A stretch of 64,000 nt of DNA from assembly GCA_037892935.1 (NCBI GenBank), contig JAYXKI010000004.1, positions 2,418,001 through 2,482,000 on the forward strand, written 5' to 3'. Under the pieces are notes generated by a model, which was not told the DNA's origin, searched no databases, and saw only the letters and a list, made by a program, of their open reading frames with translations. Shown here in pieces: positions 1 through 64,000 of this stretch (position 1 is its first letter; every line of letters starts with the position of its first letter). This stretch comes from Phlebopus portentosus. Its lineage: Eukaryota > Basidiomycota > Agaricomycetes > Boletales > Boletinellaceae. Position numbers and translations under genes: made by a program.

Positions 1-378
1 ACCGTCTCCGACCAGACTTCTTTCGTTCCTTTGGGACGGACTTGCTCCAACGCTTCCTTCCGTGCCTGTCGAATTTCGTTAACAAAAATTCTTGATTAGA
101 GTGCGCGGTTTACGCACCGTGGTTGCCTTCCACCCATCCATCAAAGATTCCATCACCGGATTCGTCAACCACCGAACCGTCATCGAACCTGTAGGCGCGA
201 TCCATTCGACCGGTTTTGTCTTATCCGGCAGAATTACCGTTGTGATGCCATGGTCTAGTTCATCCATTGCCGACCTGGCCAAGGCGACGTCTGCCTCGAA
301 TTTCACGACCGCTGCCTTCCAGTCGTCATCGGAGTTGATGGGTCCCAAGAGCGCGACGATTTCTTCGGAAGTGAACAT
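1..378 (-). pseudogene. antisense Zn-cluster gene asZ, 5' fragment (copy 1x)
   Basis: Reads leftwards from ATG at 378. Exon 1 is 378-118 (87 codons). A 52-nt intron (117-66) starts GTGCGT, has a CTAAT branch-like site and ends CAG. Exon 2 runs from 65 off the left edge. Splicing keeps the frame exactly, and the same exon boundaries work in the other copies at 8166 and 43775. Without splicing the exon 1 frame stops at 99 aa. The N-terminal domain (LLGPINSDDDW near residue 11) matches nothing I recognise. The gene lies opposite to the gag-pol sense of its element; only about 108 codons are in the window. Function is discussed under the 1b copy. Confidence 0.7.
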
Positions 379-468
379 GTTGAAGAATGAAGAAGAGATG
401 ACAGCGGAAGAAAATTTGGATGTGACGTGTTATGCTTCGAAACTCCCACGCATCGGATTGAGATGGGA

Positions 469-486
469 GTGACCGCAGACGGTCAC
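469..486. promoter_or_regulatory. CCG-N4-CGG palindrome upstream of asZ (1x)
   Basis: An 18-bp inverted repeat GTGACCG-cagA-CGGTCAC lies 91 bp upstream of the asZ start codon and just inside the 3' LTR. The everted CCG-N4-CGG spacing is that bound by some Zn2Cys6 dimers such as yeast Leu3. Use as an autoregulatory operator is inference. Confidence 0.45.
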
Positions 487-553
487 TATTTCATGAACCC
501 GGGAGATGAAGAGTAAGTCTGAAGCTTGGGAACGTACGGAGTCGTTATGACCA

Positions 554-599
554 GTTCCGCGGTGTTCCGACTGGTTTCGCTCGGTTTCGACTGGTTTCG
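554..599. repeat. 10-bp-phased GTTNCG array (LTR A, U3 start)
   Basis: GTTCCG at 554 and 564, then GTTTCG at 574, 584 and 594: five hexamers at an exact 10-bp period. In LTR B a sixth unit (GTTACG at 6445) precedes them. More units follow in this LTR at 850, 860, 880 and 889; at 1379, 1389 and 1399; and at 1698, 1708 and 1718. Confidence 0.85.
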
Positions 600-1096
600 C
601 TCGAACGAGTGAACTTAGCAAGAACGCCATAGTCCAGAAGGCACGTGCACCATTCTTTGATCGGCCATCAAGACGGGAGAATCACGGCATCGAGTTTGCA
701 CGCGTCGATCACAAGTCTCCAGACCTCGGATCCGCATTCCAGACAAAGAGATTTGACCCTGCAACCTCGTCCTCAGTCCCTCTCCTTTGTTAAACATTGC
801 AGACTTACTTTGTCAGGCTAGCCAGAGCCCTTCCGAGTCGTTTCCCCGAGTTCCGCTTCGTTCCGCTCAAAGAGACCCGGTTCCGAAGGTTCCGCACATT
901 TTCTGACCTTTCTATATGCGTCCCCTTTAATCCATTATGCTCTCGTTCCAGACATGCTTAGTATTGTTTCTTTTGACCTATGTGTCCCTTAAACCATTCC
1001 TATGCGCTCCTCTCCTTTGTAGATAGCGATATGCGTTCCCTTTTCTTTATGACGTAGGTTCTCTGACCGCTGGGAGGCTCAGTCTTGGACGTTTAG

Positions 1097-1104
1097 TATA
1101 AATA
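1097..1104 (+). promoter_or_regulatory. TATA box of F1 LTR
   Basis: TATAAATA in a conserved context (gtttagTATAAATAtagc) found in all F1 LTR copies, for example 6998-7005 in LTR B. It divides the LTR into a U3 of about 0.6 kb and an R/U5 leader of about 1 kb. A start site some 30 bp downstream is inference. Confidence 0.65.
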
Positions 1105-2134
1105 TAGCACGACTCTCGTAGTAGAGGGACAGCCTGGTCGGAGCTGAGTGGGAGCTTAGCTTGCAGATCTCACATCGTCTCAAAGCCTCTCGACCTCTAG
1201 TCTACTTGTTCGTAGTGGACTCTCTCGTCTCTATAGTCTAATATACGACATTTCGTGTTCTGTACAGTCGATCGGTGATCTCTCTTCGCAGTAGAGCCGT
1301 TCGTGCGTTCATATAGTTCGCCGTCATCGTATAAAGGCTTCTCTATCTCCTCTCACCCGAAACAAGACCCCCTCACGTGTTTCGATCTGTTTCGCCCGGT
1401 TTCGCTCGTAACCCAGTTACTCTGCGTACCGCTCGCATTTGGTCTCGCAACACCTTCTCCTCTCCATTGTCGTCGGGAAAGGACACCATATCACCCCTTT
1501 CCTCTTGACATTCCACTCTCCGTTTCCTCAAAACCAGCCCGGTGCTATTCCGCATCGTTTCGATCGGAAACGGTCGGTTCCATCGTCCCACACATATCCT
1601 TCGATTCCCTCAGTCCCCTTTTGTCATCGTTTCGCACCTCTATCCCTCGCATCACATTTCGACACACTCAGCAATTGTCCTTCATCCATCGTATCACGTT
1701 TCGAATCGTTACGCCGCGTTCCGACACTTTAGACTACGAGTGAGATCGGCTGCAGTCGCTTACCAGTGTGTTAGCACAGTCGATTAGTCACGTTCGGGTT
1801 GGTGGTTCAACTAGCGTAGCTTAGTTAGTTTAGTTCTTGCGCTTTGGGTTAGTCGGCTTTAGTCCAGAGCTCGCAGCTGAGCCGGAGAGTCAATTTAGCC
1901 TTCGCACCGCCACCGTCGATCTCGGGAGAAGCCTACCCTCGGAATTCCTCCTCGAGCGCTTCCCTCATATCCCCGGTTCTCTCCAAGCCCTTCTATTGTC
2001 TATCCCTATTTCCCTTCACTCCTTCGTGCCCTTAGCTCGGGTGTAATTCTCTGCTGACCGTTTGAAGGTATCCTAGGGCAGCCCCTCGAACTATACACTC
2101 CCTGTCCGGCATCAGAAAGTCCACAGGAGTTTCA

Positions 2135-4853
2135 ACGATCCATTATCGACTTGCAGGATCTTAATGCGGTTACGGTCAAGGACTCAGCAGTACCACCGAA
2201 CGTCGAAATGATCGCGGAGAGCAGTAGTGGACGAGCTTGTTACACGGAGTTGGATTTATTCGTGGCATTCGACCAAAGAAAGCTGGACGAACAATCTCGA
2301 GATCTTACTACGTTCCAGACACCCTTGGGAACATTTCGAATGACAGTTCTACCAATGGGATACACCAATTCATTGCAGATTATGCATAACGACGTGGCCT
2401 TTATCCTTCAGGACGAGATTCCGTGCGTTACGAACCCTTTCGCAGACGATGCGCCCGGTTTAGGTCCAAAATCGCGATACGAGTTACCAGACGGTTCGTA
2501 CGAGACCATACCGGGAAACTCCGAGATTCGTCGTTTCGTGTATGAGCATATATGCGATGTGAACAGGATTTTGCAGCGAATGAAGGCGGTAGGTGGAACG
2601 TTTTCAGGGAAGAAGTTGGTGCCGTGTGTGGAGTCAGCAGTATTCGTTGGACACAAGTTGACATACCAGGGACGCGAGCCAGACAATTCGAAAGTGCAGA
2701 AGATACGAGATTGGCCGCCATGTAGAACGCTGACGGAAGTCAGAGGATTTCTGGGAACGGTAGGAGTCCTTCAAATTTTCGTCAGGGATTATTCGAAACT
2801 CGCTCGCCCGTTGTACCGCATGACAAGGAAGAACCAGATTTTCGCGTGGACAGACGAAGAACAGAACGCAATGGACGAACTAAAGCAAGCCGTTATTCTT
2901 TGCCCCGCGCTGTGCGCAATCGACTACGCGTCAGACAACGAAGTAATACTGGCAGTAGACTCGTCTATTATTGGAGTTGGTTGGTATTTAGGACAAGAGC
3001 ACTCAGATGGAAGGCAAAGGATCAATCGATTCGGTTCTATTAACTGGAATCAGACCCAGGCATCGTATTCACAGCCGAAAATCGAGTTATACGGCTTATT
3101 TTGAGCATTGCACGCGATGCGACTGTATCTCATCAGAGTCCGGAATCTAGTAGTCGAAATGGATGCAGCATACATCAAGGGGATGATCAACAATCCCGAC
3201 CTGCAGCCCAATGCGACCATTAACAGATGGATCGCAGGTATCCTTCTCTTCAGTTTCAAGCTCAGACACATCCCAGCAGCCGATTTCCAATGTACCGATG
3301 GATTATCCAGACGAAGAGCAGCTGAAGAAGACCCCCCTCCTGATGAAACGTATGAAGACTGGGTAGACAAAACGTACGGATTTGCGATAGAAGAGCCGGT
3401 TTCGACATACCAAGTAGCGCAACAGAGCGGAACACCTAGCGAAACAGCGACAGAGAACCTATTTCCTTCTACAGAATCCGCGAGAAGGAAGGATAGCCGC
3501 TTAGATGACGTCACGAAGCTAATCACGCATCTCACACGCCCAGACAATCTTAGCGATAGTGGCTATGCAAAGCTAATCAGGTACGCAGCTGACTTCTTCA
3601 TGAAGGGAGGCCATCTGTGGAGAAAGGCGCGGAACGGCCGGCACCAAGTCGTAATAGAAGCGAAATGCAGGTGGGACCTAGTCAAGCAAGCTCACGATGA
3701 TCTAGGACACAAAGGAATTTTCTGCACTCGAATGCGACTGCTGGAGAGATTTTGGTGGCCGTCCTTAGGACAGGACGTGAAGTATTTTGTGCGCACCTGT
3801 CATGAGTGCCAGATACGCCAGACGAAGAATATTCTTATCCCACCAAACGTACCAGAGGTAGCCCCTCTTTTTCAATGCATCCATATTGACTCGAAGGTTA
3901 TGCCGAAATCGAGTGGATTCCGGTATATCGTGCATGCGCGTTGTTCGTTAACCGCATATCCTGAATTTAGACTTCTTCAAGAAGAAACTGGTAAGACCAT
4001 AGGCCAGTTTATCTTCCAGAACCTTTTGTGTCGATATGGAGCATGCCCCGAAATCATTACAGATAACGGCACACCATTCGTCGCCGTGCTAGATTACTTG
4101 AAGACGCGGTATCACATCAACCACATTCGGATTTCGTCATACAACTCACGTGCAAATGGATTAGTCGAACGCAGACATTTTGACGTACAGGAAGCCTTGA
4201 TTAAAGCTGCAGACGGTAATGACAAGCGTTGGAGTGATCACGCTGACTCGGTATTTTGGGCCGAAAGAATCACGATCAACAGAGCAACTGGAATGTCCCC
4301 ATATTACATGGCTCATGGAGTTGAAGCGGTTTTGCCCTTCGACCTCACAGAAGCAACATACCTAGCACTGCCGCTCGATTCGCCAATTACGACGTCGGAA
4401 CTCATCGTAATATGTGCGAAACAACTCCAGAAACGTCCAGAAGAGTTGGATCGCGTTGCGAAACTCGTCATGAATGCAAGGCATGCATACGCGAAGCAGT
4501 TCGCCGAGGTGGAGAAGCATAGAATCAAGGACTACGACTTTCAGCCAGGAAGCCTCGTACTCTTGCGAAACATGCGTATCAAGATGGAACTCAATCGTAA
4601 AACGAAACCCCGCTATTTAGGCCCCTACGTGGTAGTTCAATGCACCCAAGGCGGTTCGTATATCGTTGCTGAACTCGATGGAGCGGTTTCGAAACTCCGA
4701 ATAGCAGCATTTCGCCTGGTTCCATACTTCCCGCGTTCGCATTTGACTGTTCCGGTGACCAAGCTCATTGGATCGGACAAAGATGATGACATACCCGAAA
4801 TAGAAGATTCGCCAGAGAAATTCCCTGATGATGAGTCCCAAAATTCCAATTAA
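2135..4853 (+). pseudogene. F1 pol pseudogene (RT, RNase H, integrase), copy 1a
   Basis: Starts mid-gene at the codons for IIDLQDLNAV, because copy 1x interrupts it. The RT part shows TELDLFVAFDQ and the variant catalytic box FADD in place of YxDD. RNase H follows (AVDSSIIGVGWYLGQE). A TGA at 3102-3104 stops the frame, which reopens at 3108; a CGA to TGA change is the likely cause. The integrase shows the HHCC finger (HDDLGHKG, CHECQIRQ), DDE residues in HIDSK, TDNGTPF and LVERRHFD, and an SH3-like YLGPYVVV tail. It is closely similar to the uninterrupted pol of copy 1b, is non-functional here, and ends 446 bp before the convergent asZ gene. Confidence 0.88.
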
Positions 4854-5299
4854 ATCATTCATTTCCCTTCATATATGCTCCTTACTTATTTCCGATTCTC
4901 TCTCTCTCCTCTGATCAATTCTAATCTTCCAATTCTCCTTCTATAGTTTCGTCTCTGCTAGCGTGATCTACAATAGGATCTAACGCGTGTACTTTTACTT
5001 AATACGCAGTTCCGCACGGTTTCGCCATTCAAAACAGCGGAACGACGGCGAAACACCTCATTTCACTTCGTATCAGTTTCCTTTCATCCTATTCCTTGAA
5101 TTCTTTGATCTATTCTTCTAGCCTTCACTCAGTCTAGCTCGATCGCACGAAAATTCACAAAAACCGAAACAAAATCATATAAATTAACTATAAAAACAAC
5201 TATGTACAGTACAAGTTATTTTTCTTTTTCTTTTGTCCTTTTCTTTTTCTATTTTACAAAAGTCCGACCAGGACATAGAGCATACGCGATGATTATACT
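4854..5299. other. Intergenic spacer between pol and convergent asZ (1a)
   Basis: No gene seen. It is AT-rich with a T/C-rich run near 5220-5255 that may hold 3' ends of both convergent transcripts. It contains a GTTNCG pair (5009, 5019) facing an inverted pair (CGGAAC 5038, CGAAAC 5049). The same spacer lies at 34576-35021 in 1b. Confidence 0.6.
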
Positions 5300-6407
5300 C
5301 TATTCCCGAGCCCTACCTTTCCCCTTCGACTGACGAACCCTCTCCACTTCCCCTCTATCTTCCTCTTCCTCGTCTTCACCTTCCCCCATCTTCACCCCAG
5401 CCAACTCGAGCAGCAGACGACGATCCGCGAGCGCCTGTGCTACGAGGACGCTGAATTCGTTCAGCATCCGGGACAGGACCTTGTCCCGGTGATCCATCCG
5501 CGCCAGCACGAACTGCAGCTCGGATTCCCCGACCTCCCGCTGCAGAGCTTCATGCTCGACGCGACCACCCACCGATCTGGCCGCCAGAGCCGTGACTTTC
5601 CGGTGTTTTGCTTCCCAATCACGCGCCTCCCAAGCTGCCTTACGCTTCGCGGCTACAGCCCTGCCCTTCGTGGCTAGACTACAGCCCTTCGCCTGCTTCA
5701 AGCATGGAGCGCAGGTCCTCTGCGGAAGACCCACGCAATCACAGCCATGCTTCTGGCACTGGTCGCACAGAACCCGATGATGAACGCGCCCATCGCCCAA
5801 TCGTTCGTCACCATCGTCGTCGTTGTCGTTGTCGTCGTCGTCATTATTGTTGTCGTCACCTCCAGAACCACCACCATTAGCTGGAATCCTAGAAGGACCA
5901 GCCTCAGGTTGAGACGACGCTCGTCATGCCGGAGAAACGCGTCTTGCTTGCGTTTCGACAGTTTCGTGCGGAACAGCAGCAGTACCGCTATTGTTGTTGT
6001 TGTTGTTGCTGTTGTTGTTGTTGCTCGTGGTATTGAGAGCCTGAAACTCTTCAAGGCTTGCGTTCACCTCAAACAGCTCATTCGCCTCCATTCCCACATC
6101 ACCGATATCCATTCCTCCATCGCCTGGACTCATGACAACGGAGTCTTCTCCCCGATGACCAGGAGGAGGACTCTCAGGACTTTCCTGAATCGCAGGAGTC
6201 TCCTCGTCCGAGTCCACCACTTGCCAAACACCACGAACGCGGCGAGTCCCTGCATCCAGCCGTCGTCACATGTTGGCCTCGATTTCGGCAGCCATCCGGG
6301 AGATTTCGGCACGTTGAGCAGCGCATTCTTCTTCTTCTCGTCTTTCACTCTCGCGAAGCTCAATCTCGAGCATTGTAGGTTCGAGTGAGGTTAAGGGTGT
6401 AGAACGG
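5300..6407 (-). pseudogene. antisense asZ gene, 3' part (copy 1a)
   Basis: Continues the reading frame of 42585-43775 after the 36-kb 1b insertion; asZ sequence resumes at 6403 because ACGG is duplicated. It encodes a Glu-rich helical stretch, an acidic/Asn-rich low-complexity linker and the Zn2Cys6 cluster (CDQC, then CVGLPQRTCAPC), ending REARE-like at TAG 5300-5302. Two premature TGA codons (about 6266 and 5924) break it. The first is a direct CGA to TGA change against the 1b copy. Cluster spacing is C-X2-C-X6-C-X7-C-X2-C-X6-C. The gene is convergent with pol. Confidence 0.75.
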
Positions 6408-8035
6408 TGAAGAGTAAGTCTGAAGCTTGGGAACGTACGGAGTCGTTACGACCAGTTCCGTGGTGTTCCGACTGGTTTCGCTCGGTTTCGACTGGTTTCG
6501 CTCGAACGAGTGAACTTAGCAAGAACGCCATAGTCCAGATGGCACGTGCACCGTTCTTTGATCGGCCATCAAGATGGGAGAATCATGGCATCGAGTTTGC
6601 ACGCGTCGATCACAAGTCTCCGGACCTCAGATCCGCATTCCAGACAAAGAGATTTGACCCTGCAACCTCGTCCTCAGTCCCTCTCCTTTGTTAAACATCG
6701 CAGACTTACTTTGTCAGGCTAGCCAGAGCCCTTCCGAGTCGTTTCCCCGAGTTCCGCTTCGTTCCGCTCAAAGAGACCCGGTTCCAAAGGTTCCGCACAT
6801 TTTCTGACCTTTCTATATGCGTCCCCTTTAATCCATTATGCTCTCGTTCCAGACATGCTTAGTATTGTTTCTTTTGACCTATGTGTCCCTTAAACCATTC
6901 CTATGCGCTCCTCTCCTTTGTAGATAGCGATATGCGTTCCCTTTTCTTTATGACGTAGGTTCTCTGACCGCTGGGAGGCTCAGTCTTGGACGTTTAGTAT
7001 AAATATAGCACGACTCTCGTAGTAGAGGGACAGCCTGGTCGGAGCTGAGTGGGAGCTTAGCTTGCAGATCTCACATCGTCTCAAAGCCTCTCGACCTCTA
7101 GTCTACTTGTTCGTAGTGGACTCTCTCGTCTCTATAGTCTAATATACGACATTTCGTGTTCTGTACAGTCGATCGGTGATCTCTCTTCGCAGTAGAGCCA
7201 TTCATGTGTTTGTATAGTTCACCATCATCATATAAAGGCTTCTCTATCTTCTCTCGCCCAAAACAAGATCCCCTCACGTGTTTCGATCCGTTTCGCCCGG
7301 TTTCGCTCGTAACCCAGTTACTCTGCGTACCGCTTGCATTTGGTCTCGCAACACCTTCTCCTCTCCATTGTCGTCGGGAAAGGACACCATATCACCCCTT
7401 TCCTCTTGACTTTCCACTCTCCGCTTCCTCAAGACCAGCCCGGTGCTATTCCACATCGTTTCGATCGGAAACGGTCAGTTTAATCGTCCCACACATATCC
7501 TTCGATTCTCTCAGTCCCCTTCCGTCATCGTTTCGCACCTCCATCCCTCGCATCACATTTCGACTCACTCAGCAATTGTCCTTCATCCATCGTTTCGCGT
7601 TTCAAATCGTTACGCCGCGTTCCGACACTTAAGACTACAAGTGAGATCGGCTGCAGTCGCTTGCCAGTGTGTTAGCACAGTCGATTAGTCACGTTCGGGT
7701 TGGTGGTTCGACTAGCGTAGCTTAGTTAGTTTAGTTCTTGTGCCTTGGGTTAGTCGGCTTTAGTCCAGAGCTCGCAGCAGAGCTGGAGAGTCGATTTAAC
7801 CTTTGCACTGCCACCGATGATCTCGGGAGAAGCCTACCCTCGGAATTCCTCCTCGAGTGCTTCCCTCATATCCCCAGTTCTCACCAAGCCCTTCCATTGT
7901 CTATCCCTATTTCCCTCCACTCCTTCATGCCCTTAGCTCGGGTGTAATTCTCTGCTGACCGCTTGAAGGTATTCTAGGGCAGCCCCTCGAACTATACACT
8001 CCCTGTCCGGCATCAGAACGTCCATAGGAGTTTCA
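6408..8035 (+). repeat. F1 LTR B, wrong orientation for copy 1b
   Basis: A full 1628-bp LTR, plus orientation. The flanks are ACGG at 6404-6407 and ACGG at 8036-8039, so on its own it looks like a solo LTR with a 4-bp target duplication. It occupies the place where a minus-oriented 3' LTR of copy 1b is expected. On the right the sequence passes into tcccgggttc, the internal 3' end of 1b, with the normal tct junction altered. Confidence 0.88.
6445..6500. repeat. 10-bp-phased GTTNCG array (LTR B)
   Basis: Six units at 6445, 6455, 6465, 6475, 6485 and 6495 (GTTACG, GTTCCG, GTTCCG, GTTTCG x3), exact 10-bp spacing. It is the counterpart of the array at 554. Confidence 0.85.
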
Positions 8036-8057
8036 ACGGTCCCGGGTTCATGAAATA

Positions 8058-8075
8058 GTGACCGTCCGCGGTCAC
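8058..8075. promoter_or_regulatory. CCG-N4-CGG palindrome upstream of asZ (1b)
   Basis: GTGACCG-tccg-CGGTCAC, 90 bp upstream of the asZ ATG at 8166. Identical arms to the 1x copy (469-486); one arm is mutated in 1a (43866-43883). F2 has GTGACTG-tccg-CAGTCAC in the same place. Confidence 0.5.
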
Positions 8076-8165
8076 TCCCATCTCAATCCGACGCGTGGGA
8101 GTTTCGAAGCATAACGCGTCGCGTCCAAATTTTCTTCCACTGTCATCTCTTCTTCATTCTCCAAC

Positions 8166-9162
8166 ATGTTCACTTCCGAAGAAATCGTCGCGCTCTTGGG
8201 ACCCATCAACTCTGATGACGACTGGAAGGCAGCGGTCGTGAAATTCGAGGCAGACGTCGCCTTGGCCAGGTCGGCAATGGATGAACTAGACCATGGCGTC
8301 ACGACGGTAATTCTGCCGGATAAGACAAAACCGGTCGAATGGATCGCGCCTACAGGTTCGATGACGGTTCGGTGGTTGACGAATCCGGTGATGGAATCTT
8401 TGATGGATGGGTGGAAGGCAACCACGGTGCATAAACTGCGCACTCTAATCAAGAATTTTTGTTAACGAAATTCGACAGGCACGGAAGGAAGCATTGGAGC
8501 AAGTCTGTCCCAAAGGAACGAAAGAAGTCTGGTCGGAGACGGTGTACTCCAACTACTGCGACACGGATGCTCTCCTACGGACGCTGTACTACGATCGACG
8601 GGAATTTTATGCCAGGATGGAGACCAAACGACGAGCTTTCTTCCGCAGACGCAGGGTTTCATTCCATCCTGCCTCGTTCGATTCGACTCGTGGGTTCTTC
8701 TTAGGCGAATCGTTCCCTCCAATGTTCCCGAAACCACGCCCTGACATCGAAAAGGCTCTCGAGAATGTGAGAATGGAGAGCTCCAAGTTCCAACAAACGG
8801 CGAGGTTCACCGGCAACACGGACTACACGCAAGACGAAGCTGTCCGGAGTCATGTAGGTACTTCTTCTTGTCTATCATCTCCATCTAATCCTTCCTACAG
8901 CAAGCGTTCGAATATTGGGAGGATATCAAGCAATGACACCTTCGTGCAGGGCACATCCTTCGCATCGACAGGGTGAAATTGAGAACGGTCCGGCTCCTCT
9001 GGGAATACTACGGCTATTCCATCCTTCGTTGTCGGCTCTATCAACTCGTTCGTGCTCAGGAATCTGAAACGCAACAACAACAACAGCAACAACAACGATC
9101 CCAACAAGTGCTGTCTGAACCTTTCTCTCAACCGCAACAACAACAGCAGCAACAACCAATGC
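8166..9162 (+). pseudogene. antisense asZ gene, 5' part (copy 1b)
   Basis: Exon 1 8166-8426 (87 codons), intron 8427-8478 (GTGCAT...CAG), exon 2 8479-8853 (125 codons), intron 8854-8900 (GTAGGT...CAG, CTAAT branch-like site), exon 3 from 8901. Both junctions keep phase 0. A TGA at 8934-8936 replaces the CGA seen in copy 1a. After it the frame continues through a helical segment (LWEYYGYSILRC) into glutamine runs, until F3 interrupts at 9162. Read across the F3 and F2 insertions (21797-22513, 33998-34575), the ancestral product is about 730 aa with the Zn2Cys6 cluster at residues 576-604. A nuclear DNA-binding regulator of the element is inferred from the domain type, not shown. Confidence 0.78.
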
Positions 9163-9186
9163 TGTTACGAAAATTGTGGATATACA

Positions 9187-10170
9187 ATGCGGCGTGGTAT
9201 TAGACGCTTTACACACCGGATTATGCAGCCTGATCAAGAGCATTTCGAAAGGCTTCAAGGACAGAATAGTGAAGGCGATTCTCGCCCACTAGTACAGCAA
9301 GGACCTGGGGAGGTCGCTGTGGAATATATTCAAGAGGAACCCGATCGACGATATTACGAGGACGAACGCGACGAAAGGGAGGACCCATACGATTTACAGC
9401 AAGGACTAGCTGGGATGCATATTGGACATACTCCTCCACCCGAGCGAAGCTACGTGGACATGGAAGAACGGAACATCGCAAGATACGTGGAACTCCTGCA
9501 GAAGAGACGATATCGACATAGTGCAACCAGACGCTTTGTTCATGAAAGCCTGGTCTGTACAAACTGCTATTTGGCATACCAAAGGAGTTGGGTTCTTTCG
9601 GAGTGGCTCCTCAAGAACTTCGTGGAGCGCTTAGTAACTAGGGAAGGAGCCGATGTCAAGATTCGGCATAAACCCGGACCCTCAGAACGAACGTTTGACC
9701 AACCATTACCGAACCGCAGAATGAGCGCATACGACCACGAGGTATCTGTATGGCTCGGCGATAGGGATATCTATGCACTGAAGGTTGGCGTGAGAGCTTG
9801 GATCAATCAGCATCGTCACCAGACCTTGTGTCGAAACACTGCAGTGGAAGTCGATTGGCCAATCTATTATAGGGCGCCATCGGACGTCGAAAGTCTTATC
9901 GAAGAAGCAACGGATCGAATGCTAGAAGCATGGGAACGATCGGAAGAAGGGGTTATTACAGTCGACGAATGGCGCGGGACGAATCACCTGGGAAGAAGAT
10001 ACAGGTTAACGTCGGGTACCGGACTACAATTCTCCGACATCGATATTGCGGCTAGGCACAGAAGAGTGTCTGCTAAATTTACACAGCCGCCAAGGTTAAT
10101 CTCCGAAGATCGGCAGGGGTTGCCGATCCCAAATCCCGAGATAACGGTCAGCCCCATGATGGAAGACTAA
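9187..10170 (+). CDS. LTR-encoded protein of F3 (U3 ORF, 327 aa), 5' LTR copy
   Basis: ATG at 9187, 327 codons, wholly inside the U3 region. I do not recognise a family. Visible features: an Arg-rich, acidic N-terminal third with PPERSY near residue 79; a helical basic stretch (RYVELLQKRRYRH); a CTNC pair near residue 117; then YDHEVSVWLGDRD and a C-terminal segment rich in Trp and Tyr. No signal peptide or membrane segment is evident. A copy in U3 is carried at the 3' end of genomic RNA, downstream of pol, comparable in position to MMTV sag or lentiviral nef. The decayed LTR at 53416 keeps the same 984-bp span, so the ORF is an old trait of the family. Confidence 0.72.
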   Translation: MRRGIRRFTHRIMQPDQEHFERLQGQNSEGDSRPLVQQGPGEVAVEYIQEEPDRRYYEDERDEREDPYDLQQGLAGMHIGHTPPPERSYVDMEERNIARYVELLQKRRYRHSATRRFVHESLVCTNCYLAYQRSWVLSEWLLKNFVERLVTREGADVKIRHKPGPSERTFDQPLPNRRMSAYDHEVSVWLGDRDIYALKVGVRAWINQHRHQTLCRNTAVEVDWPIYYRAPSDVESLIEEATDRMLEAWERSEEGVITVDEWRGTNHLGRRYRLTSGTGLQFSDIDIAARHRRVSAKFTQPPRLISEDRQGLPIPNPEITVSPMMED

Positions 10171-10512
10171 CGGCAGAAGCTCGGCCGGAGTAACGGAGCG
10201 CCGGCGAAGCGAGATCGCGGCACATGGAAGAAGTCTCTCGTGGGAGGATTGGCGTTAAGGATTAACATGTGAAAGGAACGGAGATCGATAGAAGCCTGGG
10301 TAAAGCTTCTTCGGAACGAAAGGAAATTAGGGCCTGCCTAATAGGGAAGGAAGTAGTTGGTGGTGCAACCAGGAGTTTCGGTAGCACCACCAGAGTTGTC
10401 AGTGGTACTACAGACTTACGAGAGTAGTAGTGACACCAGCTGAAACACATTGTCCTGACCAATGGCGAGGCATGGTCGGTAGTATTTGGTAGTCGGTAGT
10501 ATTCAGTAGAAA

Positions 10513-10521
10513 CTTTATTTA
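10513..10521 (+). promoter_or_regulatory. TATA-like box of F3 LTR
   Basis: TTTATTTAA lies about 31 bp upstream of AGCAAAATTAT (10552-10562). The 11 nt starting there are complementary to the sequence just inside the 5' LTR, which independently places the transcript start near 10550. Confidence 0.55.
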
Positions 10522-10769
10522 AGGCGCCAGCTGAGCGGGGTGTTGTCCCTCAGCAAAATTATTTTGTACTTTCAATCATAACTGTACCCCTTTGATTGAA
10601 CCTCTGCTCTACTACTGGGTCAAGCTTGAGCCTATAGCTCGCTTCTTAGTAGTACATCTAACCTTCGCTACTCTACTCTCCAATTATACATTGTCAGAAG
10701 GAGGAAGCAGGGACTTGTTCCGGTACGCTCGGACTAACCACCTCGTCCGAAAATACTGGTCCTAACATT

Positions 10770-10780
10770 ATAATTTTGCT
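10770..10780 (+). other. Self-priming primer-binding site of F3
   Basis: ATAATTTTGCT, 2 nt inside the 5' LTR, is the exact reverse complement of AGCAAAATTAT at 10552-10562, the presumed first bases of the mRNA. No TGG tRNA-type PBS is present. This is the layout of Tf1-type self-priming chromoviruses, where the mRNA 5' end folds back as primer. Confidence 0.65.
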
Positions 10781-10904
10781 CCAATCCTGGGATAATCAAT
10801 CTTGCTGTTTCATAGTGCAATACCCACTATCGATCAGTAAGTATTGCTCTGCCCCGGGAGGGTTTCTCCTGTGCCTGTTAATTCAGCTAGCTGATCACCG
10901 ATAA

Positions 10905-11822
10905 GCGTATCGTCAACGGCTAAAGCAGGCTTATACACTCCATCGGAGTTTTGTTAGAGCGCTCCATACATTCGAAGAAGAAGTCAATTCGGCGTTTCGC
11001 ACGATAAACTTCTATCGAGGTAAGAAGCACTCAAACACCCCTATCTTAGAACCCTACCGGTCGGTTATACTATCCGCCCTGGAGCTTCGTATCACCGCCG
11101 AAAGACACGAAAGAGTTGGAAGGAAGTTCTTGCTTGTACACGCGGACAACCTGTTGAACGGACACAGTTTCAATTGGGAGGCACTCAGAGGTCCGACGCC
11201 AGTTGAAGAAGAACTACTCGCTCTGTGTCAGGAATATAAAGCGTTCGAATACACCCTACTCGAACATTCTCATTTCCTCCACCAAGTCCTACTACAAGTC
11301 TATCAAGGCAACTATACTACTGCGAAACAGCTATGTCACCGATGGAACTGTGGCAAGCTGGTTGGTCTAGTCTCTGGATTACACTCTGCATCGTCTGGTT
11401 TTCTTCCATGGTATACGTCATTACTCAACAACTCCGAGGTCGAATCAGCCTTCTTCGAGGCTTTGGAACGCTATGGACGTGGATGGAACGGCAAGACAAC
11501 GAAGGAAGTTCCCCACTCCGTCGTGCCGGTCGGAGATTTCTACTCCAAACTCAACGACTGGCAGTTCCTCAACCCGGACCTGGAGAACGTATGGAATCCG
11601 CTCTGGCACGCATCAGCGAACGACTCGACAGTCTACACGGACGCTTGGACCGAATGGTCAGTACTGACGGACTACCCAACCAAGTTGTCTCCGCCCTGCG
11701 ACACGCCGTCATCGACCTCGACAATCGACTTACTAGCGTTGATCGGTCCCTCAGAACTCTCACAGCTACTGTCGCTCGACTCTACGACATGGGCTCTCAA
11801 TACTCCGAGAACCTTACCGTAG
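10905..11822 (+). CDS. F3 leader ORF a, no ATG (unknown)
   Basis: An open frame of about 306 codons beginning right after a TAA at 10902-10904. It contains no methionine codon over its protein-like length, so it must be reached by a non-AUG start, splicing or frameshifting if it is expressed. The translation looks like folded protein (YRQRLKQAYTLHRSF, then Trp-rich segments such as DWQFLNPD and WNPLWHAS). It overlaps the 635-codon ORF b by 490 nt in a -1 relation. I recognise no family. Its position between PBS and gag is unusual for Ty3/gypsy elements. Confidence 0.4.
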   Translation, partial: AYRQRLKQAYTLHRSFVRALHTFEEEVNSAFRTINFYRGKKHSNTPILEPYRSVILSALELRITAERHERVGRKFLLVHADNLLNGHSFNWEALRGPTPVEEELLALCQEYKAFEYTLLEHSHFLHQVLLQVYQGNYTTAKQLCHRWNCGKLVGLVSGLHSASSGFLPWYTSLLNNSEVESAFFEALERYGRGWNGKTTKEVPHSVVPVGDFYSKLNDWQFLNPDLENVWNPLWHASANDSTVYTDAWTEWSVLTDYPTKLSPPCDTPSSTSTIDLLALIGPSELSQLLSLDSTTWALNTPRTLP

Positions 11823-13240
11823 AAGGACAGACACTGGGGGAGTTTCTGGCGCATATTCAGGGACATGTCGGGGATGCGATCGCCGAGGCAGTCATCACCA
11901 ACCTCAGGCGAGAAGGCGAACAGCGAGACGTACGGATCAACTACGCGTTCGGTATTCTTCAGGCTCGTATTCTGGGAGCGGTAACAATGGCCATTCAGGG
12001 CAGTCAGTCAGCCCTTGCTCAACAAGTGGTCAACTCCCAGCAAGAAATTATTCGGCTCACTGGTACGGACTTCCTGCAGTTACACACGCAGGCTAGCTAC
12101 CTGGTCGAACAGGTTGAGGCTATTCGAGCCCGGATCAGCAATGCCGAGGAAGAACTCGTGGCCCAGTACTCGATCACGGAAGGCATTCGTCGGATCCAAC
12201 AAACGATTAGGCTTCGTCAATCCTACCTGACGCAGCGAGCTAGGCGAGGAAGGGCGAGGTTGAGCCCTGACTCCCCGCTGCAAGGTAGAGGCCTAGGTCT
12301 AGCCAGCCGCTTCGAAAGCGTGAGCTCGGACTCCGACGACGACCAGATGCCCCACCTGATCCCAGCAAGTGAACGCTTTGTGGATCAGATGGTTGAGATC
12401 ATTCGCCAGAGCAGGGAACCTGAAGGAACGGACACTCGAACAGGACAACCGTCGTCGCAGTTGCGACAGCAGGCAGTAGAAGTTGGAAGGAACTATGTCG
12501 CCGAGGTAGTTGCGGAAGGAGGGCTGGTAGCGCCTACTGCGCTCGCCCAAGAGGAACAGGAAGTCGAAGGAAGCATCGAAGTCGAAGAAGATCTCCCGGA
12601 CTACGTCTCCACAGAAACGCAACCCGGAAGCCTGGACCAGCAAGCAGAAGAACTGCTGAGAGAGGTAATTCCCGAGTCACCACAGCCTTGGCCATCCAAC
12701 GACGGATGGGGACCGCCTCCCGATGCTGGGGAGGCATGGGAGGCGGACAACACGGCGGAAACGGGTTATGGTACGGGAATCCGGGAGCTCATGTGGAACG
12801 AGCAGGGAGAACTCGTCGAGGGAGCGATTCAACGGCTGGGATGGAATGGCCACTACGTCGAAAGGAATCATATTCAATACCCGCACCAGGACTCGCCGCC
12901 AGGATCGCCTACTCCAAGTGCTCTTGAGCTTGAGGAGAGAGAAGCAAGGCTCCAGGCGGTCAGTGAGTACTCCCCAGACTCTGATTATATCTATGATCCT
13001 ATCATTCGTCCTAACAGCTGCCCTATACCATCGGTCTTTCTCGACATACGAGAGGGACCACTGAGGCAGGGGGTAGCAAACATGGCGATGGTAGTTTGGG
13101 TGCGGGGTAACAATGTAGAAGAGCCAACCAGCGAGGATCAAGAGTACTTCGATGCAAACGACGAATGGGAGACAGAAGAGGAAAGCGAGGAACACGAAAG
13201 CGGCGAGGAACGATACGAAGCTCGGGAAGAAAGGAGATAG
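11333..13240 (+). CDS. F3 leader ORF b (635 aa, unknown, coiled-coil)
   Basis: ATG at 11333, 635 codons. The first 70 residues include a hydrophobic Trp-rich stretch but overlap ORF a and may not be translated. From about residue 85 to 290 the sequence is regular, heptad-like and charged (ARISERLDSLHGRLDRM, LEQVEAIRARISNAEEE-type), suggesting a long coiled coil. The rest is acidic and proline-rich with a very acidic C-terminus. No zinc knuckle or enzyme motif. It ends 197 bp before gag. It could be a captured gene, a split Gag domain or an accessory protein; I cannot decide. Confidence 0.55.
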   Translation: MSPMELWQAGWSSLWITLCIVWFSSMVYVITQQLRGRISLLRGFGTLWTWMERQDNEGSSPLRRAGRRFLLQTQRLAVPQPGPGERMESALARISERLDSLHGRLDRMVSTDGLPNQVVSALRHAVIDLDNRLTSVDRSLRTLTATVARLYDMGSQYSENLTVEGQTLGEFLAHIQGHVGDAIAEAVITNLRREGEQRDVRINYAFGILQARILGAVTMAIQGSQSALAQQVVNSQQEIIRLTGTDFLQLHTQASYLVEQVEAIRARISNAEEELVAQYSITEGIRRIQQTIRLRQSYLTQRARRGRARLSPDSPLQGRGLGLASRFESVSSDSDDDQMPHLIPASERFVDQMVEIIRQSREPEGTDTRTGQPSSQLRQQAVEVGRNYVAEVVAEGGLVAPTALAQEEQEVEGSIEVEEDLPDYVSTETQPGSLDQQAEELLREVIPESPQPWPSNDGWGPPPDAGEAWEADNTAETGYGTGIRELMWNEQGELVEGAIQRLGWNGHYVERNHIQYPHQDSPPGSPTPSALELEEREARLQAVSEYSPDSDYIYDPIIRPNSCPIPSVFLDIREGPLRQGVANMAMVVWVRGNNVEEPTSEDQEYFDANDEWETEEESEEHESGEERYEAREERR

Positions 13241-13437
13241 GCCCTGGTTTAGAGCTGGGAGCTTGCCAGGAGGAAGAAAGACGCCCAAGAACCGACCGGG
13301 GAGGAAGGGTAAGGTGGCTAGTTGGAAAGCGGAGGTGGTACTCGCTGGATAACTTAGCTACTAAACCATGTATTATTGTAATGCGCTGAATGAAGGTGAT
13401 ACTCATAAAAATGTTGGTTGAATTCGTCTAGGTCATT

Positions 13438-14460
13438 ATGTCAAACAAAGATATCATGAAGTATCCCTTGTTTAAGGGAAACCCTTATGAGTCGCTTGAG
13501 AACTTCCAGAATCAAATGATCAGCCGGTTGAATGAAAAACATCCGAGCGACCCAGTCAAAAGGGTTAAGATTATTTTGGAATGTCTGCGAGGTCAAGCTC
13601 AGACTTGGGTTAATGGCAAGTGGGCCGTGAACAGAAATCAATTAGTCTCCACCTACAAGCGAGATGCGGACGGCAAGCTTGTTGTAGACAAGAAGGGTGG
13701 ATGGGACACCGAGGACGATCTATGGAACGAATTAGCGCTCAACCATAATGGCATTTTTGGACTTCAAGAAGAAGCCGAGCGGAATATTAGGACGATTTAT
13801 CAGGAACGGGCGCGGGTGAAGCAGTATAACAGGGCCTTTGACGACATTAGGATGAGGCTGCCAAAGCACTACGACCATCAGGCACTGATTTACGAGTACA
13901 AGAGAGGACTCAATCAAACGATCCTAAAGGCCCTGCTTACGAATACAGACCACCCAGAATGGGACCTGAACCAATGGAAGGAGAACGCTAGTAATCTGGA
14001 GGCCAGTCTGATGGCTGCCAAGGTGATAGGCAGCAATAGGAAGTACACCCCTATGTTTAAAGATGGGCAGGCAGTATCGTACACGCCAGTGCCCCCAGAA
14101 GCTCGCCGTCCAGCTGAGTTTCTGGGTGAGCCTATGGACATCGACATGTCTAGGCGCTTTACTAGGGGGTCCCGAGGAGATGCCGGGATATGCTGGGCAT
14201 GCGGCAAGACAGGTCACTTCGCACGGGACTGCAACAATGTAGGGCGAGACACACAGGGAAGCCGTGGACACCGAACCAACTACAAGAGACGGGTGCAGAA
14301 GAGACGATCTGGCAAGACTGGCCGCTTCCTAAAACGCCGGGAAGTTGGGATTAGCAGCGATTCTGAAATGGAGGAACTACTGGACAAGAAAACGAAGTTA
14401 CCAAGGCGTAAGGAACGGGCTTTGTATGCCCTCGAGGAGGATTCCGAGGAGGATTTTTGA
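13438..14460 (+). CDS. gag: F3 Gag (capsid and nucleocapsid)
   Basis: 340 aa from ATG 13438. A typical Ty3/gypsy capsid-like helical region (PLFKGNPYESLENFQNQM near residue 10; LRGQAQTWVNGKW near residue 50) is followed by one CCHC zinc knuckle CWACGKTGHFARDC around residue 245 and an Arg/Lys-rich tail. Forms the particle and binds RNA. The stop TGA at 14458-14460 overlaps the pol frame, which lies in -1. Confidence 0.9.
   Translation: MSNKDIMKYPLFKGNPYESLENFQNQMISRLNEKHPSDPVKRVKIILECLRGQAQTWVNGKWAVNRNQLVSTYKRDADGKLVVDKKGGWDTEDDLWNELALNHNGIFGLQEEAERNIRTIYQERARVKQYNRAFDDIRMRLPKHYDHQALIYEYKRGLNQTILKALLTNTDHPEWDLNQWKENASNLEASLMAAKVIGSNRKYTPMFKDGQAVSYTPVPPEARRPAEFLGEPMDIDMSRRFTRGSRGDAGICWACGKTGHFARDCNNVGRDTQGSRGHRTNYKRRVQKRRSGKTGRFLKRREVGISSDSEMEELLDKKTKLPRRKERALYALEEDSEEDF
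14451..14460 (+). promoter_or_regulatory. Candidate -1 frameshift site, F3 gag/pol
   Basis: In the gag frame GAG GAT TTT TGA contains G GAT TTT, of the GGAUUUA type used by MMTV pro/pol, directly before the stop. The pol frame is -1 and open across it from about 14413. No structure downstream was assessed. Confidence 0.5.
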
Positions 14461-17400
14461 AGGGCCGCCAGTCAACATCGGACACTGGCGAGGGCTCGAA
14501 GGACACACAAGAGATAAAGCGCCGATGGACTATTGCTAGACCAAACTCCAACCATCCCACTATACCCATTGACGTCATTCAGGGACAGAAAAAGGTTAAT
14601 CTCTCGGCTATGATTGACTCCGGATCTGCGATCACTACTATTAGCCCCATGGTTGTACAGAGCCTAGGGCTGAGAACAGTGCCTGCAGAAGGTAATTATA
14701 CCATTCGGAACGCCGATGGATCGATTAATCATGGTGGATGGACTCGGAACGTCAGAGCAATAGTGGACACAGGGATTACAAGAGGTTTAATGGACATCGC
14801 AGTGGTGGATACACACGAAGACAAGTTTCTCATAGGAAATGATTGGCTTGAACGGCATAAGCCAACCATCGACTGGACAAAGGGGATTCTTCGCAAAGGC
14901 GGGAAGGAAATTGCATTTAATGGAACGGCACGATTGCGTTCCATACAGCTAATCCTAGCCCCAAGGAAGCTCCGGAAACGCAGAAGATGGCGAAGAATTC
15001 CAGACTACATTCCACCCGAATGGGATGCCGATGATGAAAAGGAAGAAGCTTGGGAAACTAGGGTCTATTACCACAGCGACATCGAAACAGGACAAGAAAC
15101 TGAGAAGGAAGACATAGAAGAAGAACCTACGATCGTACCACCAGACAAAGGAAAAGAAAAGGAATCAGCAGCACCGCTTGTCACGTTCGAAGAAGTCATG
15201 CACAAGCCGCCAGAACTCTCCTTCGCTAAGCAAGAAGGAAGATGGAAATTCTTTTGGTTCGGGGATAAGTGCCGAATAACGAAGGACGATCAAAACTGGC
15301 ACAACTTTAACAGTCTCGAGGATGCAGATGGTGCAGTATACCGCACCATGGTCAGAGAAATGGACAAGGGTGCCAAACATGATGAACTCCTCGATGAATA
15401 TGGCGGCATGTATATGGCGCGTCTTCAGCTGATAGCGATTCAGGGAGGCCTGGGAACAACGACCTCACCAACAACATCTGAAGACCAAGCAAGAGTGCGG
15501 GAAGAAATACAGGCACAAATGACAATCGACGCAGAAGGATCTGATACGAATAGAAGGAAGAAGCCTAGTGTACCACCTAAAGGAGGAAAGCCCGGACACT
15601 ACGCACCTGATCCTCTCAAGATGCGTCGACAGAAGAGCGGAGGAAGTGGTACGGATTCAAACCCTGTCATGAGGAGTATAAGGGTGGAGTGGACTCCTCC
15701 ATCCGTGCACGAGGGCCACAATGACTCAACCCTGGCAGTGCAAAAGCAGTCGGTAAGCTTCACCACACGAAGCAGAGGTACAAGCAGGAGTACTTCGGGT
15801 CGGGAGCGCCGTGGAACTAAGGCCACGAAGCGTACTAGGTTCGGCCACCTAGCGAGAACTCCTCCTACGAGAAACCGAGGAGTGACTAGACATGAGACGC
15901 CGTTCAAGGGTAGGCTAGTGTCTAGGAAAGTGGTCCACCCCAAAGGGAGGGTAGTCCCACTCAATTGGCACAGGGCCGAAGTTAGTACGCCGCAACCATC
16001 AAGTAGGCTAGCTTCGGGAGCTCAAGTGCGCCCGCGAAGACCACGGTTTAAGAACCAAATGCAGGGCCCTGCTCCGACAGGGAAAATAAACGGTAAAGGT
16101 AACAGGTTCATTTCGAATTATGCCGTGATGGAGCAGGAGCTCTCGCAGGGGCAGAAGAGGCGCCGATGGCGCACACCTGTTGACTCGGTCATGCAGCCGC
16201 CCAAAGTGGAAAGAAAAGTGCTAGAGAGAAGAGCTGGATCTGAGACGGAGTTCAAGGGTATCCTAGGATCGCACAAGCCTGCTACCTTAGGGGAAGCAGA
16301 GGACGCCTCTCGAAGAGGAGAGCCACCCAAACCTCCTCACTGGATCCGCCGCCTAGAGCATCGACAAGTCGCATCACGGAGAGAACGCCTTCTCAAATAC
16401 AACAGCATAGCTCAAAAATATGCACAAGAGAAAGCACTCGATGAAAGGATGGCAGGCTCTGCTGGCGACAAATCTCTCGAAGACATTCTTCCAAAACAAA
16501 TATGGGAGTTCAGGGATAGGTTCGACAAGGATGCTGCTAGGCGGCTACCTAAGTCGGGACAATGGGACATGAAGATCGAGCTCCTACCAGGAGCAGAGCT
16601 CCCGAAACCTGGACCGGTATATCCACTCGCTCCTGCTGAAAAGCGAGCGGTAGAAGAATGGATTCGCGAGGACCTGAAGAAGGGATGGATTCGTGTTGTA
16701 GGAAACCAAGTACCAGCTGAAGAAAAGGCGAACACTTGCGCACCAGTATTTGTCATAGCCAAGAAGACAATAGGGAAGGATGGCAAGCCGGAGTATAGGA
16801 TTGTTATCGACTATAGAGGACTGAATGCGGTGGTCATTCCAGACCACCAACCGATGCCTCTATTACATATGCTCCCGGACGACCTTGCACATGCCAAATG
16901 GTTCTCTACACTGGATTTGCGAAGCGGGTATAACAACATCAGAATACACCCTGGGCATGAGAAGTATGCCGCCTTCAGGACTCATATGGGAGTATACCAG
17001 CCGATGGTAATGCAGTTTGGATTAATGAATGCACCTGCGGTATTCCAACGTGCAATGAACGAGCTCTTTCAGGACATGATTGGGCAGGGCATACTCATTT
17101 ATTTGGACAACATTATAGTCTATGCGGAAACGGAACAGGAACATTGGGACCTGTTAGCAGAGGTATTGCGCAGGTTGAGGGAAGCAGACTTCTTCTGCAA
17201 ACCAGAGAAGTGCTACTTCGGAAAGAAGGAACTCGATTATTTAGGATTTGTGGTTAACCAGTCGGGCATGCAGATGGATCCCTACAAGGTAAAGGCAGTT
17301 CAAGAATGGCCAGATTTGTCAAGCAAGCGAGACATTCGAAAGTTTATCGGTTTTGCAAACTTCTACCGAAAATTTATTGAAGGTTTCGCCAAGATCGCTA

Positions 17401-19748
17401 GGCCACTAACGGAACTTATGTCCGGCAAGAAGACGTTTACCTGGGGAGAACGACAACAAGAGAGCTTTAGGAAACTTAAAGAAGCTTTTACCACTGCACC
17501 AATGCTAGTACGACCGGATCATGAGAAGCAATTTGTGCTGGAAACCGACGCGTCAAACTTTGCGATGGGAGCCGTGCTCTCGCAGCTTGGGGACGATGAA
17601 ATTTTGCACCCCATTGGATATTGGTCAAACACCTATCGAGACGCCGAGAATAACTATCCAGTAATGGACAAAGAATTACTAGCAATTGTCAAAGCCTTGA
17701 GCAACTGGAGGCACCACTTGGAAGGAGCTAAACATGAGATTCGAGTGGTCAGCGATCAAGCTAACCTTCGATATTTTATGGGAGCTAGGAAGCTAAGTGG
17801 CCGCCAAGCAAGATGGGCGACATTTCTCAGCAGATTTCGATTTCGAATCGAGTATCGACCTGGAACCAAGAATTCACGAGCGGACGCATTATCAAGGAGG
17901 CCAGACTATGAACAGGGCCAAGAGGACCAGCCAGAACAAGTCCTACTTCCTCCGCAATTGTTCAGAACATCGGACTTGCCCATGCGCACAGTACGGGTAT
18001 TTGAGCTTACAGGGGGTCCTGAACTGGGAGAGAAGATTCGAGACGCCTATGAACGATCCAAAGAGCCAACAAACGGAACGTTCGAAGAAGGATATTGGTG
18101 GAAGGATGATAAATTGGTTATCCCACCAGATGAAGAAGTTAAGAAGGAAATTGTACGACAGTGCCATGACGCACCGGCGTCAGGACACCCGGGGTTACAG
18201 AAGACTATAGACAAACTGGAAAGAAGAGTTTGGTGGCCGAAGATGAGGGAATGGGTCGAAGAATATGTGCGCACATGCGACGTGTGCCAAAGGACGAAAG
18301 CGCGACGAGGAAAGACGCAACCACCGCTACAACCATTGCAGATAGCGACAAAGCCCTACGACGAGATTACCATGGACTATGTCACCGGACTTCCAACGAC
18401 GAGCAAAGGAAACAATGCAATACTAGTGGTGGTAGACAGGTTCTCTAAAATGGGAACTTTTATACCTACTACAGTAAATGCAAACTCGAAGACCACTGCG
18501 GACTTGATGATCAATTATGTCTACAGCAAGGTCGGAACTCCGAAGACAGTAATCAGCGACAGGGGACCTCAATTCGCTAGCCGGTTTACAGAACAGGTGA
18601 ACCAGGCCCTCGGGATTGAAACGAAGCTTAGCACGGCATATCATCCACAAACAGATGGTCAAACAGAGCGAGTAAATCAAGAAATGGAACAGCTGCTACG
18701 TTGCTATTCCAGCTTGCAGCAAGACGATTGGGACGAACATCTACCTATGGCAGAATTCGCCTATAATAGTCGCTCTCACTCTAGTACAGGCAAGACACCA
18801 TTTGAATTGGTGTATGGATTTCAGCCGGAATTAGGATTCAAGCTTCCAATCCGAGGAACACAGGACTATGTGGCTATGCGAAAGAAGAATCAGGAAGAAG
18901 CAACAAAGGCGCTGGAGAAGGCACGAGACGCGATGAAGAGATTCGCGGACAGACACCGAGGCCCGATGCCGTCATTCGAAGTTGGCGATAAAGTTATGTT
19001 AGATGGTCGGAATCTAACCTTGCTAGTTCCCACGAGGAAGCTAGGGGATAGAAACCTGGGACCTTATCAAGTTATCGCAAAGCATGGGCTAGTCAACTAC
19101 GAATTGGATCTCCCAAAAGAGTTGAGGATCCACCCGGTGTTCTATGCAGGACTATTAATTCCCTATCGAGAAAGAAAAGATCCGGCACAGAGAACAAGAC
19201 CACCACCAGAAGTTATCGCTGGAGAAACCGAATACGAGGTTGAAGCGATCCGGGACATGAGGAAAAGGCACGGAAAATGGGAGTATCAGGTTAAATGGCT
19301 CGGCTACCCGGAGGAAGAGAATACCTGGGAACCTGTGGAAGGGCTACGCAATGCCCCAGAGAAATTGCGAGAGTATCACGAGAGGAATCGTTGGCCGGAC
19401 ACGATAGATCTTCCCTCTAGAAAGAAGATCGCGGATATTATAGACTCTACGCAGAGAGTAATCGACATCAAGAAAGAAGATGATGAGTTCCTGAGGACGG
19501 CACTAGGAGAGTCTGTAGCTCAGAGGGTAATCAAGAGAAGGAGATACCAGAGCAAGACAGGTATCAAGCAGCGAGATTTCGGTTATCCGGAATGGCACAA
19601 GCGTCATTGGAGAGCCGCAAAAAGGCCATTCACTCGAAACAAAGCGCTGCCAGTTCGCAGATGGGATCTGCCAGAAGAAAAAGGGGATCCTTCATACAAG
19701 GATTGGTTTTGGGCTGACTCCTCGGATAGCGAGTACAGCGAGGCTTAG
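14457..19748 (+). CDS. pol: F3 Pol polyprotein with chromodomain
   Basis: 1763 codons, uninterrupted. Retropepsin MIDSGSAITT is near residue 52. A long basic/Pro-rich linker (about residues 150-640) precedes RT (VIDYRGLNAV; first Asp in LDLRSGYNN). The catalytic box reads YLDN (17100-17111) where YxDD is expected. RNase H: ETDASNFAMGAVLS and SDQANLRYF. Integrase: HHCC finger (HDAPASGHPG ... CDVCQRTK) and DDE in TMDYV, SDRGPQF and QTERVNQE. A chromodomain (YEVEAIRDMR ... YQVKWLGY ... TWEP) lies near residues 1595-1645 with a basic, acidic-ended tail. Chromodomains direct chromovirus integration to heterochromatin. The D-to-N change may impair RT and would be recent, since the LTRs look identical. 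Confidence 0.92.
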   Translation: MKGRQSTSDTGEGSKDTQEIKRRWTIARPNSNHPTIPIDVIQGQKKVNLSAMIDSGSAITTISPMVVQSLGLRTVPAEGNYTIRNADGSINHGGWTRNVRAIVDTGITRGLMDIAVVDTHEDKFLIGNDWLERHKPTIDWTKGILRKGGKEIAFNGTARLRSIQLILAPRKLRKRRRWRRIPDYIPPEWDADDEKEEAWETRVYYHSDIETGQETEKEDIEEEPTIVPPDKGKEKESAAPLVTFEEVMHKPPELSFAKQEGRWKFFWFGDKCRITKDDQNWHNFNSLEDADGAVYRTMVREMDKGAKHDELLDEYGGMYMARLQLIAIQGGLGTTTSPTTSEDQARVREEIQAQMTIDAEGSDTNRRKKPSVPPKGGKPGHYAPDPLKMRRQKSGGSGTDSNPVMRSIRVEWTPPSVHEGHNDSTLAVQKQSVSFTTRSRGTSRSTSGRERRGTKATKRTRFGHLARTPPTRNRGVTRHETPFKGRLVSRKVVHPKGRVVPLNWHRAEVSTPQPSSRLASGAQVRPRRPRFKNQMQGPAPTGKINGKGNRFISNYAVMEQELSQGQKRRRWRTPVDSVMQPPKVERKVLERRAGSETEFKGILGSHKPATLGEAEDASRRGEPPKPPHWIRRLEHRQVASRRERLLKYNSIAQKYAQEKALDERMAGSAGDKSLEDILPKQIWEFRDRFDKDAARRLPKSGQWDMKIELLPGAELPKPGPVYPLAPAEKRAVEEWIREDLKKGWIRVVGNQVPAEEKANTCAPVFVIAKKTIGKDGKPEYRIVIDYRGLNAVVIPDHQPMPLLHMLPDDLAHAKWFSTLDLRSGYNNIRIHPGHEKYAAFRTHMGVYQPMVMQFGLMNAPAVFQRAMNELFQDMIGQGILIYLDNIIVYAETEQEHWDLLAEVLRRLREADFFCKPEKCYFGKKELDYLGFVVNQSGMQMDPYKVKAVQEWPDLSSKRDIRKFIGFANFYRKFIEGFAKIARPLTELMSGKKTFTWGERQQESFRKLKEAFTTAPMLVRPDHEKQFVLETDASNFAMGAVLSQLGDDEILHPIGYWSNTYRDAENNYPVMDKELLAIVKALSNWRHHLEGAKHEIRVVSDQANLRYFMGARKLSGRQARWATFLSRFRFRIEYRPGTKNSRADALSRRPDYEQGQEDQPEQVLLPPQLFRTSDLPMRTVRVFELTGGPELGEKIRDAYERSKEPTNGTFEEGYWWKDDKLVIPPDEEVKKEIVRQCHDAPASGHPGLQKTIDKLERRVWWPKMREWVEEYVRTCDVCQRTKARRGKTQPPLQPLQIATKPYDEITMDYVTGLPTTSKGNNAILVVVDRFSKMGTFIPTTVNANSKTTADLMINYVYSKVGTPKTVISDRGPQFASRFTEQVNQALGIETKLSTAYHPQTDGQTERVNQEMEQLLRCYSSLQQDDWDEHLPMAEFAYNSRSHSSTGKTPFELVYGFQPELGFKLPIRGTQDYVAMRKKNQEEATKALEKARDAMKRFADRHRGPMPSFEVGDKVMLDGRNLTLLVPTRKLGDRNLGPYQVIAKHGLVNYELDLPKELRIHPVFYAGLLIPYRERKDPAQRTRPPPEVIAGETEYEVEAIRDMRKRHGKWEYQVKWLGYPEEENTWEPVEGLRNAPEKLREYHERNRWPDTIDLPSRKKIADIIDSTQRVIDIKKEDDEFLRTALGESVAQRVIKRRRYQSKTGIKQRDFGYPEWHKRHWRAAKRPFTRNKALPVRRWDLPEEKGDPSYKDWFWADSSDSEYSEA

Positions 19749-20186
19749 GAAGGCCTAAGCATATTTGACCTGAACAAGTCGTTAAACTATTCCAAGCGTA
19801 CTGGGACGTACCTTGTAAGTTGGAAGCCGACACTCAGCGAGGCTTTGAGTTATTGAGCAAGTGTCACGTGACCGCCGCCTTTCTCTGAGAACAGGTTGAG
19901 CGTCAATCACGTGACTGCCACCCTCTCATCCAAACAGGAAGTGTTTAAGTCACATGACTGCCGCACTTTTGTTCGAATGGGTTGTGCGTCAGGTCACATG
20001 ATCAATAATGAGTGGAGGACTCTGGATGTACAGTGCTACAGTTATTCCAGACAAGAGGAATGAGACACTAGTACACAGGAAGGGTCTGGTCTAAGAAGCA
20101 ACAATATGAAACAGCAAGATTATGGCTACCACAATTAAGGGATCCACACTCTCCTTGCAGTCCGAAGTGGATCTTAAGGGGAGGAA
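19749..20186 (+). other. F3 3' noncoding region and polypurine tract
   Basis: No gene. It contains several CACGTGA/TCACATGA-like repeats at 19865-20000 (gtCACGTGAc, aatCACGTGAct, tCACATGAct, tCACATGAtc). A purine run at 20175-20186 (aaggggaggaa) directly abuts the 3' LTR and is the likely plus-strand primer. Confidence 0.65.
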
Positions 20187-21791
20187 TGTTACGAAAATTG
20201 TGGATATACAATGCGGCGTGGTATTAGACGCTTTACACACCGGATTATGCAGCCTGATCAAGAGCATTTCGAAAGGCTTCAAGGACAGAATAGTGAAGGC
20301 GATTCTCGCCCACTAGTACAGCAAGGACCTGGGGAGGTCGCTGTGGAATATATTCAAGAGGAACCCGATCGACGATATTACGAGGACGAACGCGACGAAA
20401 GGGAGGACCCATACGATTTACAGCAAGGACTAGCTGGGATGCATATTGGACATACTCCTCCACCCGAGCGAAGCTACGTGGACATGGAAGAACGGAACAT
20501 CGCAAGATACGTGGAACTCCTGCAGAAGAGACGATATCGACATAGTGCAACCAGACGCTTTGTTCATGAAAGCCTGGTCTGTACAAACTGCTATTTGGCA
20601 TACCAAAGGAGTTGGGTTCTTTCGGAGTGGCTCCTCAAGAACTTCGTGGAGCGCTTAGTAACTAGGGAAGGAGCCGATGTCAAGATTCGGCATAAACCCG
20701 GACCCTCAGAACGAACGTTTGACCAACCATTACCGAACCGCAGAATGAGCGCATACGACCACGAGGTATCTGTATGGCTCGGCGATAGGGATATCTATGC
20801 ACTGAAGGTTGGCGTGAGAGCTTGGATCAATCAGCATCGTCACCAGACCTTGTGTCGAAACACTGCAGTGGAAGTCGATTGGCCAATCTATTATAGGGCG
20901 CCATCGGACGTCGAAAGTCTTATCGAAGAAGCAACGGATCGAATGCTAGAAGCATGGGAACGATCGGAAGAAGGGGTTATTACAGTCGACGAATGGCGCG
21001 GGACGAATCACCTGGGAAGAAGATACAGGTTAACGTCGGGTACCGGACTACAATTCTCCGACATCGATATTGCGGCTAGGCACAGAAGAGTGTCTGCTAA
21101 ATTTACACAGCCGCCAAGGTTAATCTCCGAAGATCGGCAGGGGTTGCCGATCCCAAATCCCGAGATAACGGTCAGCCCCATGATGGAAGACTAACGGCAG
21201 AAGCTCGGCCGGAGTAACGGAGCGCCGGCGAAGCGAGATCGCGGCACATGGAAGAAGTCTCTCGTGGGAGGATTGGCGTTAAGGATTAACATGTGAAAGG
21301 AACGGAGATCGATAGAAGCCTGGGTAAAGCTTCTTCGGAACGAAAGGAAATTAGGGCCTGCCTAATAGGGAAGGAAGTAGTTGGTGGTGCAACCAGGAGT
21401 TTCGGTAGCACCACCAGAGTTGTCAGTGGTACTACAGACTTACGAGAGTAGTAGTGACACCAGCTGAAACACATTGTCCTGACCAATGGCGAGGCATGGT
21501 CGGTAGTATTTGGTAGTCGGTAGTATTCAGTAGAAACTTTATTTAAGGCGCCAGCTGAGCGGGGTGTTGTCCCTCAGCAAAATTATTTTGTACTTTCAAT
21601 CATAACTGTACCCCTTTGATTGAACCTCTGCTCTACTACTGGGTCAAGCTTGAGCCTATAGCTCGCTTCTTAGTAGTACATCTAACCTTCGCTACTCTAC
21701 TCTCCAATTATACATTGTCAGAAGGAGGAAGCAGGGACTTGTTCCGGTACGCTCGGACTAACCACCTCGTCCGAAAATACTGGTCCTAACA
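20187..21791 (+). repeat. F3 3' LTR
   Basis: 1605 bp, apparently identical to 9163-10767, followed by the target duplicate AATGC (21792-21796). Confidence 0.95.
20211..21194 (+). CDS. LTR-encoded protein of F3 (U3 ORF, 327 aa), 3' LTR copy
   Basis: Same 327-codon frame as 9187-10170. This copy is the one expected on the genomic transcript, 462 bp downstream of the pol stop, so it acts positionally as a third ORF. Unknown function; no recognised domain. Confidence 0.72.
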   Translation: MRRGIRRFTHRIMQPDQEHFERLQGQNSEGDSRPLVQQGPGEVAVEYIQEEPDRRYYEDERDEREDPYDLQQGLAGMHIGHTPPPERSYVDMEERNIARYVELLQKRRYRHSATRRFVHESLVCTNCYLAYQRSWVLSEWLLKNFVERLVTREGADVKIRHKPGPSERTFDQPLPNRRMSAYDHEVSVWLGDRDIYALKVGVRAWINQHRHQTLCRNTAVEVDWPIYYRAPSDVESLIEEATDRMLEAWERSEEGVITVDEWRGTNHLGRRYRLTSGTGLQFSDIDIAARHRRVSAKFTQPPRLISEDRQGLPIPNPEITVSPMMED

Positions 21792-21796
21792 AATGC

Positions 21797-22513
21797 TGCC
21801 TGAACAATTTTCTCCGCAACAACAACAACAGCAGCAACAACAAATGCTGCCTCAGGACGTCAATAGTCCAATGGAGGTTGATTCCGCTCCTCTTCAGGTC
21901 AAAACTGGCGAAACGATTGAGGACGGAGAGGTCGCGGAACCGGTCGAAATGCTCGAAACCGGAGCGGAACGTTTGGAAGGGGCTAGCCGTTCTACACCCT
22001 TGACCTCACTCGAACCTACAATGCTCGAGATTGAGCTTCGCGAGAGTGAAAGACGAGAAGAAGAAGAACGCGCTGCTCAACGCGCCGAAATCTCCCGGAT
22101 GGCTGCCGAAATCGAGGCCAACATGCGACGACGGCTGGATGCAGGGACTCGCCGCGTTCGTGGTGTTTGGCAAGTGGTGGACTCGGATGAGGAGACTCCT
22201 GCGATTCAGGAAAGTCCTGAGAGTCCTCCTCCTGGTCATCGGGGAGAAGACTCCGTTGTCATGAGTCCAGGCGACGGAGGAATGGATATCGGTGATGTGG
22301 GAATGGAGGTGAATGAGCCGTTTGAGGCGGACGCAAGCCCAGAAGAGATTCAGGCTCTCAATACCGCGAGCAACAACAACAACAGCAACAACAACAACAA
22401 CAATAGCGGTACTGCTGCTGTTCCGTGCGAAACTGTCGAAACGCAAGCGAGACGCGTTTCTCCAGCACAACGATTGTCTTCTCAACCTGAGGCTGGTCCT
22501 TCTAGGATTCCAG
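21797..22513 (+). pseudogene. antisense asZ gene, middle part (copy 1b)
   Basis: Continues exon 3 of the frame broken at 9162. It encodes Gln runs, an acidic segment (GETIEDGEVAEPVEM), a Glu/Arg helix (LRESERREEEERAAQ), a Ser/Pro/Asp linker and an Asn/Ser repeat near 22371-22405. It is open throughout, until F2 interrupts at CCAG (22510-22513). It matches 1a at 42585-42780 and 6403-5890. The extra codons running into the F2 LTR are accidental. Confidence 0.78.
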
Positions 22514-22942
22514 TGAAACTCCTGTGCACTGTCTGATAGCTGAGGAGTGTCACAGTTCTTGGGGGCTGTTCGGTAAGATTAAAACGAGTGGAAAGAGAAG
22601 GGTGACTCTTGGGGGGGAAAACTAGAGAAGCGCTGATGTGTCGATCTGGGTTCCGGAGCAGTTCCGGAAGGGATGGAGGAGAAATGGGATTGAAGGCTGC
22701 TGGATGTATGCGAGGGGGGGGGATTGGATTAAAGGAGATAGGCGAATAAGCAAGGCGGGAGAAGTCGAAGCAAGGGGGATTGGCGGTGGCGGTGCGAAGG
22801 TAATTGATGTCCTCACAGGTAATCCCTCGATGGATTCAAACCCTGGAGGCGGAAGACGATGGGACGAAGCTTAGAGAAGGACCTCCCCTAAGCGCTGACG
22901 ATTTGAAGGTGATCCCTTCGAGGATCCGACACGATATAACGG

Positions 22943-23018
22943 GTTACGACGAGTTACGACGAGTTTCGGTAGGTTACGAAGCGAAACGGAGCTATACGAC
23001 GCGGAACGAAGCGATACG
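22943..23018. repeat. 10-bp-phased array in F2 LTR
   Basis: Eight units at exact 10-bp spacing starting 22943: GTTACG, GTTACG, GTTTCG, GTTACG, GAAACG, TATACG, GGAACG, GATACG. The CG is the invariant part. The 5' LTR has the same array near 33080-33156. Confidence 0.85.
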
Positions 23019-23308
23019 CAAGAGACTCAAGTGAGACCTTGCGTAGAGGCGTAGGGAGGAGAGATGAGGGTCTCTGACTTCAACACGGGTTGAACTGATC
23101 ACACTAGGCTCGGGTACGGCTGCAGAGCAGGAGACTCGAGGCGTATGAGACAGAACTATCGTGTATTTGTGGGAGATAGAGTCGAGGAGAGTACAGGAAG
23201 AGTCGAATTGGTCTCGACTGTAGCTGAAGTGGGTTCAAGCCTGAGCTAAACTGTTTTCTGCTAAAACTCTCCGGGCTAAAACTGGGCTCCTACTACAAGT
23301 TGCTCGCC

Positions 23309-23316
23309 TATTTATA
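23309..23316 (-). promoter_or_regulatory. TATA box of F2 LTR
   Basis: TATAAATA on the minus strand, about 540 bp into the LTR in element sense; also present in the 5' LTR near 33447. Confidence 0.6.
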
Positions 23317-23876
23317 ACTTTGTCCGAACCTGAGCCATCGGAGCGTCAGGGAGCATAACGAAAGGAAATTGGAAGTGAAAATCATAAGGGAACGCACGGG
23401 AACAAGGTACGAGGTGAGCATATCTGGAAGGTGGCGAGATAATGACCATAGAGCATAATACGACATGTGAGCGCACACGGAATAATGAGCATAAGAATCA
23501 TAAGGAACAAAACAAAATATGAACGCATATGGGACTCAAAAGGGGAAAAGCCGGAGCGCGTCGCGTCGGGTCGAAACTTGGGAGGTGTCAGGGGCCGATT
23601 GCAGATCCTTCAATTTACCTCTTGTGCCTGGGTTTAGTAAGACGAGCTAGCTAAGTCAGCCTTTGTAAGTTTTCGACTGGGTGGCTCGAGCATCCGAAGG
23701 TTCTTCCTACGCAGCGGTCGAGTGCGAGAGGCTACAGTAGTCCATTCCACTTCGAATCGAATCGATCCGCACTGAGTTCCGCTGTTACGATGCTGATCAC
23801 CGCGGAACACGTGTCACGTGCGCGATCTCGGACCTAGCGTGTCGATGCTTCTTACATCTCCCGGTTTCTTGAAATC

Positions 23877-23894
23877 GTGACTGTCCGCAGTCAC
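23877..23894. promoter_or_regulatory. CTG-N4-CAG palindrome upstream of asZ2
   Basis: GTGACTG-tccg-CAGTCAC, 97 bp before the asZ2 ATG. It occupies the place of the F1 CCG-N4-CGG palindrome with both arms changed symmetrically. Each change is a CpG transition, so symmetric decay is an alternative to selection. Confidence 0.45.
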
Positions 23895-23990
23895 ACTCCC
23901 AATAGGGTTAGACTCGGCGTCTCTAGATTCTTGACGCGTAAAACGCGGTTCGCGACGCGTTCCGTTCATCTATCCTCTCTTCTCTCCATC

Positions 23991-25911
23991 ATGTCCCATC
24001 AACAGCAACAACAACAGCGACAACAGCAACAACAGCAACAGCAGCAACAACAGCCGCTGTTCGACGAGATTCCTGTCTCAGCGGAGGGCTTCGTGTTCAG
24101 CGACACGTGGCTTTACGGTGTCGGAAACCAGGTCCAGGTCATCGAGCGTTTGCACGAGGACGTGGATCAGAGACGGTTCGTGAGGATGACCGTTGCGCAG
24201 TCCGTTGAGAGGGCGGAGGAAATGCGTGAGATCCAGGTGCGCTTTCTTTTCTGTCTTCATCTATTCTCTTCGTTCCGTTCCGACTTCCTGAATTTCATAG
24301 ACCGCGAGAAGGAGACTCGAGGACCTTCGGCCCGAGTGGGTGCCCATCGATTTGATGTGGCCGCCGTATGCCACGCATTTCTGGGCAGAAAGCGTGGTTG
24401 CGCTTGCGGATCGTTGCGCAACCCTCAACATCAACTGCGACCAGCTCGATGCGCTCAAGGCTTCGTACCTCGAGGACGAAAAGCGTTCGAAGCCGGACAC
24501 CGAAGTCTACGTTCAGCAATGGTGCGCGGGTTTGACCGGTCTAGAAGGGGCGATCGGTCGTCATCGCGATCTGCTACGGCCACTGGTTGGCCATTTCGAC
24601 GAAAGGAAGGACGAGCTGGAGAATACGGTCATGAAGATCGATCTGGACCAGGTGAGTGCTCATTCTCGCTTCTTCTTCTAATCTTGCTAACTGTTGAACT
24701 TCTAGCTATGGCGGATGTTTTGGGTCGGTCGTCGTCCTCCCGGCACGGAGATTGACGACGTCTAGACCGAATTCGGGTGGCTCGCTTGGGCGGAGATCTG
24801 GGGAATCCTCCTCTCAGCGCCGCTGAAGAGTCACGTCCACGAGGCCCTGCGGTGCTGGACTGCGTATGAGGAGAAGTGCTGCCCGTGCTCAGTCAAAGCC
24901 GCAGACGCACTCGTTGCGCTGCATTCTGACGTGCATCTCGGCGGATCGGGCCCCTTTTTGTCGGGTATATCCGAATTGACCGAGTCTGCCCTCAGGACGC
25001 TGCTGGGTCGTCAAGACTTGAGTCAGGTGGAGCGGGAGTCCATCATCAGCGAGCTGGAAGATCGTGCGGACCGAGTTTCGTACTTGAGCGAGCTGGAGAA
25101 GATGGCAAGCGCAGTCAGGGTTCCATCGCCGTCTTCGGATCGCGAGAGAGATGAGAGGCCCACGAAGCGGCCTCGGATTGTCGATTATTCGAGCGACGAG
25201 GAGTCGGTAGAGGGGAACTGCAACAACAGCAGCAGCAACATTCCTTCTGCTGCCAACGGTTTCTCTTCTGGGGGTCCGGCTGGAGATGACGACTTTGGGG
25301 CTTTTGACAAAGCGCCCCTCTTTCTTCCGGACGGTGCTGTCAGCGAGAGCAACAGCAGCAACAGCAATCCTCCGGCTGCGAGCGAGTCTCCGAGTGCAGA
25401 ACGAATAGAAGAGGATGAGGGAAGCCAAGGCGATGGCAGGGACGGTAGCAGCAGTAGCAGCAGCAGCAGCAATTCGTCTGCTGGTGGCTGGGTCGTGCAT
25501 GATGAGGGGTGTGAGAGGTGCACGAGGGCAGGCCGGGTCTGTGAGGGTTTCCCTGGGCAGGCCTGTGATTACTGCCGCACGAAGGCCAGGCGGCGATGCG
25601 AGCTGGCTATGCACGGGAGGGCTGCGCGTCGCCTGCGGAACGAGCGGGTGGAATGCAAGATGCGCGAAGCTCATCAGCACGCAACGGCGCAGGTGCTGAG
25701 GATGCCGGTTGCGCCTGTCCTCGAGGTGAGTGACATCGAGGAGTTGGTCGCCGGGACGGACGAGAGCGCCGTCCATTTCCGGATGGCGGCCTTGGAGAGG
25801 CGCGCGCGCGTGTTGTTCCGCGCTGCAGATCAACTGCGCAACCTAGCGGAGGAGATGCTGGCCGAGACCAGTGCGCTAGGAAGGGTGGTAAGGGGTGAGG
25901 AGGAAGAGTAA
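23991..25911 (+). pseudogene. antisense Zn2Cys6 gene asZ2 of F2
   Basis: ATG 23991. Exon 1 ends 24236 (82 codons, starting with a poly-Gln run), intron 24237-24300 (GTGCGC...TAG), exon 2 24301-24651 (117 codons), intron 24652-24705 (GTGAGT, GCTAAC branch-like, TAG), exon 3 24706-25911. All junctions keep phase 0, giving about 600 aa. One nonsense codon TAG (24763-24765) is present; otherwise it is open. Domains: helical N-terminal region, acidic Ser/Asn-rich linker, zinc cluster CERC...CEGFPGQACDYC...C at residues 468-497 (C-X2-C-X6-C-X7-C-X2-C-X7-C), and a helical C-terminus. Arrangement parallels F1 asZ, so both derive from one antisense gene. The role is inferred to be a nuclear regulator of its element. 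Confidence 0.75.
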
Positions 25912-26479
25912 GGAGTAAGAGGCGTGAGGAGAGGGGGTAGAGTGCGTCAAAACAACGCTTTTTCATCTAGTGTCCCCTCATGGGACGAATAAAAAAAACA
26001 AAGAAAAAGAAGAAAAAGAAAAAAAAAAATAATTTGAACTTTTGTATATATATAGTTTTTGTGCGTTTTTGAATGTTATGAATTTTTGTTTGCGGTTTTG
26101 ACGTTTGGGGTGAAGGTAAATAATAATGGAAGAATGAGGATTGAGATATGAGAAAATGAGAGATTAGAGAAAATAAGCGGTGATTATTGAGTCGAAAGGA
26201 CTGAGAGAAAAATAAGCTAGTTGCGCTGTTTTGCGCAGCGCTACGCCGGGTTGCGATTCGCAACTGAGCGCATGAAGGTGAACACGCGGTTGAACGCGTA
26301 TCTCGGTTTGCGCGAACACTTTTCCGAGGGTCTAAATGCGGTTGAGCGCGAATAATTCAAAGGAAGGAAAAATCGAGAGGAAAATCGGGAGAGGAATGAA
26401 ATGAAACGAATAATCGAAAGGATCTAATAGAAGAAGAATGTCAGTGGTTTGCATGGAGGGTATCAGAACTGAATGGTGT
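25912..26479. other. AT-rich spacer between asZ2 and convergent pol (F2)
   Basis: No gene seen. Poly-A/G-rich run at 25988-26032 and AT-rich sequence to about 26200. A 10-bp-phased array (GTTGCG 26220, TTTGCG 26230, GCTACG 26240, GTTGCG 26250) is followed by further GCG-rich motifs to about 26345. Confidence 0.6.
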
Positions 26480-29400
26480 TTATAAGTTGAGGTTTTGAGA
26501 TTCCGACTGGGCGTCGGAAACGTCGTCTTCTTCTGGTTTGATTGGGGGGTTGGCGTCGTCCTCGAGTTCGTCATCTGCTGCGTTTACGAGTTTAGTAACG
26601 GGTACAGAGAGATTCGAATGAGGAAAGTAAGGAATCAGGCGAAACGCAGCTACTCGGATCTTCGAGACTGATCCGTCGAGTTCTGCAATGACATATGAGC
26701 CGGCCTTTGTTTTGCGTACTACCACGTAGGGTCCTAGGTATCGGGGCTTCGTCTTGCGATTAAGTTCCATTTTGATGCACGTATTTCGCAACAATACGAG
26801 TCGTCCTGGCTGGAAATCGTAGTCTTTGATTTTGGCCTTGTTGATCTCTTCGAATTGTCGCGCGTATGCATGCCGGGCATCGGAAACTAGTCTGGCGATT
26901 CGATCCAGTTCCTCAGGGCGCTTCTGGAGCTGCTTCGCGTGAGTTGTGATAAGTTCCGCAGTCGGAACAGGCGTATCGACCGGGGGGGCTAAGTACGTGG
27001 CTTCGGCGAGGTCGAAAGGTAGAATAGGCTCTACTCCGTGTACCATGTAATACGGGGACATTCCGGTCACCTTCTGGATGGTGATTCTTTCTGCCCAAAA
27101 TACTGAGTAAGCTTGGTCGCTCCATCGTTTGTCATTACCGTCTACAGCCTTTATCAGGGCTTCCTGCACATCGTAGTGGCGTCTTTCTACAATTCCATTG
27201 GCGCGAGAGTTGTATGCTGAGATGCGTATGTGATTGATGTGATATCGATCCTTGAGGTAATCGAGTGCTGCGATGAACGGTTTCCCATTATCTGTTACGA
27301 GCTCGGGACAAGCGCCGTATCGGCAAAGGAGGTCTTGGAAAATGAACTGGGCTATCGCTTTGCCGGTTTCTTCACGCAAGAGTCGAAATTCGGGGTAACC
27401 AGATAAAGCACATCGGGCTTGTACGATGTACCGGTATCCTCCAGACTTCGGCATTACCTTGGTGTCGATGTGTATGCGCTGGAAAATCGATGGTATTGTT
27501 GGTACGACCGGGGGAATTAGAATGTTCTTCGTCTGGCGAACTTGGCACTCATGACAGGTGCGCACGTAGTATTTGACGTCTGGACCGAGGGTAGGCCACC
27601 AAAATCGTTCCAGGAGTCGAATTCGAACAGAGTATACTCCCTTGTGGCCTAGATCGTCATGCGCTTGCTTTACGAGGTTCCATCTGCGTTCCGGTTCGAT
27701 TACGACCTGGTGTCGTCCGTTCCGCACTTTCTTCCACAAACGTCCGTCTCTAGCGAAGAAATTTGCCGCGTACCTGATCAGTGCTGCATAGCCACGATCG
27801 TCTAACTGATCCGGTCGCTTCTGGCCGATCAAGAAGCTCTTGACGTCATCCAAGCGAGCGTCTTTCGGGTTAGCTTTCTCGGAGCTGGGAAACAAGGTCA
27901 AAGCGATGTCAGTCATCTTCAGGAAGTCAGAGTCGCCGTTTCTCTCCCGGCGTTTCCTATTCGATCTCTCGAGGTATCCTATTGATCCGAGAGTTGCTTG
28001 CGCATTTCCAGGGCTCGATGGGAGTCGTTTCGCTTGGTTGCGCACACGTAAGTCTGTGCAATACGTCGTAACCGGGTTTTCGATGTAGAATCCATACGTG
28101 TCGTCTATCCACTCTTCGTATCCTTCGTCCGGAGGTGGATCTTCGGGTGCCGGGGGTCGTCGAGAAAGTCCGTCGGTGCATTTGAAGTCCGCCGCCGGGA
28201 TGTGGCGAATCTCGAAGTCGAATAGAAGTATCCCGGCGATCCAGCAGTTGATCGTAGCGTTTGGTTGTAAGTCCGGGTTGTTAATCATGCCTTTGATGTA
28301 TGCTGCGTCCATTTCTACGACAAGCTTGCGCACTCCGATGAGATATAGTCGCATGGCGTGTAACGTACGAAATAGTCCGTAAAGTTCGATTTTCGGTTGG
28401 GAGTATGTTGCTTGCGTGGCATTCCAGTTTATGGAACTGAAGCGATTAATCCTTCTTCATCCATCTACGTGTTCTTGACCCAAATACCATCCTACTCCGA
28501 TAATCGATGAATCCACCGCAAGTACGACTTCGAGTTCCGATTGATAGTCTATTGCGCATAGAGCTGGACACCTAATGACCGCTTCCTTCAACTCGTCCAT
28601 TGATTCCTGTTCTTCGTCTGTCCAATCGAAAATGTTGTTCTTCCGAGTGAGTCGATTGAGGGGGCGTGCCATCTTGGTGAAATCCTTAATGAAAATTCGC
28701 AGGACTCCCACTGTTCCGAGGAATCCTTTGACTTCGGTTACCGATCGGCATGGCGGCCAGTCACTGACCTTCTGGACTTTCGATTCGTCTGGCTCTCATC
28801 CATAATATGTCAGTTTGTGTCCGAGAAATACGATTGACTCAACACCGATCTCCATTTTCTTTCCTGAGTACGTCCCTCCCACTGCCTTGACTCGCTGCAA
28901 AATTCGATTTACGTCGCATATATGCTCGTAAATAAATCGCCTAATCCCTGGATTCTCTGGCAGGGTTTCGTAAGAGCCATCCGGGAGTTCGTAGCGCATT
29001 TTGGGACCTAATCCGGGCGAATCGTCTGCATACGGATCGGTACAGTGCGGAATCTCGTCTTGTAGGATGAAAGCGACGTCATTGTGCATAATCTGAAGGG
29101 AATTCGTGTATCCCATCGGGAGAACCGTCATTCTGAACGTTCCCAAGGGAGTCTGAAATGTCGTGAGATCTCGAGAGCGTTCGTCTAGAACTCGCTGGTC
29201 AAAAGCCACATAGAAATCGAGGCTCGAATAACAACTTCGTCCGCCGCAACGCTCCGCAATGGTCTCTATATTCGGCGGAACGGCTGAGTCTCAGACGGAA
29301 ACGCCATTCATGTCTTGCAGGTCGAGTATAAATCGAAGGGAGACTCCATCTTTCTTGACTAGGCAAAACCATCGTGATCGGTACGAGGAGTTAGATGGTT

Positions 29401-30073
29401 CAATGGCTCCATTCTTGATTTTCTCGCGAATCAGGTTGATGGTACGCTCGAGAATACCCAGAGGAATAGGTATGTTCTTGTGTACCCACGGTACATGCGG
29501 TACCGTCGGGATGCGAATCGGATCGAAGTATTGCGCATCGAAACTACCCCGTTCCGCTTCCGTCCATGCTAGTGCTCCTTCCTGCAGCATAAGTAGGTTA
29601 GCAACTAGCAGCCTTTCTTCGGGCCATAAGAACTGATTCTCGTCAATCCTGAGGGCTTCAAACCGCTCCTTCGTTAGTCTGCCTATGGGCGTAAACGGTT
29701 TCGGTTTCTTTGGTATTTCGGGCAGTCCTTCGAGCAGGTTCGGATGCCTCCTTCGGACGATCCGAAATTCTTCTGGTAGTACCCCGGGGACGGGCCGTAC
29801 TTTCTGAGTGACGCGTTTGTACATGAGTACCGCCGGGTCGTCGTCGTCCGGGGTCTCTAGAATACATGATCTATAAGGTCGATTTGAATAGTCAGTAGCG
29901 AAACGCATTGGGTCTTTCATCAGCTTCCGAAGCTGGTTACTAAATAGTGAGGTGAAAGTGTCGGAAACATCGATAGAATAGATAGAAAACGTATTGTTGA
30001 GGCTTGAACACGAATAATCGCCTACGTCTCGCTGACGTCTTAGTATCAGTTCCTCGACGTCTGCTGAAAACCC
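26480..30073 (-). pseudogene. F2 pol pseudogene (RT, RNase H, integrase)
   Basis: A single minus-strand frame entered by -1 shift at 30067-30073 and ending at TAA/TGA near 26480, broken by TGA at 29291-29293, 28796-28798 and 28457-28459. RT shows SSLDFYVAFDQ and the catalytic variant YADDSPG-type box (YADD, near 29030). RNase H has AVDSSIIGVGWYLGQE. Integrase: HDDLGHKG ... CHECQVRQ finger, then IHIDTKVM, TDNGKPF and IVERRHYD for DDE. The C-terminal SH3-like part is YLGPYVVV. Each nonsense codon can be a CGA to TGA change. Non-functional as it stands. Confidence 0.88.
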
Positions 30074-32649
30074 TGTTGCGCAACGTTGCGCAACACGTTC
30101 TGAATTCCAGTTGCGACCTTACTATGTCGATTCCTGTCGTTGGGGTCTGATAGCGTTATATGCTGGTCTCCCGAGGTATAATCCTTGGTTTCGCATTCGG
30201 TTACTGCGAAGAAGGGTCGTCCGAGTAGCGCCTGGAACGGTGCCTGACGAACGACATGCACTTGCAGGGAAAGATCAATTCCGGCTATCGTAAACTTGGC
30301 GTTCGGGATTAATCCTATGGTGGCCGACTTCGCTGTGTCCGCCATCTCGATGGTCGTGCTCTGGTCCAGTGATAGGGGCACTTGAAGTTTTTCCCAAACG
30401 TCTTCCCTAATCAGACACACTGCTGCGCCTTGATCGAGTACGCACTCCACTTCCATCGCGTCCTCCACTACGGCTGTAATCGTACGAAGGGGGAGAGTTG
30501 CTTCCGCGGTCACTCCCGACGTTCCGATGGACAGAATCGAGTCCTCAGGTTGTTGCGATGCGGTTCCGCACAGTTGCGTGGCGTAACTCGGCGATTCGAC
30601 GAGATTCACATCGGCAGCGTTATATCTCTTTGCGGTAGTGAGTTCCTTCAGTTGCTTTCATAGTTCGGGGGCGATCGATAACAGTTCCCTTTGGCTAAGC
30701 GTAATGCTCGTGTCGAGCGTCCGAGTGAGCACGTTAGAGACAGCATTAGAATCTTCAACGGGGACTACGTAGCGGTATTGGGGTTGGGGGTTCGAGGGTT
30801 TTCTAATATCATCCCGCTGCGGTGACGAACGTGAAACCGCCGGGGACTTAGGAATAGGGGGTGGCGACTGCTGCGCCTTCGAAGCCCCTCTTCCCGGCGG
30901 TCCCACCTTAGTCGGAATGACTACTCCGTCGAACTTCTGCCTTTTACCAGTCGCCACTTTCTTCTTTGCCTCGTTGAGCAAGATTTCTAAACGTTCCACT
31001 TCGTAATCGGTCTCTTCTGTCTGATCCTCGCCAATTTCCTGGAGCATAGCTGATGCTATCGGCTCGGCCGGGGTTTCCGGGTGCTCGGCGACTTCGATGA
31101 TGTTGACTGGATGTGACGGGTTCGGCTTTAGCAAGTTGTCAATTCGCTCCATCAGGTTCCGGCCCGAAACCCTACTTGATACGAAGGCTCCGTTTGGCAT
31201 GACTACTCGTCCGTTCGAGTCACGTAGACACTTTCCGGCCTGGATATACTCGAGTACCATCGGGCACGACCTTATAAAGTGGCCGGGATCGCTGCAGAAT
31301 GCACATCCGGGCGTGCGAGCCAATGGGGCCGGTTGCGGACCTGTTGCGATTCGAGGGCCCTGGCCTCTAGTGAGCGATTCCAGTGTTACCTGAAAACCCT
31401 TCAGCGTTTCCCAAACTTTACTCAAGTCCGTTTCTTCCTTCTTGACGGTCATTCCATGTCCTCCCGACGATGCGCTCATCGTTGCGCTCGTTCCGCCGCT
31501 CATCGGGTCGGATCCGGTCTGATCGACTGCGGATCCCAAAAGAATGTACATGGCTGCGTTTGCTACTTTCTCGGTGTCATAGGGGTCGCCCCTCTCGTGG
31601 TCCGGGTCCTTGATTTCGAGCCTTTGCAGGATATCCTTCCTAGTCTGGCCCGAAATGCCTCGAAGAAACACGAATTTTGAGTCGTTCTTGGTAAGTTTGT
31701 TGCTGGCAACTAGATACCTGGCTCTGCGTAGGAACTCGCGATGATAAGTGCCGAATTCATCTCTGGTGTGAATACCTTTCTCGGCCCATTCGGCGATGAA
31801 CTGCTCCAATTCGCCCCTAGAGTATCTCTTGCCGTCTGCCAAACTTGGATAAAGCTTCTTGACGGCCGTTTTGAAATTCCCGACGCTCGCAGGGGCGGCA
31901 GAAACTTCAGGTAGGGTCTCCCATACTTCTGCAACGTCAGTCTTCGCATAGTACAGGTACCCACGTCTGATGGTAGTCGACGCATCCCAGTTGGAATCTA
32001 TTGCGATTGCATCCACGTCGTCGAAGAAGCGGAACAGTTCCTTCGGATTGGAACCGTCGAATACTGGTGCTCTCTTGTCACCTCGAAGAGGTGGTCTAAC
32101 TGCAGCCATCTGGTTCGATATACGCTGCAACTGCTGATAATTGGTCTGAAGTTGGTTAAGGATCTGCAGGTTGCTTCCCAGTCCTTGGAGGTGGTGAGCG
32201 AGAGTCAATCCGCTTGGTTGCGACTGTTGCGCAAGCGGATCGACTTGGATCGCTTGATCGGAGGTTTGAGGCTGTCTGAGCCTAGCGGGGTCTGGGTAAT
32301 CGAGTCGAACAGTGATATCCTCTGGCGACGAGGATTCTTGCTCGGAGAATTTGGTAGGTAGATCGGTTTCTTGGAAACTAAAAGGAGACGATTCGGCCGA
32401 CGGCTCGAACAATGGTAGGGTACTGGACTCGGTTAGAGGTGAAGGTTGAATTACTGAAGAACTTAGCGACGATGCTGTGGTGCTTCTAGCGCTTGCCCTC
32501 TGCCTAGGTGTCCGAGGTGTGACTTGGGGTAAGGCTTGGTGAACTACGGGGATACGGGCTGATTGGCTTCGGGTAGTCCGAGTACTACCTGGAGTTTGGT
32601 TACTCGTTTTGGACGAACAGTGAATTTCCCCCCTCGCCGGGGGCTCCAC
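30046..32649 (-). pseudogene. F2 gag-pro frame with one TGA
   Basis: One frame of 868 codons with a TGA at 30658-30660 between Gag and protease. Gag: conserved core RGDKRAPVFDGSNPKEL, zinc knuckle CAFCSDPGHFIRSC, conserved SQRELLSIAPE before the stop. Protease: VLDQGAAVCLIRED with DQG in place of DS/TG, and FQALLGRPFF. F1 has no stop at the equivalent point. The decayed F2 copy at 57066-57068 has the same TGA, so either parallel CpG decay or a readthrough codon of the family. No ATG is present in the first 170 or so codons; the start is uncertain. Confidence 0.8.
30067..30073 (-). promoter_or_regulatory. -1 frameshift heptamer GGGTTTT, F2 pro/pol
   Basis: In the pro frame CAG GGT TTT CAG contains G GGT TTT; the pro stop follows at 30046-30048. 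The -1 frame is open from here through the RT. The same heptamer is at the same place in F1 (38465-38471). Confidence 0.7.
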
Positions 32650-32650
32650 T
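32633..32650 (-). other. Primer-binding site of F2
   Basis: In element sense AGTGGAGCCCCCGGCGAG directly follows the 5' LTR. TGGAGCCC would pair with a tRNA 3' end GGGCTCCA. F1 has nearly the same site (40939-40956). I did not identify the tRNA. Confidence 0.6.
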
Positions 32651-33993
32651 TGAAACTCCTGTGCACTGTCTGATAGCTGAGGAGTGTCACAGTTCTTGGG
32701 GGCTGTTCAGTAAGATTAAAATGAGTGGAAAGAGAAGGGTGACTCTTGGGGGGGAAAACTAGAGAAGCGCTGATGCGTCAATCTGGGTTCCAGAGCGGTT
32801 CCGGAAGGGATGGAGGAGAAATGGGATTGAAGGCTGCTGGATGTATGCAAGGGGGGGGGATTGGATTAAAGGAGATAGGCGAAGAAGCAAGGCGGGAGAA
32901 GTCGAAGCAAGGGGGATTGGCGATGGCGGTGCGAAGGTAATTGATGTCCTCACAGGTAATCCCTCGATGGATTCGAACCCTGGAGGCGGAAGACGATGGG
33001 ACGAAGCTTAGAGAAGGACCTCCCCTAAGCGCTGACGATTCGAAGGTGATCCCTTCGAGGATCTGACACGATATAACGGGTTACGATGAGTTACGACGAG
33101 TTTCGGTGGGTTACGAAGCGAAACGGAGCTATACGACGCGGAACGAAGCGATACGCAAGGGACTCAAGTGAGACCTTGCATAGAGGCGTAGGGAGGAGAG
33201 ATGAGGGTCTCTGACTTCAACACGGGTTGAACTGATCACACTGGGCTCGGGTACGGCTGCAGAGCAGGAGACTCGAGGCGTATGAGACAGAACTATCGTG
33301 TATTTGTGGGAGATAGAGTCGAGGAGAGTACAGGAAGAGTCGAATTGGTCTCGACTGTAGCTGAAGTGGGTTCAAGCCCGAGCTAAACTGTTTTCTGCTA
33401 AAACTCTCCAGGCTAAAACTGGGCTCCTACTACAAGTTGCTCGCCTATTTATAACTTTGTCCAAACCTGAGCCATCGGAGCGTCAGGGAGCATAACGAAA
33501 GGAAATCGGAAGTGAAAATCATAAGGGAACGCACAGGAACAAGGTACGAGGTGAGCATATCTGGAAGGTGGCGAGATAATGACCATAGAGCATAATACGA
33601 CATGTGAGCGCACACGGAATAATGAGCATAAGAATCATAAGGAACAAAACAAAATATGAACGCATATGGGACTCAAAAGGGGAAAAGCCGGAGCGCGTCG
33701 CGTCGGGTCAAAACTTGGGAGGTGTCGGGGGCCGATTGCAGATCCTTCAATTTACCTCTCGTGCCTGGGTTTAGTAAGACGAGCTAGCTAAGTCAGCCTT
33801 TGTAAGTTTTTGACTGGGTGGCTCGAGCATCCGAAGGTTCTTCCTACGCAGCGGTCAAGTGCGAGAGGCTACAGTAGTCCGTTCCACTTCGAATCGAATC
33901 GATCCGCACTGAGTTCCGCTGTTACGATGCTGATCACCGCGGAACACGTGTCACGTGCGCGATCTCGGACCTAGCGTGTCGATGCTTCTTACA
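32651..33993 (-). repeat. F2 5' LTR
   Basis: 1343 bp, same ends as 22514-23856. Differences are mostly transitions, many at CpG. Followed at 33994 by target duplicate CCGG and by the continuation of 1b asZ. Confidence 0.93.
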
Positions 33994-33997
33994 CCGG

Positions 33998-34575
33998 CTA
34001 ATGGTGGTGGTTCTGGTGGTGACGACAACGATAATGACGACGACGACGATGACAACGACAACGACGACGAACGATTGAGCAATGGGCGCGTTCGTCATTG
34101 GGTTCCGTGCGACCAGTGCCAGAAGCGTGGCCGTGATTGCGTGGGTCTTCCGCAGAGGACCTGCGCTCCGTGCTTGAAGCAGGCGAAGGGCTGTAGTCTA
34201 GCCACGAAAGGCAGGGCTGTAGCCGCGAAGCGTAAGGCAGCTCGGGAGGCGCGCGATCGGGAAGCAAAACGCCGGAAAGTCACGGCTCTGGCGGCCAGAT
34301 CGGTGGGTGGTCGCGTTGAGCATGAAGCTCTGCAGCAGGAGGTCGGGGAATCCGAGCTGCAGTTCGTGCTGGTGCGGATGGATCACCGGGACAAGGTCCT
34401 GTCCCGGATGCTGAACGAATTCAGCGTCCTCGTAGCGCAGGCACACGCCGATTGTCATCTGCTGCTCGAGTTGGCTGGGGTGAAGACGGGGGAAGGTGAA
34501 GACGAGGAAGAGGAAGATAGAGGGGAAGTGGAGAGGGTTCGTCAGTCGAAGGGGAAAGGTAGGGCTCGGGAATAG
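33998..34575 (+). pseudogene. antisense asZ gene, 3' part with Zn2Cys6 cluster (copy 1b)
   Basis: Continues exon 3 from 22513. It starts in a Gly/Asp repeat, then the zinc cluster from TGC 34108 to TGT 34192: C-X2-C-X6-C-X7-C-X2-C-X6-C with basic residues between, the fungal Zn(II)2Cys6 pattern. A Lys/Arg-rich region follows (KRKAAREARDREAKRRK, nuclear-localisation-like), then a helical segment, a Glu-rich stretch and the end at TAG 34573. It is open throughout. The apparent upstream start inside the F2 LTR is an artefact of the insertion. Confidence 0.8.
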
Positions 34576-35021
34576 AGTATAATCGTCGTGTATGCTCTAT
34601 GTCCTGGTCGGACTTTTGTAAAATAGAAAAAGAAAAGGACAAAAGAAAAAGAAAAATAACTTGTACTGTACATAGTTGTTTTTATAGTTAATTTATATGA
34701 TTTTGTTTCGGTTTTTGTGAATTTTCGTGCGATCGAGCTAGACTGAGTGAAGGCTAGAAGAATAGATCAAAGAATTCAAGGAATAGGATGAAAGGAAACT
34801 GATACGAAGTGAAATGAGGTGTTTCGCCGTCGTTCCGCTGTTTTGAACGGCGAAACCGTGCGGAACTGCGTATTAAGTAAAAGTACACGCGTTAGATCCT
34901 ATTGTGGATCACGCTAGCAGAGACGAAACTATAGAAGGAGAATTGGAAGATTAGAATTGATCAGAGGAGAGAGAGAGAATCGGAAATAAGTAAGGAGCAT
35001 ATATGAAGGGAAATGAATGAT
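34576..35021. other. Spacer between asZ and convergent pol (1b)
   Basis: No gene. Nearly identical to 4854-5299 in reverse. The AT-rich run 34618-34720 probably holds overlapping 3' ends of the convergent transcripts. Holds the paired inverted CGAAAC/GTTNCG motifs at about 34823-34867. Confidence 0.6.
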
Positions 35022-38000
35022 TTAATCAGAATTTTGGGACTCATCGTCAGGGAATTTCTCTGGCGAATCTTCTATTTTGGGTATGTCATCATCTTTGTCC
35101 GATCCAATGAGCTTGGTCACCGGAACAGTCAAATGCGAACGCGGGAAGTACGGAACCAGGCGAAACGCTGCTATTCGGAGTTTCGAAACTGCTCCATCGA
35201 GTTCGGCGACGATATACAAACCGCCTTGGGTGCGTCGAACTACCACATAGGGGCCTAAATAGCGGGGTTTCATTTTACGATTGAGTTCCATCTTGATACG
35301 CATGTTTCGCAAGAGTACGAGGCTTCCTGGCTGAAAGTCGTAGTCCTTGATTCTATGCTTCTCCACCTCGGCAAACTGCTTTGCGTATGCATGCCTTGCA
35401 TTCATGACAAGTTTCGCAACGCGATCCAACTCTTCTGGACGTTTCTGGAGTTGTTTCGCACGTATTACGATGAGTTCCGACGTCGTAATTGGCAAATTGA
35501 GCGGCAGTGCTAGGTATGTTGCTTCTGCGAGGTCAAAAGGCAAAACTGCTTCGACTCCATGGGCCATGTAATACGGGGACATTCCTGTTGCTCTGTTGAT
35601 CGTGATTCTTTCTGCCCAAAATACCGAGTCAGCGTGATCACTCCAACGCTTGTCATTACCGTCTGCAGCTTTAATCAAGGCTTCCTGTACGTCGAAATGT
35701 CTGCGTTCGACTAATCCATTTGCGTGTGAGTTGTATGATGAAATCCGAATGTGGTTGATGTGATACCGCGTCTTCAAGTAATCTAGCGCGGCGACAAATG
35801 GTGTGCTGTTATCTGTAACGATTTCGGGGCATGCTCCATATCGACACAAAAGGTTCTGAAAGATAAACTGGCCTACGGTCTTACCAGTTTCTTCTCGAAG
35901 AAGTCTAAATTCGGGATACGCGGTTAACGAACAACGCGCATGCACGATATACCGGAATCCACTCGATTTCGGCATAACCTTCGAGTCAATATGGATGCGT
36001 TGAAACAGAGGGGCTACCTCCGGTACGTTCGGTGGGATAAGAATATTCTTCGTCTGGCGTATCTGGCACTCATGACAGGTGCGCACGAAATACTTCACGT
36101 CCTGTCCTAAGGACGGCCACCAAAATCTCTCCAGCAGTCGCATTCGAGTGCAGAAAATTCCTTTGTGTCCTAGATCGTCATGAGCTTGCTTGACTAGGTC
36201 CCACCTACATTTCGCTTCTATTACGACTTGGTGCCGGCCGTTCCGCGCTTTTCTCCACAGACGGCCTCCTTTCACGAAGAAGTCAGCTGCGTACCTGATT
36301 AGCTTCGCATAGCCACTATTGCTAAGATTGTCTGGGCGTGTGAGATGCGTGATTAGCTTTGTGACGTCATCTAAGCGGCTATCCTTCCTTCTCGCAGATT
36401 CCGTAGAAGGAAACAGGTTTCCGGTCGCTGTTTCGCTAGGTGTTCCACTCTGTTGCGCTACTTGGTATGTCGAAACCGGCTCTTCTATCGCAAATCCGTA
36501 CGTTTCGTCTACCCAGTCTTCGTACGTTTCATCCGGAGGGGGGTCTTCTTCAGCTGCTCTTCGTCTGGATAATCCATCGGTACACCGGAAATCGGCTGCT
36601 GGGATGTGTCTGAGCTTGAAACTGAAGAGAAGGATACCTGCGATCCATCTGTTAATGGTCGCATTGGGCTGTAGATTGGGATTGTTGATCATCCCCTTGA
36701 TGTATGCTGCATCCATTTCGACTACTAGATTTCGGACTCCGATGAGATACAGTCGCATCGCGTGCAGTGCCCGAAATAAGCCGTATAACTCGATTTTCGG
36801 CTGTGAATACGATGCCTGGGTCTGATTCCAGTTAATAGAACCAAAACGATTGATCCTACGCCTTCCATCCAAGTGCTCTTGTCCTAAATACCAACTAACT
36901 CCAATAATAGACGAGTCTACCGCCAGTATTACTTCGTTGTCTGACGCGTAGTCGATTGCGCACAGCGCCGGGCAAATAATAACGGCTTGCTTTAGTTCGT
37001 CCATTGCGTTCTGTTCTTCGTCTGTCCACGCAAAAATCTGGTTCTTCCTTGTCATGCGGTACAACGGGCGAGCGAGTTTCGAATAATCCTTGACGAAAAT
37101 CCGAAGGACTCCTACCGTTCCCAGAAATCCTCGGACTTCCGTCAACGTTCTACATGGCGGCCAATCTCGTATCTTCTGTACTTTCGAATCGTCTGGCTCG
37201 CGTCCCTGGTATGTCAACTTGTGTCCCACGAATACGGCTGACTCCACACACGGAACCAACTTCTTTCCTGAAAATGTTCCTCCTACGGCCTTCATTCGCT
37301 GCAAAATTCTGTTCACATCGCATATATGCTCATACACAAAACGACGAATCTCGGAGTTTCCCAGTATGGTCTCGTACGAACCGTCTGGTAACTCGTATCG
37401 CGATTTCGGACCTAAACCGGGCGCATCATCTGCGAAAGGGTTCGTAACGTGCGGAATCTCGTCCTGAAGGATAAAGGCCACGTCGTTATGCATAATCTGC
37501 AAGGAATTGGTGTATCCCATTGGTAGAACCGTCATTCGAAATGTTCCCAAGGGTGTCTGGAACGTAGTAAGATCTCGAGATTGTTCGTCCAGCTTTCTTT
37601 GATCGAATGCCACAAATAAATCCAACTCCGTGTAACAAGCTCGTCCACCACTGCTCTCTGTGATCGTTTCGACATTCGGTGGTACTGCCGAGTCCTTGAC
37701 CGTAACCGCATTAAGGTCCTGCAAGTCGATAATGGATCGTAACGTTTCCTTGTCTTTCTTTACCAAGCAAAACCATCTAGATCGATACGACGAATTCGAC
37801 GGTTCAATAACCCCATTGCGAATCTTCTCTCGAATAAGTTCGAGGGCCTTGTCATGAATTCCCGGGGGAATTGGAATGCTCTTGTGCTGCCACGGTATAT
37901 GCGGTATCATGGGAATGCGTATCGGGTCGAAATATGTCGGATTGAGTGTTCCGCATTCAGATTCGGTCCATGCTAATGCTTCTTCCTGCAACATAATTAG

Positions 38001-38471
38001 ATTCTTCACTAACAACCTCTCCGCCGGCCACAGAAAGGTATTCTCGTCGATCTTCAGTGCCTCCATCCTTTCGGCGGTTACACGACCCGTGGGTTCGAAC
38101 GGCTTCGGTACAACTGGCATCTCGGGCATCCCTCTCAACGGATCCGGATGCTGCCTTCGAACAATCCTGTACTCTTCTGGAAGGACTCCCGGGATCGGCC
38201 TGACTTTCTGTGCTACTCGTTTGTAAGCCATTACCGCCGCGTCTTCTTCTTCTGAAGTTTCTAAAACACATGAATGATAAGACCGTTCTTCTTTGTCAGT
38301 AGTATAGCAATTTTTGTTTAATAAATAAGGCAATCGTTGGTTGAAAAGAGATGAGATCATGTGTGAAATAAATTCGAAATCATAGGAAAATACCTGAACC
38401 GGCAATTGGTTACTACCATTCTCGTCTCGCCGATTTCTCTCAATCAGTTCCTTGACGCTTGCGGAAAACCC
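35022..38471 (-). CDS. pol: F1 Pol (RT, RNase H, integrase), copy 1b, intact frame
   Basis: Uninterrupted frame reached by -1 shift from gag-pro; the longest ATG-independent frame covers at least 1127 codons. RT: SIIDLQDLNAV, TELDLFVAFDQ and catalytic FADD. RNase H: AVDSSIIGVSWYLGQE. Integrase finger HDDLGHKG ... CHECQIRQ, DDE in HIDSKVM, TDNSTPF (Gly to Ser next to the second Asp; 1a has TDNGTPF) and LVERRHFD. SH3-like tail YLGPYVVVRR. No chromodomain. It lies convergent to asZ. It is the only full-length F1 pol in the window and could be active if the variant residues are tolerated. Confidence 0.9.
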   Translation of the reverse strand, partial: GFSASVKELIERNRRDENGSNQLPVQVFSYDFEFISHMISSLFNQRLPYLLNKNCYTTDKEERSYHSCVLETSEEEDAAVMAYKRVAQKVRPIPGVLPEEYRIVRRQHPDPLRGMPEMPVVPKPFEPTGRVTAERMEALKIDENTFLWPAERLLVKNLIMLQEEALAWTESECGTLNPTYFDPIRIPMIPHIPWQHKSIPIPPGIHDKALELIREKIRNGVIEPSNSSYRSRWFCLVKKDKETLRSIIDLQDLNAVTVKDSAVPPNVETITESSGGRACYTELDLFVAFDQRKLDEQSRDLTTFQTPLGTFRMTVLPMGYTNSLQIMHNDVAFILQDEIPHVTNPFADDAPGLGPKSRYELPDGSYETILGNSEIRRFVYEHICDVNRILQRMKAVGGTFSGKKLVPCVESAVFVGHKLTYQGREPDDSKVQKIRDWPPCRTLTEVRGFLGTVGVLRIFVKDYSKLARPLYRMTRKNQIFAWTDEEQNAMDELKQAVIICPALCAIDYASDNEVILAVDSSIIGVSWYLGQEHLDGRRRINRFGSINWNQTQASYSQPKIELYGLFRALHAMRLYLIGVRNLVVEMDAAYIKGMINNPNLQPNATINRWIAGILLFSFKLRHIPAADFRCTDGLSRRRAAEEDPPPDETYEDWVDETYGFAIEEPVSTYQVAQQSGTPSETATGNLFPSTESARRKDSRLDDVTKLITHLTRPDNLSNSGYAKLIRYAADFFVKGGRLWRKARNGRHQVVIEAKCRWDLVKQAHDDLGHKGIFCTRMRLLERFWWPSLGQDVKYFVRTCHECQIRQTKNILIPPNVPEVAPLFQRIHIDSKVMPKSSGFRYIVHARCSLTAYPEFRLLREETGKTVGQFIFQNLLCRYGACPEIVTDNSTPFVAALDYLKTRYHINHIRISSYNSHANGLVERRHFDVQEALIKAADGNDKRWSDHADSVFWAERITINRATGMSPYYMAHGVEAVLPFDLAEATYLALPLNLPITTSELIVIRAKQLQKRPEELDRVAKLVMNARHAYAKQFAEVEKHRIKDYDFQPGSLVLLRNMRIKMELNRKMKPRYLGPYVVVRRTQGGLYIVAELDGAVSKLRIAAFRLVPYFPRSHLTVPVTKLIGSDKDDDIPKIEDSPEKFPDDESQNSD
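36430..36457. repeat. GTTNCG cluster inside F1 pol codons
   Basis: GTTTCG 36430, GTTCCA 36442, GTTGCG 36452 on the plus strand, inside the Pol linker between RNase H and integrase. The same coding site in 1a (3418-3445) has CGCAAC, CGGAAC and CGAAAC. Confidence 0.6.
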
Positions 38472-40897
38472 TTTGGAAGTGGTCCTCGCGCGATCGTTCG
38501 AATTCCGGTGGCCACTTTGCTTTGCTTTCTGCGATCGTTCGGGTCCGTTAAGGTGATATGTTGGTCACCTGACGTGTAATCCTTTGTTTCGCACTCCGTA
38601 ATAGCGAAAAACGGTCTCCCCAACAAAGCCTGGAAGGGAGCGTTCGGAACGACTTGCACTTGGAGCGAAATGTCAATCCCGGCTATCGTGAACTTCGCAT
38701 TAGAGATCATGCCAATGGTAGATGACCTAGCTGCATCTGCTGTCTCGAGGATCATTCCTTTGTCAGGGGATAGGGGTATCTGAAGCTTTTCCCACATGTC
38801 TTCGCGGAGCAGACACACTACGGCTCTCTGGTCGAGCACGCATTCGACTTCCAGAGTGTCTTCAATCAACGCGCTAACGGTCCTGAGGGGCATGGATGCC
38901 TCTGCGGCAATGCCTTGTCCACTGAGTGCCAGTATTTCCTCCATCGAAAGTGTTTCGCCTGTTTCGACTTGTTCCGACGCGAAATGCCCAACTTGTAACA
39001 TAAGTGAATCATCTACGACCTCACCGTATTTGACTTCAGCCGTGTTGTATCTCTTTGCCGTCGTCAGCTCCTTCATCTGTTTCCTAACGTCCGGGGCGAT
39101 TGAGAGGAGTTCACGTTGGCTGATGGTGATAGGGGTATCGAGGGTACGAGTCAGAACGTTGGAGACTGCGCTCGAGTCTTCTATTGGTACGATGTATTTA
39201 TACTGGGGTTGTGATTTCCTGGTAATGTTGTCCTGCTGTGGTGACTGGAGTGACCTTGTCGAGGGCCGCGCGCCACTTGGTGGCGTGGGCTGCGGTTTCG
39301 CCTGCGCCTTCTTATGAGGCTGAACTCTAGGGATCTCTATGCCATCGGGCTTCGTTCTTCGTCCACCAGCTGCCTTCTTCTTCGCCTCGTTAATCAAAAT
39401 CTCCAAACGTTCGATGTCGTAGTTTTCCTGCTCGTCCTGATCTTCTTCGTCGTGACTATATGCGTACGCTGGACCAGCTTGATGGCTATATGCGGGCGTG
39501 ACCGACTCGACCATCCCTACTGTGTGTGTCGCCGGGGCTTTAGCATGAAAGCTATCGATTCGTTCTTTGAGATTGTTCCCCGGTAGCGACCTCGTAATGA
39601 GACCGCCGTTCGGCAACACAATCCTTCCATCCTGGCTCCTAACGCACTTTCCGGCTTGGATGTACTCGAGAACCTTTGTACACGATCGAATATAGTGTCC
39701 TGCTTCGCCGCAGAAGTTGCAAACTGGGTTTCGTGGAGTTTCGCTATGTTCCGCCCCTGGTCGATGCGGAACGTTCCCCTTGCTCAGGGCGTCGAGCGTA
39801 ACCTGAAAACTCTTCAACGTATCCATTACCCTGGCCAAATCCACTTCTTCCTTCTTCACGATACTTGTCGAAGCTTCTCCGGTAGCTGGGGGTGGAAAGT
39901 TACTGCCGAAACTGCCCACAATCTTTCCTCCTAGCACGAAATTCGAATGCTCGAGAACGTCTTTAATCTTGTAAGGCGTAGATGAGTCGTGGTCTGGCAA
40001 CTTAATCTCGATACGACGAATGAGCGCCTCTCTAAGGTCTCCTGTAATTCCCATCAGGAACATCTCGTCAGCTTGGGACTCCAAGATCTTTCTGTTCGTT
40101 ATAAGATACTTAGAGCACCTGGTGAATTCTCGATGATATTCGCCTAGGTCTTCTCGGTTCTTGATCCCTTTCTTTGCCCGTTCTACGACCAAATGCTCCA
40201 GTTCTCCCTTGGAGTAGCGTTTCCCTGCCATGAGACTCGGGTATAGAGCTATAATCTCTCTCTTCACCGTCTCCACATCAGGGTTCGGGTCATTAATCTC
40301 GTCGGTAGTCTCCCAAAGTTCCGCGACGTCGGTCTTCGCATAGTACAAGAACTTTCGGACGTGATCTCTATCGTTCCATGCGGCCTGTCTTGCGATTTCT
40401 GCAACGTCTTCGAAGAACCTAGGGAGTTCCTTTGGTTCTGAGCCATCAAACGTTGGGGCACGTTTGTCCCCACGCGAGGGCGGTTGGTACGCCATTGCGG
40501 TTTGTCGATTTGCAAGTTGTTGTAATATGTTAGCGTTTGCAGACAGACGAGCTATTATCGCTGCATTGCTGGCTAAGATCTGTTGAGTTCCGGTAGGTAG
40601 TTGGTAATTGGTAGGCGGGCTAGCTGGTCTGTTCGGTGAGCTTGGGGTGGAAGCTGGCACGGATGAGAGGTTGGGGAGTTCTGAATCGGCGATGGTAGAT
40701 GGGGAATGATCTAGGGAATCGGTGTTGGAAGGAATGGCGCTAACGGATTGTCGCAAGGGTGTTTCACTGTGTTCCGCGTTTTCCGCAGCGGAACGTAAGT
40801 TGCGATTGACAATCCTCGGCCTTCGAGTCGGCGGCAAAACCTGATGTTCTACAGGGACTTGAGCGGATTGGCTACGTGTTACTCGTCTGCTAGACAA
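38444..40897 (-). CDS. gag-pro: F1 Gag-protease, copy 1b
   Basis: 817 codons, open. N-terminal low-complexity region with TRSQSA (also in F2), conserved core RGDKRAPTFDGSEPKEL, helical capsid-like region, zinc knuckle CNFCGEAGHYIRSC, then SQRELLSIAPD leading straight into protease without the TGA seen in F2. The protease motif reads VLDQRAVVCLL where F2 has DQG, a likely inactivating Gly to Arg change. The frame listed starts at a TTG; no ATG occurs before MAYQPPSRGDK at about residue 134. It overlaps pol by the frameshift window 38444-38471. Confidence 0.85.
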   Translation of the reverse strand: MSSRRVTRSQSAQVPVEHQVLPPTRRPRIVNRNLRSAAENAEHSETPLRQSVSAIPSNTDSLDHSPSTIADSELPNLSSVPASTPSSPNRPASPPTNYQLPTGTQQILASNAAIIARLSANANILQQLANRQTAMAYQPPSRGDKRAPTFDGSEPKELPRFFEDVAEIARQAAWNDRDHVRKFLYYAKTDVAELWETTDEINDPNPDVETVKREIIALYPSLMAGKRYSKGELEHLVVERAKKGIKNREDLGEYHREFTRCSKYLITNRKILESQADEMFLMGITGDLREALIRRIEIKLPDHDSSTPYKIKDVLEHSNFVLGGKIVGSFGSNFPPPATGEASTSIVKKEEVDLARVMDTLKSFQVTLDALSKGNVPHRPGAEHSETPRNPVCNFCGEAGHYIRSCTKVLEYIQAGKCVRSQDGRIVLPNGGLITRSLPGNNLKERIDSFHAKAPATHTVGMVESVTPAYSHQAGPAYAYSHDEEDQDEQENYDIERLEILINEAKKKAAGGRRTKPDGIEIPRVQPHKKAQAKPQPTPPSGARPSTRSLQSPQQDNITRKSQPQYKYIVPIEDSSAVSNVLTRTLDTPITISQRELLSIAPDVRKQMKELTTAKRYNTAEVKYGEVVDDSLMLQVGHFASEQVETGETLSMEEILALSGQGIAAEASMPLRTVSALIEDTLEVECVLDQRAVVCLLREDMWEKLQIPLSPDKGMILETADAARSSTIGMISNAKFTIAGIDISLQVQVVPNAPFQALLGRPFFAITECETKDYTSGDQHITLTDPNDRRKQSKVATGIRTIARGPLPKGFPQASRN
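38465..38471 (-). promoter_or_regulatory. -1 frameshift heptamer GGGTTTT, F1 pro/pol
   Basis: AAG GGT TTT CCG in the pro frame gives G GGT TTT, like the GGGUUUA of yeast L-A virus; the pro stop lies 21 nt downstream and the -1 frame is open into RT. Conserved with F2 (30067-30073). Confidence 0.7.
38952..38976. repeat. GTTNCG array inside F1 gag-pro codons
   Basis: GTTTCG 38952, GTTTCG 38961, GTTCCG 38971 (spacing 9 and 10), within coding sequence upstream of the protease motif. Confidence 0.65.
39728..39773. repeat. 10-bp-phased array inside F1 gag codons
   Basis: GTTTCG 39728, GTTTCG 39738, GTTCCG 39748, TGGTCG 39758, GGAACG 39768: five units with CG exactly every 10 bp, in the Gag region around the zinc knuckle. 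Confidence 0.7.
40761..40804. repeat. GTTNCG array inside F1 gag N-terminal codons
   Basis: GTTTCA 40761, GTTCCG 40771, TTTCCG 40780, GGAACG 40790, GTTGCG 40799, spacing 9-10. Confidence 0.6.
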
Positions 40898-40938
40898 ATT
40901 TGGCGGGGTATTCGTAATGGTTGGACAGTGAAATCCCC

Positions 40939-40956
40939 CTCGCCGTGGGCTCCACT
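40939..40956 (-). other. Primer-binding site of F1
   Basis: AGTGGAGCCCACGGCGAG in element sense, directly after the 5' LTR end GGAGTTTCA. TGGAGCCC fits a tRNA 3' terminus GGGCTCCA. Confidence 0.6.
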
Positions 40957-42584
40957 TGAAACTCCTGTGGACGTTCTGATGCCGGACAGGGAGTGTATAG
41001 TTTGAGGGGCTGCCCTAGAATACCTTCAAATGGTCAGCAGAGAATTACACCCGAGCTAAGGGCACGAAGGAGTGGAGGGAAATAGGGATAGACAATGGAA
41101 GGGCTTGGAGAGAACTGGGGATATGAGGGAAGCGCTCGAGGAGGAATTCCGAGGGTAGGCTTCTCCCAAGATCGATGGTGGCGGTGCAAAGGCTAAATTG
41201 ACTCTCCGGCTCAACTGCGAGCTCTGGACTAAAGCCGACTAACCCAAGGCACAAGAACTAAACTAACTAAGCTACGCTAGTCGAACCACCAACCCGAACG
41301 TGACTAATCGACTGTGCTAACACACTGGTAAGCGACTGTAGTCGATCTCACTCGTAGTCTTAAGTGTCGGAACGTGGCGTAACGATTCGAAACGCGATTC
41401 GATGGACGAAGGACAATTGCTGAGTGTGTCGAAATGTGATGCGAGGAATGGAGGTGTGAAACGATGATGGAAGGGGACTGAGAGAATCGAAGGATATGTG
41501 TGGGACGATGAAACTGACCATTTCCAATCGAAACGATGCGGAATAGCACCGGGCTGGTCTTGAGGAAGCGGAGAGTGGAAAGTCAAGAGGAAAGGGGTGA
41601 TATGGTGTCCTTTCCTGACGACAATGGAGAGGAGAAGGTGTTGCGAGACCAAATGCAAGCAGCACGCGGAGTAACTGAGTTACGAGCGAAACCGGGCGAA
41701 ACGGATCGAAACACGTGAGGGGGTCTTGTTTCGGGTGAGAGGAGATAGAGAAGCCTTTATACGATGACGGCGAACTATACAAACGCACGAACGGCTCTAC
41801 TGCGAAGAGAGATCACCAATCGACTGTACAGAACACGAAATGTCATATATTAGACTATAGAGACGAGAGAGTCCACTACAAACAAGTAGACTAGAGGTCG
41901 AGAGGCTTTGAGACGATGTGAGAACTGCAAGCTAAGCTCCCACTCAGCTCCGACTAAGCTCCCCCTCTACTACGAGAGTCGTGCTATATTTATACTAAAC
42001 GTCCAAGACTGAGCCTCCCAGCGGTCAGAGAACCTACGTCATAAAGAAAAGGGAACGCATATCGCTATCTACAAAGGAGAGGAGCGCATAGGAATGGTTT
42101 AAGGGACACATAGGTCAAAAGAAACAATACTAAGCATGTCTGGAATGAGAGCATAATGGATTAAAGGGGACGCATATAGAAAGGTCAGAAAATGTGCAGA
42201 ACCTTCGGAACCGGGTCTCTTTGAGTGGAACGAAGCGGAACTCGGGGAAACAACTCGGAAGGGCTCTGGCTAGCCTGACAAAGTAAGTCTGCGATGTTTA
42301 ACAAAGGAGAGGGACTGAGGACGAGGTTGCAGGGTCAAATCTCTTTGTCTGGAATGCGGATCCGAGGTCCGGAGACTTGTGATCGACGCGTGCAAACTCG
42401 ATGCCGTGATTCTCCCATCTTGATGGCCGATCAAAGAACGGTGCACGTGCCATCTGGACTATGGCGTTCTTGCTAAGTTCACTCGTTCGAGCGAAACCAG
42501 TCGAAACCGAGCGAAACCAGTTGGAACACCACGGAACTGGTCGTAACGACTCTGTACGTTCCCAAGCTTCAGACTTACTCTTCA
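40957..42584 (-). repeat. F1 LTR E (5' LTR of copy 1b)
   Basis: 1628 bp, minus orientation, followed in element sense by PBS and gag. Upstream flank ACGG (42585-42588) continues the asZ gene of 1a and pairs with ACGG at 6404-6407. Confidence 0.92.
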
Positions 42585-43775
42585 ACGGCTAGCCCCTTCC
42601 AAACGTTCCGCTCCGGTTTCGAGCATTTCGACCGGTTCCGCGACCTCTCCGTCCTCAATTATTTCGCCAGTTTCGACCTGAAGAGGAGCGGAATCAACCT
42701 CCATTGGACTATCGACGTCCTGAGGCAGCATTTGATGTTGCTGCTGTTGTTGTTGTTGCGGAGGAAATGGTTCAGGCAGCATTGGTTGTTGCTGCTGTTG
42801 TTGTTGCAGTTGAGAGAAAGGTTCAGACAGCACTTGTTGGGATCGTTGTTGTTGCTGTTGTTGTTGTTGCGTTTCAGATTCCTGAGCACGAACGAGTTGA
42901 TAGAGCCGACAACGAAGGATGGAATAGCCGTAGTATTCCCAGAGGAGCCGGACCGTTCTCAATTTCACCCTGTCGATGCGAAGGATGTGCCCTGCACGAA
43001 GGTGTCGTTGCTCGATATCCTCCCAATATTCGAACGCTTGCTGTAGGAAGGATTAGATGGAGATGATAGACAAGAAGAAGTACCTACGTGACTCCGGACA
43101 GCTTCGTCTCGTGTGTAGTCCATGTTGCTGGTGAACCTCGCCGTTTGTTGGAACTTGGAGCTCTCCATTCTCACGTTCTCGAGAGCCTTTTCGATGTCAG
43201 GGCGCGGTTTTGGGAACATTGGAGAGAATGAATTGCCCAAGAAGAACCCATGAGTCGAATTGAACGAGGCAGGATGGAATGGAACCCTGCATCTGCGGAA
43301 GAAAGCTCGTCGTTTGGTCTCCATCCTGGCATAAAATTCCCGTCGATCGTAGTACAGCGTCCGTAGGAGAGCATCCGTGTCGCAGTAGTTGGAGTACGCC
43401 GTCTCCGACCAGACTTCTTTCGTTCCTTTGGGACGGACTTGCTCCAACGCTTCCTTCCGTGCCTGTCGAATTTCGTTAACAAAAATTCTTGATTAGAGTG
43501 CGCAGTTTATGCACCGTGGTTGCCTTCCACCCATCCATCAAAGATTCCATCACCGGATTCGTCAACCACCGAACCGTCATCGAACCTGTAGGTGCAATCC
43601 ATTCGACCGGTTTTGTCTTATCCGGCAGAATTACCGTTGTGATGCCATGGTCTAGTTCATCCATTGCCGACCTGGCCAAGGCGACGTCTGCCTCGAATTT
43701 CACGACCGCTGCCTTCCAGTCGTCATCGGAGTTGATGGGTCCCAAGAGCGCGACGATTTCTTCGGAAGTGAACAT
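42585..43775 (-). pseudogene. antisense asZ gene, 5' part (copy 1a)
   Basis: Exon 1 43775-43515, intron 43514-43463, exon 2 43462-43088, intron 43087-43041, exon 3 from 43040 to the 1b insertion at 42585, then 6403-5300. This part has no nonsense codon after splicing; the codon that is TGA in 1b (8934) is CGA here. Three Gln-rich blocks separated by LSEPF/LPEPF-type repeats lie at about 42860-42720. It is the best guide to the N-terminal half of asZ. Confidence 0.78.
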
Positions 43776-43865
43776 GTTGGAGAATGAAGAAGAGATGACA
43801 GCGGAAGAAAATTTGGACGCGACGTGTTATGCTTCGAAACTCCCACGTGTCGGATTGAGATGGGA

Positions 43866-43883
43866 GTGACCGCGGACGATCAC
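43866..43883. promoter_or_regulatory. Palindrome upstream of asZ (1a), one arm mutated
   Basis: GTGACCGCGGACGATCAC: one arm keeps the conserved GTGACCG sequence, the other has GATCAC instead of GGTCAC. Located 91 bp upstream of the ATG at 43775. Confidence 0.4.
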
Positions 43884-43903
43884 TATTTCATGAACCCAGG
43901 AGA

Positions 43904-44100
43904 TGAAGAGTAAGTCTGAAGCTTGGGAACATACGGAGTCGTTACGACCAGTTCTGCGGTGTTCCGACTGGTTTCGCTCGGTTTCGACTGGTTTCGATCG
44001 AACGAGTAGACTTAGCAAGAACGCCATAGTCCAGATGGCACGTGCACCGTTCTTTGATCGGCCATCAAGACGGGAGAATCACGGCATCGAGTTTGCACGC
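43904..44100 (+). repeat. F1 LTR C (3' LTR of copy 1a), left piece
   Basis: First 197 bp of a 1628-bp LTR that resumes at 45728. The cut is at GCACGC, with ACGC duplicated on both sides of LTR D. Confidence 0.9.
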
Positions 44101-45727
44101 TGAAACTCCTGTGGACGTTCTGATGCCGGACAGGGAGTGTATAGTTCGAGGGGCTGCCCTAGAATACCTTCAAGCGGTCAGCAGAGAATTACACCCGAGC
44201 TAAGGGCACGAAGGAGTGGAGGGAAATAGGGATAGACAATGGAAGGGCTTGGTGAGAACCGGGGATATGAGGGAAGTGCTCGAGGAGGAATTCCGAGGGT
44301 AGGCTTCTCCCGAGATCGACGGTGGCGGTGCAAAGGCTAAATTGACTCTCCGGCTCAGCTGCGAGCTCTGGACTAAAGCCGACTAACCCAAAGCACAAGA
44401 ACTAATTTAACTAAGCTACGCTAGTCGAACCACCAACCCGAACGTGACTAATTGACTGTGCTAACACACTGGCAAGCGACTGCAGCCGATCTCACTCGTA
44501 GTCTAAAGTGTCGGAATGCGGCATAACGATTCGAAACGCGATACAATGACGAAGGACAATTGCTGAGTGAGTCGAAATGTGATGCGAGGGATGGAGGTGC
44601 GAAACGATGACGGAAGGGGACTGAGAGAATCCAAGGATATGTGTGGGACGATTAAACCGACCATTTCTGATCGAAACGATGCGGAATAGCACCGGGCTGG
44701 TCTTGAGGAAGCGGAGAGTGGAAAGTCAAGAGGAAAGGGGTGATATGGTGTCCTTTCCCGACGACAATGGAGAGGAGAAGGTGTTGCGAGACCAAATGCG
44801 AGCGGCATGCAGAGTAACTGGGTTACGAGCGAAACCGGGCAAAACAGATCGAAACATGTGAGGGGGTCTTGTTTCGGGTGAGAGGAGATAGAGAAGCCTT
44901 TATACGATGACGGCAAACTATACGAACGCACGAATGGCTCTACTGCGAAGAGAGATCACCGGTCGACTGTACAGAACACGAATTGTCGTATATTAGACTA
45001 TAGAGACGAGAGAGTCCACTACGAACAAGTAGACTAGAGGTTGAGGGACTTTGGGACGATGTGAGATCTGCAAGCTAAGCTCCCACTCAGCTCCGACCAG
45101 GCTGTCCCTCTACTACGAGAGTCGTGCTATATTTATACTAAACGTCCAAGACTGAGCCTCCCAGTGGTCAGAGAACCTACGTCATAAAGAAAAGGGAACG
45201 CATATCGCTATCTACAAAGGAGAGGAGCGCATAGGAATGGTTTAAGGGACATATAGGTCAAAAGAAACAATACTAAGCATGTCTGGAATGAGAGCATAAT
45301 GGATTAAAGGGGACGCATATAGAAAGGTCAGAATATGTGCGGAACCTTCGGAACCGGGTCTCTTTGAGCGGAATGAAGCAGAACTCGGGGAAACGACTCG
45401 GAAGGGCTCTGGCTAGCCTGACAAAGTAAGTCTGCGATGTTTAACAAAGGAGAGGGACTGAGGACGAGGTTGCAGGGTCAAATCTCTTTGTCTGGAATGC
45501 GGATCCGAGGTCCGGAGACTTGTGATCGACGCGTGCAAACTCGATGCCGTGATTCTCCCGTCTTGATGGCCGATCAAAGAACGGTGCACGTGCCATCTGG
45601 ACTATGGCGTTCTTGCTAAGTCTACTCATTCGAGCGAAACCAGTCAAAACCGAGCAAAACCAGTCGGAACACCGCGGAACTGGTCATAACGACTCCGTAC
45701 GTTCCCAAGCTTCAGACTTACTCTTCA
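44101..45727 (-). repeat. F1 solo LTR D inserted in LTR C
   Basis: 1627 bp, opposite orientation to LTR C, with perfect 4-bp duplication ACGC (44097-44100, 45728-45731). With the right piece of C it forms inverted arms of about 1.43 kb separated by about 193 bp. Confidence 0.92.
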
Positions 45728-47162
45728 ACGCGTCGATCACAAGTCTCCGGACCTCGGATCCACATTCCAGACAAAGAGATTTGACCCTGCAACCTCGTCC
45801 TCAGTCCCTCTCCTTTGTTAAACATCGCAGACTTACTTTGTCAGGCTAGCCAGAGCCCTTCCGAGTCGTTTCCCCGAGTTCCGCTTCGTTCCACTCAAAG
45901 AGACCCAGTTCCGAAGGTTCCGCACATTTTCTGACCTTTCTATATGTGTCCCCTTTAATCCATTATGCTCTCATTCCAGACATGCTTAGTATTGTTTCTT
46001 TTGACCTATGTGTCCCTTAAACCATTCCTATGCGCTCCTCTCCTTTGTAGATAGCGATATGCGTTCCCTTTTCTTTATGACGTAGGTTCTCTGACCGCTG
46101 GGAGGCTCAGCCTTGGACGTTTAGTATAAATATAGCACGACTCTCGTAGTAGAGAGACAGCTTAGTCGGAGCTGAGTGGGAGCTTAGCTTGCAGTTCTCA
46201 CATCGTCTCAAAGCCTCTCGACCTCTAGTCTACTTGTTTGTAGTGGACTCTCTCGTCTCTATAGTCTAATATATGACATTTCGTGTTCTGTACAGTCGAT
46301 CGGTGATCTCTCTTCGCAGTAGAGCCGTTCGTGCATTCGTATAGTTCGCCGTCATTGTATAAAGGCTTCTCTATCTTCTCTCACCCGAAACAAGATCCCC
46401 TCACGTGTTTCAATCCGTTTTGCCCGGTTTCGCTCATAACCCAGTTACTCTGCGTACCGCTCGCATTTGGTCTCGCAACACCTTCTCCTCTCCATTGTCG
46501 TCGGGAAAGGACACCATATCACCCCTTTCCTCTTGACTTTCCACTCTCCGCTTCCTCAAGACCAGCCCGGTGCTATTCCACATCGTTTCGATTGGAAACG
46601 GTCAGTTTAATCGTCCCACACATATCCTTGGATTCTCTCAGTCCCCTTCCGTCATCGTTTCGCACCTCCATCCCTCGCATCACATTTCGACTCACTCAGC
46701 AATTGTCCTTCGTCCATCGTATCGCGTTTTGAATCGTTACGCCGCATTCCGACACTTTAGACTATGAGTGAGATCGGCTGCAGTCGCTTGCCAGTGTGTT
46801 AGCACAGTCGATTAGTCACATTCGGGTTGGTGGTTCGACTAGCGTAGCTTAGTTAGTTTAGTTCTTGTGCCTTGGGTTAGTCGGCTTTAGTCCAGAGCTT
46901 GCAGCTGAGCCGGAGAGTCGATTTAACCTTTGCACCGCCACCGACGATCTCGGGAGAAGCCTACCCTCGGAATTCCTCCTCGAGCGCTTCCCTCATATCC
47001 CCGGTTCTCACCAAGCCCTTCCATTGTCTATCCCTATTTCCCTCCACTCCTTCGTGCCCTTAGCTCGGGTGTAATTCTCTGCTGACCGTTTGAAGGTATT
47101 CTAGGGCAGCCCCTCGAACTATACACTCCCTGTCCGGCATCAGAACGTCCACAGGAGTTTCA
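45728..47162 (+). repeat. F1 LTR C, right piece
   Basis: Continuation of LTR C up to GGAGTTTCA at 47162. The next bases GCGA are the right target flank of copy 1a in the F4 integrase gene. Confidence 0.9.
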
Positions 47163-48379
47163 GCGATTATACTATTGGCCAAAGATAGAAGAGATGATCT
47201 GAGAATATATCTTATCCTGTGACATGCAGTATGTTAACGTGCAAAATCAATTTGACAGTTTCGAAATCTGCTGCTCCAACCATTGACAGCACTGCATCAA
47301 CCATGAGAAACCATAACCTGTGACCTGATTACTAATTTACCAGTCAGCAATGAAGGCTACAGTTTGATACTTGTTATAGTGGACAAACTCACTAAAATGG
47401 GAAAGTTGATTCCTTGTCAGGGGATACCTAATGCTAAGCAGTTGACATGCTTGTTTTGCCAACACATTTTCAAATACTATGGGGCCTCTAAACAAGTAAT
47501 CTCTGACTGAGGTAGCAACTTCACTGTACAATTCCTCAAGGAGTTCTGCAGACTCATCGATGTTGATTAGAAAACTAGTACAGTATATCACCCACAAACC
47601 GATGGTCAAACTGAGTGACTCAATCAGGAACTTGAACAGTACTTATACTGCTACGTGTCCTACTACCAAACAGATTGGGCAGAGTATATCAATATGGCAG
47701 AATTCACCTACAATAATCGAAAATACAGTACCACTCATCAGTCACCATTCTATACACTGTATGGATGGCACCCTCACCTGGATGAAGCAGAGATTGGTGA
47801 TTCAAACATCTCAGAAGCAATAAATCACCTAGAGGAGCTTCGACAAGTACAGCAAAAAGCCTATAATTCAATTAGGCAAGTGAATAAGGCAATGAAGCTT
47901 TATGTAGACCTGCATTGAGGCAAACTGCTAGAGTACAAGCCAGAAGATGAAGTGTTACTAGACATGAGGAATCTCAGTCAATTGGAACTGAAAAAGAAAC
48001 TTGCAATGAAATGGGCAGGCCCTTATAAAGTTGAGAAGGCAGTTGGACAAGTGTCATTCAGATTACACTTACTCAATCCCTTCTGATACATCCTGTATTC
48101 CATGCAAGTCTTCTTAGGCCTTACAAGCAAAAGGACTATCCTGAAAGACCCACTTTGGATGAACCACCACCTATTGAAGTAGGGGGCTAAGCAGAATATA
48201 AAGTGGAGACAATTCATGACATATGACATCATCAAAATAAGATACAGTATCTTATTCAATAGAAAGGATACCAAGAGCAAACATGGGAGCCACTCAATAA
48301 CCTCAAGAACTCTTATCAAATGATAGAAGAGTTCCACAAGAGGTACCCTCAGGCGATGAGGCCACCAAACCTTAATCAA
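47163..48379 (+). pseudogene. F4 integrase and chromodomain pseudogene
   Basis: Readable in pieces: VVDKLTKMGKLIPC, a decayed second-Asp region (VISD then TGA), STVYHPQTDGQTE with the DDE glutamate, AEYINMAEFTYNNR, the KLAMKWAGPYKVEKA tail, then chromodomain remnants (EYKVETIHDI ... QTWEPLNNLKN). Several TGA/TAG codons and at least one frame change. The first zinc-finger part is cut by copy 1a. Confidence 0.85.
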
Positions 48380-48667
48380 TAGATTGTCAAATAAAGACAA
48401 ATTAGGAGATAATTGCATCACATGCACTTCACCCAATGGAGCCACATATGGATCCACAATAGAGATGATGAGTAAGGTATCCAATGACCTTACCAAGCAA
48501 TGACATCACAGTGGCACCTCAAAGCAAAAGCAGAAGAAGACAAATTAGATAAGAGAGAGGTGATATACCAATAAGATAGTATAAAAAGATGAAGAAACTC
48601 GAGCTTAAGGATCATCAACTCAAATCCTAACAGCTAGTCATCTCTTAAAGACAACTACTACTCAGAC

Positions 48668-49666
48668 ATGCCTGTCTTCAATAAACTCCAAGCATTCAGT
48701 GCACCTAAAGATACACCTGATTGGACATTTGCACTAAGGCCACCTATCAAATGTTATCAATGGCCACAGCTATGCAACCACTTTAACCAAGAGAACTATG
48801 AAGAAGAGATTATACCCCTATACCCAGGGAAATACTTTGATGACATATTTAACAAATAGAATGTAGTCCATCACCCAGATGAAGAACAACCCAATCTTAT
48901 GATACCAAAGCAACCAGAAGGACAACTGATCAAACTCAGTAACCCTCGAGATGCAACAGTCCAACGACTCAATGATAATGCATTCCTTACCTATGCAGTC
49001 AAACTCAAGACATGAGCCTTACATTGAGGACAAATTGACTTTGACCATGAGCTGACATATAAGAATATTATGAGCATCTACTATTCAGCAATTTAAATTT
49101 GTGCCTACAGATGAGGCCTGACAATTGAAATTCTTAACTGATTAATGCAATGGAGTCACTATTATTCTATCAGTGTGGATACAATGAAGTACATAAACTA
49201 CCTAGCTAATCAGATAGCCTTTTACACTTCCCATGCCATACAGTTCATGGTGGTACTCAACATGATAAAGTACTACAAAGGTACTAGGTACCAGAGGCTC
49301 ATTGAAGCCAGATGATCTATAGGCCAGATGCATGGTCTGTTAATTGACAACATTACACACCACCTAGTCGAAGGAAGGATAATCAACTATGATCCATAAT
49401 ACCTTATGAAACTCAATAAGTGAGAAGAGGAAGCAAGGGAAAGACTACAGGTGATGAGACATCCAATGCTAGAGGATATGATGATTACAATCTATCAGTA
49501 TCCAAGCAAGATTTACCAGCCAGACAACATGCTCACTATCATGGAGCAGGATAAAGAATTTGGTTCATTAGATGAAACTAAATCAGATAAAGAAGATGAG
49601 GTTGATAAACTACTGCCTACACCAATAAACTCACAGGAAATCATACCTGAGAGCGAGGAACTATGA
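48668..49666 (+). pseudogene. F4 third ORF downstream of pol (fossil, unknown)
   Basis: A single 333-codon frame starting ATG 48668 and ending TGA/TAG after IPESEEL at 49666, with about ten internal stops but no frame change. Segments between stops read as ordinary protein (MPVFNKLQAFSAPKDTPDW; NYLANQIAFYTSHAIQF; acidic Glu/Asp-rich C-terminus). Most stops are TGA or TAG, as expected from CGA and CAG codons. I recognise no family; it is not Gag-, Pol- or Env-like by eye. Position between pol and 3' LTR suggests an accessory gene. Confidence 0.55.
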
Positions 49667-50766
49667 TTTATGCAAGCTTTTCATTATTCTTTTATGCAAC
49701 CCTCTTTCCCATATCGCAACCTAACATGATCTATTATGCATTCTATTCTTTCTATGGTATCTATGGTCTCATCTGACCAAATTATGCCTTTATGCAACTA
49801 TCATTCCCAACTCACTATAGTATTTATTCATTATATTCACTGATATGCCAAGTTGTGAACAGTTGATAGGCAGTTTCAGCTGACCTGGTCCAAATCTACT
49901 AGGTTTAACTACCTACCCACTGTTGCACTTCTTGTGCATGCCAGTGATACATGGTGCACTATGCACCCCTTTTCTTATCTTCTATGCAGAGGAAGAGGAG
50001 CCAAGTCAACTATTGCACAGTTCGCTTTATCTAAGCAAAGAGAACAATGCAATAAATAGGCACTCCAACTCTATTTTTACTTTTCGAAAACCACTTTGGA
50101 GGCAGGTGAACCATAGGTGAACCTATTGCTGTGCATTGGGTTAGTTAAATATCACCTCTTTCTCAGTTAATACACCAGGCAAGTTGCTTCTAAAGTGACA
50201 TAAAAACTCATTCAGTAATGACTTTATGACTTTTTCTTTCTTATCACTTTAAATTGCATCATAATCTGTTACATGATGCATATTTCACATTTTACATTCA
50301 TATCCCTTCTCACCACTCTTTACAATTCAATGACTTCTAAACACCCTTCTCATAACTCTCCTGTGCCGAAATACCCGACTTATCGATAGCTTCAGCTGAA
50401 TTGAAAGGTACATTAGGGTCAGGGAATATACAGTTAACACGCTGCTGAATCTCTATAGTCCCTTCAGGAACCAATTGCATCTCATAATTGTCCTCCTATA
50501 AGACTATTAGCAGCTACAACCTGCAAACAGAGGCAAGAGAACTCACCTCATTATGCCTCCTGCACTCTAGAATCTAAAGATTCACACTAAAAATTGTGAC
50601 AAGAATGATGAAAACAATGCAGACAGCAGTGACTTTGGACATAACTGGGTAGTGATGATGATGGTTTGATAGCAACATCAACTATCACTAGGCGACTTCT
50701 TTATCTGAGCTTTCTCATAGATTAGGATGAACATTTCTCCGAAAGTTCATCTTAGAAGGGGGGTAG
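49667..50766 (+). other. F4 3' noncoding region
   Basis: No gene seen. AT-rich with several tATGCAac repeats (49684-49800). The last 12 bases form the purine-rich tract before the LTR. Confidence 0.5.
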
Positions 50767-51350
50767 TGAAAGGATCCACTTAAAAACTCACATCAAGATC
50801 GACATGATTGGCAGATCAACAGGATCAGTATTCCAAATGTAACTAGTAACAGGCTAGCAGTCACTAGAGCCAAACTACTGTTTATGTGACCAAGGCAATG
50901 GTCATGGGCATCAATGACAATATATGGGCACCTAAGAAGCACGTCACAAGTATGTAACCCTGCGGACTACTTAACACTGCCAACCAGCAGTTACCACTGC
51001 CGACTTATTACCACTAACCATCACCTTAACGCCACTGACCAAACTCCTGATCCAACCTGATCAAAAGAAGTCAAGAAGCGATCAAAACTACTAGAAGCCT
51101 GAGAAGTCTAAAAAGTGACTACCAAAGCCTAACACCTAACAACTAAAGTCTAAAGGCTAATCTGAGCCCAATGGAGACATCACTGGCATTCCAGCACTAT
51201 TAGACTTGTGCCCGAGTGTACATAGTCCTTTATGAGATATACTTTACAGTATGCCATACTACAAGTGAGACACATGACTGCCAAATTGAAGTCCAACATT
51301 ACATGCAAGAAGCATTACATGTCAATCCACCAAATTCTATAATACCCAAG
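50767..51350 (+). repeat. F4 3' LTR (outer), first piece
   Basis: Begins TGAAAGGATCCAC. CpG-depleted. Interrupted at CCAAG by an inverted F4 LTR; continues 52891-53415 and 55035-55499. Confidence 0.85.
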
Positions 51351-52885
51351 TGTTAGAGGTGTAGGTCCGGGGTTACACCGGTTTCGATCCTTTTGCCTAA
51401 GCAGCAGTATGTTGTGCAGAGGTGATCTATCTACCCACGTTTAGCTGTACCACGCGGTCCCCTTACTATCCTTCCTAGTTGCAGTTCTGGTAAGGGATGC
51501 TTTCGGAGACAAGATAGAGTAAGAGCAGATTGGGATTTCCAAGAGGCGTAGTAGTACAAAGCACACAGTGAGTCATGTTAGGACACTATCACCAGTGTGT
51601 TAAGAGGATCGAAAGATGGGGGAAAGAGGGCCTACTTCTAACGCTATTTATGCTTTCTAGATTATCCATTTTCCATCCTATTTCTTACTCATCTTCTCTC
51701 CACTTTACTCCACCATGCTCCACCTTGCTCCACCATTACATCACTTCCTTCGTCATTCTGCTCCACTGAGTGCCACTTTGCTCCAATGTATCTCCACTAT
51801 GACAGAATTCTGTGGGGTTGCTGACTGAGACAATAGAGGTGCTGCTCCAGTATGGAAAGCTCCACTGTCAGTGCTCCACTATGACGTCGATTCCATCACC
51901 AGGTGGGATTGTAGCTCTTGGTGCAATGTAGGCAGCTCGATATGTAACTCTTCACTGTTCGTCTTGTGGTCCGAAGGGTGTAAGCACAACTCGCACATCG
52001 GTATTGAGATGTCGGGTTGGTGTAGAGTATGGTCCAATGCATACCATGAACTGTATGAGTTCCGCTGGGGGATGCAGTTGTGTTCGAGTGACTAGCCATG
52101 CTTTGCCTGGGAGTCTAACATCGCGAATGTATTGCCATATCCTTCGTTGGAGTGCCAGTTGTAGTTGCTTGGTGTCCAGGTTTGCATTCCTTGGTAAATA
52201 AAGGTTCGCTTGTACTGTAGAGGCTGGACATGAGTTATGCAGCTCTGGCTTGTACCATCCTAGTATCCTCCAAGTTATCGGGTCTGCAGCTCGAGGGGTT
52301 TGAGTTGTAACAATGAGTTCCTCATGTCGCTTGGGTATTATAGAATTTGGTGGATTGGCATGTAACGCTTCTTGCGTGTGATGTTGGACTTCAATTTGGC
52401 AGTCACGCGTTTCACTTGTAGCATGACATACTGTGAAGTATATCTCGTAAAGGACCATGTACACTCAGGCACAAGTCTGACAGTGCTGGAATGCCAGTGA
52501 TGTCTCCATTGGGCTCGGATTAGCCTTTAGACTTTAGGTGTTAGGCTTTAGTAGTCGTGTTCTAGACTTCTCGGGCTTCTAGTAGTTTTGATCGTTTCTT
52601 GACTTCTTTTGATCGGGTCGGATCAGGAGTTTGGTCGGCGGTAGTAAATTGGCGGTGGTAATTACTGGTCGGCGGTGTTAAGTAGTCCACGGGGTTACGT
52701 ACTTGTGGCATGCTTCTCAGGTGCCCATATATTGCCGTTGATGCCCGTGACCGTTGCCTTGGTCATGTTAACAGTAGTTTGGCTCTAGTGACTGCTAGAC
52801 TGTTACTAGTCGCATTTGGAATGCTGATCCTGTTGATCTGCTGATCGTGTCGATCTTGATGCGAGTTTTTGAGTGGATCCTTTCA
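51351..52885 (-). repeat. F4 solo LTR, younger, inverted
   Basis: 1535 bp, TG...CA, with perfect 5-bp duplication CCAAG (51346-51350, 52886-52890). It retains many CpG sites that are TG or CA in the surrounding older copy. TATA-like gcataaatag near 51640 in sense orientation. Contains the ORF 51952-52458. Confidence 0.9.
51952..52458 (-). CDS. LTR-encoded protein of F4 (about 168 aa)
   Basis: ATG at 52458 in LTR sense, ending after TPFGPQDEQ. Like the F3 ORF it lies in U3, upstream of the TATA-like box. Helical segments include LDTKQLQLALQRRIWQYIRD, followed by KAWLVTRTQ and PPAELIQFM. By eye this order (L-rich helix, W-V strand, P-x-x-L-I helix) resembles the F3 LTR protein around IYALKVGVRAWI to DVESLIEE, but the similarity is too weak to assert. 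Function unknown. The outer F4 LTR has a broken version of it. Confidence 0.5.
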   Translation of the reverse strand: MVLYEIYFTVCHATSETRDCQIEVQHHTQEALHANPPNSIIPKRHEELIVTTQTPRAADPITWRILGWYKPELHNSCPASTVQANLYLPRNANLDTKQLQLALQRRIWQYIRDVRLPGKAWLVTRTQLHPPAELIQFMVCIGPYSTPTRHLNTDVRVVLTPFGPQDEQ

Positions 52886-52890
52886 CCAAG

Positions 52891-53415
52891 TGACATGAGG
52901 AACTCATTGTTACAACTCAAACCCCTCAAGCTACAGACCCGATAACTTGGAGGATAATAGGATGGTACAAGCCAGAGCTGCACAACCCATGTCTAGCTTC
53001 TACAGTATAAGCAAACCTTTATTTACCAAGGAATGCAAACCAGGATACCAAGCAACTACAACTGGTACTCCAATGAAGGATATGACAGTACATTTATGAT
53101 ATCTGACTCTTAGGAAAAGCATGGCTAGTCACTCAAACACAACTGCATCCCCCAGCAGAACTCATACAGTTTATGATATGCATTAGACCATACTCTACAC
53201 CAACCCGACATCTCAATACCAATGTGTGAGTTGTGCTTACACCCTTTAGACCACAAAACAAATAGTAAAGAGTCACATATCAAGCTGCTTACATTGCACC
53301 AAGAGCTACAATCCCACCTGGTGATGGAATCAATGTCATAATAGAGCACTGACAGTAGAGCTTTCCATACTGGAACAGCACCTCTATTGTCTCAGTCAGC
53401 AACCCCACAGAATTC
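52891..53415 (+). repeat. F4 3' LTR (outer), second piece
   Basis: Continues from 51350 after the CCAAG insertion. It ends at AATTC (53411-53415), the target of the solo F3 LTR. Confidence 0.85.
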
Positions 53416-55029
53416 TGTTATGAAAATTGTAGACACCCGATGCGACACGGAATCAGATGCTTTACATATCAAATTATGCAGCCTAATCAAGAGTATTCCA
53501 AAAGGCTTCAGAGACAGAATAGTGGAGGCGATTCTTGCCCACTAATGCAGCAAGTACCTGGGGAGGTAGCTGCTAAAGATGTTACAGATAAACCCGGTCA
53601 ACAATATTATAAAGATGAATATGACAAGAGGGAGGACCCATACAATTTGCAAGAAGGATTATCTAGAATACACATTGGACATACTCCGCCACCAGAACGA
53701 AGCTACATACAGATGGAAGACCGGAACATCGCAAGATACATAGAACTCCTGCAGAAGAGATGCTATCGACATGGGGCAACCAGATGCTTCATTCATGAAA
53801 GCCTACTGTGTACAAACTGCTATTTGGCATACCAACAGAGTTGGGTTCTTTTGGAGTGGCTCCTCAAGAACTTCATGGAGCACTTAGTAACAAGGGAGGC
53901 AGCCGATGCCAAGATTTGTCATAAGCCTGGACCCTCAGAATGAACGTTGGACCAACTATTGCCGAATTGCGGAATGAGCACATATGAGCATGAGGTATCT
54001 ATATGGCTTGGCAATAGAGATATCTATGCATTAAAGGTCAGCATGAGAGCTTAGATCAATCAACATTGTCACCAGACCTTGTGCCAAAATACTGCAGTGG
54101 AAGTCGATTGGCCAGTATATTACAGGGCACCATCGGACATTGAAGATCTTATAGAAGAAGTGATAGCATAGATACTAGAAGTATGAGAATGCTTGGAAGA
54201 AGAGGTTATTACAGTAGACAAATGGCATGGAACGAATCACCTGGGACAAAGGTTCAGGTTAACAATAGGCACTGGACTACAGTACTCCAATATCAGTATA
54301 GTGGCATGGCATAGAAGGGTATTTGCCAAGTTTACACAGCTGCTGAGATTAACCTCAGAAGATCAGCAGAGACTGCTGACTCCAAACCCTGAGATCATAG
54401 TCAGCCCCATGATGGAAGATTAGCAGTAGAAGCTTGGCCAAGAAAATGGAGTGCCGGAGAAGCAAGATCTTGGCACATAAAAGAAGTCTCTCATGGGAGA
54501 ATTTGTAAACAGGATTAACATGTGATAGGAAAGGTGATCAGAAGAAGCGCAGAAGAAGCTTTGGAGCAACAGAGGTAAATAAAAGCTAGCCTATTATATA
54601 AGGAAGTAACTGGTGGTACCACCAGTCCCTAGGAGCGGTGGTGACACTGGGTGCTAGGACTTAGTGACGACATGGGTGGTAGGCAGTGGTGGTGACACCT
54701 GCTGAAATATGTTGTTCTGACTAATGGCGAGGCATAGTTAGTAGTATTTGATAGTTGGTAGTATTCAGTAGAAAGTTTATTTAAGGTGCCAGCTGAGTGG
54801 GGTGTTGTCCCTCAGCAAAATTATTTTATACTCTCAATCATAACTGTACCCCTTTGATTGAACCTCTGCTCTACTGCTGGGTTAAGCTTGAGCCTATAGC
54901 TCGCTTCTTAGTAGTACATCCAACCTTTGCTACTCTACTCTCCAATTATACATTGTTAGAAGGAGGAAGCAGAGACTTGTTTCAGTATGCTTGGACTACC
55001 CACCTCGTCCAAAAACACTAGTCCTAACA
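53416..55029 (+). repeat. Old solo LTR of F3
   Basis: 1614 bp, begins TGTTATGAAAATTG and ends CCTAACA, flanked by perfect AATTC repeats (53411-53415, 55030-55034). Diverged from 9163-10767 mainly by CpG to TG/CA changes. Confidence 0.9.
53440..54423 (+). pseudogene. F3 LTR ORF, decayed copy
   Basis: Exactly 984 bp like the intact ORF, same frame throughout, with stops after codon 167 and later (TGA, TAG, TGA). Conserved blocks: TPPERSY, NIARYIELLQKR, CTNCYLAYQQSW and the C-terminal SPMMED. No net frame change despite many substitutions. Confidence 0.8.
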
Positions 55030-55034
55030 AATTC

Positions 55035-55499
55035 TGTCATAGTAGAGATATGTTAGAGCAAAGTGGCTCTCAGTGGAGTAGAATGACGAAAGAAGTGATG
55101 TAATAGTGGAGAGAAGTGGAGAAAGGTGGAGCAAAGTGGAGTAAAGTGGAGAGAAGATGAGTAAGAAATAGGATGGAAAATGGATTATCTAGAAAGCATA
55201 AATAGTATTAAAAGTAGGCCCTCTTTCCCTCATCTTTCGATCCTCTTAACACATGGTGACAGTGTCTTAACTCACTATCTTCTGTGTACTTTGTACTACT
55301 ATGCCTCTTGAAAATCCCAATCTGCTCTTACTCTACCTTGTCTCTGAAAGCATCCCTAACCAGGACTGTGACTAGGAAGGTTAGTAAGGGGACTGCATGG
55401 TATAGCTAAATATGGGTAGATAAATCACCTCTGCACAACATACCGCTGCTTAGGCAAAAGGATTGAAACTGGTATAACCCCAGACCTACACCTCTAACA
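55035..55499 (+). repeat. F4 3' LTR (outer), third piece
   Basis: Last part of the outer LTR, ending ACCTCTAACA. The next base starts the decayed F2 gag. Confidence 0.85.
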
Positions 55500-57464
55500 T
55501 AGACTACCTCTTCGAGGTGACAAGAGAGCACTAGTATTTGACAGTTCCAATCTGAAGGAACTGTTCTACTTCTTTGACAATATGAATGTGATCACAATAG
55601 ATTCCAACTGGGATGCATTGACTATGATCAGATGTGGGTACCTATACTATACAAAAACTAATGTTGCAGAAGTATGGGAAACCCTCCCTAAAGTTTCTAC
55701 CACTCCTGTGAGTGTTGGAGATTTTAAGATAGCCATCAAGAAGTTTTACCCAAGTTTGGCAGACAGCAAGAGATACTCTAGAGACAAATTAGAGCAGTTT
55801 GCCAAATGGGCTGAGAAAGGTATTCACACCAGAGATGAATTCAGCACTTATTATCACAAGTTTCTATCTAGAGCCAGATATCTCATTGCCAGCAATAAAC
55901 TTACTGAGAACAACTCAAAATTCATGTTTCTTCGAGATATATCAGGCCAGACTAGGAAGAATATCCTGCAGAGGCTCAAAATCAAGGACCCAGACCATGA
56001 GAAGGGTGACCCCTATGACATTGAGAAAGTAGCAAATATAACTATGTATATTCTTTCAGAATCTGCAGTCAATCAGATCAGATCTGACCTGATGAGTGGT
56101 GAAATGAGTGCAATGATAAGCACATCATTGGGAGGACATGGCATGACCATCAAGAAGAAAGAGGTGGACTTGAGTAAAGTTTGGGAAATGCTGAAAGGTT
56201 TTCAGGTAATGCTGGAATCGCTCACTAGGGGCCAGGGCTCTCAAATTGCAACAGGTCTGCAACCTGCCCTATTGGCTTGCATACCCAGATGTACATTCTA
56301 CAACAATCCAGCCACTTTATAAGCACCTGGGGCAAAACCCTTTTTTTGAGCCTCAAAAACTTGATCCGGAACTAGAATCCAGCCAATCAGAGGTGAGCTT
56401 TCCAATTCTGTTTCCTATTTAAGCAGCTCAGAAACAGAATTCTGCCCACTGTGAAGGTCATGCCCAAAGGTACTCAAGTATATCCAAGCCAGAAAGTGTC
56501 TATGTAACTCAAACGGATGAGTAGTCATGCCAAACAGAGCCTTTGTATCAAGTAGGATTCCAGGCCAGAACCTGATAGAACAAATTGACAACCTGTTAAA
56601 GCTGAACCCATTGCATCCAGTCAACATTTTCAAAGTCACCAAGCATCTGAAAACCTCAGCTGAGCTGATAGCATCAGCTATGCTCTAAGAAGTCAATAAA
56701 GATCAGACAGAAGAAACCAATTATAAAGTAGAATATTTGAAAATCTTGCTCAATGAGGCCAAGAAGAAAGCGACAACTAGTAAGAGGTAAAAGTTTGATG
56801 GGGTAGTCATTCTAACTAAGGTAGAACTGCCAGAAAGAGGGGCTTCAAAGGTGCAGCAGTTGCCACCCCCTATTCCTAAGCCTCTGGCAATTTGATGTTC
56901 ATCACTGCAGCAGAATGATATTAGAAAACCCTTGAACCCCCAGCCCCAGTACTGCTACATAGTCCCTATTGAAGATTCTAATGCCATCTCTAATGTGCTC
57001 ACTTGGATACTTGACATGAGCATTATGCTTAGTCAAAGAAAACTATTATCAATTGCCCCCAAACTATGAAAGCAACTAAAGGAACTCACTACCATAAAGA
57101 GATATAACACTGCTAATGTGAATCTCATTGAATTGCTGAGTTACACCATGCAACTATGTGAAATGCATTGTTGCAATGACCAGAGGACTTGATTCTATCT
57201 ATTGAAATATCAGAAGTGACTACGAAAGCAACTCTCCCACTTCATACAGTTACAGCTATTGTAGAGGATGCAATGGAAGTGGAGTGTGTACTCAATCAAA
57301 GTACAGCAGTGTATCTGAAAGATATTTAGGAGAAACTTCAAGTGCCCCTATCACCAGACTAAAGCACAACTATCAAGATGGCAGACATGACAAAGTTGGC
57401 CACCATTGGACTAATCCCGAACACCAAATTTACAATAGCTGGAATTGATCTTTTCCTGCAAGTG
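55500..57464 (+). pseudogene. F2-type gag-pro fossil
   Basis: Plus-strand, CpG-depleted relative of 30046-32649. Starts in the conserved core (RGDKRALVFDS region) and has a 247-codon open stretch (55582-56322) of capsid-like sequence, then the zinc knuckle region split by a 122-bp insertion. Later parts (SQRKLLSIAPK, TGA at 57066-57068, protease region) are readable but broken. It is cut at about 57464 by an inverted-repeat element. It is the oldest layer of the nest. Confidence 0.85.
56324..56445. mobile_element. 122-bp insertion with 11-12 bp flanking repeats
   Basis: Splits the fossil zinc-knuckle codons between ccactttataag (56312-56323) and ccactgtgaag (56446-56456), a diverged direct repeat. 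It contains a T7 run and ends in a perfect hairpin: aattctgtttc at 56404-56414 and its complement at 56431-56441. A SINE- or MITE-like origin is a guess. Confidence 0.4.
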
Positions 57465-57766
57465 CACTTATTCTAATTTTTGATATTTATAGATAGCCTC
57501 ACATGATATATTAGTCATGTGTAAACAATTATAAAAGCTTAGTCAGCTTGTTTATCATGGCTCCCTGCTCTATAGTTTTGCCTTGCTTTAAGGCTAATAT
57601 CAGAGCCTATATATAATAATTGAGATCCAGTAGTATGAACTGAAACTATGGAGAATTACAGAGCAGGGAGCCATGATAAACAAGCTGACTAAGCTTTTGT
57701 AATTGTTTACACATGACTAATATGTTACATGAGGCTACCTATAGATATTGGAAATTGGAATAAGTG
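57465..57766. mobile_element. MITE-like element with about 110-bp inverted repeats
   Basis: Arms 57465-57575 and 57657-57766 are inverted copies with few differences (start cacttattc, end gaataagtg), around an 81-bp centre. No ORF. The flanks show no clear target duplication. Confidence 0.65.
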
Positions 57767-57958
57767 AAATATCTGAGCCTCTGATACTTTTCTGGATATA
57801 TGCTCTTATATTTGTAATTTTCAAAAATATATTGGAGGCTCAGATAGTTCTATTATCCTGTCTATTGATATAGATAGAAATATTTATAATATCTAGCAGC
57901 ATAATAGTGGCTCAGATATCTCAACTATCTCTGCCTCTGATATGGATTAGTATATTTA

Positions 57959-58632
57959 CAGTGGCTGACAAAAGTATTGTACGCACCTAGTACATGCTGA
58001 AATATCCTTCCCATAAAATTTCTGTTGCTATATTTTGCCACTTCAAATACATAGATATAATGTTTGAGACCTTGGCTGCAATAGTCTGTGTGTGGCAAGA
58101 CAAAATTTTATGTCATGAAAAAAATAGCTGAAAAGTCACATAAAATGTACCATGCAATACTTTTGTTATTTGCACAACACATTTTCTGACTCACCATATC
58201 TCAACAACAACTGGGCCGATTTCCATAAAACTACCTGCATTCGAATCATAACAACATGGTCTATACATCCCCAACAAAAAAATGCTGCATTGTTGAGTGG
58301 AACAAGCGTGAAATGAGTCACAATGACATCACTACAAAACTGAAGATTCACCATACCACTGTCCTCCGTGTCATCAAATGGTTCATCAATTTTTCTGACT
58401 ACTATCACGTACAGCCTAAGACAGGCTGCTCTTGTCTTCTGGATGACTGAGATGCCCATGTTGCTGCCAGAATGATTGCCAGAAATGAGGCTTTCAATGC
58501 TGTTGAGGTGCAGAAGAAGGGATTTAAAGACATGTCACCCCGGACTGTCCAATGTACTTTGTTTCAGCAAGGACTGGTCTACCATATACAAAAATGAAAG
58601 CCCTACCTTGACAAGGCCAAGAAAGAGGTGTT
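57959..58632 (+). pseudogene. Tc1/mariner element, 5' fragment with broken transposase
   Basis: Starts CAGTGGCTGACAAAAGTATT after TA, a typical Tc1-like terminal sequence. Transposase begins ATG 58256: helix-turn-helix region (IVEWNKREMSHNDI; HTTVLRVIKWF), then stops at codon 65 and again later while homologous-looking sequence (SPRTVQ, YLDKAKKEVF) continues. The DDE domain is absent: the element ends abruptly at about 58632 against F5a. Confidence 0.75.
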
Positions 58633-59640
58633 CAAACGATTCCTCACTAAAGACATCTGCATACTCTTCCAGGTAAGGTGGCCACTTCGCCGCTTCCTTC
58701 ATCCGCACATTCCTCACAAACTCTTCGTCTATCTCCTCACTCAAGGATAGTGAGTCACATTCATCTGGGCAACATGTGAACTTAACTGTTCCCGCTCTCC
58801 AATCAATTTCAGGATTGTGCTTTGTCAACCAGTCATGTCCGAGGAAGATGTTGCTCGATGCTAAGGATGTCACCACCAATCGAATCTCTTCTTCATGTTT
58901 CCCAAAGAACATCCGTACAATCACGTATTCCTTGATCAATCCACCCTCATTGCTTGTCCCATCCACATTAAAGACTGGTCTGGGTCAAATGTACCTCTGA
59001 GTGGGGAAGCCGTACCATTTGACAAAATCTTCATCGATACATGAGCCCGTGCATCCCGAGTCAATTAGAGCGTGAGCATCGATGAAGTTTTCCTCTTTGA
59101 GTAGAGGGTTTGACAAGTCTACTTTGTCATCACCTGCTACCTTTGGATGTATGATGCTAACAAAGGCGTCCAACTCTTTTCCTCCTGCCCTTCCTGCCCT
59201 CCAGACGAATTGATCTGCATCCACTATGCCCTCGCGCCATACCTCAGCTGCGCATCTGCCAACCACATCCCACACTGCTTCAGTATCGTTCGCCTGAGCA
59301 ACAATGTTCTCACGGTAAGGTGCTTCCACCTCAACCTCATTTTTTATAGCAGTTTGATTCCGCTCTTCCACTCTAAGCTCGTTTGAATCGCCTGCTTGCA
59401 CATTCACTTTTCTAACCAACAAATCTGTGTAGATGTCAAAGTTGTCATCATCCGCTTCAGGTTCATCAGGTATTACATCGGTAAGGAGTTCTCGAAGGGT
59501 AAAACCATCACTGATATTCGCATCTTGGTATTGTACAATAGGACAATTATATTTTAACGAGTCCGACGAAAAGAGTCCTTTAGGAAATTGACCAGTCGTC
59601 CTGATGTCTACACCTGGTCTTCCGGAAAACTCTCACCTTC
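58633..59640 (-). pseudogene. F5 copy 5a protease and start of RT, truncated
   Basis: Minus-strand frame, -1 relative to gag. Protease motif ALIDSGCTGSCID near 59050; TGA at 58985-58987. It then continues SSNIFLGHDWLTKHNPEIDW and EEYADVFSEESFE, where it is cut by the Tc1 fragment just before the RT core. Matches 5b from 63916 on. Confidence 0.75.
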
Positions 59641-60464
59641 TACGAGTTCTTCCAGCTCAGTCAGCACTGCTTGCACGTCGACGTCACTAAAGGAAGATTC
59701 CTTTGCTTGGCCGAGCTCCTCGAGAAGTGCTTCTCTATCTTCTGGAATGAATGCTGTGACGATCGCTTGTATCGCTTCTCGGCCTCGCGGGCATTCCCGG
59801 ATGTAGTGGCCCACTTGACCACATTTATAACAAGCACACGTACGACGCGCCTGGTTCATCATCACATCCATCGGCTGACCTAGGCCTCTATACGTTACTC
59901 CAGTTGTGTCACGACGATCTTGGGCAGGAGGAACAAAAGGACGAGTCACTTGTTGAGGTGGCGCTGGGCGTTTCAGTGGTAGCGGTGCTGGTTTCATTAC
60001 CGTCGAGCTGATCGTCTTCCTCCTGCGTTCGGCCATCAGATCCCTGATCTGGCGCTCGACCCTGTCGACCTTGACTGCAGCCTTCTTGAACTCCTCATAC
60101 GTCGTTGGTTTGTTGGGTAGGTGCATGATACCTTCAACTACCTTTGGGTTTAGCGCTTGTTTCAAGTGACTCATCAGCTATTCGTTATGAGCCTCTGTGG
60201 CCAGTCCAGCGTCAACTCGACAGATGTCAAATTTATTGAAGAACTCGTCAGCGTTGAGGTCCCCTTGGTACATCGCATTGAGCCTTTCGAAGGCTTTCTG
60301 GGAACGAGCCGGATCATCGAACGAGGTGTCAAGTTTCTTCAGAAAAGCGTCCCAAGTGTCCTTGAATGTTATTCTACCATGTTCGTCGATTGCACCACTT
60401 GTGTAGCTCTCTGCCCAGCTCACCGCAGCACTGCTCTTCATATACGATAGAGCGAACATAATCT
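59608..60464 (-). pseudogene. F5 copy 5a gag
   Basis: Gag frame with one TAG (60178-60180) and a missing N-terminus, because 5b inserted in codons for NKIMFALSYM. Capsid-like region (WDAFLKKLDTSFDD) and CCHC knuckle CYKCGQVGHYIREC near 59830. Acidic end EDQV at 59608. Confidence 0.8.
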
Positions 60465-60922
60465 TGTTAGGTGGACGGCTCAAGGACTGAGTCGAGGCAG
60501 GCCAACACAACAACAAACAAGCGTGAATGAGATAATCCCAAACACGTCACTCAGATCAAGACAGCTAAGACGAGGCTTAAGTCCAGACCGTCGAACGCTA
60601 GGTCGCAGTGAAGGTAAGTAGATTTCAGCAAACTAATAATACAAGAGTAGATACCTAGGTCGCAGTGAAGGTAAGTAGAATAGAAAGACAAGGAACGAAA
60701 GAGTCAAACTATCTACTTATATAGACTTTGGGTGCGGGAAAGGTCTACCCTAATGGGAAGTCACATGACAAGGAATGGGATGATTAGTGAGCATGATAGA
60801 ACATTGTGGAATGTTCTGGCAAAAGGATGAATAAGCGCATAAGAAAAATAAAAGAAAAGAAAAAGAATATTAAAATAAATGATGACATCAGAAAAGAAAA
60901 GGAAAATGTTCGAGTCCTTACA
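60465..60922 (-). repeat. F5 3' LTR (copy 5b)
   Basis: 458 bp; in sense begins TGTAAGGACTCG and ends CCTAACA. TATA (TATATAAG) near 60716-60723. A 25-bp unit is repeated identically at 60598-60622 and 60655-60679. Preceded in sense by the purine tract at 60926-60936. Confidence 0.8.
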
Positions 60923-63900
60923 TCACCCCCCCTTCAAGGTTGGGTGTCCCGACCAACCACATAAGCCTTCTGAGGACGTGAACTTGTACAGCGCTTGCAG
61001 GCTTTGTTGAGGTATCGTTAACTTCCTTGGAGCTCCAGGATATTTACGGTAGAATTCTTGAATTGACTCCTGTGCATTATCCTTGACGTCGGATTCTGGC
61101 TGCCAAGTCGCTTCCTCATATCCAACCCACTTGACCAGGAATTGGAGCTTGCCTCGATGCAGATGCGAGTCGAGTATTTCTTCAACCTCGTACTCTTCCT
61201 GCTCATCAATGATCACTGGCGGTGGTGGAGGTGGTTTCTTCTACGATTCAAAGGACGGTTGGACGGCTGGTTTGAGCAAGATCTCATTGAAAACTGGATG
61301 GACCTTCTTCCAGGTCTTCGGTAGTTTGAGTCTGTATGCGCTTGCACCAACCTTTTCCACTACCTCGAAGGGACCGAACCATTTATCATCCATCTTCTTC
61401 GTCGGTCGGATCGTCTTGATATTTCGTCCATCTAAGAAGACTTTCTGCCCTGCCTCATAGGTAATGGATTTCCCAGCATGGCGGTCATAGAAACGCTTCA
61501 TGTCTTCATTTGCTTGGGTTAGGTTACCTTGAGCGAGTTCGTGCACCTCCTTGACATGTTTGGCAAATTCTTCTGCTGACAGGTTCGATGATGCCGTTCC
61601 AACCCCCGTGAAGTCTAAGGGGTGCATTCCCGTATTGACGAAGAAGGGAGATAGCTTCGTCGCTGAATGTTCACGATTGTTGTATGCGAATTCTGCGAGA
61701 GCCAGCCAGTCCGCCCAGTCCGACTGCCGATGGTTGACGTATAGCCGCAGGTATTGTTCTAGTTCCTGATTAACCCGCTCTGTCTGTCCGTCAGTTTGTG
61801 GGTGATACGCTGTCGATGGGTTGCCTTCAATGTGGAGGAGCTTGTACAACTCCTTCATCATCTTTGCGTCGAATTGCACCCCTCGGTCATGAATGATCTT
61901 CCGTGGTAGTCCGTGTAATCGGAAGACGTGGTCTCTGTAGATCCTAGCCATGCCTTCCGCCGTTAACTTTGTCGTTGTTGGAATTGCATGGATTTGTTTG
62001 CTAAAGCGATCGACCACTACGCAAATCGCATTGAACCCATTCAATTCTGGCAACTCTCCGATTAGGTCGACCGTGACAATCTGCCATGGCGCCTCCGGCA
62101 CCTCATTAGGGTGCAAAATCTTTGCTCTTGTTGTCCTTAGAGCCTTCGTCCGCTGACAACGATCACACCCCCGCACGTACACCCGCACATCTGCACTCAT
62201 CCTCGGCCACCAGTATCTGCGTGCTATCAGCTGGATCGTCTTTGTTGCTCCTGGATGTCCTGCCAGGGTCGAGTCATGGTGTTCCTTCATGACGTCCTCT
62301 CTGATGCTCGCTGGTACATATAGTCGGCGGCCCTTTCTCCACATGTCCCCTCTCTTCTCGACGTCCTTTGGCCTCACTCCCTCGTCCTCTTGTCTCTGCG
62401 CTTCCACGACCTTTTCAACGAGTACTTCTCTTGACGTCTGAACCATTCCTCTAACCAGCCATTCCTTCTTGATGAAAGTCACGTTCTCATTATCGCGCTC
62501 GCCCTTGTCATAATCCGCCCGGCGTGACAACAGATCAGCTTTTCCCAACGTCTTTCCGGGTTTATGGACTAGCGTGAAATCGAACTCAGCTAAATCGAGT
62601 CGCCAACGAGCTTGTCGACAATTTAACTTCTGCGGCGATCGGAAGTACGTTAGATTTGCATGGTCTGTCCATACCTCAAAAGGTTGGTTAGCTCCCTGGA
62701 GATATTGTCGCCATTCCTTTAGGGCTTGAACGATGGTGAGCATTTCCTTGTCGTAAATCTCATAGTTTCGCTCTGCCTCTAGGAATGTTGATGACCGATA
62801 AGCGATCACCTTCCATTTACCGTCTTGTTTCTGGAGAAGGACTCCACCAGTCGCAAAGTCCGACGCATCTGCCTCTACACGGAAAGGGTCCTCGTTGTTG
62901 GGTATTGCTAACACGGGAGGACTACTCAAACGACGCTTCAATTCCTCAAACGCTGCCTGCTCATCTTCGCCCCATTTCCATTCCACCTTACCCGTTAGGG
63001 TAGTCAAGGGTTTGATGGCCGAACTGTAATCCTTAACAAAACGTCGCAACCAATTTCCTAATCCCAGGAATTGTTGCAGTTCGTGGACGTTCCTTGGAAC
63101 TGGCCAGTCCTGTACTGCCGCTGTCTTCTTGGGATCCATTCGAACTTCGCCATTGCCAATAATGTGCCCGAGGTACTTGACTGTATCAACTTCGAACTCG
63201 CACTTCTGCGGCTTTAGGAAAAGTCCGTTTTGGCGAAGGATCTCAAAGACTTGTTTGGTGCGTCTGCGGTGTTCTTCTAGATCATTCGAGAAGATGAGAA
63301 TGTCATCGAGGTAAATGATGACGATACCCTCATGAATTAGCTCCCGAAAGATGTCATTCATAAAGCCTTGGAACGTCGCTGGCGCATTACACAAGCCGAA
63401 GAACATGACTGTGGGTTCAAATAAGCCTAGATTTGTCCGGAATGCTGCCTTCCACTCGTCTCCCTCGCGAATCCGGATGTTGTAGTATCCCCAACGAACG
63501 TCGAGCTTCGTGATGTACCTTGCATCCTTAACCTTGTCGATGAGCTCATTTATCAGTGGCAACGGGTATTTGTTCTTGACTGTTCCTTCATTGAGCTTTC
63601 GATAGTCTTGGATTGCTCGTAAGCTCCCATCCTCTTTCTTGATAAAGAAGAATGGTGACGCCATTGGAGACTTCGACTGTCGGATACGTCCTGACGCTAG
63701 GTTTTCCTCAATGAACTCCTTCATCGCTTCTTGTTCTTTTGGCGATAACGGGTAAACCTTGCAGTCACTGGGTTTGAAATCCGGTTTCAGGTCAATAGCG
63801 TGGTCCCACGTTCGGTGGTTTGGTAAGCGTTCGAACGATTCCTCACTAAAGACGTCGGCGTATTCCTCCAGGTAGGGTGGCCATTTTGCCACTTCCTTCA

Positions 63901-64000
63901 TCTGCACATTCCTCACAAACTCTTCATCTATCTCCTCGCTCGACAGTGGCGACTCACATTCATCAGGGCAACGGGTGAACTTAACTGTTCCTAACCTCCA
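60923..64000 (-). pseudogene. F5 Pol with chromodomain (copy 5b), 5' end off window
   Basis: Open from the right edge to TAG 61241-61243, then in the same frame to 60923. RT: KLDVRWGYYNIRI and YLDDILIFSN. RNase H: EADASDFATGGVLLQ, WTDHANLTYF. Integrase: HHDSTLAGHPG ... CDRCQRTK finger, TVDLIGEL, HDRGVQFD and QTERVNQE. After the TAG a Pro run leads into a chromodomain (YEVEEILDSHL ... FLVKWVGY ... TWQPESD). The stop separates integrase from chromodomain; it may be a mutation or a sequencing difference. Otherwise intact. Confidence 0.88.

Follow-up and report, generated by a model that had tools for sequence, protein, structure and literature searches.

An antisense gene with a six-cysteine cluster in Ty3/gypsy retrotransposons of Sanghuangporus

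Three families of retrotransposons (F1, F2 and F4) in a Sanghuangporus Ty3/gypsy clade carry an antisense gene, asZ, with a conserved structure and conserved cysteines, and the gene is under purifying selection in F1 and F2. On balance, asZ is interpreted as an accessory gene of this clade with a product that most likely acts in trans on the expression of the element itself, a reading given somewhat better than even chances. Extra antisense genes have been described in retrotransposons for years with no function assigned. asZ combines a recognisable DNA-binding-like domain with many open copies, a measurable signal of selection and a candidate binding site. Its presence in a medicinal mushroom with a small genome could allow a direct test of whether LTR retrotransposons encode transcription regulators of their own.

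Organization of the locus

The window is the whole stretch of DNA analysed, 64 kb in length. Mapping of the element copies bore out the proposal of an earlier note on this DNA that the window holds three copies of F1, here nested and named A, B and C, and one copy of F2. The features are as follows.

1..378, - strand: 5' end of F1 copy C asZ, ATG at 378; the remainder lies left of the window
469-486; 43866-43883 with one mismatch: further sites of the F1 palindrome
5300..6407, - strand: C-terminal part of F1 copy B asZ, two stops ahead of the natural end
8058..8075: palindrome GTGACCG-TCCG-CGGTCAC upstream of asZ, F1 copy A
8166..8426, + strand: F1 copy A asZ exon 1, 87 codons; the frame recurs in the C20 copy L070/L043
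8427-8478: F1 copy A intron 1; GT..AG retained in 26/30 F1 copies
8479..8853, + strand: F1 copy A asZ exon 2, 125 codons
8854-8900: F1 copy A intron 2; GT..AG retained in 27/30 F1 copies
8901..9162, + strand: F1 copy A asZ exon 3, first part; premature stop at 8934-8936; interrupted by F3
9163..21791, + strand: F3 (chromodomain-type Ty3/gypsy), which interrupts exon 3 of copy A asZ
21788..22513, + strand: F1 copy A asZ exon 3, middle part, Q-rich and acidic; its opening bases are shared with the target repeat of F3
22514..33993, - strand: F2 (Ty3/gypsy), which likewise interrupts exon 3 of copy A asZ
23877..23894: palindrome GTGACTG-TCCG-CAGTCAC upstream of F2 asZ
23991..24236, + strand: F2 asZ exon 1, 82 codons
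24301..24651, + strand: F2 asZ exon 2, 117 codons
24706..25911, + strand: F2 asZ exon 3 with the Cys6 cluster; premature stop at 24763-24765 in the window copy
33994..34575, + strand: F1 copy A asZ, C-terminal portion of exon 3, which holds the Cys6 cluster
35022..42584, - strand: F1 copy A pol (35022-38564), gag (38444-41014) and 5' LTR (40957-42584)
42585..43775, - strand: exons 1 and 2 and the first part of exon 3 of F1 copy B asZ; ATG at 43775

No whole open asZ lies within the window. Copy A asZ is broken by two insertions (F3 and F2), copy B asZ is split in two by copy A, and copy C asZ is truncated by the left edge of the window, with exons 2 and 3 open (L063). The F3 LTRs, at about 9163-10767 and 20187-21791, show 100% identity, with a 5-bp repeat AATGC, and those of F2 (22514-23856 and 32651-33993) are 97.9% identical. 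F1 copy A has the target-site repeat ACGG at 6404-6407 and 42585-42588, and its left LTR is inverted at this locus.

Both F1 and F2 have the direct LTRs, gag, RT-RNaseH-integrase order and short target repeat of Ty3/gypsy elements. A Pfam scan of copy A pol gave the order RT, RNaseH and integrase zinc-binding domain; the order in F2 is taken from its likeness to F1 (pol DNA about 70-74% identical), and the F2 target repeats, CCAG and CCGG, agree at three of four positions. The third family, F4, is known from an integrase match and an inferred LTR only. The integrases of the three families are 48-75% identical.

Structure and prevalence of asZ

In F1 and F2, asZ is placed between pol and the 3' LTR, in antisense orientation. 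The exon coordinates proposed earlier, joined in phase across two short introns, held for F1 copy A and F2, where every junction falls in phase 0 and the introns run GT..AG. F4 asZ has four introns. NCBI gene models from three Sanghuangporus species have identical exon borders around exons 2 and 3; at the first junction the S. baumii model is longer by one residue, two S. sanghuang models carry an additional intron within exon 1, and one model begins inside exon 2. The copy statistics for F1 come from the 30 of 68 matches that had loci, where open means open in exons 2 and 3 and L052 is included despite its altered intron 2 donor. F2 asZ is open in 13 of 21 genome copies, these being 21 of 30 loci after exclusion of fragments. 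A 317-aa frame is also open opposite F2 exon 3. With F1 or F2 as the query, no asZ homolog was found outside Sanghuangporus at E <= 0.01, and the F4 query found S. sanghuang alone at E <= 1; these searches require shared 5-mers, so distant relatives may escape detection.

Among the best-scored integrase matches, asZ adjoins pol in 57/60 F1, 23/26 F2 and 30/31 F4 matches, or 110/117 over the three families, and lies on the sense strand beside pol in none. The gene is present in most of these matches; its absence from most full-length members was what the earlier note had named as counting against its reading. The integrase searches scored 89/506 and 92/510 candidates, so these counts cover the best matches; the first 89 gave the 60 F1 and 26 F2 pol matches (three were F4), and the 92 gave the 31 F4 matches (the others were F1 or F2). 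From the asZ side, a pol partner was found for 57/68 F1, 23/41 F2 and 30/33 F4 matches, and many partnerless matches are fragments or adjoin pol pieces without a score. The asZ matches used were 68 of 95 (F1), 41 of 106 (F2) and 33 of 33 (F4); left out of F1 and F2 were matches between families, the one to L073 and four short F2 fragments.

Selection on asZ

Comparison of genome copies within each family, stratified by CpG and with pol as a control (15/17 F1 copies and 9/13 F2 copies), indicates purifying selection on asZ in F1 and F2. This estimate replaced the raw NG86 dN/dS values (0.22 and 0.36), which were set aside because introns are nearly invariant whereas synonymous sites vary. Between families, at about 30% protein identity, synonymous sites are presumably saturated. 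One antisense frame, which shares wobble positions with asZ, also has low dN/dS (0.32 and 0.61); the selection at the amino-acid level falls in the asZ frame. Purifying selection was not detected in the C-terminal segment of F2 asZ.

The cysteine cluster

The cysteine spacing proposed earlier was found in both families: C-X2-C-X6-C-X7-C-X2-C-X6-C in F1, and a last gap of X7 in F2. The Gln-rich and acidic stretches of the product were likewise present. Zn2Cys6 domains follow the rule C-X2-C-X6-C-X5..12-C-X2-C-X6..8-C, which the F1, F2 and F4 proteins all fit. None of the 200,000 composition shuffles run for each protein reproduced the pattern, which is therefore beyond chance, and the cysteines are conserved although most other cluster residues differ between families. 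The assignment as Zn2Cys6 is sustained by this spacing but not by the Pfam Zn_clus profile (PF00172), as no asZ version tested reached the cut-off of 21 bits. Cut-outs of the cluster scored 12.1 (F1), 8.5 (F2) and 13.8 bits (F4), Zn_clus was absent from the Pfam results for full-length asZ proteins, and none of 27 matches in a PF00172 genome search fell at an asZ match. Since the score stays below the cut-off, the plain Zn2Cys6 label was rejected. The closest solved relatives by profile are transcription factors. The cluster is at the C-terminus, with a long helix predicted after it, and basic stretches follow it in F1. A full-length model of an F1-type protein (mean pLDDT 44.9) was discarded.

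asZ resembles Gal4, Ppr1, Pho7 and Lac9 in its six-cysteine spacing and in weak profile and model similarity. Unlike fungal Zn2Cys6 factors, it scores below the Pfam cut-off and carries the cluster at the C-terminus, and in several matches the cluster halves align in swapped order.

Flanking sequences

The earlier note had put the promoter of the gene beside the 3' LTR. This does not hold generally, since F4 has a 573-aa sense ORF that separates asZ from the inferred 3' LTR. The F2 palindrome differs from that of F1 in both arms, altered together. For the F1 palindrome, the 50 listed of 80 palindromes were compared with 49 hand-picked asZ matches. No palindrome was found upstream of F4 asZ. 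CGG triplets, expected to be enriched in Zn2Cys6 targets, were not enriched in the seven regions tested; the highest region, upstream of F4 asZ, was equalled or exceeded in 57/500 shuffles. There is also a conserved block beside the primer site.

Comparison with known antisense genes

In plants, Ty3/gypsy elements have antisense ORFs between pol and the 3' LTR (aORF-3R), including Grande gene23, RIRE2 and Retand TRP28 (PMC7264820, PMC11963269). As far as these sources were available, asZ resembles them in position, orientation, presence in most copies and a proposed nuclear or DNA-binding regulatory role. The plant ORFs belong to other protein families (TRP28, SMC-like), whereas asZ has the six-cysteine cluster. 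The words "intron" and "transcription factor" are absent from both texts, while asZ has two (F1, F2) or four (F4) introns. The Boty/BcGypsy1 element of Botrytis cinerea has an antisense gene, brtn, between pol and the 3' LTR (Zhao et al. 2011, as cited in PMC7264820 and PMC8365987). According to these citing accounts, brtn also lies antisense in a fungal gypsy element, and its host is an ascomycete, unlike that of asZ.

In the portions of the sources available, HTLV-1 HBZ, located at the 3' end of its LTR element, is likewise antisense and encodes a transcription regulator. HBZ is a bZIP protein whereas asZ is Zn2Cys6-like, the HBZ transcript starts within the 3' LTR, which sets it apart from asZ, and common descent is not claimed. 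In the literature as covered by titles and abstract openings, with subscription papers mostly outside its scope, no fungal retrotransposon with an antisense Zn2Cys6 gene was found.

Possible functions of asZ

An antisense gene that is under selection and encodes a DNA-binding-like product suggests that these elements may make their own regulator. asZ would be spliced from its own antisense transcript, and it could retain introns because the reverse-transcribed sense genomic RNA does not show its splice sites. The protein is probably nuclear, and the C-terminal Zn2Cys6-like cluster and predicted helix may bind zinc and DNA. It might then repress or activate expression at the LTR/asZ promoter region, so that the element regulates itself, in a layout akin to that of HBZ. 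A narrower version is distinctly doubtful: asZ as a Zn2Cys6-type transcription factor of the LTR clade, related to the single-copy gene L073, by which the elements regulate themselves via a palindrome particular to each family at the edge of the 3' LTR (GTGACCG-N4-CGGTCAC in F1, GTGACTG-N4-CAGTCAC in F2), and a fungal counterpart of HBZ with cluster halves that may be swapped.

The product could instead be an accessory protein of the replication cycle, using a zinc-bound cluster in nuclear entry, as a nucleic-acid chaperone or in the choice of integration site. This is a real possibility, if a rather unlikely one. The sub-threshold Zn_clus score, the basic stretches in F1 and a position matching plant antisense ORFs, whose role is left open in the part of PMC7264820 available, are consistent with it, and the conserved block next to the primer site might have a part in reverse transcription. 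However, the introns and separate start codon suggest expression apart from gag-pol, the Gln-rich and acidic regions are in keeping with a transcription regulator, and the nearest solved relatives are transcription factors. Retroelement antisense RNAs may also act as RNA, as the available part of PMC7264820 discusses, and asZ RNA might matter through interference or as a source of small RNA with the ORF as a by-product. This is very unlikely, since selection acts on amino acids in the asZ frame and the cysteines are kept where most other cluster residues differ between families. Chance ORFs or an annotation artefact draw some support from the low dN/dS of the wobble-sharing antisense frame and from the 317-aa frame opposite F2 exon 3. 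They are effectively refuted by the gene models in three species and by a structure whose start, stop, intron phases, splice sites and cysteine pattern are all conserved.

asZ may also be a captured host gene of no use to the element. A single-copy gene elsewhere in the genome (L073, C3:2959398-2960129) has the same cluster, with 25/63 residues identical to F2, which favours such a capture. A useless passenger is nevertheless very unlikely, as asZ is retained in three diverged families, adjoins pol in nearly all of the best-scored matches (110/117), and shows purifying selection and many open copies. No solved relative of the L073 protein was found by sequence at E <= 1. A neighbour of L073 resembled the start of a GH3 gene by eye, and Pfam gave no confirmation. 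The cluster shared with L073 makes this gene a possible case of exchange between element and host.

Prevalence and structure of asZ

The genome searched comprises 38.4 Mb in 23 contigs, and the window spans positions 2,418,001-2,482,000 of contig 4. The antisense spliced gene asZ was paired with a pol match when it lay on the opposite strand, at most 1.5 kb past the pol 3' end. The integrase searches scored best candidates only, so the pairing counts are not censuses: asZ stands beside 57 of 60 pol matches in F1, 23 of 26 in F2 and 30 of 31 in F4, all Ty3/gypsy LTR families, and none of these candidates has pol and asZ on the same strand. The median gaps from pol to asZ are 453, 606 and 446 bp, respectively. 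The gene is retained in diverged families, as the earlier note had proposed for F1 and F2, and accompanies most of the pol matches scored.

The two-intron gene with exons joined in phase, also claimed there for F1 and F2, is borne out. In F1, asZ encodes 747 aa (87 + 125 + 535 codons; copy on contig C20) and in F2 600 aa (82 + 117 + 401 codons; locus L010). The four introns are 47-64 nt long and all phase 0. GT..AG is retained at both introns in 20 of 21 aligned F2 copies, and in F1 at intron 1 in 26 and at intron 2 in 27 of 30 copies. The F1 introns (8427-8478 and 8854-8900) vary by 0.2-0.5% between copies vs 4.5% at synonymous sites, a difference that probably stems from the many changes located at CpG.

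The best named matches to the queried part of F1 are proteins (99% identical) of Sanghuangporus sanghuang, a medicinal polypore. NCBI gene models agree with asZ on where exons 2 and 3 begin and end: those of S. weigelae (731 aa), of S. baumii (605 aa; one residue different) and of S. sanghuang. Among the S. sanghuang models, two have an extra intron in exon 1 and one begins in exon 2. Four Sanghuangporus assemblies are described as annotated with BRAKER3 following repeat masking (PMC12001456). The NCBI models, which may stem from that annotation, are not proof of transcription.

Selection on asZ

Context-stratified dN/dS was measured among open copies within each family, which is a comparison within and not between families. 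The values are below 1: 0.32 (0.22-0.47; 17 copies) in F1 and 0.57 (0.41-0.81; 13 copies) in F2, with intervals that are approximate because copies are related, divergence is partly post-insertion and broken copies were left out. The pol-end control gives 0.17 (0.10-0.26; 15 copies) and 0.34 (0.18-0.67; 9 copies). Wrong frames of asZ give 1.29-2.26, except for the antisense frame with wobble positions in common with asZ (0.32 and 0.61), which is expected of any coding sequence. By segment, constraint in F1 is strongest on the C-terminal helix region (0.17; 0.07-0.43); constraint on this region was not found in F2 (1.61; 0.75-4.39). The F2 cluster segment gives 1.01, with an interval (0.18-4.51) too wide to inform.

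A third family and a related gene

F4 was revealed by the integrase searches and has an integrase 48-51% identical to those of F1 and F2. On contig C19 (locus L069) it carries a plus-strand gene antisense to pol and past its stop. In locus L072 the F4 asZ can be read as five exons and four phase-0 introns, with junctions placed by eye, encoding 478 aa ending in the cluster C-X2-C-X6-C-X8-C-X2-C-X6-C. Some of these junctions recur in the NCBI protein models P0006 and P0007, whereas others differ. In both L069 and L071, a poly-G run within exon 1 marks the point of a frame shift. The 3' LTR probably ends near L069:738, a point at which several genome matches break off. Between this putative LTR and asZ is a 573-aa sense ORF (L069:864-2585), head-to-head with asZ and with no Pfam match.

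The gene at C3:2959398-2960129 (L073:1599-2330) also encodes a protein with an asZ-like six-cysteine cluster. It is 25/63 identical to F2 asZ across the cluster, with weaker likeness to F1. A genome search with L073 returns only itself and asZ copies. It is a single-copy gene lying apart from these elements, and contig C3 has no F1, F2 or F4 integrase among the matches listed. L073 may be either the source of asZ or a domesticated copy.

Possible role of asZ

The best reading is that asZ is an accessory gene retained by the elements. Its mRNA would be an antisense, spliced transcript, and its antisense placement would explain why the introns are not lost when the sense RNA is reverse-transcribed. 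The product may be a nuclear DNA-binding regulator of its own element. The data show the gene, its prevalence and the selection on it; transcription, binding and regulation are suggested by the gene model, by the cluster, by the stretches rich in Gln or acidic residues and by a likeness to HBZ. Antisense genes are reported at the same spot in LTR elements of plants (PMC7264820, PMC11963269) and in Boty (cited in PMC7264820 and PMC8365987), so this kind of gene is already known. What is new is the cluster, together with the introns and the occurrence across three families.

In the stretch from the 3' LTR to the asZ ATG, F1 and F2 match at 33 of the 38 bp next to the LTR, with little likeness beyond. 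This block contains the palindrome GTGACCGTCCGCGGTCAC in F1 and GTGACTGTCCGCAGTCAC in F2, and the changes between them are matched in both arms. The pattern occurs at 80 sites genome-wide (reversed control, 0); 47 of the 50 sites listed are 5' of an asZ match. No such palindrome was found upstream of F4 asZ. The palindrome could be where asZ binds as a dimer; alternatively, it could form a hairpin serving near plus-strand priming.

Nested elements in the window

Nested LTR elements fill the left and middle part of the window:

F1 copy A, minus strand: carries the F2 and F3 insertions, both in exon 3 of its asZ
22514-33993: F2, inserted in exon 3 of F1 copy A asZ
9163-21791: F3, chromodomain-type element, inserted in exon 3 of F1 copy A asZ

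Copy A, flanked on each side by the 4-bp repeat ACGG, is itself inserted into the asZ of F1 copy B, and an end of F1 copy C is in the left part. The insertions at 9163, 22514 and 6408 are all within asZ exon 3 of some F1 copy, which could reflect target preference or chance. The left LTR of copy A (6408-8035) is opposite in orientation to its right LTR, has ACGG on both sides (6404-6407 and 8036-8039) and abuts TCCCGGG of the element interior (region 6408-8039). This inversion could stem from self-integration, from another insertion into the same site or from misassembly.

Upstream of gag (10905-13240), F3 has two more sense frames of 305 and 666 aa, with no Pfam match above cut-off. Its LTRs (9163-10767 and 20187-21791) are 100% identical and contain a 338-aa open frame, and a diverged copy of this LTR is present near 53411-55029.
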